Virus record (IMG/VR): IMGVR_UViG_3300044712_000942
Span: 1 to 41,843 of that record
Reading direction: 5' to 3' (one strand)
Source of the DNA: a virus
DNA: 41,843 nucleotides
Shown: piece by piece, positions 1 to 41,843 of the stretch
Numbering within the stretch: the first letter of the stretch is position 1
Layout of the letters: the number at the start of each line of letters is the position of its first letter
Translations under genes and position numbers: made by a program
The notes under the pieces: model-generated
What the model saw: only the letters and a program-made list of their open reading frames with translations
What the model was told of the DNA's origin: nothing
Database searches by the model: none

Positions 1-54
1 TTCAAGAAGACGCTGCACCGCGTCGAGGCCGCGCCGAAGCGCGAGGCGGCCTGA
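1..54 (+). CDS. 3' end of conserved phage protein (see 41325-41765)
   Basis: This is the last 17 codons and the TGA stop of the gene that begins at 41325. Position 1 is the first base of a codon in that frame, so joining the window ends restores one uninterrupted 146-residue protein. One base separates its stop from the ATG of the next gene at 56, as expected of a compact early operon. Confidence 0.9.
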   Translation, partial: FKKTLHRVEAAPKREAA

Positions 55-132
55 GATGGGCTTCCGCAAGACGCACGACCTCGCTGTCCGCACCGGCACC
101 TACACGGGCAGCGACGGCAAGGAGAAGGGCCG
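1..132. repeat. Left copy of the assembly-circle overlap
   Basis: These 132 bases recur at 41712-41843 in the same orientation with one mismatch (G at 127, A at 41838). The reading frames run through the junction on both sides, so this is the overlap of a circular or circularly permuted assembly rather than a biological terminal repeat inside a gene. The mismatch is a synonymous Lys codon change (AAG/AAA) in the SSB-like gene. Confidence 0.93.
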
Positions 133-424
133 CTACGAGAACGTCGGGCACGTCCTGACGGGCGACGACGGCGGCAAGCTCTACTGCCTGAAGCGCACGT
201 TCAACCCGGCCGGTGTGGCAAACCCTGAGAACCGCGACACCGTGGTCCTGTCGGTGTTCGAGGTGCGCGAGCACGGCGACACGCAGCCGGCCCGGAGCTC
301 GCGCCCGGTCGAGTCCTACCCCGGCACGCCCGCCCCAGCCCCGCAGAGCGCGGGCGGCGGCGGTGGCGCCCCGTTCGACGACGACATCCCCTTCATGCCC
401 CACGAATACAGGAGCCTCGCGTGA
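56..424 (+). CDS. SSB-like protein with acidic DDDIPF tail
   Basis: The gene encodes 122 residues. The N-terminal half (about 1-55) is beta-rich and could be a small OB-type fold, but I cannot assign a family from it. Residues 80-107 form a Pro/Gly-rich linker, followed by an acidic-hydrophobic stretch FDDDIPF near the C-terminus. Bacterial and phage single-stranded DNA-binding proteins end in this kind of tail, which recruits partner proteins. Here 9 residues follow the motif, whereas true SSB ends on the Phe. The gene lies among recombination genes (RecE-like nuclease at 40034), which fits a ssDNA-binding role. The function is inferred from the tail and context. The start at 56 comes 1 base after the preceding stop. 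Confidence 0.6.
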   Translation: MGFRKTHDLAVRTGTYTGSDGKEKGRYENVGHVLTGDDGGKLYCLKRTFNPAGVANPENRDTVVLSVFEVREHGDTQPARSSRPVESYPGTPAPAPQSAGGGGGAPFDDDIPFMPHEYRSLA

Positions 425-1227
425 GCATTCACATCAACGCCACTGCCACGCTCGCGAAGACCTTCAGCGTCAAGCGCGAGAAGCAGGCCGACGACAGCGA
501 GAACGTCGTCGCTCACCTGAAGATCGCCGACGTGGCGATCGACCGGGACCAGATCGACGTGCTGTGCGGCCAGCCGGTGGGCTGGTCGACCGGCGCGCTG
601 TTCGACGAGCTCGGCGCGCCCCGGGCCCGGCTGTCGCTCTCCTTGGTGCCGCGCGCCCGGCTCACGCTGTCCGGCGTGATCGACGGAGGGAAGAAGCCGC
701 ACGACCCGCAGTTGAAGCTCAAGGAGGCCGACGTCGACGCGATCGTGATCGACCTCACCAACCTGGGCGCGCTGCTCTGCTGCCAGCTCAGTTGGACCGC
801 GGACGGCGACGAGGTGAACGACGTCGCCGACATGCTCGGGAAGGTCTGCAACATCAACGTCACGCTGCAGGACGGCGCCCAGGGCGACTTGCTGGCCCCG
901 CTCAAGCGCCTGGCGCAGCAGGACGGCATCGACTCGATCAAGCTGGTCGACGTCGCCGGCAAGACGGTCGCCGAGTTCCGCCCGAAGCGCGCCGGCATGC
1001 CCGTCTCGTCCGCGAGCGAGGCGATGAAGCTGCTCGATAATGGCTGGAAGCTCAAGGACGACGGTGGCGGGCTCGATGGCACGAACTTCGAGCTGATCAG
1101 CCCCGACGGCAAGACCAGTCGCGGCATCTGGATCAACGCCGCGCGCTCCTGCCTCAAGCGCGGCCTCCTGCAGTCCGGCGGCGACAACGTCGACGGGTTC
1201 ATCTACGTGTCGAAGAGGGCCGCCTGA
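421..1227 (+). CDS. Unknown recombination-module protein
   Basis: This 268-residue protein has no family I recognise. The GTG start at 421 overlaps the SSB-like stop by 4 bases. Residues 1-155 alternate short beta-like stretches and include a Cys-Cys pair in LGALLCCQLSW. Residues about 190-268 look like a separate alpha/beta domain with a basic end. The operon order is nuclease, HNH, OB-like protein, SSB-like protein, then this gene. In phage recombination modules an exonuclease is usually paired with a ssDNA-annealing protein (RecT, Erf or Red-beta type), and none of these is recognisable elsewhere. This product is therefore a candidate partner, by context only. Confidence 0.6.
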   Translation: MSIHINATATLAKTFSVKREKQADDSENVVAHLKIADVAIDRDQIDVLCGQPVGWSTGALFDELGAPRARLSLSLVPRARLTLSGVIDGGKKPHDPQLKLKEADVDAIVIDLTNLGALLCCQLSWTADGDEVNDVADMLGKVCNINVTLQDGAQGDLLAPLKRLAQQDGIDSIKLVDVAGKTVAEFRPKRAGMPVSSASEAMKLLDNGWKLKDDGGGLDGTNFELISPDGKTSRGIWINAARSCLKRGLLQSGGDNVDGFIYVSKRAA

Positions 1228-1571
1228 TGCGCGTCTGCGAGCTCTGCCAGAACGAGAAGAAGGACACCGAGTTCCGGCTGTTCGGACGCGGGCGCCGCAA
1301 GGTCTGCCTGGCCTGTGAGAACGGCGTGGCGACCGAGGCCGCGTCGATCGCCGACCAGCTGCCGGAGTCGGTGACGATCGGCGCCTCGCTCGAGCTGCCG
1401 GCCGGCTTCGGCTTTCGCGCGTCGATCGAGTCCGGCCGCTTTTGCATCGAGCAGGACTGCACCGCCGAGGATGGCCAGCTGCGCACCGACAACATCACGC
1501 TGATGCCGCACGAGGCGCGGCAGCTGATCGAGTGGATCGAGCAGCAGATCGGCCAGGCGGAGGCGGCGTGA
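1227..1571 (+). CDS. Small zinc-finger-like protein
   Basis: This 114-residue protein opens with a CxxC pair (CELC, residues 4-7) and a second pair (CLAC, about 28-31), a spacing typical of small zinc ribbons. The rest is beta-rich up to about residue 85 and ends in an amphipathic helix. The ATG overlaps the preceding TGA by one base, so translation is probably coupled. Function is unknown; nucleic-acid or protein binding is the usual role of such ribbons. Confidence 0.65.
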   Translation: MRVCELCQNEKKDTEFRLFGRGRRKVCLACENGVATEAASIADQLPESVTIGASLELPAGFGFRASIESGRFCIEQDCTAEDGQLRTDNITLMPHEARQLIEWIEQQIGQAEAA

Positions 1572-1816
1572 CGGAGCGCGAATACCTCACGGCCAGGGCT
1601 GCGGCCGAGCGGCTTGGAGTGCCGGAGTCCGTCGTTATCGACGACATTCAAGACGGCATGGATGGCGCCCTGCCCGCGCTCATCGGTGGGCGGTTTGGCG
1701 ATGCGTGGATCGTCTACGCATGGCAGATCGACGGCGAGCACATCGAGCGGCACCGGGAGCGGCTGTCGCGGCTGGCAACAGCGGATAGCGGAGGTGCTGG
1801 TAATGAAACGCGGTGA
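1568..1816 (+). CDS. Small protein with possible HTH
   Basis: The GTG at 1568 overlaps the preceding stop (GTGA) and gives 82 residues. The first 25 residues (EYLTARAAAERLGVPESVV) read like the helix-turn-helix of a MerR/AlpA-type excisionase. What follows departs from that family. Upstream start codons in the same frame lie wholly inside the preceding gene, so 1568 is preferred. As the operon ends in an integrase, an excisionase or small regulator is possible but unproven. Confidence 0.55.
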   Translation: MTEREYLTARAAAERLGVPESVVIDDIQDGMDGALPALIGGRFGDAWIVYAWQIDGEHIERHRERLSRLATADSGGAGNETR

Positions 1817-2108
1817 ATGGCCGACGTTGGATTTTGTGCTGACCAACGCGCCGGACGGCATAGCGATGCGAATAGACGCCATCACGGCCGAGTACGAACG
1901 GCGCGGGAAGTGCCTGGACGACACGACGCTTGAGTTGCGGGACGCGCGGGCGCGGCTGGCCGAGGCCGAGAGCCTTATCACATGCCTTATCGACAACCAC
2001 CCCGACGACCACGCTGCCGACGCGGTGCTCGTTTACGAGGTTTGGCTCAAAGATGCGATGAGTTTCATGGGTAGAACAGCGGACAGCGCATCAGGAGTTA
2101 AGCCATGA
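1803..2108 (+). CDS. Hypothetical helical protein
   Basis: This 101-residue product is mostly helical, with a coiled-coil-like stretch at about 38-60 rich in Glu, Arg and Ala. The ATG lies 14 bases inside the previous gene. No known domain is visible. The start at 1803 is favoured because the frame further upstream is fully overlapped by another gene. Base composition begins to fall here relative to the upstream genes. Confidence 0.55.
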   Translation: MKRGEWPTLDFVLTNAPDGIAMRIDAITAEYERRGKCLDDTTLELRDARARLAEAESLITCLIDNHPDDHAADAVLVYEVWLKDAMSFMGRTADSASGVKP

Positions 2109-2731
2109 ACACGTCATCCGACTGCCGAGAATTCTGTTGCTGCGGCACATACGAGGCAGTCGGCATTAAAACGCCCTGCCCGATTTGCCGTCTAGTGGAA
2201 AAGGAGGAAAAGTTAAACAAAGAATACGATGAATTGCTTATCAGTTACGGCAATGTAGTGCTTGCAAATGCACGATTGAAGGTTGAGCTAGGCGAAACAA
2301 ACGAAGCCTTAGCCGCATGCCAGTCGCAGGCTGGCGGGGAAATTTCGCGATTGAAGCAATACGAAGATGCGGTCAACCGAATTTCCGCAACCGGCTACAC
2401 CATCAGCGAAGCGGTCGAGTTGCTGGAAAGTCACGCTGAGGACGACGACCCATGCTCGGATTGCGGTATGCGGCCCACGTTCGATGGTATGTGGCATAAG
2501 CAAGGATGCCAGTACTTGGCGACATCCGCTCAGTCTGTCGTGACCACGACTCAGAGCGACAACGAGCGCGAAGTGGAACGCATGATTAAAGACCACACAA
2601 GCATCATTGCAAATAAGGGTAAGGCGTGCGTGTTTTGCGGGGCTATAGGTGGGGAGCATCATCTTTCCACTTGCAGGGCGGAAGGCGACAAATCCGATGG
2701 AGCTACTTCAACCGTGGACTCTGGCAAATGA
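2105..2731 (+). CDS. Cys-rich coiled-coil protein, AT-richer insert
   Basis: This 208-residue protein has three Cys groups: an N-terminal cluster (CREFCCCG, then CPIC, residues 7-29), a central CSDC followed by HKQGC, and a C-terminal CVFC followed by HH and C. They suggest zinc binding. Residues about 30-75 and 80-105 form a coiled coil. The sequence is much AT-richer than its surroundings, with many AAA, TTA and AAT codons that are rare elsewhere in the window. This suggests recent acquisition. The ATG overlaps the upstream stop by 4 bases, so the gene still sits cleanly in the operon. Related small phage proteins of this type are common but uncharacterised. Confidence 0.7.
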   Translation: MNTSSDCREFCCCGTYEAVGIKTPCPICRLVEKEEKLNKEYDELLISYGNVVLANARLKVELGETNEALAACQSQAGGEISRLKQYEDAVNRISATGYTISEAVELLESHAEDDDPCSDCGMRPTFDGMWHKQGCQYLATSAQSVVTTTQSDNEREVERMIKDHTSIIANKGKACVFCGAIGGEHHLSTCRAEGDKSDGATSTVDSGK

Positions 2732-2835
2732 GCCGGGCGTTCTGGCGTGGCTTTTGGGAGGGGTTGGCGATCTATCCGCTCGTCGTCCGATGGTGGCGGC
2801 GACGTACTGCTCCACAGGGAGCGGGTAATGAGTGA
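2728..2835 (+). CDS. Small basic Trp-rich peptide
   Basis: The ATG at 2728 overlaps the preceding TGA and encodes 35 residues rich in Trp and Arg, with one short hydrophobic stretch (GLAIYPLVV, about 12-20). It is followed, with overlap, by the ATG of the next gene. It may be a membrane-associated peptide. Support is limited to the tidy start/stop coupling on both sides. Confidence 0.4.
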   Translation: MSRAFWRGFWEGLAIYPLVVRWWRRRTAPQGAGNE

Positions 2836-3238
2836 CATCGTGGAGCGTCTGAACGCTGGCTTGCGCCTGCTGGACGGCAATCTGCACACGCTCCGCTCGT
2901 CCGGCGAAATGGCCGTGGGGCTTGGACTGCGCGACATCCTGACGGAGACGCGCGACGAGATTGACAGCCTGCGGCACCAAGTATCGGCGGCTTACGGCAT
3001 GGCGATCCGCAAGCAGGAAGAAATCGAACGCCTGCGCGGGCTGCTGCGTCGGGTCGTAAACGAGGTGCCGCTATGGGACGAGCAGATCGGCGCGGGCGAA
3101 CTCGGCAACATGATCGAGGCTGAACTCGCGGGAACTACTGATCAACCGTCAGCAGGCCCGCCGTACCCGGTCTGCTATCACGGCTACGTCGGCGGCTGCC
3201 CGCATTGCGCTGCCGATAAGCCCTCCGCGGGCGGCTGA
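2828..3238 (+). CDS. Coiled-coil protein with C-terminal CxxC
   Basis: This 136-residue protein has a helical, coiled-coil-prone region at about 40-85 and a C-terminal CYHGYVGGCPHC segment that could bind a metal. GC content returns toward the phage average. The ATG overlaps the previous stop region by 8 bases. Phages of Pseudomonadota often carry such helical early proteins of unknown function in variable blocks. Confidence 0.6.
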   Translation: MSDIVERLNAGLRLLDGNLHTLRSSGEMAVGLGLRDILTETRDEIDSLRHQVSAAYGMAIRKQEEIERLRGLLRRVVNEVPLWDEQIGAGELGNMIEAELAGTTDQPSAGPPYPVCYHGYVGGCPHCAADKPSAGG

Positions 3239-3243
3239 ATCAA

Positions 3244-3465
3244 ATGTTCCTTTCCGCCTCAGATCGCGAAACGCTCACCGGGTACAAGCGCGCCTCGGCC
3301 CAGGTGCGATGGTTGCGGCACAACGGCTGGAAGTTCACAGTGAACGCGCTCGGCGAGCCCGTCGTGGCCCTGGCCGAGTTCAATCGACGAATGGTCGGCG
3401 GCAAGATCGCCGCGCAGGAACCGAACTGGGACGCGCTCCATGGGACGCAGGCGAACGCGCGATAA
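3244..3465 (+). CDS. DUF4224-type protein upstream of integrase
   Basis: These 73 residues match the DUF4224 pattern: LTGYKR near the start, then a QVRWLRHNGWKF stretch, then GEPVVALAEF. The family is typically encoded immediately in front of phage tyrosine integrases, as here, where it overlaps the integrase start by 26 bases. The family has no established activity. A role in integration or excision, for example as a directionality factor, is inferred from this linkage. Confidence 0.8.
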   Translation: MFLSASDRETLTGYKRASAQVRWLRHNGWKFTVNALGEPVVALAEFNRRMVGGKIAAQEPNWDALHGTQANAR

Positions 3466-4444
3466 ACACCTGCCGCAGCGGGTTTACCTCGACCACGGCA
3501 CACACTGGTTCCGCCCCAAGGGCGCGAAGCCGGTCAACCTGGGCCGCGACTTCGGTGAGGCGCTCGCGAAGTACGCCGCGATCGTCGGCGCGAACTGGTC
3601 CGGCCGCACGCTCGGCGACGTGATCGACCGCTACCGCATCGAGGTGCTGCCGCAGAAGCGCAGCGAGAAGACGCGTGAGAACGAGGGCGCCGCGCTCACC
3701 AGGCTGAAGGCGTGGGGCGGGCACATGCACCCGGACGCGATCACGCAGCAGCAGCTCTACCAGTACATCGACCGCCGCACGAAGGTCGTCGACAAGAAGA
3801 CGGGCGCGACCGCGCCGGCGCCGGAGGCCGCGCGCCACGAGATCGTCTTGCTCGGCCACGTGTTCAAGAAGGCGATCCGCTGGGGTGTTGCGACACAGAA
3901 TCCGGTGCGCGGCATGGAGCGGCACGAGCGCAAGGGCCAGCGCCCGCCGGTGCCGTGGGCCGAGCTGCAGGCCGTGCGTGCGATCGTGGCCGAGCGGATG
4001 CGCCTGGCGATCGACCTGGCCGTGTGCATGGGCCCGCGCCGCGGCAACCTGCTGTCGCTCACGCGCGAGAACTGCACCGACGCCGGCATCGAGTTCCTGA
4101 ATACGAAGGGCCAGCGGCTGCAGCTGATCGAGTGGTCGGACGAGCTGCGCGCGATCGTCGCCGCGCTGAAGGCGCTGAAGCCGCAGGTCGGGCCCGGGCA
4201 GTACCTGCTGCGCACGCGCGAGGGCAAGCGCTACAGCGACGACGGGTTCTCAGCGAACTGGCAGCGGCTGATGGCGAAGCACGTCGCAGCGGGCGGCCAG
4301 CGCTTCACCTTCCACGACCTGCGCAGCGTCGCGGCGGACCAGGGCACGCTCGAGGAAGCGCGCGATCGGCTCGGTCACGCGAGCTCGGAGACGACGCGTC
4401 GGTTCTATCGGCGAGGGGTGCAAAGAGCGAAACCGCGGTCGTGA
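3440..4444 (+). CDS. int: Tyrosine integrase
   Basis: This 334-residue site-specific recombinase integrates and excises the phage. The N-terminal part (1-55) is a short basic arm-binding-like segment. Residues 58-160 match the core-binding SAM-like domain, and 170-334 are catalytic. Visible active-site residues are Arg200 (GPRRGNLLSL), Lys223 (NTKGQR), His292 and Arg295 (FHDLR), His313 (LGH) and the nucleophile Tyr323 (RRFYRR). All are present, so the enzyme should be active. The stop codon overlaps the first of the presumed arm-type sites and lies 46 bp from the tRNA-like attP core. As the last gene of the right early operon, it is probably expressed from the promoter before 38416. Confidence 0.95.
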   Translation: MGRRRTRDKHLPQRVYLDHGTHWFRPKGAKPVNLGRDFGEALAKYAAIVGANWSGRTLGDVIDRYRIEVLPQKRSEKTRENEGAALTRLKAWGGHMHPDAITQQQLYQYIDRRTKVVDKKTGATAPAPEAARHEIVLLGHVFKKAIRWGVATQNPVRGMERHERKGQRPPVPWAELQAVRAIVAERMRLAIDLAVCMGPRRGNLLSLTRENCTDAGIEFLNTKGQRLQLIEWSDELRAIVAALKALKPQVGPGQYLLRTREGKRYSDDGFSANWQRLMAKHVAAGGQRFTFHDLRSVAADQGTLEEARDRLGHASSETTRRFYRRGVQRAKPRS

Positions 4445-4660
4445 ATATTCAGGGGAGCCCCGAATATTCAGACCGGGAAAGCTGAAAAGTGGCGCGCCCG
4501 GAAGGATTCGAACCTCCGACCTTCTGGTTCGTAGCCCGGTGCTTTCTGGCGCCTAACGCCTTGTGGCGGCTGCACAATTCGACATGCGCGGCCTGAATAT
4601 TTCCGACCGGACTCGCCGCTTAACTGGTTGATTCGTTTGGTGCGGGGTGGCTGATATTCA
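4441..4660. other. attP: attP region with four ATATTC arm-type sites
   Basis: This gap between the converging integrase and spanin genes contains four related words around a tRNA-like core: GAATATTC at 4443 and 4462, GAATATTT at 4595, and GATATTC at 4653. Two lie on each side of the core. This is the layout expected of arm-type integrase or accessory-factor sites around a core. The left pair with the intervening AGGGGAGCCCC makes an imperfect inverted repeat that could also act as a weak transcription stop, but no T-run follows. The outer words overlap the stop codons of int and Rz. Confidence 0.7.
4490..4536 (-). other. attP core: 3' half of tRNA-Arg(ACG)
   Basis: Read on the - strand, these 47 bases match a tRNA from the anticodon loop (GCTACGAACC, anticodon ACG) through the T-arm (GGAGGTTCGAATCC) to the 3' CCA. 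No D-arm or 5' acceptor strand lies upstream, so it is not a functional tRNA gene. Phages that integrate at tRNA genes carry this kind of 3' segment so that the host tRNA stays intact after insertion. The exact left edge of identity needs the host attB. Confidence 0.85.
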
Positions 4661-5179
4661 GCGCCCGGCGGCCGCATCCTGGCACGCCACCAAGCGCCGA
4701 GCTAATTCGGCTTCGCGCTCGTCCCCGTCGTCGACGAGCTCGTAGAGCGGCCCTCCAATATCGCGTCCAGGCGCTCCCGCATTTTCAGCGGCGGCGGGGG
4801 CGGCTGCATCACGTCTGCCGGCGGCGCCGGGAGCTGCGGGCATTCGGCCGGCGGCCGGGTCGGTGTCGGGGCACAGCCGGACGACGCGAGCAGGGCGATC
4901 GCGAAGACGGTCACGCTCGGCGCGGATCGCCGCCAGGTCATTCTGCAGCCCACGGGACACCTCCTGAGATTTCGCATACGCCGCACGCTCGGCCTCTCTG
5001 GCGCGCGTCAGGGCCGACTGGTACTCCGCAGCCTGTTTCGCGCGCTCGCGTTGCCAGCGGGCCTCGGTTAGACCGGCGCCGGCTTTCCAGCCAGCTCCGA
5101 AGATGGCCGCCGCGACGATCGCCAGCGCGGCCACCTTGAGCAGCGCAGCGTAGGGGGCGAGCGGCCCGAGTGGGATCAC
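4658..5179 (-). CDS. Rz: Inner-membrane spanin (Rz-like)
   Basis: This 173-residue protein has one N-terminal membrane helix (about 10-30, LLKVAALAIVAAAIFGAGW) followed by a long Gln/Arg/Glu coiled coil (about 38-95) and a Pro/Ala-rich tail. This is the usual build of an i-spanin, which with an outer-membrane lipoprotein fuses the two membranes at the last step of lysis. It uses a GTG start overlapping the upstream stop. A lipoprotein reading frame sits inside it in another frame (4702-4941), which is diagnostic of Rz/Rz1 pairs. It is the last gene of the late unit, next to attP. Confidence 0.85.
   Translation of the reverse strand: MIPLGPLAPYAALLKVAALAIVAAAIFGAGWKAGAGLTEARWQRERAKQAAEYQSALTRAREAERAAYAKSQEVSRGLQNDLAAIRAERDRLRDRPARVVRLCPDTDPAAGRMPAAPGAAGRRDAAAPAAAENAGAPGRDIGGPLYELVDDGDEREAELARRLVACQDAAAGR
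4702..4941 (-). CDS. Rz1: Outer-membrane spanin lipoprotein (Rz1-like), nested
   Basis: The frame is wholly embedded in the Rz gene. Starting at the ATG at 4941 it encodes 79 residues: a basic start, a hydrophobic signal (VTVFAIALLAS), then the lipobox end SSGC with Cys23 as the lipidation site. The mature part is very Pro-rich (PAPPADVMQPPPPP), as in Rz1 proteins. A longer frame begins at 4986, but the inner ATG places the signal peptide correctly. The lipobox has Ser at -3 rather than Leu, slightly weak. With Rz it would form the membrane-fusing spanin complex. Confidence 0.8.
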   Translation of the reverse strand: MTWRRSAPSVTVFAIALLASSGCAPTPTRPPAECPQLPAPPADVMQPPPPPLKMRERLDAILEGRSTSSSTTGTSAKPN

Positions 5180-5352
5180 GCGCCGGCCCCGATCAGGTGC
5201 AGGGCCCGGCCGATGGAGGTCGCGGCGCTGACCAGCTCGTGCTGCACCGCCTCGCGCTCCGGGGTGACGTCGTGCTGCAGGCGCTGCTCGGCATCGGCCA
5301 GCGCGCGGGCGGCTTCCTTGAGCAGCTCGGCGAGGCGCTGACGGTCGGTCAC
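5176..5352 (-). CDS. Small helical lysis-cassette protein
   Basis: The GTG at 5352 overlaps the holin stop (GTGA) and encodes 58 residues, largely one amphipathic helix with no membrane segment. The gene ends with a 4-base overlap into the Rz start. It belongs to the lysis operon by position; function is unknown. The longer upstream frame is ignored because it lies wholly within the holin gene. Confidence 0.55.
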   Translation of the reverse strand: MTDRQRLAELLKEAARALADAEQRLQHDVTPEREAVQHELVSAATSIGRALHLIGAGA

Positions 5353-5534
5353 GGTTCCAGCCAGATCGCGATGATGCCGGCGAGCATCAAGCCGCCCGAG
5401 ACGATCATCTCGGCGTGGGCCGGCTGCAAGGCGGATCCGAGGCCGGTCAACACGACCACGAGCCCGCGCCACGAGCTTGGCTGGTTGAACATGGCGACGA
5501 GCCGCGCCAGCTTTTTGCGCAGTGCCTCGGTCAT
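5349..5534 (-). CDS. Putative holin, two membrane segments
   Basis: This 61-residue protein has a charged N-terminus (about 1-18), two hydrophobic helices (about 21-38 and 42-59) and a very short C-terminus, the size and layout of class II holins. The ATG at 5534 overlaps the endolysin stop (TGATG-type coupling). It lies between endolysin and spanins, the standard lysis order. It would permeabilise the inner membrane to release endolysin, which lacks a signal peptide. Confidence 0.75.
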   Translation of the reverse strand: MTEALRKKLARLVAMFNQPSSWRGLVVVLTGLGSALQPAHAEMIVSGGLMLAGIIAIWLEP

Positions 5535-5890
5535 TTCACACCCTCGTGCTCGAAGGAATAGTGGTTGCCGTCGTTGAACCGGCCGCCCCAGCGCGCGTCG
5601 GGGTCCTGCTTCTCCCACCACTCCCCGAGCGGGCGGTGCCGCTCGGTCGTGCTGATGAAGTCGACGTCACCGTCGCCGTCGGTGTCGGCGAACAGGTTGA
5701 GGTCGATCGCCAGGCGGACTTTGTGAGCCGAGCGCGGGTGGCTGTATGACTTGCGCACGCCGAGCTCGCCGTGGACCTTCGGGTCGCGGTAGGCGTCGCC
5801 GAGGGTCACCTCGAACCCGAGCTCGTGCGCCTTGTCGATCAGGCGCGGCACGAGCCGGGCGAACCGGGACTGCTTCGCGCGAAGGCTCAT
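5531..5890 (-). CDS. Endolysin, M15-type peptidase
   Basis: This 119-residue enzyme belongs to the M15 D-Ala-D-Ala carboxypeptidase / L-Ala-D-Glu endopeptidase group, which cut the peptide stems of peptidoglycan. Zinc ligands are visible: His56 and Asp63 in SAHKVRLAID, and His110 in DGNHYSFE. Arg35 in GDAYRD also matches the family. Between the ligands, residues 69-77 read DTDGDGDVD, an EF-hand-like calcium loop of the sort found in the phage T5 endolysin, which needs calcium. There is no signal peptide, so release depends on a holin. It is coupled by short overlaps to the genes on both sides. Confidence 0.9.
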   Translation of the reverse strand: MSLRAKQSRFARLVPRLIDKAHELGFEVTLGDAYRDPKVHGELGVRKSYSHPRSAHKVRLAIDLNLFADTDGDGDVDFISTTERHRPLGEWWEKQDPDARWGGRFNDGNHYSFEHEGVK

Positions 5891-6189
5891 TTACCCTCCG
5901 CGATGCGGTTCACCTTGTCCTCGATCCGGTCGAGCTGCTCGCGGACGTCACGCTTCCACGCGTCCATGTCGTCGGCACGGCGCTCGAGCACCATCAGCCG
6001 GGCGGATGCGTCGGCGCGCAGGTCGGTGGCCTCCATCGCGTCGACGCGCCGCGAGAGATGCTCGAGCCGCTCGGTGATCTGCCCCGACCCGTAGATCAGC
6101 GCGAAGACCAGCGCGCCGTCGACCAGGAGCGACCCGGCCGGCACGCGGAACTTCGACAGATCGAATCCGCCCTGCTCGTTCCGTATCAC
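5887..6189 (-). CDS. Membrane protein with coiled coil
   Basis: The GTG at 6189 overlaps the tail-fibre stop (GTGA). It encodes 100 residues with one membrane segment (about 19-35, SLLVDGALVFALIYG) and a coiled coil to the C-terminus (about 40-98). Such proteins are frequent between tail fibre and endolysin genes in phages and are sometimes proposed as second holins or antiholins. That role is inferred from position only. Confidence 0.65.
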   Translation of the reverse strand: MIRNEQGGFDLSKFRVPAGSLLVDGALVFALIYGSGQITERLEHLSRRVDAMEATDLRADASARLMVLERRADDMDAWKRDVREQLDRIEDKVNRIAEGK

Positions 6190-8141
6190 GGGATCACCCC
6201 ACCCCAGACCGGCGGCGACGGGTCGTCTTCGTAGTCGTAACCGGGCGGCGGCGCGGTCTCGGCCTCGTTGTTGCCGTAGACGATGACCTGGCCGAGGTTC
6301 GTGTCGCGGTAGTCGCCGTTCGCGTTCGTGCAGGAGAGCTTGAACCCTGTCGTCGTGACGTCGTAGGCCGAGCAGATCAGGCCCTTGTCGATGTTGGCTT
6401 CGTTCGAGCAGTTCGCGATCACGCAGTAGAGGCGGTTCGGCAGCGCGCTCGCGAACGTGAAGGTATAGCGCCCCTGCGCACTGCGGACCACGGTCGCGAA
6501 GCCGGCCTGCCGCGTGAAATAGGCCGCGTTCGTGGACAGGTTCGAATAGAACCGCGCCCAGGCCTTCGGCGTGAACTCCGAGTCGCCGCCGGCGACGAGC
6601 TTGCCGACCTGCAGGTTCTCGATGTTCGCGTTGCGGACCTGCAGGTTCTCGGCGCGGACGACGCCGCCCGAGACGCTGAAGGGCGCGACCGCGGTCGTGC
6701 CGTTGAAGACCTTGAAGTTGTCGGCGAGCACGTTGAACGTGCTGACCACGGCGCCGTTGTTCGCGGTCGAGATCAGGCCGAAGCCCGAGACGTAGCCGTT
6801 GTTGTCGACCTTGACGGCGTACTTCGCCTGGATGCCGTTGATCGTCGTCGCCTGCTGGCTGATCGTCGTCGCCTGGCTGGCGGACGTCGACTGCAGGGTC
6901 GTGATGCTCGAGGCGAGCGAGGAGTCGGTGCTCGCGCGAACCGACTGCTCGCTGGTGATCGCCGCGGTGTTGTTGTTGATCGCGGTGGCGAGCGCCGAGA
7001 GCCGCTGGCCGAGGGATTCGCTGGCGCCGACGTAGGCGGTATTCAGGTCGATGACGAACGCCGTGCCGGCCTGGTTCAGGGCGCCGATCTTGGCGATCGT
7101 CTGCGCGGTCGCGGTGTCGGCGCTGGCGCGGGCCGTCGCCTCGGCGGCGACCGAGGCCGTGACCGTGCCGAACTGGGTCGCGATGCCGTCGAACTTCTGG
7201 CCGATCGTCTCGGTCGAGGAGATCTTGACCGTGTCCTGGTTCATCAGGAACGAGACGTTGTCGCCGTCGGCGGCGCCGATCTTCTCGAGCGTGCCGACGA
7301 TCGCGGTGTCGCCGGCGATGCGGTTCGTGGTCTCGGTTGAGATCAGGGTGATGATGTTGTTCGCGTCGCCGGAGATCACCGACAGGGCGTCGATGTCCGC
7401 CTGCATGTCGGTGATCGTGACGTTGATCTGGGCGACGCTGGTGTTGATCGAGCCGACTGTGCCGTTCAGCGCGAGCACCTGGCTCGCGAGGCTGCCGTAC
7501 TGCTGGTTCAGCGGCGTGAACATGTCCGCGAGGTCGGGGTCGGCAAGCGTGATGTTGACGATCCGCTCGACCTCGGTGTCGGGCACGACGATCGTGTTGC
7601 TGCCGCCGCCGCCACCCGTTCCACCGCCGCCGCTCGTCGTGATCAGCGCCTGGACCTGCAGCAGCGTGACCGCGTCCGACGGCTGCGTGCCGGGCGAGAG
7701 GCCCGTGATGCGGTTGCCGCCGGCCTGGTATGCGCCGGAGCCCGGGGTGTCGGAGTCGGCCAGGACCAGCGCGCGGTCGAGCCGGTCGTCGAGCCGCTGC
7801 GCGGCCATCGTCAGCAGGTCGAGCGCCCGCTCGTGGCTCTCGGCCGGGAACGGGTCGTTCGGCAGGTAGTCGGTCGCCTGCTGGATCACCGGGTCGCGGA
7901 TGATCGTGACCGTCTCGCCGGAGGCGGGCGCGGTCGCGAGCGTCACCGAGCCGCCGTTCGGGTTGCCGGCCCCGGACACGGTGTAGTTCGTGGACAGCGC
8001 GAGCACTGTCTCGGCGCCGAGCGCGGAGCGGCGGATCACCCGCAGATCGGCGGCGGTCAGGAAGTACCAGGGAATCGTGAACGTGGTCGTCGAGCCGTTG
8101 CCGGCGTAGCTGACCCGTGCGCTCGTCGTGGTGACGGTCAT
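6186..8141 (-). CDS. Tail fibre: T7-like N-terminus, J-like C-terminus
   Basis: This 651-residue virion protein opens with a domain (1-165) matching the T7 gp17 N-terminal pattern that anchors fibres to the tail tube: NGSTTTFTIPW, then a TNYTVSG element, GETVTIIRDP and a PFPAESHERALDLLTM helix. A Gly-rich linker follows (170-181). The middle (about 185-420) is a long helical region with repeated Thr/Ala/Ile segments like the stalk of lambda J-type tip proteins. Residues about 425-510 (VKVDNNGYVSGFGL, then VLADNFKVFN) match the DUF1983 region of lambda J-type tips. The C-terminal 140 residues, with scattered Cys, are the probable receptor-binding end. The gene is preceded by a late control module at 8166-8199. 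Confidence 0.85.
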   Translation of the reverse strand: MTVTTTSARVSYAGNGSTTTFTIPWYFLTAADLRVIRRSALGAETVLALSTNYTVSGAGNPNGGSVTLATAPASGETVTIIRDPVIQQATDYLPNDPFPAESHERALDLLTMAAQRLDDRLDRALVLADSDTPGSGAYQAGGNRITGLSPGTQPSDAVTLLQVQALITTSGGGGTGGGGGSNTIVVPDTEVERIVNITLADPDLADMFTPLNQQYGSLASQVLALNGTVGSINTSVAQINVTITDMQADIDALSVISGDANNIITLISTETTNRIAGDTAIVGTLEKIGAADGDNVSFLMNQDTVKISSTETIGQKFDGIATQFGTVTASVAAEATARASADTATAQTIAKIGALNQAGTAFVIDLNTAYVGASESLGQRLSALATAINNNTAAITSEQSVRASTDSSLASSITTLQSTSASQATTISQQATTINGIQAKYAVKVDNNGYVSGFGLISTANNGAVVSTFNVLADNFKVFNGTTAVAPFSVSGGVVRAENLQVRNANIENLQVGKLVAGGDSEFTPKAWARFYSNLSTNAAYFTRQAGFATVVRSAQGRYTFTFASALPNRLYCVIANCSNEANIDKGLICSAYDVTTTGFKLSCTNANGDYRDTNLGQVIVYGNNEAETAPPPGYDYEDDPSPPVWGGVIP

Positions 8142-8165
8142 CGGCGGCCCTCGGACTTAGCCGCC

Positions 8166-8199
8166 GCCGGAAGCTCTGTGCGGCCTCGGGCAAAGTCAA
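8166..8199 (-). promoter_or_regulatory. Late control module 1 (before tail fibre)
   Basis: Within the 58-bp gap before the tail-fibre gene, the - strand reads TTGAC (8199-8195), 12 bp, then the shared 17-bp word CGCACAGAGCTTCCGGC (8182-8166), which ends 24 bases before the ATG at 8141. The TTGAC directly follows the upstream stop codon. GCCG and CGGC around the core can pair into a short stem. The same arrangement recurs at three other late gaps. It may be a late promoter with a phage-specific -10 region or an RNA element. Confidence 0.7.
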
Positions 8200-10617
8200 T
8201 CATCGGACCGACTCGCTCGGGGGCAGCCAGAACGTCTGCGCGTTCTCGCGCTCGATCCGCTGCTCCATGCGGCGCAGCGTCCCGGGCGAAAGCGCCTCCT
8301 GCACCTGATAGAGGAACAGGTAGTTGAGCGCGATCCGGGTGTAGAACAGGTTCATGTACGGCGTGTTGTCGAGCGCCAGGCGCAGCGCGTCGCCGGCGTC
8401 GCGGTTGCCGCGCACGAGTCCCTGGCCGAGCTGCACGACGTCGGCCGCGGTGGACAGGGTCGGGCCGGCGAGCGTCTCGAGCGGGGTGCGGCCGAAGCGG
8501 GAGAAGTCGGCGAACAGGAAGTCGCCGTAAATGCCCGCACCGCCGCCCTGCAGCATCGCGGCCGTGATCGTCGAGGGCTCGGTTGGGTCGCGTGGCGTGC
8601 GGCCCTTCAGCAGGTCCTTCGTGACCTGCGCGCCGTAGCCGAGGACGGTCGTCGTGAGCATCAGCGACGCGAGCCCGCCGAGCGAGCCCTGGCCGAACGC
8701 CTTGTCGCCGTAGCCGTAGATCTCGCGCCCGATGACCTGCCGGGTGAAGGCGACCGGGTAGCCCTTGAACTGCGTCAGAAACCGCCAGAGCTCGCCGCTC
8801 GGCGTGCCCGGGCGAGTGCCCTGGCGCAGGAGCGCGCGGCTGTCGGCGTCGGGCTCGAGCACGGCCGTGTAGGCGCGGTCGTTGATGTAGCGGCGCAGCT
8901 GGTCGGCGCGGGCGGGATCGAGGCTGTCGGGCACGAGGAAGTCGGTGCCGTCCGCCGAGCGCTTCACGCCGGCGCTGCGCATGTGGTCCCAGTCGGCGGC
9001 CTTGATGTTGAAGAACCCGAACACGCGCTGCAGGTCGGGCGAGAGCTGGTCGAAGGCCTTGCCGGCGTTGAGCGCCAGGTGATGCGACATGCTGAGTGCC
9101 GCGGATCCGCGCAGCGAGTCAGTCCACCAGTTCAGCAGGTTCAGCTTGAAGAACATCTGCTGCGCCCGCCCGACGGCGCCCGGCATCGTCTCGTCGAGCG
9201 TGCCAGTGCGCGTGATGTCGCCGATGAGCGAATCGAAGAACACGCCGAGGCTCGACAGGATCTCCCGCCGCTCCCCAGCCGGCCGGCCCTGCACGAGCCC
9301 GCCGATCGCCTCGCCGATGCCGTTGAGGAAGCCGCGGCCCTGGAACCGCATCTCGCTCGCGAAGTTCGCGAGGTCGGTGACCGAGGAGATCACGGCGCCG
9401 CCGAGCTTCGCCATGCTCTGCAACGCCCGGACGGTGGCGGCCCGGCGCGCGAGGATCGAATCGACCGGGGCGTTGACGGCGCCGGTGACCTCGTCGAGCC
9501 GGTTCTTGAGCCAGCCCGAGCGGGCCTCGCCGAGCTTTTTCATGGCAGCGTCGTCGCCGGTGCGGCGCAGGCGCTTGATGGCACCGTCGGCCAGGCGTTC
9601 GAACATCGCCTCGGGGTTCGTCCCGAGCACGCGCATCACGCCCGTGTCCTGGGCGGCGCGCATGAGCCCGCGGAACGCAGCCTCGCGCAGGTTGCCGGCG
9701 CCGAACTCCGCGTTGTAGTCGAACCATGCGTCGGCGTCGCGGAAGTGCAGGACGCGCTCCTCGCTCATGCCCTTGGCGAGGTTGCGCGGGCCCTTGAAGC
9801 CGGAGGTGTTCGGTGCGGCGCGCGTCTTCGCGTGCATGCCGGTGGAGACGCCGGAGTAGACCTGCTGCAGCCAGCCGACCTTGTCGGCGATCGGGCCGCG
9901 CTCGAGCTCGATGCGCTGCCAGTCGAGGAGCGGCGCGACCTTCTGGATCCACGCCGCCTCGCCCGCCTGCGTGATGCGGTAGGCGTCGTGGCTCTGGCGC
10001 ACGACCCAGCCCTCGAGCTTGCCGATGAAGGCGCCCGCCTGGTTCGCGTGCATGCGGGCGAGCTCCTGCCACTTGTGCACGGCGCGGGCGATCTTCACCG
10101 CATCCGCCGGGAGGCTCGCGACGTTCGGCTGCTTGCTGTTCAGCTGCCACAGCGCGCGGGCGACGTCGCGATCGAGCACGCCGGTCTTGAAGAGGTCGCG
10201 GACGCCGGCTCGGGTGAGCTCCGTTTCGAGCCCGCCGAGGTAGTGGTCGCGCAGCCAGCGCTGCTCGGCGGACACCGACTGCCGGGCGCCCTTCCTGCCC
10301 TCGATCGAGCCAGTGAGGATCGCGCGCAGGCCTTCGGACTCGCGGCCCGCCCAGGTCGCGTCGAGGTACGTCGAGAGCGCCTGGTAGCGCAGGGCGTTGA
10401 TCGTGGCGTTGCGCTTGGCGATGAGCTTGGCGAGCTGGACCTGCTGCGCGTACTGGCGGCCCGCCTGGTGCACGGCCTGCGACGGGGAGACGCCTTGCTG
10501 CTGCAGCTGCTGCTGCAGGAGCGCGAGCTGCTGCTGGATCTGGGTGGCCTGCGCCTGGCTCACCTTGCCGGCCATGGCCGTGGTGACGCGGGTGACGCAG
10601 TTCGCGGGGGTGCTCAT
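8200..10617 (-). CDS. Internal virion / DNA-ejection protein (large)
   Basis: This 805-residue protein has a Gln-rich helical N-terminus (about 20-60) and a long helical body. The C-terminus has hydrophobic stretches (GGLASLMLTTTVLGYG) followed by NTPYMNLFYTRIALNYLF and FWLPPS, a signature I associate with the largest internal proteins of podoviruses (T7 gp16-like role). Such proteins are carried inside the head and form the channel through the host envelope during DNA entry. No transglycosylase motif was seen. It is encoded with a 4-base overlap after another ejection protein, and its stop abuts late control module 1. Confidence 0.75.
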   Translation of the reverse strand: MSTPANCVTRVTTAMAGKVSQAQATQIQQQLALLQQQLQQQGVSPSQAVHQAGRQYAQQVQLAKLIAKRNATINALRYQALSTYLDATWAGRESEGLRAILTGSIEGRKGARQSVSAEQRWLRDHYLGGLETELTRAGVRDLFKTGVLDRDVARALWQLNSKQPNVASLPADAVKIARAVHKWQELARMHANQAGAFIGKLEGWVVRQSHDAYRITQAGEAAWIQKVAPLLDWQRIELERGPIADKVGWLQQVYSGVSTGMHAKTRAAPNTSGFKGPRNLAKGMSEERVLHFRDADAWFDYNAEFGAGNLREAAFRGLMRAAQDTGVMRVLGTNPEAMFERLADGAIKRLRRTGDDAAMKKLGEARSGWLKNRLDEVTGAVNAPVDSILARRAATVRALQSMAKLGGAVISSVTDLANFASEMRFQGRGFLNGIGEAIGGLVQGRPAGERREILSSLGVFFDSLIGDITRTGTLDETMPGAVGRAQQMFFKLNLLNWWTDSLRGSAALSMSHHLALNAGKAFDQLSPDLQRVFGFFNIKAADWDHMRSAGVKRSADGTDFLVPDSLDPARADQLRRYINDRAYTAVLEPDADSRALLRQGTRPGTPSGELWRFLTQFKGYPVAFTRQVIGREIYGYGDKAFGQGSLGGLASLMLTTTVLGYGAQVTKDLLKGRTPRDPTEPSTITAAMLQGGGAGIYGDFLFADFSRFGRTPLETLAGPTLSTAADVVQLGQGLVRGNRDAGDALRLALDNTPYMNLFYTRIALNYLFLYQVQEALSPGTLRRMEQRIERENAQTFWLPPSESVR

Positions 10618-12428
10618 GCGATGGACCTCATGGCGCAGGCGGCGAGCATCCGCGCGGCTTCGGAGAACGCCTCGGACTCCTCGGCGAGTGCGTTGGCCTC
10701 GTCGAGCTCGGCGCGGATCTCCTCGGGGAGTTCGGCGTCGTCGAGCTTCATCTCGTCCTCGAGGTCCTTGAGCGTCGCCTCGAGGTCGGCGATCTGCTCC
10801 TCGACGGCCTTGGCTTCGGCAGCCTCGACGACCTCGACCGGCTCGGCCACGGGTTCCGGCTCACCGCGGCGCAGCTGCTCGACCGTTTCCTGCACCGGAC
10901 GCGTGCGGGTGGCCGGGTCGAGCTCGAACGCGGCCTCGACGTTGACGTCTTGGCCGGCCAGGTCCTGCGCGACGGCGCCATGCAGGGCGGCCTCGCGGGT
11001 CTGCGGGGAGGCGAGCGCAGCACGTCCGGCGGCGCTCTTCATCGCGGCACCCCGCCAATCGGCGGCGAGCTGGCGCAGCACGGTGGCCTGCTCGGTTTTC
11101 GCGGAGATCGCGTTGTCGAGCTTGCGCAGGTCGGCAGCTTTAGCCTCTGCGCGCGTGGCCGCGAGCGGCGAGTCCGGGTCGGCCGGTTCCGCGTCGCGGG
11201 CCGTTCGTTGCGCCTCGAGGTCGGCGCGTTCGGCGTCGAGTTGCTTGATGCGTGCCTCGAGCGAGCCCACGGCGTCGAGTGTGGAGGCCTCGAACAGCCG
11301 GTCGCGGGCGTTGAAGCCGAGCAGGTCGGCCTTCTCGTTGAGCGTCTCGGCGCGGTTCCAGCGCTTATCGAGCTTGTCCAGGTCTCGCTCTGCAGCTGCT
11401 GCGAGATCGTGGGCCTGCAGCGTGGCCTCGGTCTCCGCGATCGTCCGCTGCACGGCGAGCGCCTCCTCGGGCGAGAGCTCGTCGAGCTTCGCGGCCCGCG
11501 CTTCCTGCAGCCTGGCCTGTGCTTCGACACGTGCGGGCTCGTCGAGCCGTGCCGACGCCTGTTCGGTGAGTTTCGTCCGCCGCTCGAGGTAGAGCGCGTC
11601 GATCGTGGTTGCGGCCTGCTCGGTCGTGACTGGCCGCGGCAGCGGTCGCGCGGCCGGAGCGGTTGCGTCGACCGGCGCCTGTCGCTCGTCGAGTGCCTTC
11701 AGGCGCGCGAGCAGGTCGTTCAGCGGCTTCTCGCGCCTGGCCGTGCGGACGTCGACGACGGCCCCGCCCACCGCATGCAGGCCGCCACCGAACACGCCGC
11801 CGAACGCGATGTTCGCGAGCGAGTCGTACAGCCCGTAGTCGGCCTGCTCCGCCTGCTTGGAGGCGTAGACGAACGGCTCGACGAGCGCCTGGCCGACCGC
11901 ACCTTCAGCGGCACCGACCGCCGCGCGCGTTCCGGCACGCGCCAGCGCGCCCGTCCCGGCACGCTCCAGGAGCGACGCATAGCGCGATGACGAGACGACC
12001 GGCACGAACGCCGTGGCGACGGTCAGGGGATCGAGGAGCGACGTGCCAAGCGACAGCAGGAGCCGCTCCGAGCCCTGCGCGAAGCCACCCTCGGCACGCT
12101 CGAGCACGTAGCGGCGGCGCAGCTCCGCCTCCTTGCGCTCGGCGAGGATGGACAGCTCGAGCTTGTTGTAGGGCCGGTCTTCGACGGTGAGGTGCTCGGT
12201 GAGCCCGCGCGACTCAATCCAGCCGCGGGCGTCGTCCGGGGACATGTCGCCGAAGGCCATGCCACCCCAGCGGCGAGCCTCGTCGAGCTGGCCCCAGCGG
12301 TAGAGCGCGGGTCCGACGAGCGTGCCGAAGGTTTCCTCGACGACTGCACGCCGCCTCGCGTCCCCGGTGGGGGCGAGGTCGTCCTGGGTGAGCGGGTCGC
12401 TGAAGAGCCCCTCGGTGTAGACGCCCAT
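10614..12428 (-). CDS. Internal virion protein, coiled coil plus hydrophobic segments
   Basis: In this 604-residue protein, residues about 125-245 contain several Ala/Gly-rich hydrophobic stretches (LLLSLGTSLLDPLTVATAF, IAFGGVFGGGLHAVGG) that could insert in membranes. Residues about 260-450 are strongly coiled-coil, rich in Ala, Arg, Glu and Leu. The C-terminus is very acidic. Its position between two other large internal proteins and its build fit an ejection protein of the T7 gp15/gp16 type. It overlaps the next gene by 4 bases. Family membership is not certain. Confidence 0.7.
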   Translation of the reverse strand: MGVYTEGLFSDPLTQDDLAPTGDARRRAVVEETFGTLVGPALYRWGQLDEARRWGGMAFGDMSPDDARGWIESRGLTEHLTVEDRPYNKLELSILAERKEAELRRRYVLERAEGGFAQGSERLLLSLGTSLLDPLTVATAFVPVVSSSRYASLLERAGTGALARAGTRAAVGAAEGAVGQALVEPFVYASKQAEQADYGLYDSLANIAFGGVFGGGLHAVGGAVVDVRTARREKPLNDLLARLKALDERQAPVDATAPAARPLPRPVTTEQAATTIDALYLERRTKLTEQASARLDEPARVEAQARLQEARAAKLDELSPEEALAVQRTIAETEATLQAHDLAAAAERDLDKLDKRWNRAETLNEKADLLGFNARDRLFEASTLDAVGSLEARIKQLDAERADLEAQRTARDAEPADPDSPLAATRAEAKAADLRKLDNAISAKTEQATVLRQLAADWRGAAMKSAAGRAALASPQTREAALHGAVAQDLAGQDVNVEAAFELDPATRTRPVQETVEQLRRGEPEPVAEPVEVVEAAEAKAVEEQIADLEATLKDLEDEMKLDDAELPEEIRAELDEANALAEESEAFSEAARMLAACAMRSIA

Positions 12429-14530
12429 CAGCGACGCTCGCGGATGTCTCGGATCGTGGCCGAGTCGCGCACGACGCCGGCCGGAGTGACACCCTTCTGC
12501 ACCAGCTCGCCCCAGGTGAGCTCGTAGCGGGCGCCGTCGGGCTTCGTGACGGCCGTTGCACCGCGGCGGGTGGGGACCATCAGCACGAGGCCGCTGCCCT
12601 CCTCGTTCGTGATCCAGTAGCCGCCCTGCTCGATCGCCGCCTTGAGCTCGGCCTGCGCGGACCGGTCGTTCGAGAACGACGAGGCGCGGATCGCGAGCGG
12701 GACGTTCGGCGCGAGGGCCTCTCGCTTCGCGGTCTCGGCACCGGCCAGGACGGCATCGGCGGGCTGAGATCGCGGGATGCGCACCGTGTCGCGGAACTCG
12801 TACTGGTCGGCGACGACGGCGGAGACGGCGGCCTCGGCAGCCTTGCGCGGCGACTCCCCGCGCGCGGCCATCGAGTAGGCCAGCGTGGTCGCGGCCTCGA
12901 AGTGCTCGCCGTAGACGCGCTCGAAGTCGACGCTGTCAGTGATCGTCTGCGCGAACGGCGCCATCGCCGAGCGCACGGCCTCGTCGACCATGGTCTTGTC
13001 GGCCTTCGGCAGCGCCTTGGAGAGCTGCTCCTTGCCGCCGGCGGCCAGCGCCGCGTCGAGCCGGGCGGCTTTCTCCGGCGCCATGCCCACCATCACGCGG
13101 GCGGTGCCGTCCATCTTCGGCGCAACCTCGCGCAGCAGCGCCGGGTATGCCCGGCCCCACTGTGCCGACAGGGCCTGCAGCTGCTGGGCGCGCTTCTCGG
13201 GCTGTTTCGGGTCGAACGCGAGCTGGGCGGCGATCGCGTCCGCCTGGCCGGCGGGGAGGATGGTCGTCACGGCGATGCCCGCGGCCTCCTGCGCGGCGCG
13301 GACCTTCGTGACGTAGGCCTGCACGTCAGCGGGCGCAGCGCCAGGGGCGAGCGCCGCCTCGTACAGCGTGCGCAGCTGCGGATCGCGCTGCACCAGCACG
13401 CCGGCCGGGTCTGCCTCGAACGCCTTGCGCTGCTGCTCGTAGAGGCCTGCCGCGGCCTGCATCGTCTGCGCCTGGTCGGCGGCGCCCTGCTGCTGCGTCG
13501 GGCGATAGCTCTCGATCATCGCCTTGCCCTCGGCCCGGGGCGCCATCACGGCAGCGTTCACGACGTCATAGACGCCGAAGAGCTGCGTCTTCTGGGAGTA
13601 GCGCTTGTTGCCCTCGGCGGCACCGTAGGCGGCGACGTAGGCCGAACGCGACGGCAGCTGCGCCGGCATGCCCGACGCCTTGAACGCGAACGCGTCGGCC
13701 TCGGCCTCGGCGAGCGACTGGCGGGCCTCGGCGGCACGTGCACGGGCTTCGGCCTCGCGCCGTCGCAGCTCGGCTTCGGCGGCCGACATGGCGCGGTCGC
13801 GGTCGTCGGCAGAGAGGCCCTCGATCACGCTCGAGCCGGACTTGCCGGGCGCCGAGCGCAGGGCCTTGAGCGTGCCGGCCGGGTCGCGCTGCACGAGCGT
13901 CTCGACGGCAGAGGCGGCGATCGACTCGCGCGTCTGGAACCACAGCTTGTCGCGCACTGGGCCCGGGAGCGCGGCCGCGGTGAGCGCGACCGACTGCTGC
14001 TCGAGCACCTGGTCGTAGAGGCGCGGGTCGGCGCGGACGGCGATGCGCTGCTGGTCGATCGACTGCGCATACAGCGTGCCGCGGTGCTCGATGCCGCGCT
14101 CGGCCTCCCAAGGCACCATCCGCGCGCCGAGCTGGCTGCGCAGCTGCGCGACCTCGGCGGTGAGGTAGGCCTTGCCCTCGGGCGTCTTCGCGGTCCCGAC
14201 GAGCTCCGAGCCGTACTTGTCGAACTCGCCGCCCATCCGGTCCCAGGTCCCGGTCGGGTCGCCCTCGGCGTTGACCTGCGTGTCCGTCGTGTACTGCGTC
14301 CAATGCGCCGACGCCTTGGTCATCGCCAGGTGCGCGGCGGTCATGTCGTCGGCGATCGCCTTGCGCGCGGCAACCTCCTCCGCGTAGCGCATCGAGCGCG
14401 ACATGCGGTCCGCGCCCGCGGCAATGGCGGCCCCGCCGCGGACGATGGCGTCTGCGCCGGTGTCCAGCGTGCGGACGTTGAGCGTGGCGCCCGGGGTGCT
14501 CTGCTGCTCGTAGGTGGGTATGCGCGGCAT
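12428..14530 (-). CDS. Internal virion protein (gp15-like position)
   Basis: This 700-residue, mostly helical protein is rich in Ala, Glu and Arg. The N-terminal region (about 1-200) has the PRIPTYEQQ start common to podovirus internal proteins. A dense coiled coil lies at about 245-285. The C-terminal 60 residues are beta-rich (GGYWITNEEGSGLVLMVP). It is the first of three large ejection proteins after the gp14-like gene, matching the T7 order gp14-gp15-gp16. Function as part of the DNA-ejection apparatus is inferred from order and composition. Confidence 0.7.
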   Translation of the reverse strand: MPRIPTYEQQSTPGATLNVRTLDTGADAIVRGGAAIAAGADRMSRSMRYAEEVAARKAIADDMTAAHLAMTKASAHWTQYTTDTQVNAEGDPTGTWDRMGGEFDKYGSELVGTAKTPEGKAYLTAEVAQLRSQLGARMVPWEAERGIEHRGTLYAQSIDQQRIAVRADPRLYDQVLEQQSVALTAAALPGPVRDKLWFQTRESIAASAVETLVQRDPAGTLKALRSAPGKSGSSVIEGLSADDRDRAMSAAEAELRRREAEARARAAEARQSLAEAEADAFAFKASGMPAQLPSRSAYVAAYGAAEGNKRYSQKTQLFGVYDVVNAAVMAPRAEGKAMIESYRPTQQQGAADQAQTMQAAAGLYEQQRKAFEADPAGVLVQRDPQLRTLYEAALAPGAAPADVQAYVTKVRAAQEAAGIAVTTILPAGQADAIAAQLAFDPKQPEKRAQQLQALSAQWGRAYPALLREVAPKMDGTARVMVGMAPEKAARLDAALAAGGKEQLSKALPKADKTMVDEAVRSAMAPFAQTITDSVDFERVYGEHFEAATTLAYSMAARGESPRKAAEAAVSAVVADQYEFRDTVRIPRSQPADAVLAGAETAKREALAPNVPLAIRASSFSNDRSAQAELKAAIEQGGYWITNEEGSGLVLMVPTRRGATAVTKPDGARYELTWGELVQKGVTPAGVVRDSATIRDIRERR

Positions 14531-14533
14531 GGT

Positions 14534-14983
14534 TCAGGTCCGCTTCATGGCGTAGGCGTCGGAATAGCCGCCGAGCAGCGAGCCGGCGGCGGACAGGTAG
14601 CCGCCGGTCATCGCGTTGCTCGAGCGGGACCGGGCGAACGAGGCGTCCGCGCGATAGCCCATGCCGCGCATGCGCCCCTCGTAACGGACGTTCAGCGCGT
14701 CGAGCTCTGCCTGCACGGCGCTCTCCTGCTGTAGCCGTTCCGAGGAGCCCTCGAAGCCGATGCCGCTCTCGGCGATCGCTGCACGCTGGCGTGCGAGGAT
14801 CGAGCGGCTGCGACGGCGCTGCGCGTCCTCGGCGGCCGAGGCCTGCGCGGCAGCCGCCTCGGCGTTCTTCTGCGCGAGCTCGGCCTCGGCGTCTGCCTGC
14901 TGCGACTGCTGGTAGCCGGAGGCGACTGCGGTGCCAGCGGCGACGTAGGCGGCGATGTAGGCCCAGGTGACCGGGTCAGCCAT
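14534..14983 (-). CDS. Internal virion protein (gp14-like)
   Basis: The ATG at 14983 encodes 149 residues. A hydrophobic N-terminus (WAYIAAYVAAGTAVASGY, about 6-23) is followed by a coiled coil (about 25-60) and a Gly/Ser-rich tail, as in the short gp14-type ejection proteins that enter the outer membrane. It overlaps the acyltransferase-like gene by 8 bases and precedes two long internal proteins, the T7 arrangement. A longer upstream frame lacks coding support because it lies inside the neighbouring gene. Confidence 0.75.
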   Translation of the reverse strand: MADPVTWAYIAAYVAAGTAVASGYQQSQQADAEAELAQKNAEAAAAQASAAEDAQRRRSRSILARQRAAIAESGIGFEGSSERLQQESAVQAELDALNVRYEGRMRGMGYRADASFARSRSSNAMTGGYLSAAGSLLGGYSDAYAMKRT

Positions 14984-15404
14984 GACGAATCCTCGAGTAG
15001 ATGTACTGGCCGCCGCCGTCCGGCTTGAACGCCCGCAGCAGGCCCTCGCGCTCGAACCCGAGCAGCGCCATCCACCGATGCCCCGCCTCGAACTCCTCAT
15101 CGACGTAGGCCTCGACCCGGCGCGGCGCCTTCAGCTCGAGGAACCGCAGCACGACGCGTGTCAGCGCGGTCATGTGCGGGCCGGCGGCGTCGGCGATGTA
15201 CGACCAGGCGACGGCGCTCCCCGGCCACTTCGTCCAGAGGCCGGCGATCGCGATCACCTCCTCCTCGTGCTGGATCGTGTAGGCGTCGAGCTCGGCGAGC
15301 CAGGCGACCGTGTCCTCCGACATCCACGGCAGGCACCAGTGCTGCGCCTTCTGCAACTGCAGCAGCGCGAAGTGCTCGGGCTGGTAGGGCAGCACGCGGA
15401 TCAC
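14976..15404 (-). CDS. Phage acyltransferase-like protein (gp13-like)
   Basis: This 142-residue protein has the features of the acetyltransferase-like fold seen in T7 gp13-type proteins. It has an N-terminal MIRVLPYQPEHFALL, a central GLWTKWPGSAVAWSYIAD strand region, a helix starting MTALTRVVLRFLE, and a GNAT-like ending HRWMALLGFEREGLLRAF. T7 gp13 is an assembly factor rather than a proven enzyme, so catalysis should not be assumed. The GTG at 15404, with AGGAGA ahead of it, overlaps the nozzle gene stop. Confidence 0.75.
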   Translation of the reverse strand: MIRVLPYQPEHFALLQLQKAQHWCLPWMSEDTVAWLAELDAYTIQHEEEVIAIAGLWTKWPGSAVAWSYIADAAGPHMTALTRVVLRFLELKAPRRVEAYVDEEFEAGHRWMALLGFEREGLLRAFKPDGGGQYIYSRIRHG

Positions 15405-17608
15405 TTCTCCTGCCCCTGCAGCACCGGCATGATCGCCGCCACCGCGAGCGGGAAGGCCTGGTCCTGCTCCCAGCAGATGTAGCCGTCGGTCTCGAAGCCG
15501 GCGGGCCAGGAGACCTCGACGTCGCCGTTGTAGAGCGGCGGCGGCCCGTCCATCGGCGTCGAGCCGCGGCGCAACTGGAAGCGGTCCATCGTGTCCCAGG
15601 TGGGCCCGGCCTTGCCGCCGAGCGAATCGATCAGCCGGAACTTCACGCGCGTGATCCGCTTGACCTTGCCCTGCGCGGTGCCCTCGGCGCTGCCGGCATC
15701 GAGACGCATCGATCGGCCGCGGCCGCGGTAGGGCAGGCCCACCACGACGCGCGTGCCCGGGACCTGCAGGGTGATCGCGCCGGAGGTCACGACGCGGTCA
15801 GGGTGCGCGGCACCGTCGACCACGACGCGCACCGTGCGCCCCTCGAGGTGTTCGAGGCCGCTGATCACGGTCGCCGCTGCGCCGCTGTAGGAGAGCCCGC
15901 AGTCGACGTAGAACGCGTCGCGCGGGTCGTCGCCTCGGGTGTAGGTCGCCTCCATCCGCTCGACGGTGCGGAAGGTCTGGCCGCTGACCGTGCGCCGCAC
16001 CGCGAGCCAGAGGTCGTCGCGCGAGCCGTCCGGCGAGGGTATGCAGGTCAGGGCCTCGACGATGCCGTCCCCGCCCAGGATGTGCGGGTGCCAGGCGTAG
16101 ACGTTCTGCTCGCGCTCGTAGGTGAGGCCAAGCAGCCGGCCGTCGGCGCGGGCGGCCCAGACGATCGACTCCGGTGCCTGCTGCCAGGCGACGTCGACCA
16201 GCCCGCCGCGGGTGATGTGCTCGGCGAGCACGGTCAGGTCGGCGGCCTCGTAGGTGGCGGTGTCGACGTTGTAGCGGACCTCGCGCAGGCGGCGGCCAGT
16301 CTTGTCGACGAACATCACCGACTCGCCGACGCGGATCGCTGGCAGCGCCCGCCCGCCGAACCCGGACTGGATCGGCGCCTTGACGTTCGCCGGCCCGAGC
16401 GGGTCGGAGGTCGTCGCGGGACCGATCGCGAATTCGCCGCCCGCCGTGCCGACGAGCAGCGCATCGGCCGCCTGCATCCAGCGCACCGCGTTCGCCTCGC
16501 CCGAGGCGGGGTTGATCGTGATCGCCGACTCGTCGGTCTGCTGGCCGACGTCGTCGGGGCTGAAGTTCTCGTAGTCGCCGGCGACCGACATCCAGACCGA
16601 GCGCACGCCCGACCAGACCAGCCGGTCGCGGTAGAGCGTCACGCGCTGCGGCCATTCGTTGTGGTTGCCCCATGCGCCCCAGAGGAACCGCCAGGTCGCA
16701 CCTGCCGAGGTGACGACGCCGTCGGGCAACTGCTTGATCACGGTCGCGGTCGCGGTCGTGCCGTTCGCGGCGGTGATGCGCGCGATGCCGTAGCCCGGGT
16801 CCTGGAACTCCCACTCGACGCGCTTCGTGGTGTTCGAGCCGTCGAACGCGCGGCCTTTGTCGTGCGTGGGCTTCACGGTGCCGGTCGTGCCGGCGTCGGT
16901 GCATTTGTAGGTCTTGCCATCGCTGCGGCGCAGCTCCGACAGGTTGATCGCCTTGTCCGGCTCCCAGGGCGGGATGAGCGAGAGCTTCACGACCTCGAGC
17001 CGGATCAGCGCCCCGACATGCGCGGCCGTGAAGATCGACGAGTTCGCCGTCAGCGTCACGGTCCCGGTCTGGGCCGAGGCGTAGATGGTCTTCGACTCGT
17101 CGAGGTTCGCGTCCATCCACGGGCCCTCGGTCGGCTGGAACTCGGCGAGGGTCCAGTTCGTGTTCCCGAGGCGCGAGAGCTTGCGCGGCGCCTTGTTGCC
17201 GCCGGCGATGTAGACGACGTCGCCGGTCTGCACGGTCGAGAGCGCGAACCCGCCCTCGGCGTTGACCAGGTCGGACGCGGCGTAGGGCGTGTCCACCGTG
17301 TAGGGGTTGCCCGAGTTCAGCAGCCTGCCCCGGTTCGTGAAGAACGCGAGCTTCTCGTGCGACCATTCGAGCACGAACGCCTGCGCGTAGTTGAACTCGA
17401 AGCGCGACAGCCAGGAGCGATAGGTCGGCAGCAGGACGTCGTCGGTGTAGCGCGTGCCGGCGCGGAAGATCGCCGGGCCCTGCACCGTCGGGATGTGGTT
17501 CTCGAGCACCGAGCAGCCGCTGCCGTACTTCTCGTACTCGGTGCGCCCATCGAGGCGCGGCGACAGCTCCCCGCCGTTGAAGTTCGACAGGATGGGCGAA
17601 GCGCGCAC
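15401..17608 (-). CDS. Tail tubular protein B / nozzle
   Basis: This 735-residue protein begins with SNFNGGELSPRLDGRTEYEK and then CSVLENHIPTVQGPAIFRAGTRY, the hallmark of podovirus nozzle proteins that form the distal tail tube (T7 gp12 role). The bulk is beta-propeller-like with repeated VVWAARADG and DDLWLAVRR-type strands. The GTG start at 17608 has AGGA upstream and lies 3 bases after the tubular protein A fusion. The two gene products stack on each other under the portal. Confidence 0.9.
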   Translation of the reverse strand: MRASPILSNFNGGELSPRLDGRTEYEKYGSGCSVLENHIPTVQGPAIFRAGTRYTDDVLLPTYRSWLSRFEFNYAQAFVLEWSHEKLAFFTNRGRLLNSGNPYTVDTPYAASDLVNAEGGFALSTVQTGDVVYIAGGNKAPRKLSRLGNTNWTLAEFQPTEGPWMDANLDESKTIYASAQTGTVTLTANSSIFTAAHVGALIRLEVVKLSLIPPWEPDKAINLSELRRSDGKTYKCTDAGTTGTVKPTHDKGRAFDGSNTTKRVEWEFQDPGYGIARITAANGTTATATVIKQLPDGVVTSAGATWRFLWGAWGNHNEWPQRVTLYRDRLVWSGVRSVWMSVAGDYENFSPDDVGQQTDESAITINPASGEANAVRWMQAADALLVGTAGGEFAIGPATTSDPLGPANVKAPIQSGFGGRALPAIRVGESVMFVDKTGRRLREVRYNVDTATYEAADLTVLAEHITRGGLVDVAWQQAPESIVWAARADGRLLGLTYEREQNVYAWHPHILGGDGIVEALTCIPSPDGSRDDLWLAVRRTVSGQTFRTVERMEATYTRGDDPRDAFYVDCGLSYSGAAATVISGLEHLEGRTVRVVVDGAAHPDRVVTSGAITLQVPGTRVVVGLPYRGRGRSMRLDAGSAEGTAQGKVKRITRVKFRLIDSLGGKAGPTWDTMDRFQLRRGSTPMDGPPPLYNGDVEVSWPAGFETDGYICWEQDQAFPLAVAAIMPVLQGQEK

Positions 17609-17611
17609 GGG

Positions 17612-19678
17612 TCAGATCCTCGACAGCAGCCAGCTATCGTCGGGGATCGGCGTCGGGGCGACCTCGATCGCATTCGCAGCCACGGCCTCGCGCACGGCGA
17701 GCTTGTAGTCCTCGCCCGCGGCCTGCTTCTTCGCCGCGCTCTGGGTGAGGTCCTCGGCAAGCTCGTAGGCCAAGCGCGAGGCGAAGGCCTGCACGAACGC
17801 CGCGTCGAACTGCGTCGCGTCAGTGACGCGCGCCTTGTAGCGGAGCTTCAGCGGCGCCGGCAGGTCGGTCAGGATCGCGCGGCCCTCGATCGAGTAGAGC
17901 TCCATGTCGAGCCCGGTGCGGTAGTCGCTGAGATCGACGCCCGGGGCGACGTCGCCGACCGAGAGGATCGACAGGCAGTCGGCCGGGATCTGGTAGGCGT
18001 AGGCGTAGCCGAACTCAGGCGAGACGGCGAGCGCCGGGAGCTGCGTGCGCTTGATCGTGAACCGCCACTTGCGCCGGCGCAGCTCGGCATCGCGCAGCAG
18101 GTCGTACACGGCCGCGACCGCGCGGGCCGCCTTGGTGTCGTCGCTGAAGGAAATGATCCGGGCTTCGCCGAGCTTCGTGAGGGCGAGGTTGGCGATCGCG
18201 ACGTCACTTAGGGCGCTTCCCCCGGCCTGACTTGGGGCCGGGTCCGGCGTAGGGTCCGGCGGTGTGACCGCGGTTGCGACGACCGTGATCGTGAAAGCGT
18301 TCGAGTCGACGGTGTTGCCGTCGGTGTCGGTGGCGCGGACCTGCAGCGACGCGTAGGTGCCGAGCGTGGTCGGCGTGCCGGAGATGACGCCGCTGCTCGG
18401 CGAGATGGTCACGCCCGGCGGCCACGCGCCGACCGTCGAGTAGGTGAGCGTCTGCCCGGTCGGGTCCTGGAACCGCGCCGCGACGTTGACCGGAGTCATC
18501 GCCGTGCTCTGCGTGATCGAACCCACAGAGATCGACGGGCCGAGGAACACCGGCTGCGAGTTGATGATCGCGGAGACGATGATCGAGAACGAGTTCGAAA
18601 CCGCCGTCAGGCCGTCCGTATCGGTCGCGCGAACGCTCAGTCCGTTGTAAGTGCCAGGGACCGTCGGCACGCCTTGGATGATGCCGCTCACGGCCGTGAC
18701 GGTGACGCCGGCGGGCCACGAGCCGACCGCGCTATAGGTCAGCGTCTGTCCGACCGGATCCGAGAATCGCGCCGAGATATTGATCGGCGAGATGGCGGCA
18801 TTCTGCGTCAGCGTCGGCACGCTGATCGTCGGGCCATTGAACACCGGGTCGCCGCTCGGCGCCGATGCGACGGTGATACTGATCGAGCCGGACGACGTCG
18901 CGTTCGTCACCGTCAACTGCCGACTGCCGGTCGGCGTGGCCGGGTTGACGATGAACGTGATCAGCGTGTCAGTCCACGACTGGATCGTCTGCGTGACGCC
19001 GCCGATCGTCAGCGTGCCCTGCGTTCCCGTGAAGTTGTTGCCGGCAACCGTCGCGCTGACTTGCCCGAGCAGAACAGTGTTGTCGCCGTCGACCGAGTCG
19101 ATGCTGACGACGGGGTTGACCGTGATGTCGACCGGGGCAGACCAGGTCTTATCAGTCTGGTCGAAGACGCGAACCGCGAACGTGTGCGAGAGCAGGATCT
19201 CGTCGAGCGTGAACGTGCCATCCGCGAGCATCGCGACGTTGGCCCCGTTGTCGGAGACGAGCTCGTACTCGAGCTGGTCGCCATCGGCAACACCCGGCGC
19301 GGCGTCCTCGTAGACCGAATACGCGCCGACCGGCCACGGCACATCCGCAACCAGGTACGCCTTGCCGGTGACCGGCTGAAGGGTCACGTTCTCCTGGTCG
19401 GTGCCGTTGGCGTTGGTGACCTCGAGCACGACCGCGCCGTAGGCGAAGATCGCCGTGTTGGCGGTGAACGTGATCGAAGTGTCGGCCCAGGTGACGCCGG
19501 TCGACTGAACCTGAGAGAGCGCGCCCTGCCGCAGGGTGATGGTCCCCGGCGTGCCCGTGAATTGCAGGCCGCTGATCGTGCAGGCCTGGCCGTGCTTTAG
19601 GGTGTTGGTGCCGTTGAGATTCGCAATGACCGGAGCACTGCTGGCCGGCGTCTCGAGGTTCGGCAGAAATACCAGCAT
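17612..19678 (-). CDS. Tail tubular protein A fused to Ig-like domains
   Basis: Residues about 491-688 of this 688-residue protein match podovirus tail tubular protein A (T7 gp11 role, the ring under the portal): DVAIANLALTKLGEARI, LLRDAELRRRKWRF, and a helical end with RLAYELAEDLTQSAAKK. Such proteins are usually only about 200 residues. Here some 490 residues precede that domain: two IPT/TIG-like beta domains (about 15-100 and 190-275) with a region between them, then two tandem putative Ig/cadherin-like repeats of about 95 residues (each with GQTLTYS, WP-GVT, GTP/GVPT-GTY and VRATDTDG). A Pro/Asp linker (PDPTPDPAPS) joins them. The frame is open throughout with no internal in-frame start near the junction, so this is a true fusion. 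Confidence 0.88.
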   Translation of the reverse strand: MLVFLPNLETPASSAPVIANLNGTNTLKHGQACTISGLQFTGTPGTITLRQGALSQVQSTGVTWADTSITFTANTAIFAYGAVVLEVTNANGTDQENVTLQPVTGKAYLVADVPWPVGAYSVYEDAAPGVADGDQLEYELVSDNGANVAMLADGTFTLDEILLSHTFAVRVFDQTDKTWSAPVDITVNPVVSIDSVDGDNTVLLGQVSATVAGNNFTGTQGTLTIGGVTQTIQSWTDTLITFIVNPATPTGSRQLTVTNATSSGSISITVASAPSGDPVFNGPTISVPTLTQNAAISPINISARFSDPVGQTLTYSAVGSWPAGVTVTAVSGIIQGVPTVPGTYNGLSVRATDTDGLTAVSNSFSIIVSAIINSQPVFLGPSISVGSITQSTAMTPVNVAARFQDPTGQTLTYSTVGAWPPGVTISPSSGVISGTPTTLGTYASLQVRATDTDGNTVDSNAFTITVVATAVTPPDPTPDPAPSQAGGSALSDVAIANLALTKLGEARIISFSDDTKAARAVAAVYDLLRDAELRRRKWRFTIKRTQLPALAVSPEFGYAYAYQIPADCLSILSVGDVAPGVDLSDYRTGLDMELYSIEGRAILTDLPAPLKLRYKARVTDATQFDAAFVQAFASRLAYELAEDLTQSAAKKQAAGEDYKLAVREAVAANAIEVAPTPIPDDSWLLSRI

Positions 19679-19699
19679 GGCAGCGCGCTCCGGCCGGGC

Positions 19700-20158
19700 T
19701 TAGGCGTAGAAGGCCGTGACGATGATCTCGTTGGCAGCGACCGCGGCCGCATCGTTGTCGGCGACGCCGGTCGTCAGGCGCAGCGAGATGCCCGCGCTGA
19801 AGTCGGCACCGACGTCGATCGGCAGCGCGACGCCACCAAGCGGCGGCAGGTAGATCGTCATCACCGGCGTGTCCGCGCTGGTCGGGCCAGTGGCCTTGTT
19901 GTAGACCTTCAGGTAGCGCGCGGCGGCGTTCGCGTTCGTCGCGAGCAGGCCGTAGAGCGTGCCTGCGCCGTTCTTGATGACGGTCGAGTCCTGGTTCGCC
20001 GCTGCCGCGGAGAGGACGCGGGCCGCCGTTGCGACGTCGACCGCGATGCCGTCGCGGCCGAGCGAGCGCTTCGTGCGCTGGTACTTTGCACCGCCGACTT
20101 CATCGGTTGCGATCGTGTCGCCACCGGCGCCGGCATTCAGGACGGTATTGTCAGGCAT
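19700..20158 (-). CDS. Probable virion structural protein
   Basis: This 152-residue protein has a Gly/Ala-rich, beta-prone sequence. The start (TVLNAGAGGDTIATDEVGG, then YQRTKRSLGRDG) resembles small virion proteins often found near head-tail genes, and the C-terminus has a clear beta pattern (PVMTIYLPPLGGVALPI). It lies between receptor-binding-type proteins and tail tubular protein A. No enzymatic motif is seen. Decoration or tail accessory roles are equally possible. Confidence 0.65.
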   Translation of the reverse strand: MPDNTVLNAGAGGDTIATDEVGGAKYQRTKRSLGRDGIAVDVATAARVLSAAAANQDSTVIKNGAGTLYGLLATNANAAARYLKVYNKATGPTSADTPVMTIYLPPLGGVALPIDVGADFSAGISLRLTTGVADNDAAAVAANEIIVTAFYA

Positions 20159-20173
20159 GTTCGATTCCTCTGG

Positions 20174-21181
20174 TTAGCCGATGCCCAGCATCATTCGACG
20201 CTGGGAGCCGCGAGTGATGAAGGAGACCGGCCGCCCGCTCGCGTTCGCGGTGCCGCCGCTGTTCTTGACGAAAAGGTAAGCCGTGGCGCCGAAGGCGATC
20301 GAGCCCCGCACCGCCGTGAACGTGGCAGTGGTGTCTGAGCGCGTGCCGGTCTCGGTCTGCGTGACCGCGCCCGCGTCGGCGACGTTGTCGGTAGGGCTGA
20401 TGATGATCGCGCTCGAGCCGCCGCCCGTGCCGAAGCCGGTGCCGGTGATCGTGATACCAGGTTCGCCGTCGGAGTAGGTCTCGTCATCGGCGTCGGTGAT
20501 CGTCACTGACGCCCCACCAGCACTCAGCGTCGGGTGATCGCCCGCGTCCACCGTGGGCGCGTTCGTGTACGCCGACAGGTGATTGCTGCCGATGTCGTCG
20601 TTCGTGTCGTTGAGCAGCGGCCAGTACGCGGTCGGCGTCGGTAGGCTGTTGTGACCGCTGTTCGCGTAGTACGACAGCAGTGATGTCACGTTGCCCGAAG
20701 TCAGCGCGACGTTGTTCCACATCGCACATTCCGCGAGCTTGCCGTCGTACTCGTTCGTTGTGCCGTTCGCTCCGTTGATGCCGAGCGCGACCCTTGAAAT
20801 TGTCGGGAAGGCGTCAAGCGTGGCGTTTAGCGTTGCGACGGGCGTGGCGCTGTTGATGTACAGCGTAATTTTGTTCGACTCCCACACGCCGACGATAAGT
20901 TTCCATGCCGCCGTGCCAAGCGCCTCAGATGTGTCTTTTGCTTCCTGATTTGAGGCAGACGCGGCATTGTCGAGCGCGGCGAACGTGTCGGTATCGTACA
21001 CGCCGAGACGGACGTATCTGGCCGAACCGCCGCCGTGGCAGTACACAATGTCGTTCGTGTTCAATGCCGTCAGGCTTTCCGGCTTCGCCCATATGGCAAT
21101 CGAACATGGATACGTCGTGAGAATTGCGGACGCGACAGAGAGTCCGATGTCGCCCGTGCTGCGTTCAAAATCGTAGGACAT
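20174..21181 (-). CDS. LamG-like virion protein with IPT-like domain
   Basis: From the ATG at 21181, which overlaps the upstream TAA, this encodes 335 residues. Residues about 5-200 have the concanavalin/LamG jelly-roll pattern (WKLIVGVWESNKITLYINS, then YDGKLAECAMWN). This fold commonly binds sugars. Residues about 235-325 look like an IPT/TIG domain (GITITGTGFGTGGGSSAIII). GC content is lower than in the tail-tube genes. A surface adhesin or receptor-binding part of the virion is the best inference. Confidence 0.75.
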   Translation of the reverse strand: MSYDFERSTGDIGLSVASAILTTYPCSIAIWAKPESLTALNTNDIVYCHGGGSARYVRLGVYDTDTFAALDNAASASNQEAKDTSEALGTAAWKLIVGVWESNKITLYINSATPVATLNATLDAFPTISRVALGINGANGTTNEYDGKLAECAMWNNVALTSGNVTSLLSYYANSGHNSLPTPTAYWPLLNDTNDDIGSNHLSAYTNAPTVDAGDHPTLSAGGASVTITDADDETYSDGEPGITITGTGFGTGGGSSAIIISPTDNVADAGAVTQTETGTRSDTTATFTAVRGSIAFGATAYLFVKNSGGTANASGRPVSFITRGSQRRMMLGIG

Positions 21182-22371
21182 TAAATTCCACCCGCAGGCA
21201 TTCGCATTGCGTACACCGGCTCCGTCGTACTGTTGACCATGACGAGCATCGGCTCGCCGTTGCCCATATCTTCGATCAGGTTGAAGCGGCCATTTGTTCC
21301 GGTCACTTGCCCGTTCGTCGGCGTCACGCCGCCAACGGGCGCGTATTCCGACCACGCATAGCCGCTGGCCGCGAATGGATCAGACGGCAGCGTGAGCCGG
21401 TGGACGTTCTTGCCGATGCCCTGCGCGTAGATGACCCCGTTGCCGCCGTTGCCCGAAGGCAGCGCAGCGAAGCCCATGCCCTTCGTGTAAACCGGGAAAC
21501 TGCCCGTGACCGATGGGAACGTGTACGCGCCCGTGGCCTGATTCAGCGCCCACACACGATCTTTCACGATGTTTTCCAGGCCGTCATTCGTCACGCCGAC
21601 CACCACGCCCTTGCCAGCAATTGCTTGCGCACAGTGAGAGCCAGGATGCGAGGCATTAGTGGTAGTCAGGGCATTGATCGTGGTCGGGTCGGATGGTGCG
21701 ATCCAGTACCCCACGCGATTCCCAAGTCCCGCGAGGTAGGTACGTGAGTGAAAATAGATTCGATCCGTCACCCGGTCGTAAGTGGCAAAACACTCCGGTG
21801 AACTGCTGTTAGGTTCATTCCATGTCGGTGCCGACACTCCAGTGCAGACATAGCCCTGCAATCCGTTGCTCAGGAGGTTGCGGTCCCAATACCAATTCAC
21901 AGTCGAGCCGTAGACCGGATTTCCTTGCCCGCCATGATGGAACATCCACACGCGGCCCGCGCCGTCGCACACCGTCTTGCCGTACAAGTGCGCCGTCTGC
22001 GGCATTCCGTCAATGCGCCGCTGAAGCGAGTTGTACATCCCATAATCGTCAGGGTGAACCGCTGCCGTGGACCCCGTGATCATGCGCTGCCACGCGCATG
22101 TCGTATTGCGGAAGTCCAACTCCCACACGCACGTTCCGAGCGTCGGAATGTCGGAGTGCCCGCCCGACATTGAAATGACCATCGTCTTTCGATTCTGGTC
22201 AAGCGCCGCGCCGCTGTAGGAAGCGACCACCTGAACCGACCCACCCGCCGCCGCAATCGTCCCGGTTGTCGTGCCAGGAACGACGAACCACTCGCCATAG
22301 GCGGCAGATGTGAACCACGACGGTGCCGTGACCGGCGCAGTCACCGGAATGCGGAAGCGGCGCGCGGTCAT
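21181..22371 (-). CDS. Beta-propeller-like virion protein
   Basis: This 396-residue protein shows Kelch/galactose-oxidase-type repeats: SMSGGHSDIP with LGTCVWELDF, CDGAGRVWMFHHGG, and ATYDRVTDRIYFHS, spaced like propeller blades. The ATG overlaps the preceding gene's stop (ATGA) and its own stop overlaps the next start, so the cassette 24641-20174 is tightly coupled. No signal peptide is present. A host-surface binding role is inferred from the fold type and the cassette. No catalytic residues could be assigned. Confidence 0.65.
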   Translation of the reverse strand: MTARRFRIPVTAPVTAPSWFTSAAYGEWFVVPGTTTGTIAAAGGSVQVVASYSGAALDQNRKTMVISMSGGHSDIPTLGTCVWELDFRNTTCAWQRMITGSTAAVHPDDYGMYNSLQRRIDGMPQTAHLYGKTVCDGAGRVWMFHHGGQGNPVYGSTVNWYWDRNLLSNGLQGYVCTGVSAPTWNEPNSSSPECFATYDRVTDRIYFHSRTYLAGLGNRVGYWIAPSDPTTINALTTTNASHPGSHCAQAIAGKGVVVGVTNDGLENIVKDRVWALNQATGAYTFPSVTGSFPVYTKGMGFAALPSGNGGNGVIYAQGIGKNVHRLTLPSDPFAASGYAWSEYAPVGGVTPTNGQVTGTNGRFNLIEDMGNGEPMLVMVNSTTEPVYAMRMPAGGI

Positions 22372-24641
22372 CGCGGCATCACTCCGTAAGTAGGATCGGC
22401 GTTAAACCCAGTCGATTGCGAGACGAAATCTGTCGACGTACTGAGCCGACGCCACGCATCCACCGCGCCCGCCGCGCCGTGATCCTTCGCCATTGCCGTC
22501 GCCATGACGAGCGTGCGGATCGGGTCGCTGGCCGTGATGCCGTAAGGGTTGTCGAGCAGCCCCTGCCCTTCCGTATCGCTCACCACCGGCCAGCCCATTG
22601 CCGTATAGGCGGCGTTCCAGCTTGCGTACCACGTTGACGGCGGGACGGCCTGCGGCGTGCCGACCTGAATGTAAAGGTTGCCGTTCCTGCGCCAGTTCCA
22701 GCCCGACGCGTCGCCCAACACACCAACGGGCCAGCGATAAGCGAACTGCGCCCAGGTGTTGAGATTGCCGCGCGCGGTCGCATCGCTTCCCGCTTCCATG
22801 TGCTGCGCCATGCCGAGCGTCAGCACGAAGTAGTTGCCCATGAATTGCGACCAGTCGGCCGCGCTGTTGCTCGTCGCATAGTCGTCGTAGGCATAGAAGC
22901 GACCGAACACGTTGGCCCATTCGGGGCTCTGCACTCGCGCCGCGTAGTAACTCGCATATGCATCGACGAGCGTTCCGAAGTTGGCGCGCATCTCGTCGTC
23001 GTCGGGCGTGGCGCTGAAGGCTTGCGTGATCGTGCGATACGTCCATGCCACGGCGCGCGTCTGTCGGTAGCTGATCGTGACCGGCACGGCATTGCGACCG
23101 CCGACATTCACGACGAGCGAGCCCACGGCTGCCGTGAACTGCAACTGCTCGAGGAAATACCATCGGCCGGTCACGAGGTAGGCAACGTATCCGGCCGCCG
23201 GGTGATGCGAGTCGTCCCATGTCCGCCAGCCACCGGCGCTGCCGCCGCTGCCTGGGAAGTAGGAGTTGGCACCGCCAACACCCGCTAATCCCGAGCCCGA
23301 GCTGGTGAACCCGCGCGTGGGCCAGTCGGTCGCCTTGATCGGGCGGAAGTTGCGCTCGTCCCGGTAGCAGAGCTGGAAGGAGCCGTGCAGGCGACCGTTC
23401 CCGATCATTGCCGTGTAGGCGCGGGCATCGCTACTTGAGCAATACAGCGCCTCCCAGATCGGAACCCAACCGATCGTCGTAGAGGACGCGCCGCCGAGCA
23501 TGTCGGTGCGGTAGTTGCCCTGCGTGAACGGCACCGGATCGACCGTCGTCAGCAGCGGCTGCGTCTCGACGTTCTGCGTCCACGCGCTCGCGGGCGGCGA
23601 GTTAAACCCGTAGTTAGGAACTGCGCCGGAGGCACGCAAATACGGACCGTAGTGCGACGGGACCGGGGCGGTGTATCCGGCGTCCTTCCAGTCCACGCGG
23701 CTCCACCGACTTCGCCCGTGATGTGTGAGCGAGCCGTGCGGGTATCGGTTCGTGCCGTTCACGGTGACTACCGGCGTGTAGGCTTTGGTCGCGTGGCCTG
23801 CGACGCTCGCCCAACCGTTCTCGACCACCGTCTCGACTTCGACCGCGCCGTTGCTGTACTTGCGGACGTACCAGAACACCGCGAGGTGCGTGTCGTTCGA
23901 TGCGGGCGCGTAGAAGTGTTCCTCGCGCATATACGGGCCGGTCGCAACGACGCGCAGCTTCCCGGCCGGGGGCCGAGTCCCGGCAACGCCTGAGTAGTTC
24001 GTCAGGTCCGCGCCGTTGATCGCATCGGCCAGCGTCGCCGTGCCATACGCGCCGAAGTCCACCGAAGCGCTGATGTCCGCCGTGGTGATCGCCGGGAGCG
24101 TCCCCGCGTCCGGCGTGCCGGTCGTGATCGTGAACGTCCCGCCCGTCGTACCCGACAGCACGGCGTACTTCACCGAGCCGTCGGACCAGCGGTTGCGAAC
24201 GTCCACTTGCACGCCCGTCGCCCGCACGTTCGACGGCGCATCCTCTTTGGCGAACGCCTGCCCGAACGTCCACGCGCCCGTGCCGCTGACGGTCAGCGTC
24301 GTGATCGGCACCGCGGCGGGGAGAACATCGACTTCGATGTAATGGTCCACGGCGGGGAGCCCAGGCGGAACTGTTACCTGCCCATTCGGCAGGACGACGA
24401 TCGAGCCCGGCCCGTCATCCAGTGCCCCGCCGGTTCGGTAGAACTCGAACGCATCGCCCTCCGCATCGTAGCCGTAGGGCGCGAGATTGAAGGTGCCGCC
24501 GGCAGCCGCCGTCGCGCCAACCAGGTCGGCTGGCGTGTCTTCCTTCCACACGGGCACGGTGTTGCCCGTGGGCGCTCGGCTGTCGAGTACGCCGTTCGCC
24601 GCTTTGATGAAGAACTCTTGCGGTTGCAGGACGATCGGCAC
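22368..24641 (-). CDS. Large virion protein of unknown fold (757 aa)
   Basis: The GTG at 24641 is preceded by AGGAGG at the right distance, and the control module at 24664-24697 lies just upstream, so this start is preferred to the longer frame. The N-terminal 270 residues are beta-rich with Ig-like elements (TTLTVSGTGAWTFG). The rest is rich in Trp, Tyr and His (DDSHHPAAGYVAYLVTG, YDDYATSNSAADWSQFMGN) and looks helical, reminiscent of alpha/alpha-toroid polysaccharide-degrading proteins. I cannot assign a family. A depolymerase or receptor-binding protein is the working guess. Confidence 0.6.
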   Translation of the reverse strand: MPIVLQPQEFFIKAANGVLDSRAPTGNTVPVWKEDTPADLVGATAAAGGTFNLAPYGYDAEGDAFEFYRTGGALDDGPGSIVVLPNGQVTVPPGLPAVDHYIEVDVLPAAVPITTLTVSGTGAWTFGQAFAKEDAPSNVRATGVQVDVRNRWSDGSVKYAVLSGTTGGTFTITTGTPDAGTLPAITTADISASVDFGAYGTATLADAINGADLTNYSGVAGTRPPAGKLRVVATGPYMREEHFYAPASNDTHLAVFWYVRKYSNGAVEVETVVENGWASVAGHATKAYTPVVTVNGTNRYPHGSLTHHGRSRWSRVDWKDAGYTAPVPSHYGPYLRASGAVPNYGFNSPPASAWTQNVETQPLLTTVDPVPFTQGNYRTDMLGGASSTTIGWVPIWEALYCSSSDARAYTAMIGNGRLHGSFQLCYRDERNFRPIKATDWPTRGFTSSGSGLAGVGGANSYFPGSGGSAGGWRTWDDSHHPAAGYVAYLVTGRWYFLEQLQFTAAVGSLVVNVGGRNAVPVTISYRQTRAVAWTYRTITQAFSATPDDDEMRANFGTLVDAYASYYAARVQSPEWANVFGRFYAYDDYATSNSAADWSQFMGNYFVLTLGMAQHMEAGSDATARGNLNTWAQFAYRWPVGVLGDASGWNWRRNGNLYIQVGTPQAVPPSTWYASWNAAYTAMGWPVVSDTEGQGLLDNPYGITASDPIRTLVMATAMAKDHGAAGAVDAWRRLSTSTDFVSQSTGFNADPTYGVMPR

Positions 24642-24663
24642 CAGCAGCCTCCTGATGGACCGC

Positions 24664-24697
24664 GCCGGAAGCTCTGTGCGAGCCGGCGAAAATGCAA
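24664..24697 (-). promoter_or_regulatory. Late control module 2
   Basis: The 59-bp gap before the 757-residue virion gene holds, on the - strand, TTGCA (24697-24693), 12 bp, then CGCACAGAGCTTCCGGC (24680-24664), ending 22 bases before the GTG start. It is the only copy with TTGCA in place of TTGAC. CGCCGG and CCGGCG on either side form a 6-bp perfect inverted repeat with the conserved word in the loop. Confidence 0.7.
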
Positions 24698-24700
24698 GCG

Positions 24701-24820
24701 TCAGCGGCGGCCGCGGCGCCTCGCGCGGGTAAGCCACTCCGAGACGACCGGCTGCACGACGCCGCCCTCCTCGGTCTCGAATGCGTCGCTGTCGAAGGCG
24801 CTGGCGTCGAACAGGACCAT
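24701..24820 (-). CDS. Small acidic/basic peptide (39 aa)
   Basis: The ATG at 24820 overlaps the tail-collar gene stop (TGATG) and encodes 39 residues: an acidic, Phe-containing first half (FDASAFDSDAFETEE) and an Arg-rich end (ARRRGRR). The stop at 24701 lies 4 bases before the TTGCA box of module 2. Short peptides with FDxxAFDxDAF patterns occur in other tailed phages near tail-fibre genes. Function is unknown. The coupling and composition support it as real. Confidence 0.6.
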   Translation of the reverse strand: MVLFDASAFDSDAFETEEGGVVQPVVSEWLTRARRRGRR

Positions 24821-26067
24821 CAGGCGGTCCTCTTCCAGAAGTGGCAGACGATGAACGGCTGCAGCACGTTCAGCGCGGTGTGATCACTCGGCTGCGTGAC
24901 ACTGTGCGTCAGCGGCGCGCTTGGCCCCGCCGAGGTCACTGCGTTGTTCGTGACGCTATGCGCCACTGACGCCACACCGCCCGCCGGGTTCGCGGTCGTC
25001 GCCGTGATGCCCGTCGTGTTCGCCACGTTCGTCGCCGTGGTCGAGCCGGAAATCGTGCCGAGCGCCGTCTGCGTGGGCGTGCCACCCGAGCCGCCCGACG
25101 ACGTGTCTACCGTGCCGATGACTTGCGAGAAGTTGCCCGTCGCGCCCGTGCCGGTGGCCAGCGTGTGCGTGTGCGCGTTTTGCGTATGGTTGTGACCGGG
25201 GTCCGTCACCGTCACCGTATGGGTGTGGTTCAGGATGTCGGTATGGTTCGCGACCGCGACGTTCGACGTTACCGAGTGCGTGTGGCTCGCGTGATCGGCG
25301 ACCGCCGTGCCGGCGTGCGCGCTGATCGCCTTCGTCTTCGCGCCGCCTGTTTCCTCGGCGGTGTCGAAGTCGGTGTCGCCCGCGTCGTAACCGACCATGA
25401 CGCGGCCAGCGCCGAACGCTGACCAGGTGCCGTATCCGAGCTCGGTGGCCGGGTTCACGCCCGTGACGTTGATGTAGACCGCGCCCACCGGGAACGCCTG
25501 GCCGCCCGGCCCGCTCGGTGGCGTGGCCCAGGTCTGGTCGCCGCGCAGGAACGTCGTGCTGTTCGCCGTGCCGGAGCCGAGCCGCGCGGTGTCGATGGTC
25601 CCGCTGGCGATCGCGCTCGCCGCGTGAGTGTGCGACGCCGCCGCATAGGCCGCGTTGCCTTCGGTCGACGTCAGGTACTGCGGATGCGGATCGGCGAGCC
25701 CCTCGTGCGTTGAGACCGCCGAGGCCGCGGTCCCCGCCGGGTCATACGTTCCGCTGTGGTTGTGGCCGATAGGGCTGTAGACGCCCGCGTGATCATGCCC
25801 GGCGGCCGCGTAGGCTGCGTTCCCCTCGGTGGCGGTGAGATAGCCCGGGTGCGGGTCTGAGGCCGCCTCGTGCGTTGCCAGGAGGCCTGCGGCCGATCCT
25901 GCGGGGTCGTAGACGCCGGTGTGGTTGTGCGACGTCGAGGCCTTGCCGTCGAGCGCCGTCTGCAGCCCGGTAACGTCCGCGATGTCCGGCGCGGTGTGAT
26001 CCTCGGCCCAGTGCGTGGCCGTGACCTTGGCCGGCGCGACCGGGATCGTGGCGTGCCGGATCGGCAC
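24820..26067 (-). CDS. His-rich tail collar/fibre protein
   Basis: This 415-residue protein contains two or more diverged copies of a DPAG ... THEAASDPHP.YL ... EGNAAYAAA module (about 50-155). A collar-type domain follows (about 200-245: FPVGAVYINVTGVNPATELG, GRVMVGYD). The C-terminal half has at least eight HxH motifs (HTHSV, HTHTV, HNHTQ, HTHTL), as in phage fibre tips where HxH triplets coordinate iron along a trimeric needle. It ends NVLQPFIVCHFWKR, a common closing motif of this group. It uses a GTG start 3 bases after the upstream stop. A short tail fibre or receptor-binding tip is likely. Confidence 0.82.
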   Translation of the reverse strand: MPIRHATIPVAPAKVTATHWAEDHTAPDIADVTGLQTALDGKASTSHNHTGVYDPAGSAAGLLATHEAASDPHPGYLTATEGNAAYAAAGHDHAGVYSPIGHNHSGTYDPAGTAASAVSTHEGLADPHPQYLTSTEGNAAYAAASHTHAASAIASGTIDTARLGSGTANSTTFLRGDQTWATPPSGPGGQAFPVGAVYINVTGVNPATELGYGTWSAFGAGRVMVGYDAGDTDFDTAEETGGAKTKAISAHAGTAVADHASHTHSVTSNVAVANHTDILNHTHTVTVTDPGHNHTQNAHTHTLATGTGATGNFSQVIGTVDTSSGGSGGTPTQTALGTISGSTTATNVANTTGITATTANPAGGVASVAHSVTNNAVTSAGPSAPLTHSVTQPSDHTALNVLQPFIVCHFWKRTA

Positions 26068-26070
26068 GGG

Positions 26071-26529
26071 TTACGCCAGGCGGGCGCGCAGGTCCTGCAG
26101 GATCTTCTCGCGCTCTTCGCGGGCCACGGCGAGCGCAGCGTCCGCAGCGGCGAGCTCGCCGTTCTTGGCGGCCAGCGCCTCGCGGACCTGCTCGAGCTCG
26201 GCTTTTGCCACTTCGACCGCCGCAGCGGCCTCGGCCTGCACCGAGCGTGCGGTCTCTTCCGCCTCGGCCACGATCGCCGCGGCCTTCGTCTCGGCCTTCG
26301 ACATGACGTCGATCGCCGCGTTGTTCGCCGAGGCGACGTCGCCCTGGGCAACCGCGAGCTGCTCGTTGGCGGCCGCGATCTGCGAATCGAGGCTCGCCAG
26401 TTGGGCCTGCCGCTCGGCGACCGCCGTATCGAGGTTGCCGACCGTGTCGAGCGTCTGCAGCAGCGCTGCCGCCGCCTCGAAGTTCTTGAAGAACAGCCGC
26501 AGCTGGCTGGCGGCTTCGGAGGTGTTCAT
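26071..26529 (-). CDS. Coiled-coil virion-associated protein
   Basis: This 152-residue protein is almost entirely coiled coil (about 30-150), rich in Ala, Glu and Gln. The ATG at 26529 overlaps the upstream TGA (TGATG); a GTG one codon earlier is possible. It sits between small head-type proteins and the collar fibre. A trimeric stalk or assembly chaperone is plausible, but no family is recognised. Confidence 0.6.
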   Translation of the reverse strand: MNTSEAASQLRLFFKNFEAAAALLQTLDTVGNLDTAVAERQAQLASLDSQIAAANEQLAVAQGDVASANNAAIDVMSKAETKAAAIVAEAEETARSVQAEAAAAVEVAKAELEQVREALAAKNGELAAADAALAVAREEREKILQDLRARLA

Positions 26530-26882
26530 CACGGTTTCCTCATCGCCAGGTAGCAGGACAGCGACGTGGTGCCGTCGCCAGCGGTGACGCGCGGGCGCAC
26601 CAGCAGGCCGAGCTCGGTGACGGCCTCACCGCCGGCCGCGGTCTTGATGATGTCGTTGCCCTGGGCATCGGTGCAGGTCACCCAGGTCGTGCCGCCGTCG
26701 TTCGACCACTCGAGGCGGACAGAGCCCCCGGTGCCGAACGTGCCGAGGAACTGCACAGAGCGGTCGGCGTACTCGAGCCAGCTGATCGGCGTGCCGTCGT
26801 CGCCGTTGACGAGACCCGTCCAGACGGCAAGCGCGGAGCGCCCGTCGCCCTGCGGCGTGATCGTGACGTTGCGCGTCGTCAT
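26529..26882 (-). CDS. Small beta-rich virion protein
   Basis: This 117-residue protein has an Ig-like strand pattern (RSVQFLGTFGTGGSVRLEWSN, TTWVTCTDAQG). Its size and place after the capsid and decoration genes suggest a minor virion component. No catalytic features are present. It is followed immediately, with overlap, by the coiled-coil protein. Confidence 0.6.
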   Translation of the reverse strand: MTTRNVTITPQGDGRSALAVWTGLVNGDDGTPISWLEYADRSVQFLGTFGTGGSVRLEWSNDGGTTWVTCTDAQGNDIIKTAAGGEAVTELGLLVRPRVTAGDGTTSLSCYLAMRKP

Positions 26883-26896
26883 GGGTCAGGCCCTCG

Positions 26897-27091
26897 TCAG
26901 CTGATCGGCGTCTTTTCGGTGGCCTGCAGGTAGCGCAGGATCGCCTTGACGCCGTGGATCACGGCCAGGCGGTTCGTGTACACCGCGTCGCTGACGCGCA
27001 GCTCGATCGCCTCGCTCGAGGTCGACGCGCCTTCGGTGACTTGGTTGGGCAGGTGTTCGCCTGCCACGACGGAATAGAATCGGTCGGCCAT
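26897..27091 (-). CDS. Small hypothetical protein (64 aa)
   Basis: This 64-residue protein has the motif VVAGEHLPNQVTEGASTSSEAIELRV, given here in outline only. It resembles small phage proteins that follow capsid genes. It is separated from the upstream decoration gene by a 54-bp gap containing a strong stem-loop at 27109-27138. Function is unknown. Confidence 0.6.
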   Translation of the reverse strand: MADRFYSVVAGEHLPNQVTEGASTSSEAIELRVSDAVYTNRLAVIHGVKAILRYLQATEKTPIS

Positions 27092-27108
27092 GTGCGTGCT
27101 CCGTTAGC

Positions 27109-27138
27109 GGTGAGGACGGCCTTGCGACCGCCCTCACC
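27109..27138. other. Strong stem-loop without T-run
   Basis: GGTGAGG and CCTCACC arms (7 bp), extended by a CGG/CCG triplet after one mismatch, enclose an 8-base loop. The stem fills most of the gap between the decoration gene and the 64-residue gene. No run of T follows on either strand, so it is not a standard intrinsic terminator. It could slow polymerase or protect the 3' end of the capsid/decoration message and so tune expression downstream. Confidence 0.6.
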
Positions 27139-27145
27139 TGCTGCG

Positions 27146-27640
27146 TCAGATGACGTACTGGACTTCGAGCGTCATCGCGGCTGCGTTGGCGATCGTCGCC
27201 TGGCAGCTCACGACGATGTCGAGTTCGCCGCCCGGGTCGGCCGAGAGGCCCACGGCCTGCCACAGCGGCTGTACCCGCTTGGCTGCCGTGAACACCGCCG
27301 ACTCGTAGGTGACGTCGGTGCGCGCGACGGCGTTGACCGTCGAGACCGCCGAGGCGAAGAAGTCCGCATCGACGACCGCGCCGCCGTCCGCCGTCGAGCG
27401 GAAGACGCCGATGTCCACCGCCGAGGAGCCGCCCAGGGCGGCGCAGGCGAAGTAGACGCCGCGGACCAGGCAGTTCGACGGAACCGCGAGCATCCGGTAG
27501 GTGCTCGAGGTGTCGTCCGACGCGGCCGTGGTGACCGTGTCGAGCGCCGAGTGCAGCGGCGCGCCGTACAGGCGGGAGTTGGTGAGGGCCTTGGCATCGC
27601 GGTTCGTGATGCCCGAGGACTTGAGAGTGCTGGTGCCCAT
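27146..27640 (-). CDS. Probable head decoration protein
   Basis: This 164-residue beta-rich protein is encoded directly after the major capsid protein. It has strand segments such as CLVRGVYFACAALGG and TMTLEVQYVI-like ends with few charged residues, typical of small capsid-associated proteins. No enzyme motif is visible. Position suggests a decoration or capsid-stabilising role. Confidence 0.6.
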   Translation of the reverse strand: MGTSTLKSSGITNRDAKALTNSRLYGAPLHSALDTVTTAASDDTSSTYRMLAVPSNCLVRGVYFACAALGGSSAVDIGVFRSTADGGAVVDADFFASAVSTVNAVARTDVTYESAVFTAAKRVQPLWQAVGLSADPGGELDIVVSCQATIANAAAMTLEVQYVI

Positions 27641-27661
27641 GTGTGTTGCTCCTGCTCCGGA

Positions 27662-28567
27662 TTAGGCTTCGCGGCACCAGATGCGGATGACCTTGCCTTC
27701 CTCGATTCGGGTGGCCCCGAAGCTCTGGTAGGCGTAGATCTCCCACGGGTTGCCCTTGAGCTCCTCGGCCTGGCGGATGCGACGGACGTCGTCCTGCCAC
27801 ACGCCCAGGTGCATGCCGCTCTTGCACCACAGCGGGATCGCCCGCGAGGTGCCGGCCGCGTCGTCGGTGCCGTTGGCGAACAGGTTCGAGTGGCGGAACT
27901 GGATGCCGTTCCACGACATCAGCCGGCCCTTCGAGTCGATGTTCGCGCCCTTGAAGTTGCCGTCGATGACTTCGATGTCGTTGAGGAGCGCCGTGTTCTG
28001 CTTCGGGCCGAGGCCGCAGAACACTTCCTCCTCGTCGAGGTCGACGTCGTTCGAGAGCAGTAGCTCGATGCCCTTCTTCAGCTTGGCGACCGACAGGTTG
28101 CTCGTGGTGGCGCCGTAGCTCACGCCGACGACGTTCGTGTCGGTGGAGGTCGGGAACGTGGTGTTCGTCGTGCCGGTCTTGCCAGTGAGCGACGTGCCGA
28201 AGAACGCGCTGATGATCGTGCGGTCCTTGCGGCGGTTCATGGCGGCGACCGTGTTCTGCACGTAGGCAGAGTTCACGTCCGAGACCATCTTCAGCTTGTC
28301 GAACGTGTCGACCAGCTGCTGCAGGTCCCAGGATTCCGGCGTCACCCAGCGGCGGTCGACGTTCGCGTCGGTGCGCTGCTTGGGCTGGAACCGGCTGTTC
28401 ACCGGGTTCATCTCGACCTTGCCGACCTGGTCGACCGGCGAGGCCTGCTCGCCCGTGTGGCTGCCGACCATGACGGAGGCAGCGAATTTCGATTCCTTCT
28501 GCTGCAGGAGCAGCGCGACGTTGGAGCTGTACTGCTGGGAGTACAGGTTCAAGAGGTTTGCGGACAT
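27662..28567 (-). CDS. Major capsid protein
   Basis: This 301-residue protein is of the BPP-1 Bbp17 / Phage_capsid_2 type. It starts SANLLNLYSQQYSSNVALLL, has DRRWVTPESWD and FDKLKMVSDVNSAYVQ in the first half, and closes with GNPWEIYAYQSFGATRIEE. This family builds HK97-fold shells. The gene follows a scaffold-like gene and a 184-bp gap carrying late control module 3. A GGAG ribosome site lies 9 bases before the ATG. The unusually long leader may support high expression. Confidence 0.9.
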   Translation of the reverse strand: MSANLLNLYSQQYSSNVALLLQQKESKFAASVMVGSHTGEQASPVDQVGKVEMNPVNSRFQPKQRTDANVDRRWVTPESWDLQQLVDTFDKLKMVSDVNSAYVQNTVAAMNRRKDRTIISAFFGTSLTGKTGTTNTTFPTSTDTNVVGVSYGATTSNLSVAKLKKGIELLLSNDVDLDEEEVFCGLGPKQNTALLNDIEVIDGNFKGANIDSKGRLMSWNGIQFRHSNLFANGTDDAAGTSRAIPLWCKSGMHLGVWQDDVRRIRQAEELKGNPWEIYAYQSFGATRIEEGKVIRIWCREA

Positions 28568-28713
28568 AGCCGTGTTCTCCGTGAGACGTTGAGTTCCGTT
28601 TCTCGGATGGCTTGTCGGCTACTGCCGGGCCGAATCCTTGCGAGTCGTCGCTCGCCTCGAGCCCGTCTTTCCAGGCGGCCAGCAGGCCCGTGTGGGTTGT
28701 CTGCTCGAACGCG

Positions 28714-28748
28714 GCCGGAAGCTCTGTGCGCTCCGGCCGCGTTGTCAA
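28714..28748 (-). promoter_or_regulatory. Late control module 3 (before capsid gene)
   Basis: On the - strand TTGAC (28748-28744) is followed after 13 bp by CGCACAGAGCTTCCGGC (28730-28714). The flanks form a perfect 12-bp inverted repeat, AACGCGGCCGGA with TCCGGCCGCGTT, around a 12-base loop, the strongest hairpin of the four copies. Unlike the others it stands far (146 bp) from the start codon it precedes. The rest of the gap (28568-28713) shows no gene, only leader sequence and the capsid ribosome site. Confidence 0.7.
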
Positions 28749-28751
28749 GCG

Positions 28752-29594
28752 TCACGCAGCGCGAATGTTCATCCCCGCCACGATCGCCGCGTCGAGCTGG
28801 TCCTTGAGCGCACGCGCGGCCGAGTCGCCGGAGGTGTACTTCGCGACCCAGTCCTTGTCGGCGAGCAGCTGCTGCAGGCGCACCTGGGCGGCCGCCGGCG
28901 AGAGCTTCGAGGCGTCCGGGTTGCCGTTGCCGTCGACGAAGGTGTCCTCGCCGAGCTTCTTGCCGATCGACGCGAAGAGCTCGACCGTGCCCTTGAGCCC
29001 GAGCACCTCCTCGAGGCCCGCGAACTGCTGCTCGTTGACGCCGAGCGCGGCCGCGGCCCGCTTGCCGAGCTCGACGGTCGGGCCGAAGGCGTTGCCGAGC
29101 TCCGCCTTGAAGTCGGCGATCGCCTTCTCACTCGCAGCCTTCGACTGCGCCTCGTAGGCCTGCATCTGCTGCTGCTCGTAGGCGTTCACGAATTCAGCCA
29201 GGCCGGCAGCCTGCTTCGAGCTGAGGCCGAGCTCGTGCATCTTCGGGGCGATCGCCTTGGCGAAGGCGTCGTTCGCACCCTCGGGCACCGGCAGCTTGTA
29301 GTCGTCGGGCTTCTCGGGCCGGCCGAGCTTCGAATACACCTGGTTCCAGGCATCGGTGTCCCCGTCGTCTTTCGGCCAGACCACCGCGCGGCCGGCCTTG
29401 TCCGCGCCGAGCAGCTTCTCGAGGTTCTGGTAGCTGGTGATCGCCGCCTTCGGGTCGTTCCAGCCCTTCAGCTCGACGAAGCCCTTGATCTCGTCGCCTG
29501 CGTCCGCGCCGTACCAGGGCGCCTGCGTGTTGCCACCGGCACCGCCATCGGCACCGGGTTGCCCGCCAGCGGCGGACCCGTTCGGATCAGTCAT
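28752..29594 (-). CDS. Scaffolding protein
   Basis: This 280-residue acidic, helical protein sits directly upstream of the capsid gene. The N-terminus is Gly-rich and disordered (about 1-30). It then has GDEIKGFVELKGWNDPKAAI and DYKLPVPEGANDAFAKAIAP, a pattern typical of scaffolds in this phage group, and a coiled coil at about 135-170. The scaffold guides shell assembly and leaves before packaging. It overlaps the Bbp19-type gene by 8 bases. Confidence 0.8.
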   Translation of the reverse strand: MTDPNGSAAGGQPGADGGAGGNTQAPWYGADAGDEIKGFVELKGWNDPKAAITSYQNLEKLLGADKAGRAVVWPKDDGDTDAWNQVYSKLGRPEKPDDYKLPVPEGANDAFAKAIAPKMHELGLSSKQAAGLAEFVNAYEQQQMQAYEAQSKAASEKAIADFKAELGNAFGPTVELGKRAAAALGVNEQQFAGLEEVLGLKGTVELFASIGKKLGEDTFVDGNGNPDASKLSPAAAQVRLQQLLADKDWVAKYTSGDSAARALKDQLDAAIVAGMNIRAA

Positions 29595-29883
29595 CGGATG
29601 GTCCCTCTCTCAGGTTGGTCAGGAAGCGCTCGTCGAGGTGGAGGTTCTCGACGATGCGCAGGTAGACCTCCCGCCGGCCGTCGGCCCGCGCGGAGGCAAT
29701 CGGGTCCATCGCGCCGCGAATCTGCGAGTAGACGGCGGTGGAGCGGTGGGCGCGGCAGAAGCGCGCCAGGTCCTTGAGCACGATCTCGGCGTTCGGCGAC
29801 AGCTCGCCGCCCTCGCCCAGCATCAGCTGCTGCCAGGCGATCCGGCGCTTCAGCACCTTGCGCCGCAGCCAGTCTGGAATCAC
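29587..29883 (-). CDS. Bbp19-type protein
   Basis: This 98-residue protein matches the Bbp19 family: VLKRRIAWQQLMLGEGGELSP-type N-terminal helix region, LARFCRAHRST and GRREVYLRIVENLHLDE. The family lies between portal and scaffold genes in BPP-1-like and other podoviruses; its exact role is not known. The GTG start at 29883 overlaps the portal stop by 4 bases. Confidence 0.85.
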   Translation of the reverse strand: MIPDWLRRKVLKRRIAWQQLMLGEGGELSPNAEIVLKDLARFCRAHRSTAVYSQIRGAMDPIASARADGRREVYLRIVENLHLDERFLTNLREGPSDD

Positions 29884-31490
29884 GCGGCGCCCTGGACGAT
29901 GGAGGCGACGTCCTTGCCGGCCTTCGCGAGGCCCGGCGCCGCCTGCGCCATCGCCGCCGCCTGCTCGGCCTGCATGCGCTGCTCGCGGATCGCCTCGACC
30001 TCTTCAGGGTCGCGCATGAGCTTGGCGGCCATGCCGTTAATCTCGCCGAGCGTGCGCGAGGTCTCGTCCAGGTCGAAGTTGTCGAACACCTCGGGGTGCA
30101 GCGCCGACACCGGCACGAGCGCCTCGAACGTCCGCACGATCGCCACACCCTCTTCGGCCCGCTGCGCACGGGCGAGCGGCGACTCGTACTCGATCTTGTA
30201 CTCGCCGCCGGCCTCGAGCAGCTCGTCGGGCATCGGCGGGAGCCGGCCCGCGCGGGCCAGCAGGTCCAGCTCGCGCTCGACCATCGGGCCCAGGAACTCC
30301 GACATCTGCCGCCCGGCCAGGGGACCGAGCAGCATGCCCTTCTCCTGGGCGCGCTCGAGCACCTCGGTCGCCGTCATGCGCGGGTTGTCGACGAGGATCT
30401 GGAACAGCGTGATGAAGAACGCCTCGTTGATGGTCTGCTGCTTGGCCTGCATCATCTCGAGGCCGATGTCGAGCCGCGCCTTCGATTCGAGCGGCTGCAC
30501 GAGCTGCTCGCCATTGGGGCCGAGGCCGCCGTGGTTCATCGCACCAGGGCGCATGTCGAACGCCGAGAGCGCGCCGTCCTCGGTCAGCAGCAGCGGCGGA
30601 TCCACGGCCTTGTGCGCCGCCCGGATCACCGTCTTGTTCATCTCGTTGAGCATCTTCACGTCGGGCAGCACGAGCACGCCCGGGCCGCGCCCGTAGGTCT
30701 CGCCGGCCGAGGTGAGGTCGCGCATGATCGGCGCCGGGAACGAGTAGTAGCCGCCCTGCTGCACGATGACCTTCTCGGTCTCGCTGACGTAGGTCGACGC
30801 GTAGCGATGCTCGGGCAGCAGGCCCGGCATCTTCTTGCCGCCTGCCGGCTCGATCGAGTGCACGAACGCGAACGGCTGCTCCGGGTTCTTCGCCATCGCG
30901 TCGCGGATCTTCTGCGGGCAGCGATCGCCCCAGCGCATCACCGCCTGGCGCGCCGTGTACTCGAACTTGCGGTAGATCGTGTCGACCAGGCCGACGTGAT
31001 TCTCGGCGAAGTAGGTCTCGGCGAGCGGCAGCGCGCGGTAGCGCAGGCCGTAGCCCACCTCCTCGTCGATCAGCATGGAGGAATTCGCAAAGGCCGCGAG
31101 CTCGAGGTAGCAGCTGCCGACCTGGCCGGAGAAGTTCGAGGTCGGCGCGTACCGGGCGCGGAACAGCAGCCGGTTGACCTCCTCGAGGTACGTCGTGACC
31201 GACTTGAGCTTGCCGAGCTCGTCGTCCGCGGCCTTGAGCTTGTGCCACTGCTGCGTGCGCGGCGTGAGCATCGACTCGAGGATGGTCGCGAACTTGCGCA
31301 CGGCGAGCGCCGCCGTGGCGTCGAACATCTTCTCGGTCTGCGGCACGCCCGGCGTTTGCTTTGCGAGGAACTGCGCCGAGCCCGGCAGTGCCCGCTCGGC
31401 CACCTGTTGCCACAGCGTCTCGAAGTTCGCGCGGTTCGCCTGCAGCTGGCCGCAGCGACGCAGGATGTCTTGGGCGCGGGTGTCGGACAT
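29880..31490 (-). CDS. Portal (head-tail connector) protein
   Basis: This 536-residue protein is of the T7-type head-to-tail connector family. The N-terminal helices (RANFETLWQQVAERALP), MFDATAALAVRKFATILESM and LTPRTQQWHKL are characteristic. The wing and stem parts follow, and the C-terminal 60 residues are helical and Ala-rich. Twelve copies form the DNA channel at one capsid vertex and dock the terminase. The ATG overlaps the upstream gene's stop. Confidence 0.93.
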   Translation of the reverse strand: MSDTRAQDILRRCGQLQANRANFETLWQQVAERALPGSAQFLAKQTPGVPQTEKMFDATAALAVRKFATILESMLTPRTQQWHKLKAADDELGKLKSVTTYLEEVNRLLFRARYAPTSNFSGQVGSCYLELAAFANSSMLIDEEVGYGLRYRALPLAETYFAENHVGLVDTIYRKFEYTARQAVMRWGDRCPQKIRDAMAKNPEQPFAFVHSIEPAGGKKMPGLLPEHRYASTYVSETEKVIVQQGGYYSFPAPIMRDLTSAGETYGRGPGVLVLPDVKMLNEMNKTVIRAAHKAVDPPLLLTEDGALSAFDMRPGAMNHGGLGPNGEQLVQPLESKARLDIGLEMMQAKQQTINEAFFITLFQILVDNPRMTATEVLERAQEKGMLLGPLAGRQMSEFLGPMVERELDLLARAGRLPPMPDELLEAGGEYKIEYESPLARAQRAEEGVAIVRTFEALVPVSALHPEVFDNFDLDETSRTLGEINGMAAKLMRDPEEVEAIREQRMQAEQAAAMAQAAPGLAKAGKDVASIVQGAA

Positions 31491-31780
31491 CAGCCGCCGC
31501 CGAGGAGCTGGCCGGTCGCGCTGGGCTTGCCCTGCCGGAACTGGCGGAAGCCCTTGTCGCCGTCGCGCTTCTTCGGCTCCATCACGCCCTGGGCGCGGAG
31601 CTCGCGCAGGTAAGCCCGGGTCGGCAGGCCCCGCTTGTCCATCATCGAGGCGGCCTGGTTGCCGTAGTAGGGGCTGCGGTTGCGGCCGAGCTTGCTGTTC
31701 GCGCCCTCGCCGCCGTTGTGGCGCGGGCCGTCGGGCCCGATGCCGAACATGTTCTGACCCGTGCGGATGATGCCGCTCAT
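31490..31780 (-). CDS. Small Gly/Arg-rich hypothetical protein
   Basis: This 96-residue protein is largely disordered, rich in Gly, Arg and Asn. Position just before the portal suggests a minor virion or assembly component. A similar small gene precedes the portal in several podoviruses. No domain is recognised. Confidence 0.6.
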   Translation of the reverse strand: MSGIIRTGQNMFGIGPDGPRHNGGEGANSKLGRNRSPYYGNQAASMMDKRGLPTRAYLRELRAQGVMEPKKRDGDKGFRQFRQGKPSATGQLLGGG

Positions 31781-31781
31781 G

Positions 31782-31973
31782 TCAGCGTCCGAGCAGCGTC
31801 TTCGTCGCGGTCTGCACCGGGGTCGTGTCGCCGAGCCGGCCGGTCAGCATCGCCGCGGACGCGCCACGCCGGGCCCGCCGCTTGTCGAGCGCCTCGCGCG
31901 ATTCGGCGGCCTCGTCGACGGTGGGGACCTTCGGAGGCTTCGGGACTTTCGGACGCGAGAACATGCCGCCCAT
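31782..31973 (-). CDS. Small Pro/Lys-rich protein
   Basis: This 63-residue protein opens MGGMFSRPKVPKPPKVP and then has a charged helix (EAAESREALDKRRARRG). Short proteins with this PKVPKPP start are frequent near the portal genes of podoviruses and are probably minor virion proteins. It is the first gene after late control module 4 and leads the portal-scaffold block. Confidence 0.65.
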   Translation of the reverse strand: MGGMFSRPKVPKPPKVPTVDEAAESREALDKRRARRGASAAMLTGRLGDTTPVQTATKTLLGR

Positions 31974-31997
31974 GGGGAGCTCCGGCAGTGTGACGGC

Positions 31998-32031
31998 GCC
32001 GGAAGCTCTGTGCGGCGGTGCGCGGTGTCAA
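31998..32031 (-). promoter_or_regulatory. Late control module 4 (before portal block)
   Basis: The 59-bp gap after the large terminase gene contains, on the - strand, TTGAC (32031-32027), 12 bp, then CGCACAGAGCTTCCGGC (32014-31998), ending 24 bases before the ATG at 31973. CGCCG and CGGCG flank the core as a 5-bp stem. Spacing to the start codon matches modules 1 and 2 within 2 bases. Confidence 0.7.
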
Positions 32032-32032
32032 G

Positions 32033-33433
32033 TCACCCGAACGGGTTGTATTCGGTGATCGCGCGCGACGGCGCCTTCGTCGCGCTGGCCGAGCGGCGGA
32101 TCAGCGTGCGGCCCTCGCCGAGGCCGAGCATGCCGTACTGCTGCGCCTCGCAGACGTGCGAGAACATGTTTTTGACCGGCTTGTCCTGGTAGCGCTCGGC
32201 GCCGGCCACCTGGATGCGCGCCATCTGGTAGCCGCCCATCAGGCCCTTGCGCAGCACCTTGCAGTCGGGGTGCACGATGCAGGCGGGCTCGCCGTCGATC
32301 AGCCTGGCGAAGGCGTGGCCGACCGCGTCACGGCGCAGCGTGAAGTCGTTCGTGCTCGCCGGCACGAATGGCAGGCCCTCGGCGCGAAGGATCTGGAAAA
32401 CCGTGTGCTCGTCGGTCTGGGAGCGGTTGTCGCCCGACGGGTCGCCGACGAAGCGCTCGACCTCGAGCTCCGGCACGTGCGCGGCCAGGAACGCGCGCAG
32501 CTCGCCGGCGAAGCGCTTGGCGCCCATGTCCTCGGTCACCAGCTCGTAGCGCCAGCGGATCTGCCCCGAGTGGTGCCGCTGCCCGATCACCGCCGCCGGC
32601 GTGAGCCCGAAGTCGGCGCCGACGACGAGCGGCAGGCGAGCATCGAGCTCGAATTCCTTGCAGTGCATGCCGTCGCGGTACTCCGGCACGACGGGCTTGC
32701 CCTCCTGCACGAAGCCGTAGTCGCCGTGCACGTAGACGCGGATCCAGTCCTCGGTCTTGCCGGCGATCTGCCGCTCGTAATAGCCCGGCGGCAGGTTCGG
32801 CAGGTTCTCCGCCTCCGCCGACAGCCCTGACGGCTGCGCGAAGAACTCAAAGCCGTTCGGCCGGTCCTCCTCCGCCAGGCGAAACCACCAGTGGTCGGTG
32901 TCCGGCGGGTTCGTGTCCATCAGCACGCCGAACCACGACGGCCCGCCGATCCGCGCCGACGGGTAGCGGCCGACGCGTGTCGTGAGCGCGTCAAGCACCG
33001 CCTTGGGCACCTCGCGCGCCTCGTTGATCCACGCGCCGGTGAGCTCGAGCGACAGCAGTTTCGCCACGTCGCCCGGCGAGTCGAGCGCGAGGAACAGCAC
33101 CTCGAGGTCGACGTCGTCGAATCGCAAGTGATGCGTCGGCGGGCCCTGGTCGACCCAGCGGCCGAGGTTCTGCGGGACCAGCCCGTGCCAGGTCTTGATC
33201 GTCGTCGTCTTGAGCTCGGGGTAGGTGTTGCGGATCACGGCCCAGCGGGAGTGGCGCACGCCGTCGGGCGCGATCAGCTGCTCCTTCGCCCGCCGCATGA
33301 TCTCGAAGCAGCAGGCGGTCGACTTGCCGCTGCCGACAGGCCCTCGCAGCCCGCGCACGAAGGCCGAGCTCGCGAAGAACCGGGCGATCGTCGGCGGGAC
33401 GTTGCGGTACTCGAGCGCGAGCCCGTCAGGCAT
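32033..33433 (-). CDS. terL: Terminase large subunit
   Basis: This 466-residue packaging motor has an ATPase domain with Walker A GPVGSGKS (31-38) and a Walker B-like LTGAWINEAREV. The nuclease domain shows Asp in VGADFGLTPA and in FVGDPSGDNR. The start at 33433 overlaps the small subunit by 8 bases; the longer frame upstream lies wholly inside that gene. The enzyme cuts concatemers and pumps DNA through the portal. Whether it packages by headful or uses fixed ends cannot be told from the sequence. Confidence 0.95.
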   Translation of the reverse strand: MPDGLALEYRNVPPTIARFFASSAFVRGLRGPVGSGKSTACCFEIMRRAKEQLIAPDGVRHSRWAVIRNTYPELKTTTIKTWHGLVPQNLGRWVDQGPPTHHLRFDDVDLEVLFLALDSPGDVAKLLSLELTGAWINEAREVPKAVLDALTTRVGRYPSARIGGPSWFGVLMDTNPPDTDHWWFRLAEEDRPNGFEFFAQPSGLSAEAENLPNLPPGYYERQIAGKTEDWIRVYVHGDYGFVQEGKPVVPEYRDGMHCKEFELDARLPLVVGADFGLTPAAVIGQRHHSGQIRWRYELVTEDMGAKRFAGELRAFLAAHVPELEVERFVGDPSGDNRSQTDEHTVFQILRAEGLPFVPASTNDFTLRRDAVGHAFARLIDGEPACIVHPDCKVLRKGLMGGYQMARIQVAGAERYQDKPVKNMFSHVCEAQQYGMLGLGEGRTLIRRSASATKAPSRAITEYNPFG

Positions 33434-33677
33434 CCCGCACGCCCTGGCCGTCGAGCACCACGCGCAACGTGCCGGCCGTGAGCTCCGCCTTGATCTCCTT
33501 CGGCAACGTGCGGCCCACCAGCGCGAGGAACGCCTGCGGGTTCTCCCGTGCCTGCGTCTGCAGGTACTTCTGCCCGCCTGCCGCATCCAGCGCGCCCAGG
33601 ATCATCGCTCGCAGGTCGCCGGTGACCTTGTTCGGCGTGCCCTTCGCCCGGCCTCCTGTTTTGCGCCCCTTGGCCAC
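33426..33677 (-). CDS. Terminase small subunit-like protein
   Basis: This 83-residue protein has a basic N-terminus (AKGRKTGGRAKGTPNKVT) that matches the start of DUF5681-type and small terminase proteins, then a helical part. The gene immediately precedes and overlaps the large subunit. It would recognise viral DNA for packaging. The GTG at 33677 has AGGGG upstream. It is short for a small terminase, so the assignment rests largely on the N-terminal pattern and context. Confidence 0.75.
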   Translation of the reverse strand: MAKGRKTGGRAKGTPNKVTGDLRAMILGALDAAGGQKYLQTQARENPQAFLALVGRTLPKEIKAELTAGTLRVVLDGQGVRDA

Positions 33678-33695
33678 GATCTACACCCCTCTACT

Positions 33696-33998
33696 TTAGT
33701 CGGCCTTGCCGATAAAGGCCGGCCGCTTCGAGCTCGCATTGATGCCGTTGCGAGTCTTCCACGACGACTTCGCGCGGGCCTTTGCTGCCCGATCGGTGCC
33801 GGTGGGCTCGGGCCGCGGCTCCGGCGCCTGGTAATCGACGCCCAGCGTGGCGCAGACGTCGCCGGCGATGCCCTCGGCGAAGTCGTGGTTCAGCTGGTCG
33901 ACGAGCGGTGCGGCGTCGTCGGCGTTCGACAGCGCGATCCGCATGCGCTGCACGAAGTCACCGGCCAGCCTGCGAATCAGGTGCGCGCGAGAGTTCAC
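33696..33998 (-). CDS. Hypothetical protein upstream of terminase
   Basis: The GTG at 33998 has GGAGGG upstream and overlaps the previous stop (GTGA), giving 100 residues. The first 60 residues are helical and acidic; the end is Lys/Arg-rich. A longer frame from 34025 is less likely. No domain is recognised. Confidence 0.6.
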   Translation of the reverse strand: MNSRAHLIRRLAGDFVQRMRIALSNADDAAPLVDQLNHDFAEGIAGDVCATLGVDYQAPEPRPEPTGTDRAAKARAKSSWKTRNGINASSKRPAFIGKAD

Positions 33999-34105
33999 TG
34001 GAAAGCCCTCCAGGCGACGTAGCACAGGACGACCAGCACGGCCGTCGCAGCTGCGCCCAGGATGAACACTGCGCCTTCGAAAAACCGTTGCGACTCTGGA
34101 TCCAT
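33995..34105 (-). CDS. Small single-pass membrane peptide
   Basis: The ATG at 34105, with GGAGG five bases upstream, encodes 36 residues with a membrane helix over about 10-32 (GAVFILGAAATAVLVVLCYV). It begins 15 bases after the T-run of the terminator at 34120-34146, so it is the first gene of the late region. Function is unknown. Confidence 0.6.
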   Translation of the reverse strand: MDPESQRFFEGAVFILGAAATAVLVVLCYVAWRAFQ

Positions 34106-34119
34106 GTCGACCTCCGTCG

Positions 34120-34146
34120 AAAAAAGCCGGGGCTCACAACCCCGGC
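34120..34146 (-). terminator. Intrinsic terminator between left-early and late genes
   Basis: On the - strand, GCCGGGG (34146-34140), a 7-base loop TTGTGAG and CCCCGGC (34132-34126) form a perfect 7-bp GC stem followed by six T residues (34125-34120). This is a textbook rho-independent terminator. It lies after the DUF1064 gene and directly before the first late gene. No obvious sigma-70 promoter lies between it and that gene. Confidence 0.85.
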
Positions 34147-34199
34147 CAGGGACGCTGACCGCGCAGGGAGGTGACACGGCAGCGGGGGGAAACCATCAT
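34134..34199 (-). CDS. 21-codon frame ending in the terminator loop
   Basis: An ATG at 34199 overlaps the DUF1064 stop (TGATGATG) and opens a frame of 21 codons rich in Arg that ends RPWPGL. Its TGA (34136-34134) lies in the loop of the terminator hairpin. A ribosome ending there would cover both arms. It may be a leader peptide that controls read-through into the late genes, or a chance frame, since 22 open codons are common in GC-rich DNA. Confidence 0.3.
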   Translation of the reverse strand: MMVSPRCRVTSLRGQRPWPGL

Positions 34200-34552
34200 C
34201 AGAACTCCTCGACCTGCCAGCCGCCGCCGTGCTTTTTCGCGCGAGCGGTGACGGCAAAGAAACGGAACGGGTACGACGCCGCGGCGACCTTGACCTTCAC
34301 CCGCGCGTCGTCCTCCCAGAAGCCTTTGACCTCGTGCATCTCGAGCACGCCGTCGGAGGCCATCACGGCGAAGTCCGGGGTGTAGAACGTGTTGTCGGCG
34401 AGGCGCAGCTTCACGCCCTCGAACCGGCGCCACGCGATCTCGCCGCCACGCTCACGCAGCTCGAGGTGAGCGTCGTAGGCGGCCTCGGTCTTGTTCATCT
34501 CGCCGGTCTTCAGGCGACCGAGGGCGAAGCGCCTGCGCTGCCCGAAGCTCAT
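34199..34552 (-). CDS. DUF1064-type putative nuclease
   Basis: This 117-residue protein matches DUF1064, a phage family with a PD-(D/E)XK-like core: Glu in MNKTEAAYDAHLE, Asp in FYTPDFAV, and Glu-x-Lys in MHEVKGFWEDDARVK. Related proteins are thought to be small DNA nucleases, possibly junction resolvases. All three core positions are present. It is the last clear gene of the left operon and overlaps its upstream neighbour by 4 bases. Confidence 0.8.
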   Translation of the reverse strand: MSFGQRRRFALGRLKTGEMNKTEAAYDAHLELRERGGEIAWRRFEGVKLRLADNTFYTPDFAVMASDGVLEMHEVKGFWEDDARVKVKVAAASYPFRFFAVTARAKKHGGGWQVEEF

Positions 34553-34869
34553 CGCCGTGCTCCACGTGGAACAGCACGCTCGGCTGCCTTCGCGCTCGGC
34601 CAGGCGGACGGTGCCATGTCGGCGGCGGTGTGGCTGGGCCAGTCGAGCCAGTCGGGGCGGGAGCCGCGGACTGTGACGCCGTGACGTTCGATCCAGATTC
34701 CGTCGTCAGGCACGTCGAACGTTGCACAGATGACGTCCGACGCCCGCTCGGAATTGTTGACTTTGTTGGCTCGCGCGCGGGGGTCGGTAAAGGTTGTCTC
34801 GGTAAAAAGAGGGGGTTGTTGCCTTCCCACTCCCGCACGCGAGACAACATTGTCAACATTCTCAGCCAT
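34549..34869 (-). CDS. Hypothetical left-operon protein
   Basis: This 106-residue protein has an Asn/Val/Arg-rich, probably disordered N-terminus (about 1-45) and a central DDGIWIERHGVTVRGSRPDW segment. Overlaps of 8 and 4 bases with its neighbours support translation. No domain is recognised. Local composition is less GC-rich around 34730-34860. Confidence 0.55.
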   Translation of the reverse strand: MAENVDNVVSRAGVGRQQPPLFTETTFTDPRARANKVNNSERASDVICATFDVPDDGIWIERHGVTVRGSRPDWLDWPSHTAADMAPSAWPSAKAAERAVPRGARR

Positions 34870-36412
34870 CGGCCCTCTCCTGAATCGCTTCGATCACACG
34901 ACGTCTTCGTTCCTTGTGTTCCTCGCCGTATGAACTGAACATTTCATGAATGCGCGGACTGACCTCCCAATGAGTCACGTGGCCCTTCGTGTATTGGCCA
35001 TCCAGTTCGCGCACCCAGCCCATGTCCCCGAGGAACTGCATCGCCTCGTCGCGCAGCCGGTCGTTGTCGGCGTTTCGCCATGCCTTGCACGACTGGGTGA
35101 GGTCACGCCGGAGGATCTGCTTGTGCTCGCCGGCAAGCAGGTATCGGCCCACCGCACGCGCCAGGACGACCGCTGTGTCGTTGCCGAGCAGGTCCGAGTA
35201 CACCGCCAGGGAGTGCCGGAACACCTTGCGCATGAAGCGCGTGGCGAGCTCCACGGTGTCGACCTTCACCGGGACGTCGCCGGGGTGGCGGCCGTCGGTG
35301 AGCGACAGCGCGTGGAAGATCAGCGTGATGCGCGCGAGCATGGCGGCATGCTTGGCGACGTGGCCGGCGAAGGCCTCGCCGTACATCTCGACGTCGAGCG
35401 CGAGCTGCCGCAGCCGGCGGATCTGCGCCTTGAGCTCGTGAGCCGCGTCTGAAGACAGGCTGACGACGCGCACGCCCTGGCGGGGTCCGTACTCGAGGAG
35501 CCGCAGCAGCGTGTTGTGGTAGGCGCCCTCGATCGGCGAGACGTCCGCGTCGCTCGGGTCGTTGCTCGTCGGTGAGATGACGATCGGCATGAACCGCTGC
35601 ATGAGCCCGTCGGCCGGCAGGTTGCGGGCGAGCTTCTGCAGGGCGCCCGGCGTCGTGGCGCTCAGGATCCCGATCCCCCAGTTCGGCACGAAGAACGCGC
35701 CACGCCGTACACGATCGACCTGGTGTGGCCCGCCGTCGTAGGCGCGCAACCACTCGCCCCGGTCCTTGCTGCCGCCGCTACGGTAGGCGTCGTGCGAGCC
35801 CAGCCACGATTCGAACTCCTCGCTGAGGAAGTACACGCCGCGCTCGTTCGCGGAGAGCAACTCGGCGAGCGCCTCGACGGTGGCGTCGGAGGTGTAGAGC
35901 GCGGGTCGCGGCGGCACCTCCACCGGCTCGCCCTTGGCTTCCGCCAGGCGCTTCGCGGCAGCGACGTCGCGCTTCCACGAGTCGAACAGCTCGCGGTGCA
36001 TCTGCTTGATGGGTCCGGTGGCCGCGCCGATGCTCGGCGTCTTCGCGACGCCTGGCGGCCCGATGAGCACGACCCAGAGGCGGGCGCTCTCGTAGTACGA
36101 GCTCGCGGGGTTCACGAGCAGGCGCAGCCCGTCTGACATTGCGGCGCTGGCGGCGCTCACGCACGAGGCGAGCACGCCGTTCAGGTCGAAGCCAGTGGCC
36201 CGGGCCCATTCTGCGGCAAAGCGGCCGATGCACGCCGGCACGTCCTCCGGGAGAAAGCCCGTCGGCGTGACCTTGCGCAGGAAGTCGGCCGGCTCCGGCC
36301 ACTCGAAGCCGCTCGCCGGCTTGGCGACGGCCTCCGACATGGACTTCGCGCGGTCGGCGAGGGTGACGACCTTGGTCGGTCGCATGTCGGTCGGTGGGAT
36401 GACGTCAGGCAT
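34862..36412 (-). CDS. DUF3987 replication ATPase
   Basis: This 516-residue protein of the DUF3987 family, often annotated as phage primase/helicase-like, has Walker A GPPGVAKT (118-125) and a Walker B-like VYFLSEEFE. These are followed by a GIGILSATTPGAL sensor-like stretch. It is the only replication-type protein in the window and so probably drives or loads the phage replication machinery. No primase zinc finger or TOPRIM motif was seen. The ATG at 36412 overlaps the upstream gene by 8 bases; an ATG at 36421 is an alternative. Confidence 0.85.
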   Translation of the reverse strand: MPDVIPPTDMRPTKVVTLADRAKSMSEAVAKPASGFEWPEPADFLRKVTPTGFLPEDVPACIGRFAAEWARATGFDLNGVLASCVSAASAAMSDGLRLLVNPASSYYESARLWVVLIGPPGVAKTPSIGAATGPIKQMHRELFDSWKRDVAAAKRLAEAKGEPVEVPPRPALYTSDATVEALAELLSANERGVYFLSEEFESWLGSHDAYRSGGSKDRGEWLRAYDGGPHQVDRVRRGAFFVPNWGIGILSATTPGALQKLARNLPADGLMQRFMPIVISPTSNDPSDADVSPIEGAYHNTLLRLLEYGPRQGVRVVSLSSDAAHELKAQIRRLRQLALDVEMYGEAFAGHVAKHAAMLARITLIFHALSLTDGRHPGDVPVKVDTVELATRFMRKVFRHSLAVYSDLLGNDTAVVLARAVGRYLLAGEHKQILRRDLTQSCKAWRNADNDRLRDEAMQFLGDMGWVRELDGQYTKGHVTHWEVSPRIHEMFSSYGEEHKERRRRVIEAIQERADG

Positions 36413-36764
36413 TGCGGCCATGCACCACGAGTTCCATCTTCGAGTTGTCGGAGGGGCCGTAGAGCACGGCGACGACGGCGGCACCGCCGCGCTGGATCGC
36501 GACGAGGATGCGAGCCACGTCGTCTTCGGGCAGGTCGGTTGCGATGAGCGCGACGTTGAGGCCGTGCACTGGCCAGAAGTAGTCGTCCGGGCTGTCACCT
36601 GGCGGGAGCACGAGGCCGGGCTCGCCTTCGGAGCGCCAACGCCTGGCGCGCTGCCACGCGCTCGGGCCAGCGCTCACCCAGACGGTCCGCCGCGGGTCGT
36701 CCGCTGGGATCTCGTGGCTGTACGGTGGCAGCCGGCCGAGCTTGCGTTGCGGGCTCTGGCTCAT
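36405..36764 (-). CDS. Hypothetical left-operon protein
   Basis: This 119-residue protein has a Pro/Arg-rich N-terminal half and a C-terminal alpha/beta part (HGLNVALIATDL, ILVAIQRGGAAVVAVLYG). It may be a DUF3987 partner, since it directly precedes and overlaps that gene. I do not recognise its family. Confidence 0.6.
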   Translation of the reverse strand: MSQSPQRKLGRLPPYSHEIPADDPRRTVWVSAGPSAWQRARRWRSEGEPGLVLPPGDSPDDYFWPVHGLNVALIATDLPEDDVARILVAIQRGGAAVVAVLYGPSDNSKMELVVHGRNA

Positions 36765-37009
36765 GTGGTGAGCCCGTAGAGCTTGCGGCCTTCGACGGCA
36801 GCTTCGGCTGCCATCAGCCGGGCGATCTCGACGACGTCGACCTGGGGCGCGAGTGCGAACAGTTCGCGGTCGGTGAGCTCGTGCAACGGACGCGGATCCT
36901 GCCGTAGGGCGATCGGCAGCTCGAGCTCGCGCTCGTAGCTGGCCGCCCAGGTGCGCAGCGAGTCCCGCACGGCGGGCTCGACAAAGAGGCCGAGCTGGTC
37001 GGTGTTCAT
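36761..37009 (-). CDS. Hypothetical left-operon protein
   Basis: This 82-residue, mostly helical protein starts MNTDQLGLFVEPAVRDSL and contains RPLHELTDRELFALAP. It overlaps both neighbours by 4 bases (ATGA). No domain or catalytic motif is recognised. Confidence 0.55.
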   Translation of the reverse strand: MNTDQLGLFVEPAVRDSLRTWAASYERELELPIALRQDPRPLHELTDRELFALAPQVDVVEIARLMAAEAAVEGRKLYGLTT

Positions 37010-37188
37010 GCCGCCCTGCCCTGCCGGCGCAGCTCGTCGCGCCGTGCCTTTAGCTGCAGCAGCCGGGCCCAGGCGATGCGCCGCTGCTCGGGCGTCTTCG
37101 CCGTGGCGTGGGCGAGGCTTGCGACGACGATGGCGTCCTCGAGGTACTCGTCGGGCGGCAGGGGTTGGCTGACGGTCGGGGAATTCAT
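37006..37188 (-). CDS. Small helical protein
   Basis: This 60-residue protein has two probable helices (EYLEDAIVVASLAHATAK and RIAWARLLQLKARRDELR). It is overlapped by 4 bases on each side in the left early operon. No family is recognised. Confidence 0.55.
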   Translation of the reverse strand: MNSPTVSQPLPPDEYLEDAIVVASLAHATAKTPEQRRIAWARLLQLKARRDELRRQGRAA

Positions 37189-37391
37189 GCCGTTTCGTTT
37201 CCCTTGCTGCGCGCGAGGCGAAGCACGACAGTCGCCCTATGGACTTCTTCCTGGGCCCACGCCTGCATCGCCTCGCGGATCACCGCGGACTTGTCCTTGC
37301 CGGTGGCGTGTGCGACGGCGTCGACGACTCGGTTCGTCTCGGCGTCGAGCTTCGAGCGGACGTCGACGAGTTCGTCGCTGGGCTCGGTCAT
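37185..37391 (-). CDS. Ribbon-helix-helix regulator-like protein
   Basis: This 68-residue protein has the arrangement of a small RHH DNA-binding protein: VRSKLDAETNRVVDAVAHA, then a turn and TGKDKSAVIREAMQAWAQEE. It is the second gene of the left operon, behind the Cro/YdaS-like gene. It may control early transcription or phage development. Its target is unknown. Confidence 0.65.
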   Translation of the reverse strand: MTEPSDELVDVRSKLDAETNRVVDAVAHATGKDKSAVIREAMQAWAQEEVHRATVVLRLARSKGNETA

Positions 37392-37594
37392 GCGGCGTTC
37401 GCCGATGACTTGTCGCCACAGCGGGAAAGCCAGAGTTGGTGCAGTTCCAGGGCAGCGTCGCCGCGCGGGGACTTGGTTTCGCCGCGCGATAAATCACTCA
37501 TGGAAGCCGGCGCCAGCCCGATAATTTCGCCGATCTCGGTCAGCGACATACCGAGCTTCACGAGGTCTGCGATCTTGCTTTGCCATGTGTGCAT
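37388..37594 (-). CDS. Cro/YdaS-like HTH protein
   Basis: This 68-residue protein has a helix-turn-helix at about 15-37 (SLTEIGEIIGLAPASMSDL), followed by GETKSPRGDAALEL, a pattern of YdaS-like phage antirepressors and Cro analogues. It is transcribed away from the repressor gene. Its predicted promoter (TTGACC-N18-TAAACT) ends 6 bases before the ATG, so the message is probably leaderless. It is likely the lytic-side regulator of the switch. Confidence 0.8.
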   Translation of the reverse strand: MHTWQSKIADLVKLGMSLTEIGEIIGLAPASMSDLSRGETKSPRGDAALELHQLWLSRCGDKSSANAA

Positions 37595-37600
37595 TCAATG

Positions 37601-37630
37601 AGTTTACGCTTTCCCGTAATTCCCGGTCAA
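37601..37630 (-). promoter_or_regulatory. Left early promoter with internal operator
   Basis: On the - strand TTGACC (37630-37625), an 18-bp spacer and TAAACT (37606-37601) precede the Cro-like gene. The spacer contains TTACGGGAAA, and it matches the right promoter's spacer at 14 of 18 bases. A repressor bound there would block this promoter. Start of transcription is predicted at the gene's own ATG. Confidence 0.7.
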
Positions 37631-37644
37631 CGGTATCCCGTAGG

Positions 37645-37659
37645 CCGTAAAAGTTACGG
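37645..37659. promoter_or_regulatory. Operator palindrome CCGTAA-N3-TTACGG
   Basis: CCGTAAAAGTTACGG is a perfect inverted repeat with 6-bp arms. It lies upstream of the left promoter and just 7 bases before the repressor ATG at 37667, so the repressor probably also regulates itself. The same half-site recurs at 38324 and 38358 and, once, inside the left promoter. Confidence 0.75.
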
Positions 37660-37666
37660 TGCCGAC

Positions 37667-38113
37667 ATGGGAATCGGTCGGCGAATCAAAGAACGTCGCG
37701 AGGAGCTTGGGTTGCGGGTGGCCGATGTCGCCAGGCAGGCCGGACTGAAGCCGACGACGTTATACGACCTCGAGCGCGAGGAGCAGCACTCCACGACGCG
37801 CCTGCACGCGCTTTGCAAGGTACTGGGTCTCAATCCTGAATGGGTAGAAACCGGCAGGGGAACACGTATTGCCGTGAGAGAGAGCCGACGTGAGAATGTG
37901 GTCGAATCCGACCATGTTAAGACGATTCACGGCATGCAGATAACCACGGAAGAGGTTGAGTTTGGGATCGAATGGGGCAAGCTGGACGAGCCCCACCGAT
38001 CATCTATTCGCGAACAAGTGCTCGTTCTGGTGGCGAGCCAGATTCGACGTCGACGGGCCACCAAGGATGTCGATCCGCCACCCGTCCAGCCGCCGCCGAC
38101 CCGCAAGCAGTAG
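37667..38113 (+). CDS. Repressor, HTH without peptidase domain
   Basis: This 148-residue protein has an N-terminal Xre-type helix-turn-helix (about 17-37, VADVARQAGLKPTTLYDLER). The remainder is helical with a Pro-rich tail. The Ser/Lys catalytic pair and cleavage site of LexA-like phage repressors are absent. Induction would therefore need another route, such as an antirepressor. No ribosome site is visible before the ATG, which fits weak or leaderless expression from the operator region. It most likely maintains lysogeny by binding the TTTACGG-type palindromes on both sides. Confidence 0.85.
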   Translation: MGIGRRIKERREELGLRVADVARQAGLKPTTLYDLEREEQHSTTRLHALCKVLGLNPEWVETGRGTRIAVRESRRENVVESDHVKTIHGMQITTEEVEFGIEWGKLDEPHRSSIREQVLVLVASQIRRRRATKDVDPPPVQPPPTRKQ

Positions 38114-38116
38114 CCA

Positions 38117-38296
38117 ATGCAGAAAGCCATGATCCGCCTGGCGCTGATCTGGCTCCTGTGGATCGTTGGCATCGTGCCTTTGGTGGACTGGTTGCTGCCG
38201 ATCAGCCGCGCCAGCGATTTCGGCGAGTACGTATTGATCGGCGCGCTCCTGGCGTATTTCGCCGCGCCGCTTCTTCTCAGCGCCTGGCTCGAGTAG
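38117..38296 (+). CDS. Small two-helix membrane protein beside repressor
   Basis: The ATG at 38117, 3 bases after the repressor stop, encodes 59 residues with two hydrophobic helices (about 7-27 and 39-57). The gene lies between the repressor and the right promoter and is on the repressor's strand, so it is probably expressed in lysogens. Position suggests superinfection exclusion or lysogenic conversion. No family is recognised. Confidence 0.65.
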   Translation: MQKAMIRLALIWLLWIVGIVPLVDWLLPISRASDFGEYVLIGALLAYFAAPLLLSAWLE

Positions 38297-38323
38297 GAAT
38301 CTGAGCACCAGCTCGCGTCCCTG

Positions 38324-38340
38324 CCGTAAATAATTTACGG
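38324..38340. promoter_or_regulatory. Right operator palindrome
   Basis: CCGTAAATAATTTACGG is a perfect inverted repeat around one central base. It lies 7 bp upstream of the right promoter's -35. The rest of the 119-bp gap 38297-38415 holds the right promoter and leader, with no gene. Confidence 0.75.
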
Positions 38341-38347
38341 TATTCCG

Positions 38348-38377
38348 TTGACAGCGGTTTACGGTAAAGCGTAATCT
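38348..38377 (+). promoter_or_regulatory. Right early promoter with internal operator
   Basis: TTGACA (38348-38353), an 18-bp spacer containing the palindrome TTTACGGTAAA (38358-38368), and TAATCT (38372-38377) form a sigma-70-like promoter with a repressor site inside it. The leader to the ATG at 38416 is about 32 bases and carries GGGAGG. It probably drives the whole right operon through the integrase. Confidence 0.75.
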
Positions 38378-38415
38378 GCACCCATCGCCCCGATGCACGG
38401 GGCTGGGAGGCAGAG

Positions 38416-38865
38416 ATGGATTTCCGTGACTACCCCCGCCCGCTCCGGGCCGCGATCGAAGCGATCGTCGACGAGAACACCTCGCTGCACGTCGCGACCG
38501 TGATCGAGGACGACGACGCGCGTCCGTACCTGACCGACGACGTCATGAACGCGTTCTGGGTCGTGCAGCGCGCGAACGACTACGCGCAGCACATCCTCAC
38601 CGAGGCGCTGCAGGACCTCGACGAAGGCGAAGAGGCAACGCTGCACAGCGCGATCGCCACCGGCTGCAATGCCAGCGTCGGCAGGATCATCAGCGGCGCC
38701 CTGCGTGACTACGTGACGCATTGGCTCGCCAAGGAAGCGGAGGCGCATCGCGATGCGCGCGAGGCGGCGGACGAGGGCCAGCCCGCGCTGCGCACCAGCT
38801 TCGGTGCGTGGGTCGACGACCCGGTGATCGGTGACCGTCGGGCGATCGCCCGGGGTGCGCTGTGA
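38416..38865 (+). CDS. Hypothetical first right-operon protein
   Basis: This 149-residue, largely helical and acidic protein is first behind the right promoter, with a strong GGGAGG ribosome site. First-position genes often act on host or phage gene expression, but no domain is recognised. A 4-base overlap links it to the next gene. Confidence 0.6.
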   Translation: MDFRDYPRPLRAAIEAIVDENTSLHVATVIEDDDARPYLTDDVMNAFWVVQRANDYAQHILTEALQDLDEGEEATLHSAIATGCNASVGRIISGALRDYVTHWLAKEAEAHRDAREAADEGQPALRTSFGAWVDDPVIGDRRAIARGAL

Positions 38866-39245
38866 GCCGCGCCCGCGATGTCATGCGCGCCCTGGCGTGG
38901 ATGACGATGGCGCGCGACGAGGCGCTGCGCATCGCCGGCAACAAGAACGCGGACGGCTGCAGCGTCGCATGCGCTGAAGCGATCATCCGCCGGATCGACT
39001 ACGGCCTGCGGGACCTCGAGCTCGCGCTGCAGATCCAGCCCTCCGAGGCCGCGCTCGCCGAAGTCGCCGCCGAGCAGCAGCCGAAGCCCGAGCTGAAGTC
39101 CGGCACCGGATTCGTGTGCGAAGACTGCGGAAACGCGTTCCTGGTGCCGCACTACGACGGCAAGTGGGACCACGACGGCCACCCGCGCTGCGAGAAGTGC
39201 GATCCGCCGACGGAGTTCAACCCGGCCACGGGGGTGACGGCATGA
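38862..39245 (+). CDS. Helical protein with C-terminal zinc ribbon
   Basis: This 127-residue protein has a helical N-terminal part (about 1-70). The C-terminus carries CEDCGNAF and CEKC (about 84-115) with His in between, a probable zinc ribbon. The GTG start at 38862 overlaps the upstream stop. Function is unknown; ribbons of this kind often bind nucleic acid or partners. Confidence 0.6.
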   Translation: MSRARDVMRALAWMTMARDEALRIAGNKNADGCSVACAEAIIRRIDYGLRDLELALQIQPSEAALAEVAAEQQPKPELKSGTGFVCEDCGNAFLVPHYDGKWDHDGHPRCEKCDPPTEFNPATGVTA

Positions 39246-39616
39246 ACGCCCCGAAGCATCCGCTCTACGGGATGGGCGTGGACGAAGGCATCACCGTCGA
39301 GCTCGACAACGAGCGCCTGCGGTTCGTGAACGACGAGGGCGAAACGATCGTCGGTCTCAGCCCCAGCGCATCCGCGGCCATCCTGCGCCTGGTGCCGGCC
39401 GACCCGACCCTCGAGCAGATGGCGCCGGCCATGGCCGTCCTGGGCTCGACCTGGGCCCTCTACGAGGAGGGCCAGCGGCGCGGCAAGCGCTGGGGCCGCA
39501 AGGAGCGCGAGCAGGAAATCTACAGCACGGTGCAGGGTCTGCTCGGCCTGGATCGGATCGGAAAGGTTCTCGAAGGCATCGAGGGTTCGCTCGACTACGC
39601 GAACAACTCCCGATGA
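39242..39616 (+). CDS. Hypothetical early protein
   Basis: The ATG at 39242 overlaps the previous stop (ATGA) and encodes 124 residues: a short beta-hairpin region (GITVELDNERLRFVNDEGE) and then helices. No domain is recognised. Its operon neighbours are all small, uncharacterised proteins before the recombination genes. Confidence 0.55.
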   Translation: MNAPKHPLYGMGVDEGITVELDNERLRFVNDEGETIVGLSPSASAAILRLVPADPTLEQMAPAMAVLGSTWALYEEGQRRGKRWGRKEREQEIYSTVQGLLGLDRIGKVLEGIEGSLDYANNSR

Positions 39617-39825
39617 ACGCCCTCCTCTCCGATCCCGAAGGCCTCGCCCTGGCGCTGGTGATGTCGCTCCTCGGCATCGTCTTCCTGATCGTCGCCGCGG
39701 TCGTCGAGCACCGGCACAAGCGTCGGGCGCGCTGGAACGTCGAGCGCGTGGACCTGCCGCGCTGCGAGCGCCCGGGCAGCCAGGACGAATTCTCCCGCCG
39801 GCTGCGAGCCGGAGGTGCGCGATGA
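39613..39825 (+). CDS. Small single-pass membrane protein
   Basis: This 70-residue protein has one membrane helix (about 12-31, LALVMSLLGIVFLIVAAVV) and a basic cytoplasmic tail. It overlaps the next gene by 4 bases. It is an early membrane protein with no known family. Confidence 0.6.
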   Translation: MNALLSDPEGLALALVMSLLGIVFLIVAAVVEHRHKRRARWNVERVDLPRCERPGSQDEFSRRLRAGGAR

Positions 39826-40037
39826 GTTCGAACGTCATTGATCTGCAGGCCCGGCTGCGCCGCCCGCTGCGGGTGCGCTGCTCCGGCATCCAGGTCTACC
39901 ACTGCGTGCTGATCTCCGACGAGGTGAGCTTCGGCGAGCTCGTGCACGCGCTGCGGGGCAGCGACATCGTCCTGTCGACCGACGAGTTCGGCAACCAGGT
40001 CATCCACCGCAAGCCCACGTCCCCGGAGGCCGCATGA
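39822..40037 (+). CDS. Hypothetical small protein
   Basis: This 71-residue protein has two beta-alpha-like segments (VYHCVLISDEVSFGELV and DIVLSTDEFGNQVIHR). It is coupled by 4-base overlaps on both sides. Function is unknown. Confidence 0.55.
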   Translation: MSSNVIDLQARLRRPLRVRCSGIQVYHCVLISDEVSFGELVHALRGSDIVLSTDEFGNQVIHRKPTSPEAA

Positions 40038-40879
40038 GCGCCGTCGCCCCGATCCAGTCCCGCATCCCGTTCGGTGACTACCGCGCGATGCCGGCGATCA
40101 ACATCTCGACGCTGAAGGAACTGAAGCGCTCGCCGCTGCACTATCGGCACGCGCTCGCGAACCCGAAGCAGTCTCCGGCGCTCACGCTCGGCACGGCCGC
40201 GCACACGGCGACGCTCGAGCCCGAGCGGTTCGGCCGCGACTACGCGATCTGGACCTACCGCACCGACTCCGGCCGCATGTCGCCGCGCACCGGCAAGAAG
40301 TGGGAGGAGTTCTGCACGGTGCACGCCGGCAAGACGATCCTCACGGAGGACGAGTCCGAGGAGGCGCTCGCGATCGCCAAGTCGGTCCGCAGCGACCCCA
40401 TCGCCGCCAAGTACCTCGAGGCCGGCGAGCCCGAGGTCACGATGAACTGGCGGCTCGGCGACCGCCCGTGCAAGGGCCGGGTCGACTGGCTCACCCGGCT
40501 CGAGGGCGACGTGCTGGTCGGCCTGAAATCCGCCCGCAGCGTCGAGCCATTCATGTTCGGCGCCGCGGCCGCGCGCCTGGGCTACGCCCTGCAATGGGCG
40601 TTCTACCGGGACGGGTACGAGGCGGCGACCGGCCGGGTTCCTCGCATGGTCGAAATCGTCGTGGAGTCGGCTGCGCCGTACGCGGTGGTGGTCTACGACA
40701 TCCCCGAGGACGTCATCGAATACGGTCGCGACGAGTACCAGCAACTGATGGCGGTCCTCGAACGCTGCGAGCGCGAGAACCACTGGCCGGGCCCGGCCGA
40801 GACCGAGCAAGTGCTCAGCCTTCCAAGCTGGGTTTACGGCTCGCAGGACGACCTCAGCGACCTCGGACTGGAGGCGTGA
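40034..40879 (+). CDS. RecE-like PD-(D/E)XK nuclease
   Basis: This 281-residue protein is of the RecE C-terminal / DUF3799 type, an exonuclease group that resects DNA ends for single-strand annealing recombination. Visible motifs are LKELKRSPLHYRHAL, GTAAHTATLEPE, the acidic position in CKGRVDWL, VGLKSA with the catalytic-type Lys, and a closing GYALQWAFYRDGY. In the usual D-x-K motif the Asp is replaced by Gly here (VGLKSA), a single-base difference. Either another acid serves or the enzyme is impaired. The next gene starts within its stop codon. Confidence 0.8.
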   Translation: MSAVAPIQSRIPFGDYRAMPAINISTLKELKRSPLHYRHALANPKQSPALTLGTAAHTATLEPERFGRDYAIWTYRTDSGRMSPRTGKKWEEFCTVHAGKTILTEDESEEALAIAKSVRSDPIAAKYLEAGEPEVTMNWRLGDRPCKGRVDWLTRLEGDVLVGLKSARSVEPFMFGAAAARLGYALQWAFYRDGYEAATGRVPRMVEIVVESAAPYAVVVYDIPEDVIEYGRDEYQQLMAVLERCERENHWPGPAETEQVLSLPSWVYGSQDDLSDLGLEA

Positions 40880-41328
40880 TGCGCGCCTGCATCGAATGCG
40901 GTGGCGAAGTTCAAGGGCGTGCGGACCGAAAGTTCTGCAGCGCCACCTGCCGCAGCCGCGCCTGGTCGAAGGCGAACTACGTGCCGGTGCCGCAGGCGGA
41001 GAAGTACGCCGGGCTCGTGAAGCACGGGGCCGCGCGCGTGGCTGGCGACACACCCGAGTATCGCTCCTGGCGGGCGATGCGGGACCGCTGCCACTGCCGC
41101 AGCCACAGCGAATTCAAGAGATACGGTGGTCGAGGGATCACCGTCTGCGAGAGATGGAACGACTTCACTGCGTTCCTGGCGGACATGGGTCCGCGTCCCT
41201 CGCGCGACCACTCGATCGACCGCATCGACCCGGATGGCAATTACGAGCCGGGCAACTGTCGGTGGGCGACGAGGGTCGAGCAGGCTCGCAACAAGCGCCG
41301 AAGCAAACCAACTGGAGTAACACGATGA
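40879..41328 (+). CDS. HNH endonuclease (probable homing type)
   Basis: This 149-residue protein has an N-terminal zinc-finger-like CIECGGEV and CSATC, followed by the free-standing phage HNH pattern: YRSWRAMRDRCHC, YGGRGITVCERW, FTAFLADMG, HSIDRIDPDGNYEPGNCRWAT and QARNKR, given here as separate motifs. Such genes are usually selfish homing enzymes that insert between phage genes. It overlaps the nuclease gene by 3 bases and the next gene by 4, so it is well fitted into the operon. Confidence 0.88.
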   Translation: MRACIECGGEVQGRADRKFCSATCRSRAWSKANYVPVPQAEKYAGLVKHGAARVAGDTPEYRSWRAMRDRCHCRSHSEFKRYGGRGITVCERWNDFTAFLADMGPRPSRDHSIDRIDPDGNYEPGNCRWATRVEQARNKRRSKPTGVTR

Positions 41329-41765
41329 ACGAAGAAACCCGCACCCGGGCCAAGCCCGTGGACTTCGACCAGCTCTACCCTGGCCGCTTCATCAAGGCCG
41401 GCGAGCTGCTCGGCAAGAAGGTGACGCTCACGATCGCCGACGTCGACCTCGAGGACTTGGTCGGCGAGGACGGCAAGCCGAAGGCGAAGGCGATCGTCGC
41501 CTTCCGCGAGACCGAGAAGTCACTCGTCTGCTGCAAGACGAATGGCATCTGCCTGAAGGAGATGTTCGGCAAGCAGATCTCCGAGTGGATCGGCAAGCGC
41601 GTCACGATCTTCCCCGACACGTGGAACGGCGAGCCGTGCATCCGCATCTGGGGCTCGCCCGACCTGCCGCAGGACCTCGACGTGCAGATCACGCTGCCGC
41701 GTCGCCGGCCGTTCAAGAAGACGCTGCACCGCGTCGAGGCCGCGCCGAAGCGCGAGGCGGCCTGA
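41325..41765 (+). CDS. Conserved phage protein, possible OB fold
   Basis: This 146-residue protein has an outline (PGRFIKAGELLGKKVTL, KAIVAFRETEKSLV, WIGKRVTIFPDTW, PCIRIWGSPDLP) that is beta-rich and could be an OB-like fold. It lies between the HNH gene and the SSB-like protein. DNA metabolism is the likely area; no activity is known to me. Its 3' 54 bases are repeated at the start of the window. Confidence 0.6.
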   Translation: MNEETRTRAKPVDFDQLYPGRFIKAGELLGKKVTLTIADVDLEDLVGEDGKPKAKAIVAFRETEKSLVCCKTNGICLKEMFGKQISEWIGKRVTIFPDTWNGEPCIRIWGSPDLPQDLDVQITLPRRRPFKKTLHRVEAAPKREAA

Positions 41766-41843
41766 GATGGGCTTCCGCAAGACGCACGACCTCGCTGTCC
41801 GCACCGGCACCTACACGGGCAGCGACGGCAAGGAGAAAGGCCG
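41712..41843. repeat. Right copy of the assembly-circle overlap
   Basis: This is the second copy of bases 1-132, with the A/G difference at 41838. Removing one copy gives the circular unit of about 41,711 bp. See the left copy for the interpretation. Confidence 0.93.
41767..41843 (+). CDS. 5' part of SSB-like protein (see 56-424)
   Basis: This is the duplicated first 77 bases of the gene that starts at 56; the window ends inside it. It is not a second gene. Confidence 0.9.
   Translation, partial: MGFRKTHDLAVRTGTYTGSDGKEKG

Follow-up and report, generated by a model that had tools for sequence, protein, structure and literature searches.

Putative host-polymerase late promoters marked by a phage-specific invariant word in a temperate podovirus and its relatives

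According to our analysis, the four identical 17-nucleotide words found in the late region of a temperate podovirus very likely form part of late promoters recognised by the host RNA polymerase; the portal block, the capsid, the 757-residue virion protein and the tail fibre would each have one, as separate late units. The window, that is, the whole stretch of DNA analysed, comprises the 41,843 nucleotides of IMG/VR record IMGVR_UViG_3300044712_000942 and probably corresponds to a complete genome, since a 126-bp direct repeat is present at both ends (1-126 and 41712-41837). Family searches revealed T7-like virion genes together with an integrase, an excisionase and a Cro/CI-type HTH protein. 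The promoter assignment draws on sequence and comparison, namely on position, geometry, homologous promoters in relatives and the failure to recognise any polymerase or sigma factor of phage origin; transcription itself, its start points and an activator reading the word are inferred.

The four-copy word and its promoter-like geometry

A preliminary description had reported four identical 17-bp copies of the word CGCACAGAGCTTCCGGC in the late region, and our scan found all of them free of mismatches on the - strand, at 8182-8166, 24680-24664, 28730-28714 and 32014-31998. It is the sole exact word of at least 14 nt with four copies in the window, and allowing up to 3 mismatches adds a single match, against a chance expectation of 0.41. 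All four copies lie on the coding strand in late gaps, 0-4 nt past a stop codon when the upstream TTGAC (once TTGCA) is included, as the same description had it; the terminase genes are devoid of a module. The features are listed below.

8166 to 8182, - strand: word copy of the tail fibre gene, with the -10 GAGCTT at 8176-8171
8194 to 8199, - strand: -35 TTGACT of the tail fibre module, 17 bp 5' of GAGCTT, abutting the stop codon of the virion gene at 8200-10617
24664 to 24680, - strand: word copy of the 757-residue virion protein, with the -10 GAGCTT at 24674-24669
24692 to 24697, - strand: -35 TTGCAT of the 757-residue module, 17 bp 5' of GAGCTT and 3 nt past the stop codon of a 39-residue ORF (24821-24701)
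28714 to 28730, - strand: word copy of the capsid leader and capsid gene, with the -10 GAGCTT at 28724-28719
28743 to 28748, - strand: -35 TTGACA of the capsid module, 18 bp 5' of GAGCTT
31998 to 32014, - strand: word copy of the portal block, with the -10 GAGCTT at 32008-32003
32026 to 32031, - strand: -35 TTGACA of the portal module, 17 bp 5' of GAGCTT, just past the terminase stop codon
34125 to 34147, - strand: strong intrinsic terminator candidate, with the early leftward genes on one side and the late region on the other
37601 to 37630, - strand: early promoter candidate TTGACC-18-TAAACT in the repressor region, with a canonical -10 and no word

The ORF preceding the 757-residue protein is thus the 39-residue one, the 415-residue gene not adjoining this gap directly, which corrects an earlier reading.

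Alignment of the four copies places TTGACT, TTGCAT, TTGACA and TTGACA at 17, 17, 18 and 17 bp, respectively, from GAGCTT, so that every site combines a TTGACA-like hexamer of the sigma-70 -35 type with a spacer of 16-18 bp. GAGCTT is the only xAxxxT hexamer within the word, and it replaces the AGAGCT proposed earlier as the -10, which is off by one base, since it is GAGCTT that fits a -35 of TTGACN with a 17-bp spacer. Along the 28 kb of the late coding strand TTG occurs 67 times and TTGAC 8 times, three of the latter at modules, and the probability of meeting TTG 16-18 bp from GAGCTT by chance at 4/4 sites is about 3e-9. Only A2 and T6 of GAGCTT agree with TATAAT (2/6 positions). Such a weak -10 marks the late modules specifically, because the early candidate of the same phage has a normal -10 and lacks the word.

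On this geometry, TTGAC would serve the holoenzyme as the -35 and GAGCTT, at a spacer of 17-18, as a weak xAxxxT -10. The transcript would begin about 7 nt beyond the -10, just past the word; three sites would then have leaders of about 22 nt with a Shine-Dalgarno sequence, and the capsid a structured leader RNA. Shine-Dalgarno sequences are indeed present downstream of the modules at those three sites, where the distance from the end of the word to the start codon is 24 nt (tail fibre), 22 nt (757-residue protein) and 24 nt (portal block), in agreement with the 22-24 bases given in the preliminary description; the capsid copy lies about 146 nt ahead of the capsid ATG.

Homologous modules in related phages

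Modules of the same kind were identified in R (IMGVR_UViG_3300013131_000122), the closest relative by the capsid (62% identical), in S (IMGVR_UViG_3300048597_000151, L261), the closest by terminase (56%) and phrog_684 (63%), and in Bordetella phage BPP-1 (NC_005357, L100), the model phage of diversity-generating retroelements. R holds three modules (TTGCAATCTGCGAATCGGTGCCAGACCCTC, TTGACATCTGCGAATCAGCACCAGACCCTC and TTGCATATCCACCCCCAGCCCCAGACCCTC) with the invariant word CCAGACCCTC, located after the terminase, before the capsid and before the tail fibre, in which TTGCAA, TTGACA and TTGCAT stand 17 bp from the -10 GACCCT. The four late-gap modules of S share TTGCACACTCGGC, followed 9 bp on by TACCGT, CACCCT, CATCTT and CACCCT, and the four of BPP-1 share GGGTGCCCGTGCC (- strand, about 26295, 24133, 20748 and 6186), followed exactly 15 bp on by AAAACT, TACTGT, TAGAGT and TAGCCT. 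Pattern hunting contributed to finding the modules of S and BPP-1, and their -10 hexamers were picked post hoc, but a scan over 26 offsets is still a fair comparison, and in it xAxxxT is present in 4/4 modules at offset 9 in S and at offset 15 in BPP-1, against at most 1/4 at the other offsets (null < 5e-5 for each phage).

In six of the eight modules of S and BPP-1 an ATG lies 6-8 nt past the -10 (6-7 nt in three of the four of BPP-1), fitting the annotated starts of bbp24 and bbp19, and leaderless mRNAs are predicted in both phages on account of this short distance. In the first module of R, 7 nt separate the -10 from the start codon. Start codons at such distances in R, S and BPP-1 would fit, as indirect support, a transcription start 6-9 nt past the -10. 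The start of terS (bbp26) of BPP-1 is probably the ATG at 26255 rather than 26318. As in the window, a repeated invariant word and an xAxxxT -10 occupy late gaps of BPP-1 next to homologous virion genes, namely the gap following the terminase and those ahead of the capsid block and the tail fibre. Unlike in the window, the BPP-1 word takes the place of the -35 and leaves the -10 uncovered, terS has a further, fourth copy ahead of it, and three of the four mRNAs are predicted to be leaderless or nearly so. Neither the NC_005357 record nor the literature searched, Liu et al. 2004 being outside that search, was found to annotate or describe these repeats, and a literature search on late promoters of BPP-1-type phages returned nothing relevant. 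BcepC6B (L047) carries a near-identical pair of words, AACGCACTATCCTGCG / AACGCACGATTCTGCG, one in the gap after the terminase and one in that before the fibre, with a third close copy inside gp07 (positions 2773, 18980 and 5544); it is not counted among the module-bearing phages, since its -10 assignment is ambiguous.

The invariant part of the promoter extends from about -18 to -2 in the window, lies around the -10 in R, and spans about -35 to -22 in S and about -40 to -28 in BPP-1, a shift that would be odd for one conserved activator. That each phage has its own invariant box suggests a fast-changing, phage-specific control system.

The letters of the word are confined to the window phage. 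An exact scan of IMG/VR gave one match, which is unrelated; the same scan of 85k bacterial and archaeal genomes gave 35, approximately what chance predicts for a 17-mer in 257 Gb and none with the surrounding module; and isolated stray matches were all that appeared at up to 3 mismatches in 40 related phage records. A search for the word in relatives had been put forward as a means of refuting the earlier proposal. Its letters indeed are not conserved, but promoter position and geometry are, in R, S and BPP-1, so that conservation of the word is the wrong test.

Sigma-70-like pairs (at least 9/12) were detected in 17 of the 48 capsid gaps of IMG/VR relatives, against 2.8 expected. In several of these gaps a perfect TTGACA, often as TTGACA-17-TAnnnT, lies 5' of the leader RNA at a distance of 150-230 nt from the capsid ATG. 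In the tail-fibre gaps of distant relatives, such pairs number 3 of 19 against 1.2 expected, which is not a significant enrichment. The capsid -35 of R follows the end of an intrinsic terminator at a distance of a few nucleotides, and the order is the same in L058 and L059, as expected if the capsid constitutes its own transcription unit.

Control of the putative late promoters

The proposal of phage-specific late promoters, possibly in need of an activator, has fared differently in its two parts: the promoters are strongly supported by the homologous modules in R, S and BPP-1 and by the capsid promoters of distant relatives, but a candidate activator was not found and this part stays conjectural. 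Profile searches returned no sigma factor (Sigma70_r2 included), and no match to the Ogr_Delta and Mor families (PF04606, PF08765) was obtained in the window, R or S. Nor did blastp among the five phages find a shared non-structural regulator, the proteins in common being structural proteins, TerS, replication genes (BPP-1 and BcepC6B) and a pair of CI-like repressors (window and S).

We consider the chances about even that the invariant word is read by a phage-encoded late activator, which would co-evolve with the word and keep its copies identical. This activator is proposed on three features, namely the identity of the words within a phage, their difference between phages and the weak -10; conversely, a co-evolving activator would account for both the poor -10 and the possession by each phage of its own word. 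Alternatively, as a sub-case of the promoter reading, the modules may be plain constitutive sigma-70 promoters and the words recent duplications or gene-conversion copies with no dedicated factor. We regard this as possible though doubtful: the failure to find an activator and the plain sigma-70-type capsid promoters of distant relatives speak for it, but a weak -10 is kept identical in four copies whose flanks differ, three other phages each independently hold a word of their own identical, and a temperate phage should not express its late genes constitutively.

Late promoters serving several units are already known in phages. In Mu, the C-dependent late promoters (lys, I, P and mom) have non-consensus elements and are used by host RNA polymerase with one phage activator, whose site is at or upstream of the -35 (PMC4461284). 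The window resembles Mu in having several late units, each with its own host-polymerase promoter of non-consensus elements, and differs in that the Mu activator and its site are known, whereas the box of the window covers the -10 and no C/Mor protein was found. In P2 and 186, the small activator Ogr/Delta and host RNA polymerase switch on several late units together, with the box of P2 at about -55. The window shares with them the multiple late units, but its invariant word is at the -10 and no Ogr_Delta protein is matched. What appears new in the sequences compared here is that the invariant box is specific to the phage and that related phages differ both in its letters and in its place in the promoter. 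In the literature searched, the switching on of late genes without a phage polymerase in temperate T7-like podoviruses, BPP-1 included, appears undescribed. Through the comparison, what was a repeat in one phage becomes a promoter map open to testing in four phages, among them the laboratory phage BPP-1, and an evolutionary question arises, that is, how dispersed regulatory sites change together.

RNA structure at the capsid and remaining alternatives

The words might instead be RNA elements (processing sites, pausing sites or stability hairpins) within one long late transcript, which we judge improbable. In its favour, the capsid copy is embedded in a perfect inverted repeat of 12 bp:

28708 to 28743, - strand: perfect inverted repeat with 12-bp arms, AACGCGGCCGGA/TCCGGCCGCGTT, enclosing most of the capsid -10 in its loop and lacking a T-tract

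This stem is unusual compared with random late-region flanks (P = 0.0005), and the folding z-scores of the four copies (-1.5, +0.4, -7.4 and -1.7) single out the capsid one, the other three folding like shuffles. The flanks of all copies had been said to allow pairing always, with stems of 12, 6, 5 and 4 bp. Stems do exist (12, 6, 5 and 4-5 bp), but their positions are not shared among copies and, apart from the 12-bp one, they are at chance level; given that a stem of at least 4 bp arises in 90% of trials with random late-region flanks (P = 0.64 for all four), the observation carries no weight. Folding and the random-flank test found no secondary structure common to the four copies, and Rfam gave zero matches in the window, the capsid gap and 12 relatives. 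A processing or pausing site as a common feature, as suggested earlier, is hence unsupported by the z-scores and the unshared stem positions, and it would leave the fixed 17-bp distance to TTGAC unexplained.

Within the promoter reading, the capsid hairpin has a counterpart in BPP-1. The tail-fibre module of that phage, read directly from the sequence, has the form CCCCTGGGGAAG-TAGCCTTGCGATG-CTTCCCCAGGGG-TTTTT (about 6183-6125, - strand), a terminator hairpin with a perfect 12-bp stem and the -10 in its loop, of which the window hairpin (28743-28708) is possibly an analogue. With a promoter nested in this manner, transcripts derived from upstream would form the hairpin and those starting inside it could not, and the unit would be insulated; for the capsid copy of the window, which lacks the T-tract, insulation is put forward as a suggestion. 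A broader and quite tentative generalisation is that BPP-1-type temperate podoviruses may have several homologous late promoters for host RNA polymerase, with a box that changes in all copies together between phages (concerted evolution, with an activator of a new class), often leaderless virion mRNAs, and a promoter nested in the loop of a 12-bp insulating hairpin at the capsid (window) or the tail fibre (BPP-1).

Downstream of the capsid module, a conserved RNA structure was recognised by covariation:

28568 to 28690, - strand: structured capsid leader RNA (model R1), which reaches from about 28 nt past the -10 to the capsid ATG

The alignment of 24 sequences supports a four-helix structure with compensatory changes in 14 of 21 pairs and a covariation of 0.346, against 0.182 for shuffles and 0.08-0.16 for slid controls. 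The helices are a hairpin with a GAAAGA loop, a variable hairpin, a GGCCCnG...CGGACAAGCC hairpin and a final helix over the Shine-Dalgarno region of the capsid gene, with which a CCCUUCG segment pairs. The covariance model also finds the RNA just 5' of the capsid gene in records outside its training set (L054, 71 bits; L253, 69 bits; S, 28 bits), and the RNA adjoins the capsid genes of L050, L051, L054, many of L182-L259, L046 and L261. It has no match in Rfam and is a candidate cis-regulator of the translation of the major capsid protein. Since an RNA that requires transcription begins about 28 nt past the -10, it supports the promoter reading. Pelagibacter phage HTVC010P (L098) has a weak match to it (E 0.01) at its capsid gene.

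It is likewise improbable that the words are operators at which a phage repressor silences the late promoters in the lysogen, in the manner of stoperators. The phage is temperate (the integrase, the excisionase and the Cro/CI-type HTH protein, at 37580-38113) and the word differs from one phage to the next, as would be expected of repressor operators, but no copy occurs at up to 3 mismatches in the repressor region of the window or at up to 2 mismatches in the cI-cro interval of BPP-1, and the words are not palindromic and stand without exception in the late region. Linker sequences at module joints, promoting recombination between phages, would suit copies located on the borders of gene blocks and are nonetheless a very unlikely explanation, given that exchanging phages should share a word that is in fact unique to the window phage, and that the fixed distance to TTG would go unexplained.

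In Autographiviridae, identical phage-specific words recur throughout the late region as T7-type promoters. Promoters of a T7-like single-subunit polymerase, which the identical late-gap words and T7-like virion genes of the window might evoke, are the least credible of the readings considered, as PF00940 has no match in the window, R, S, BPP-1 or BcepC6B (T7, as positive control, 1e-109) and the spacing of the TTGAC -35 and xAxxxT -10 is that of the bacterial holoenzyme. As a separate observation on repeats in this set of records, L178 contains three near-identical repeats of more than 100 bp at 18022, 18999 and 19886, spaced by about 0.9 kb near the end of the locus, which contain CATGGGTGTGCCC.
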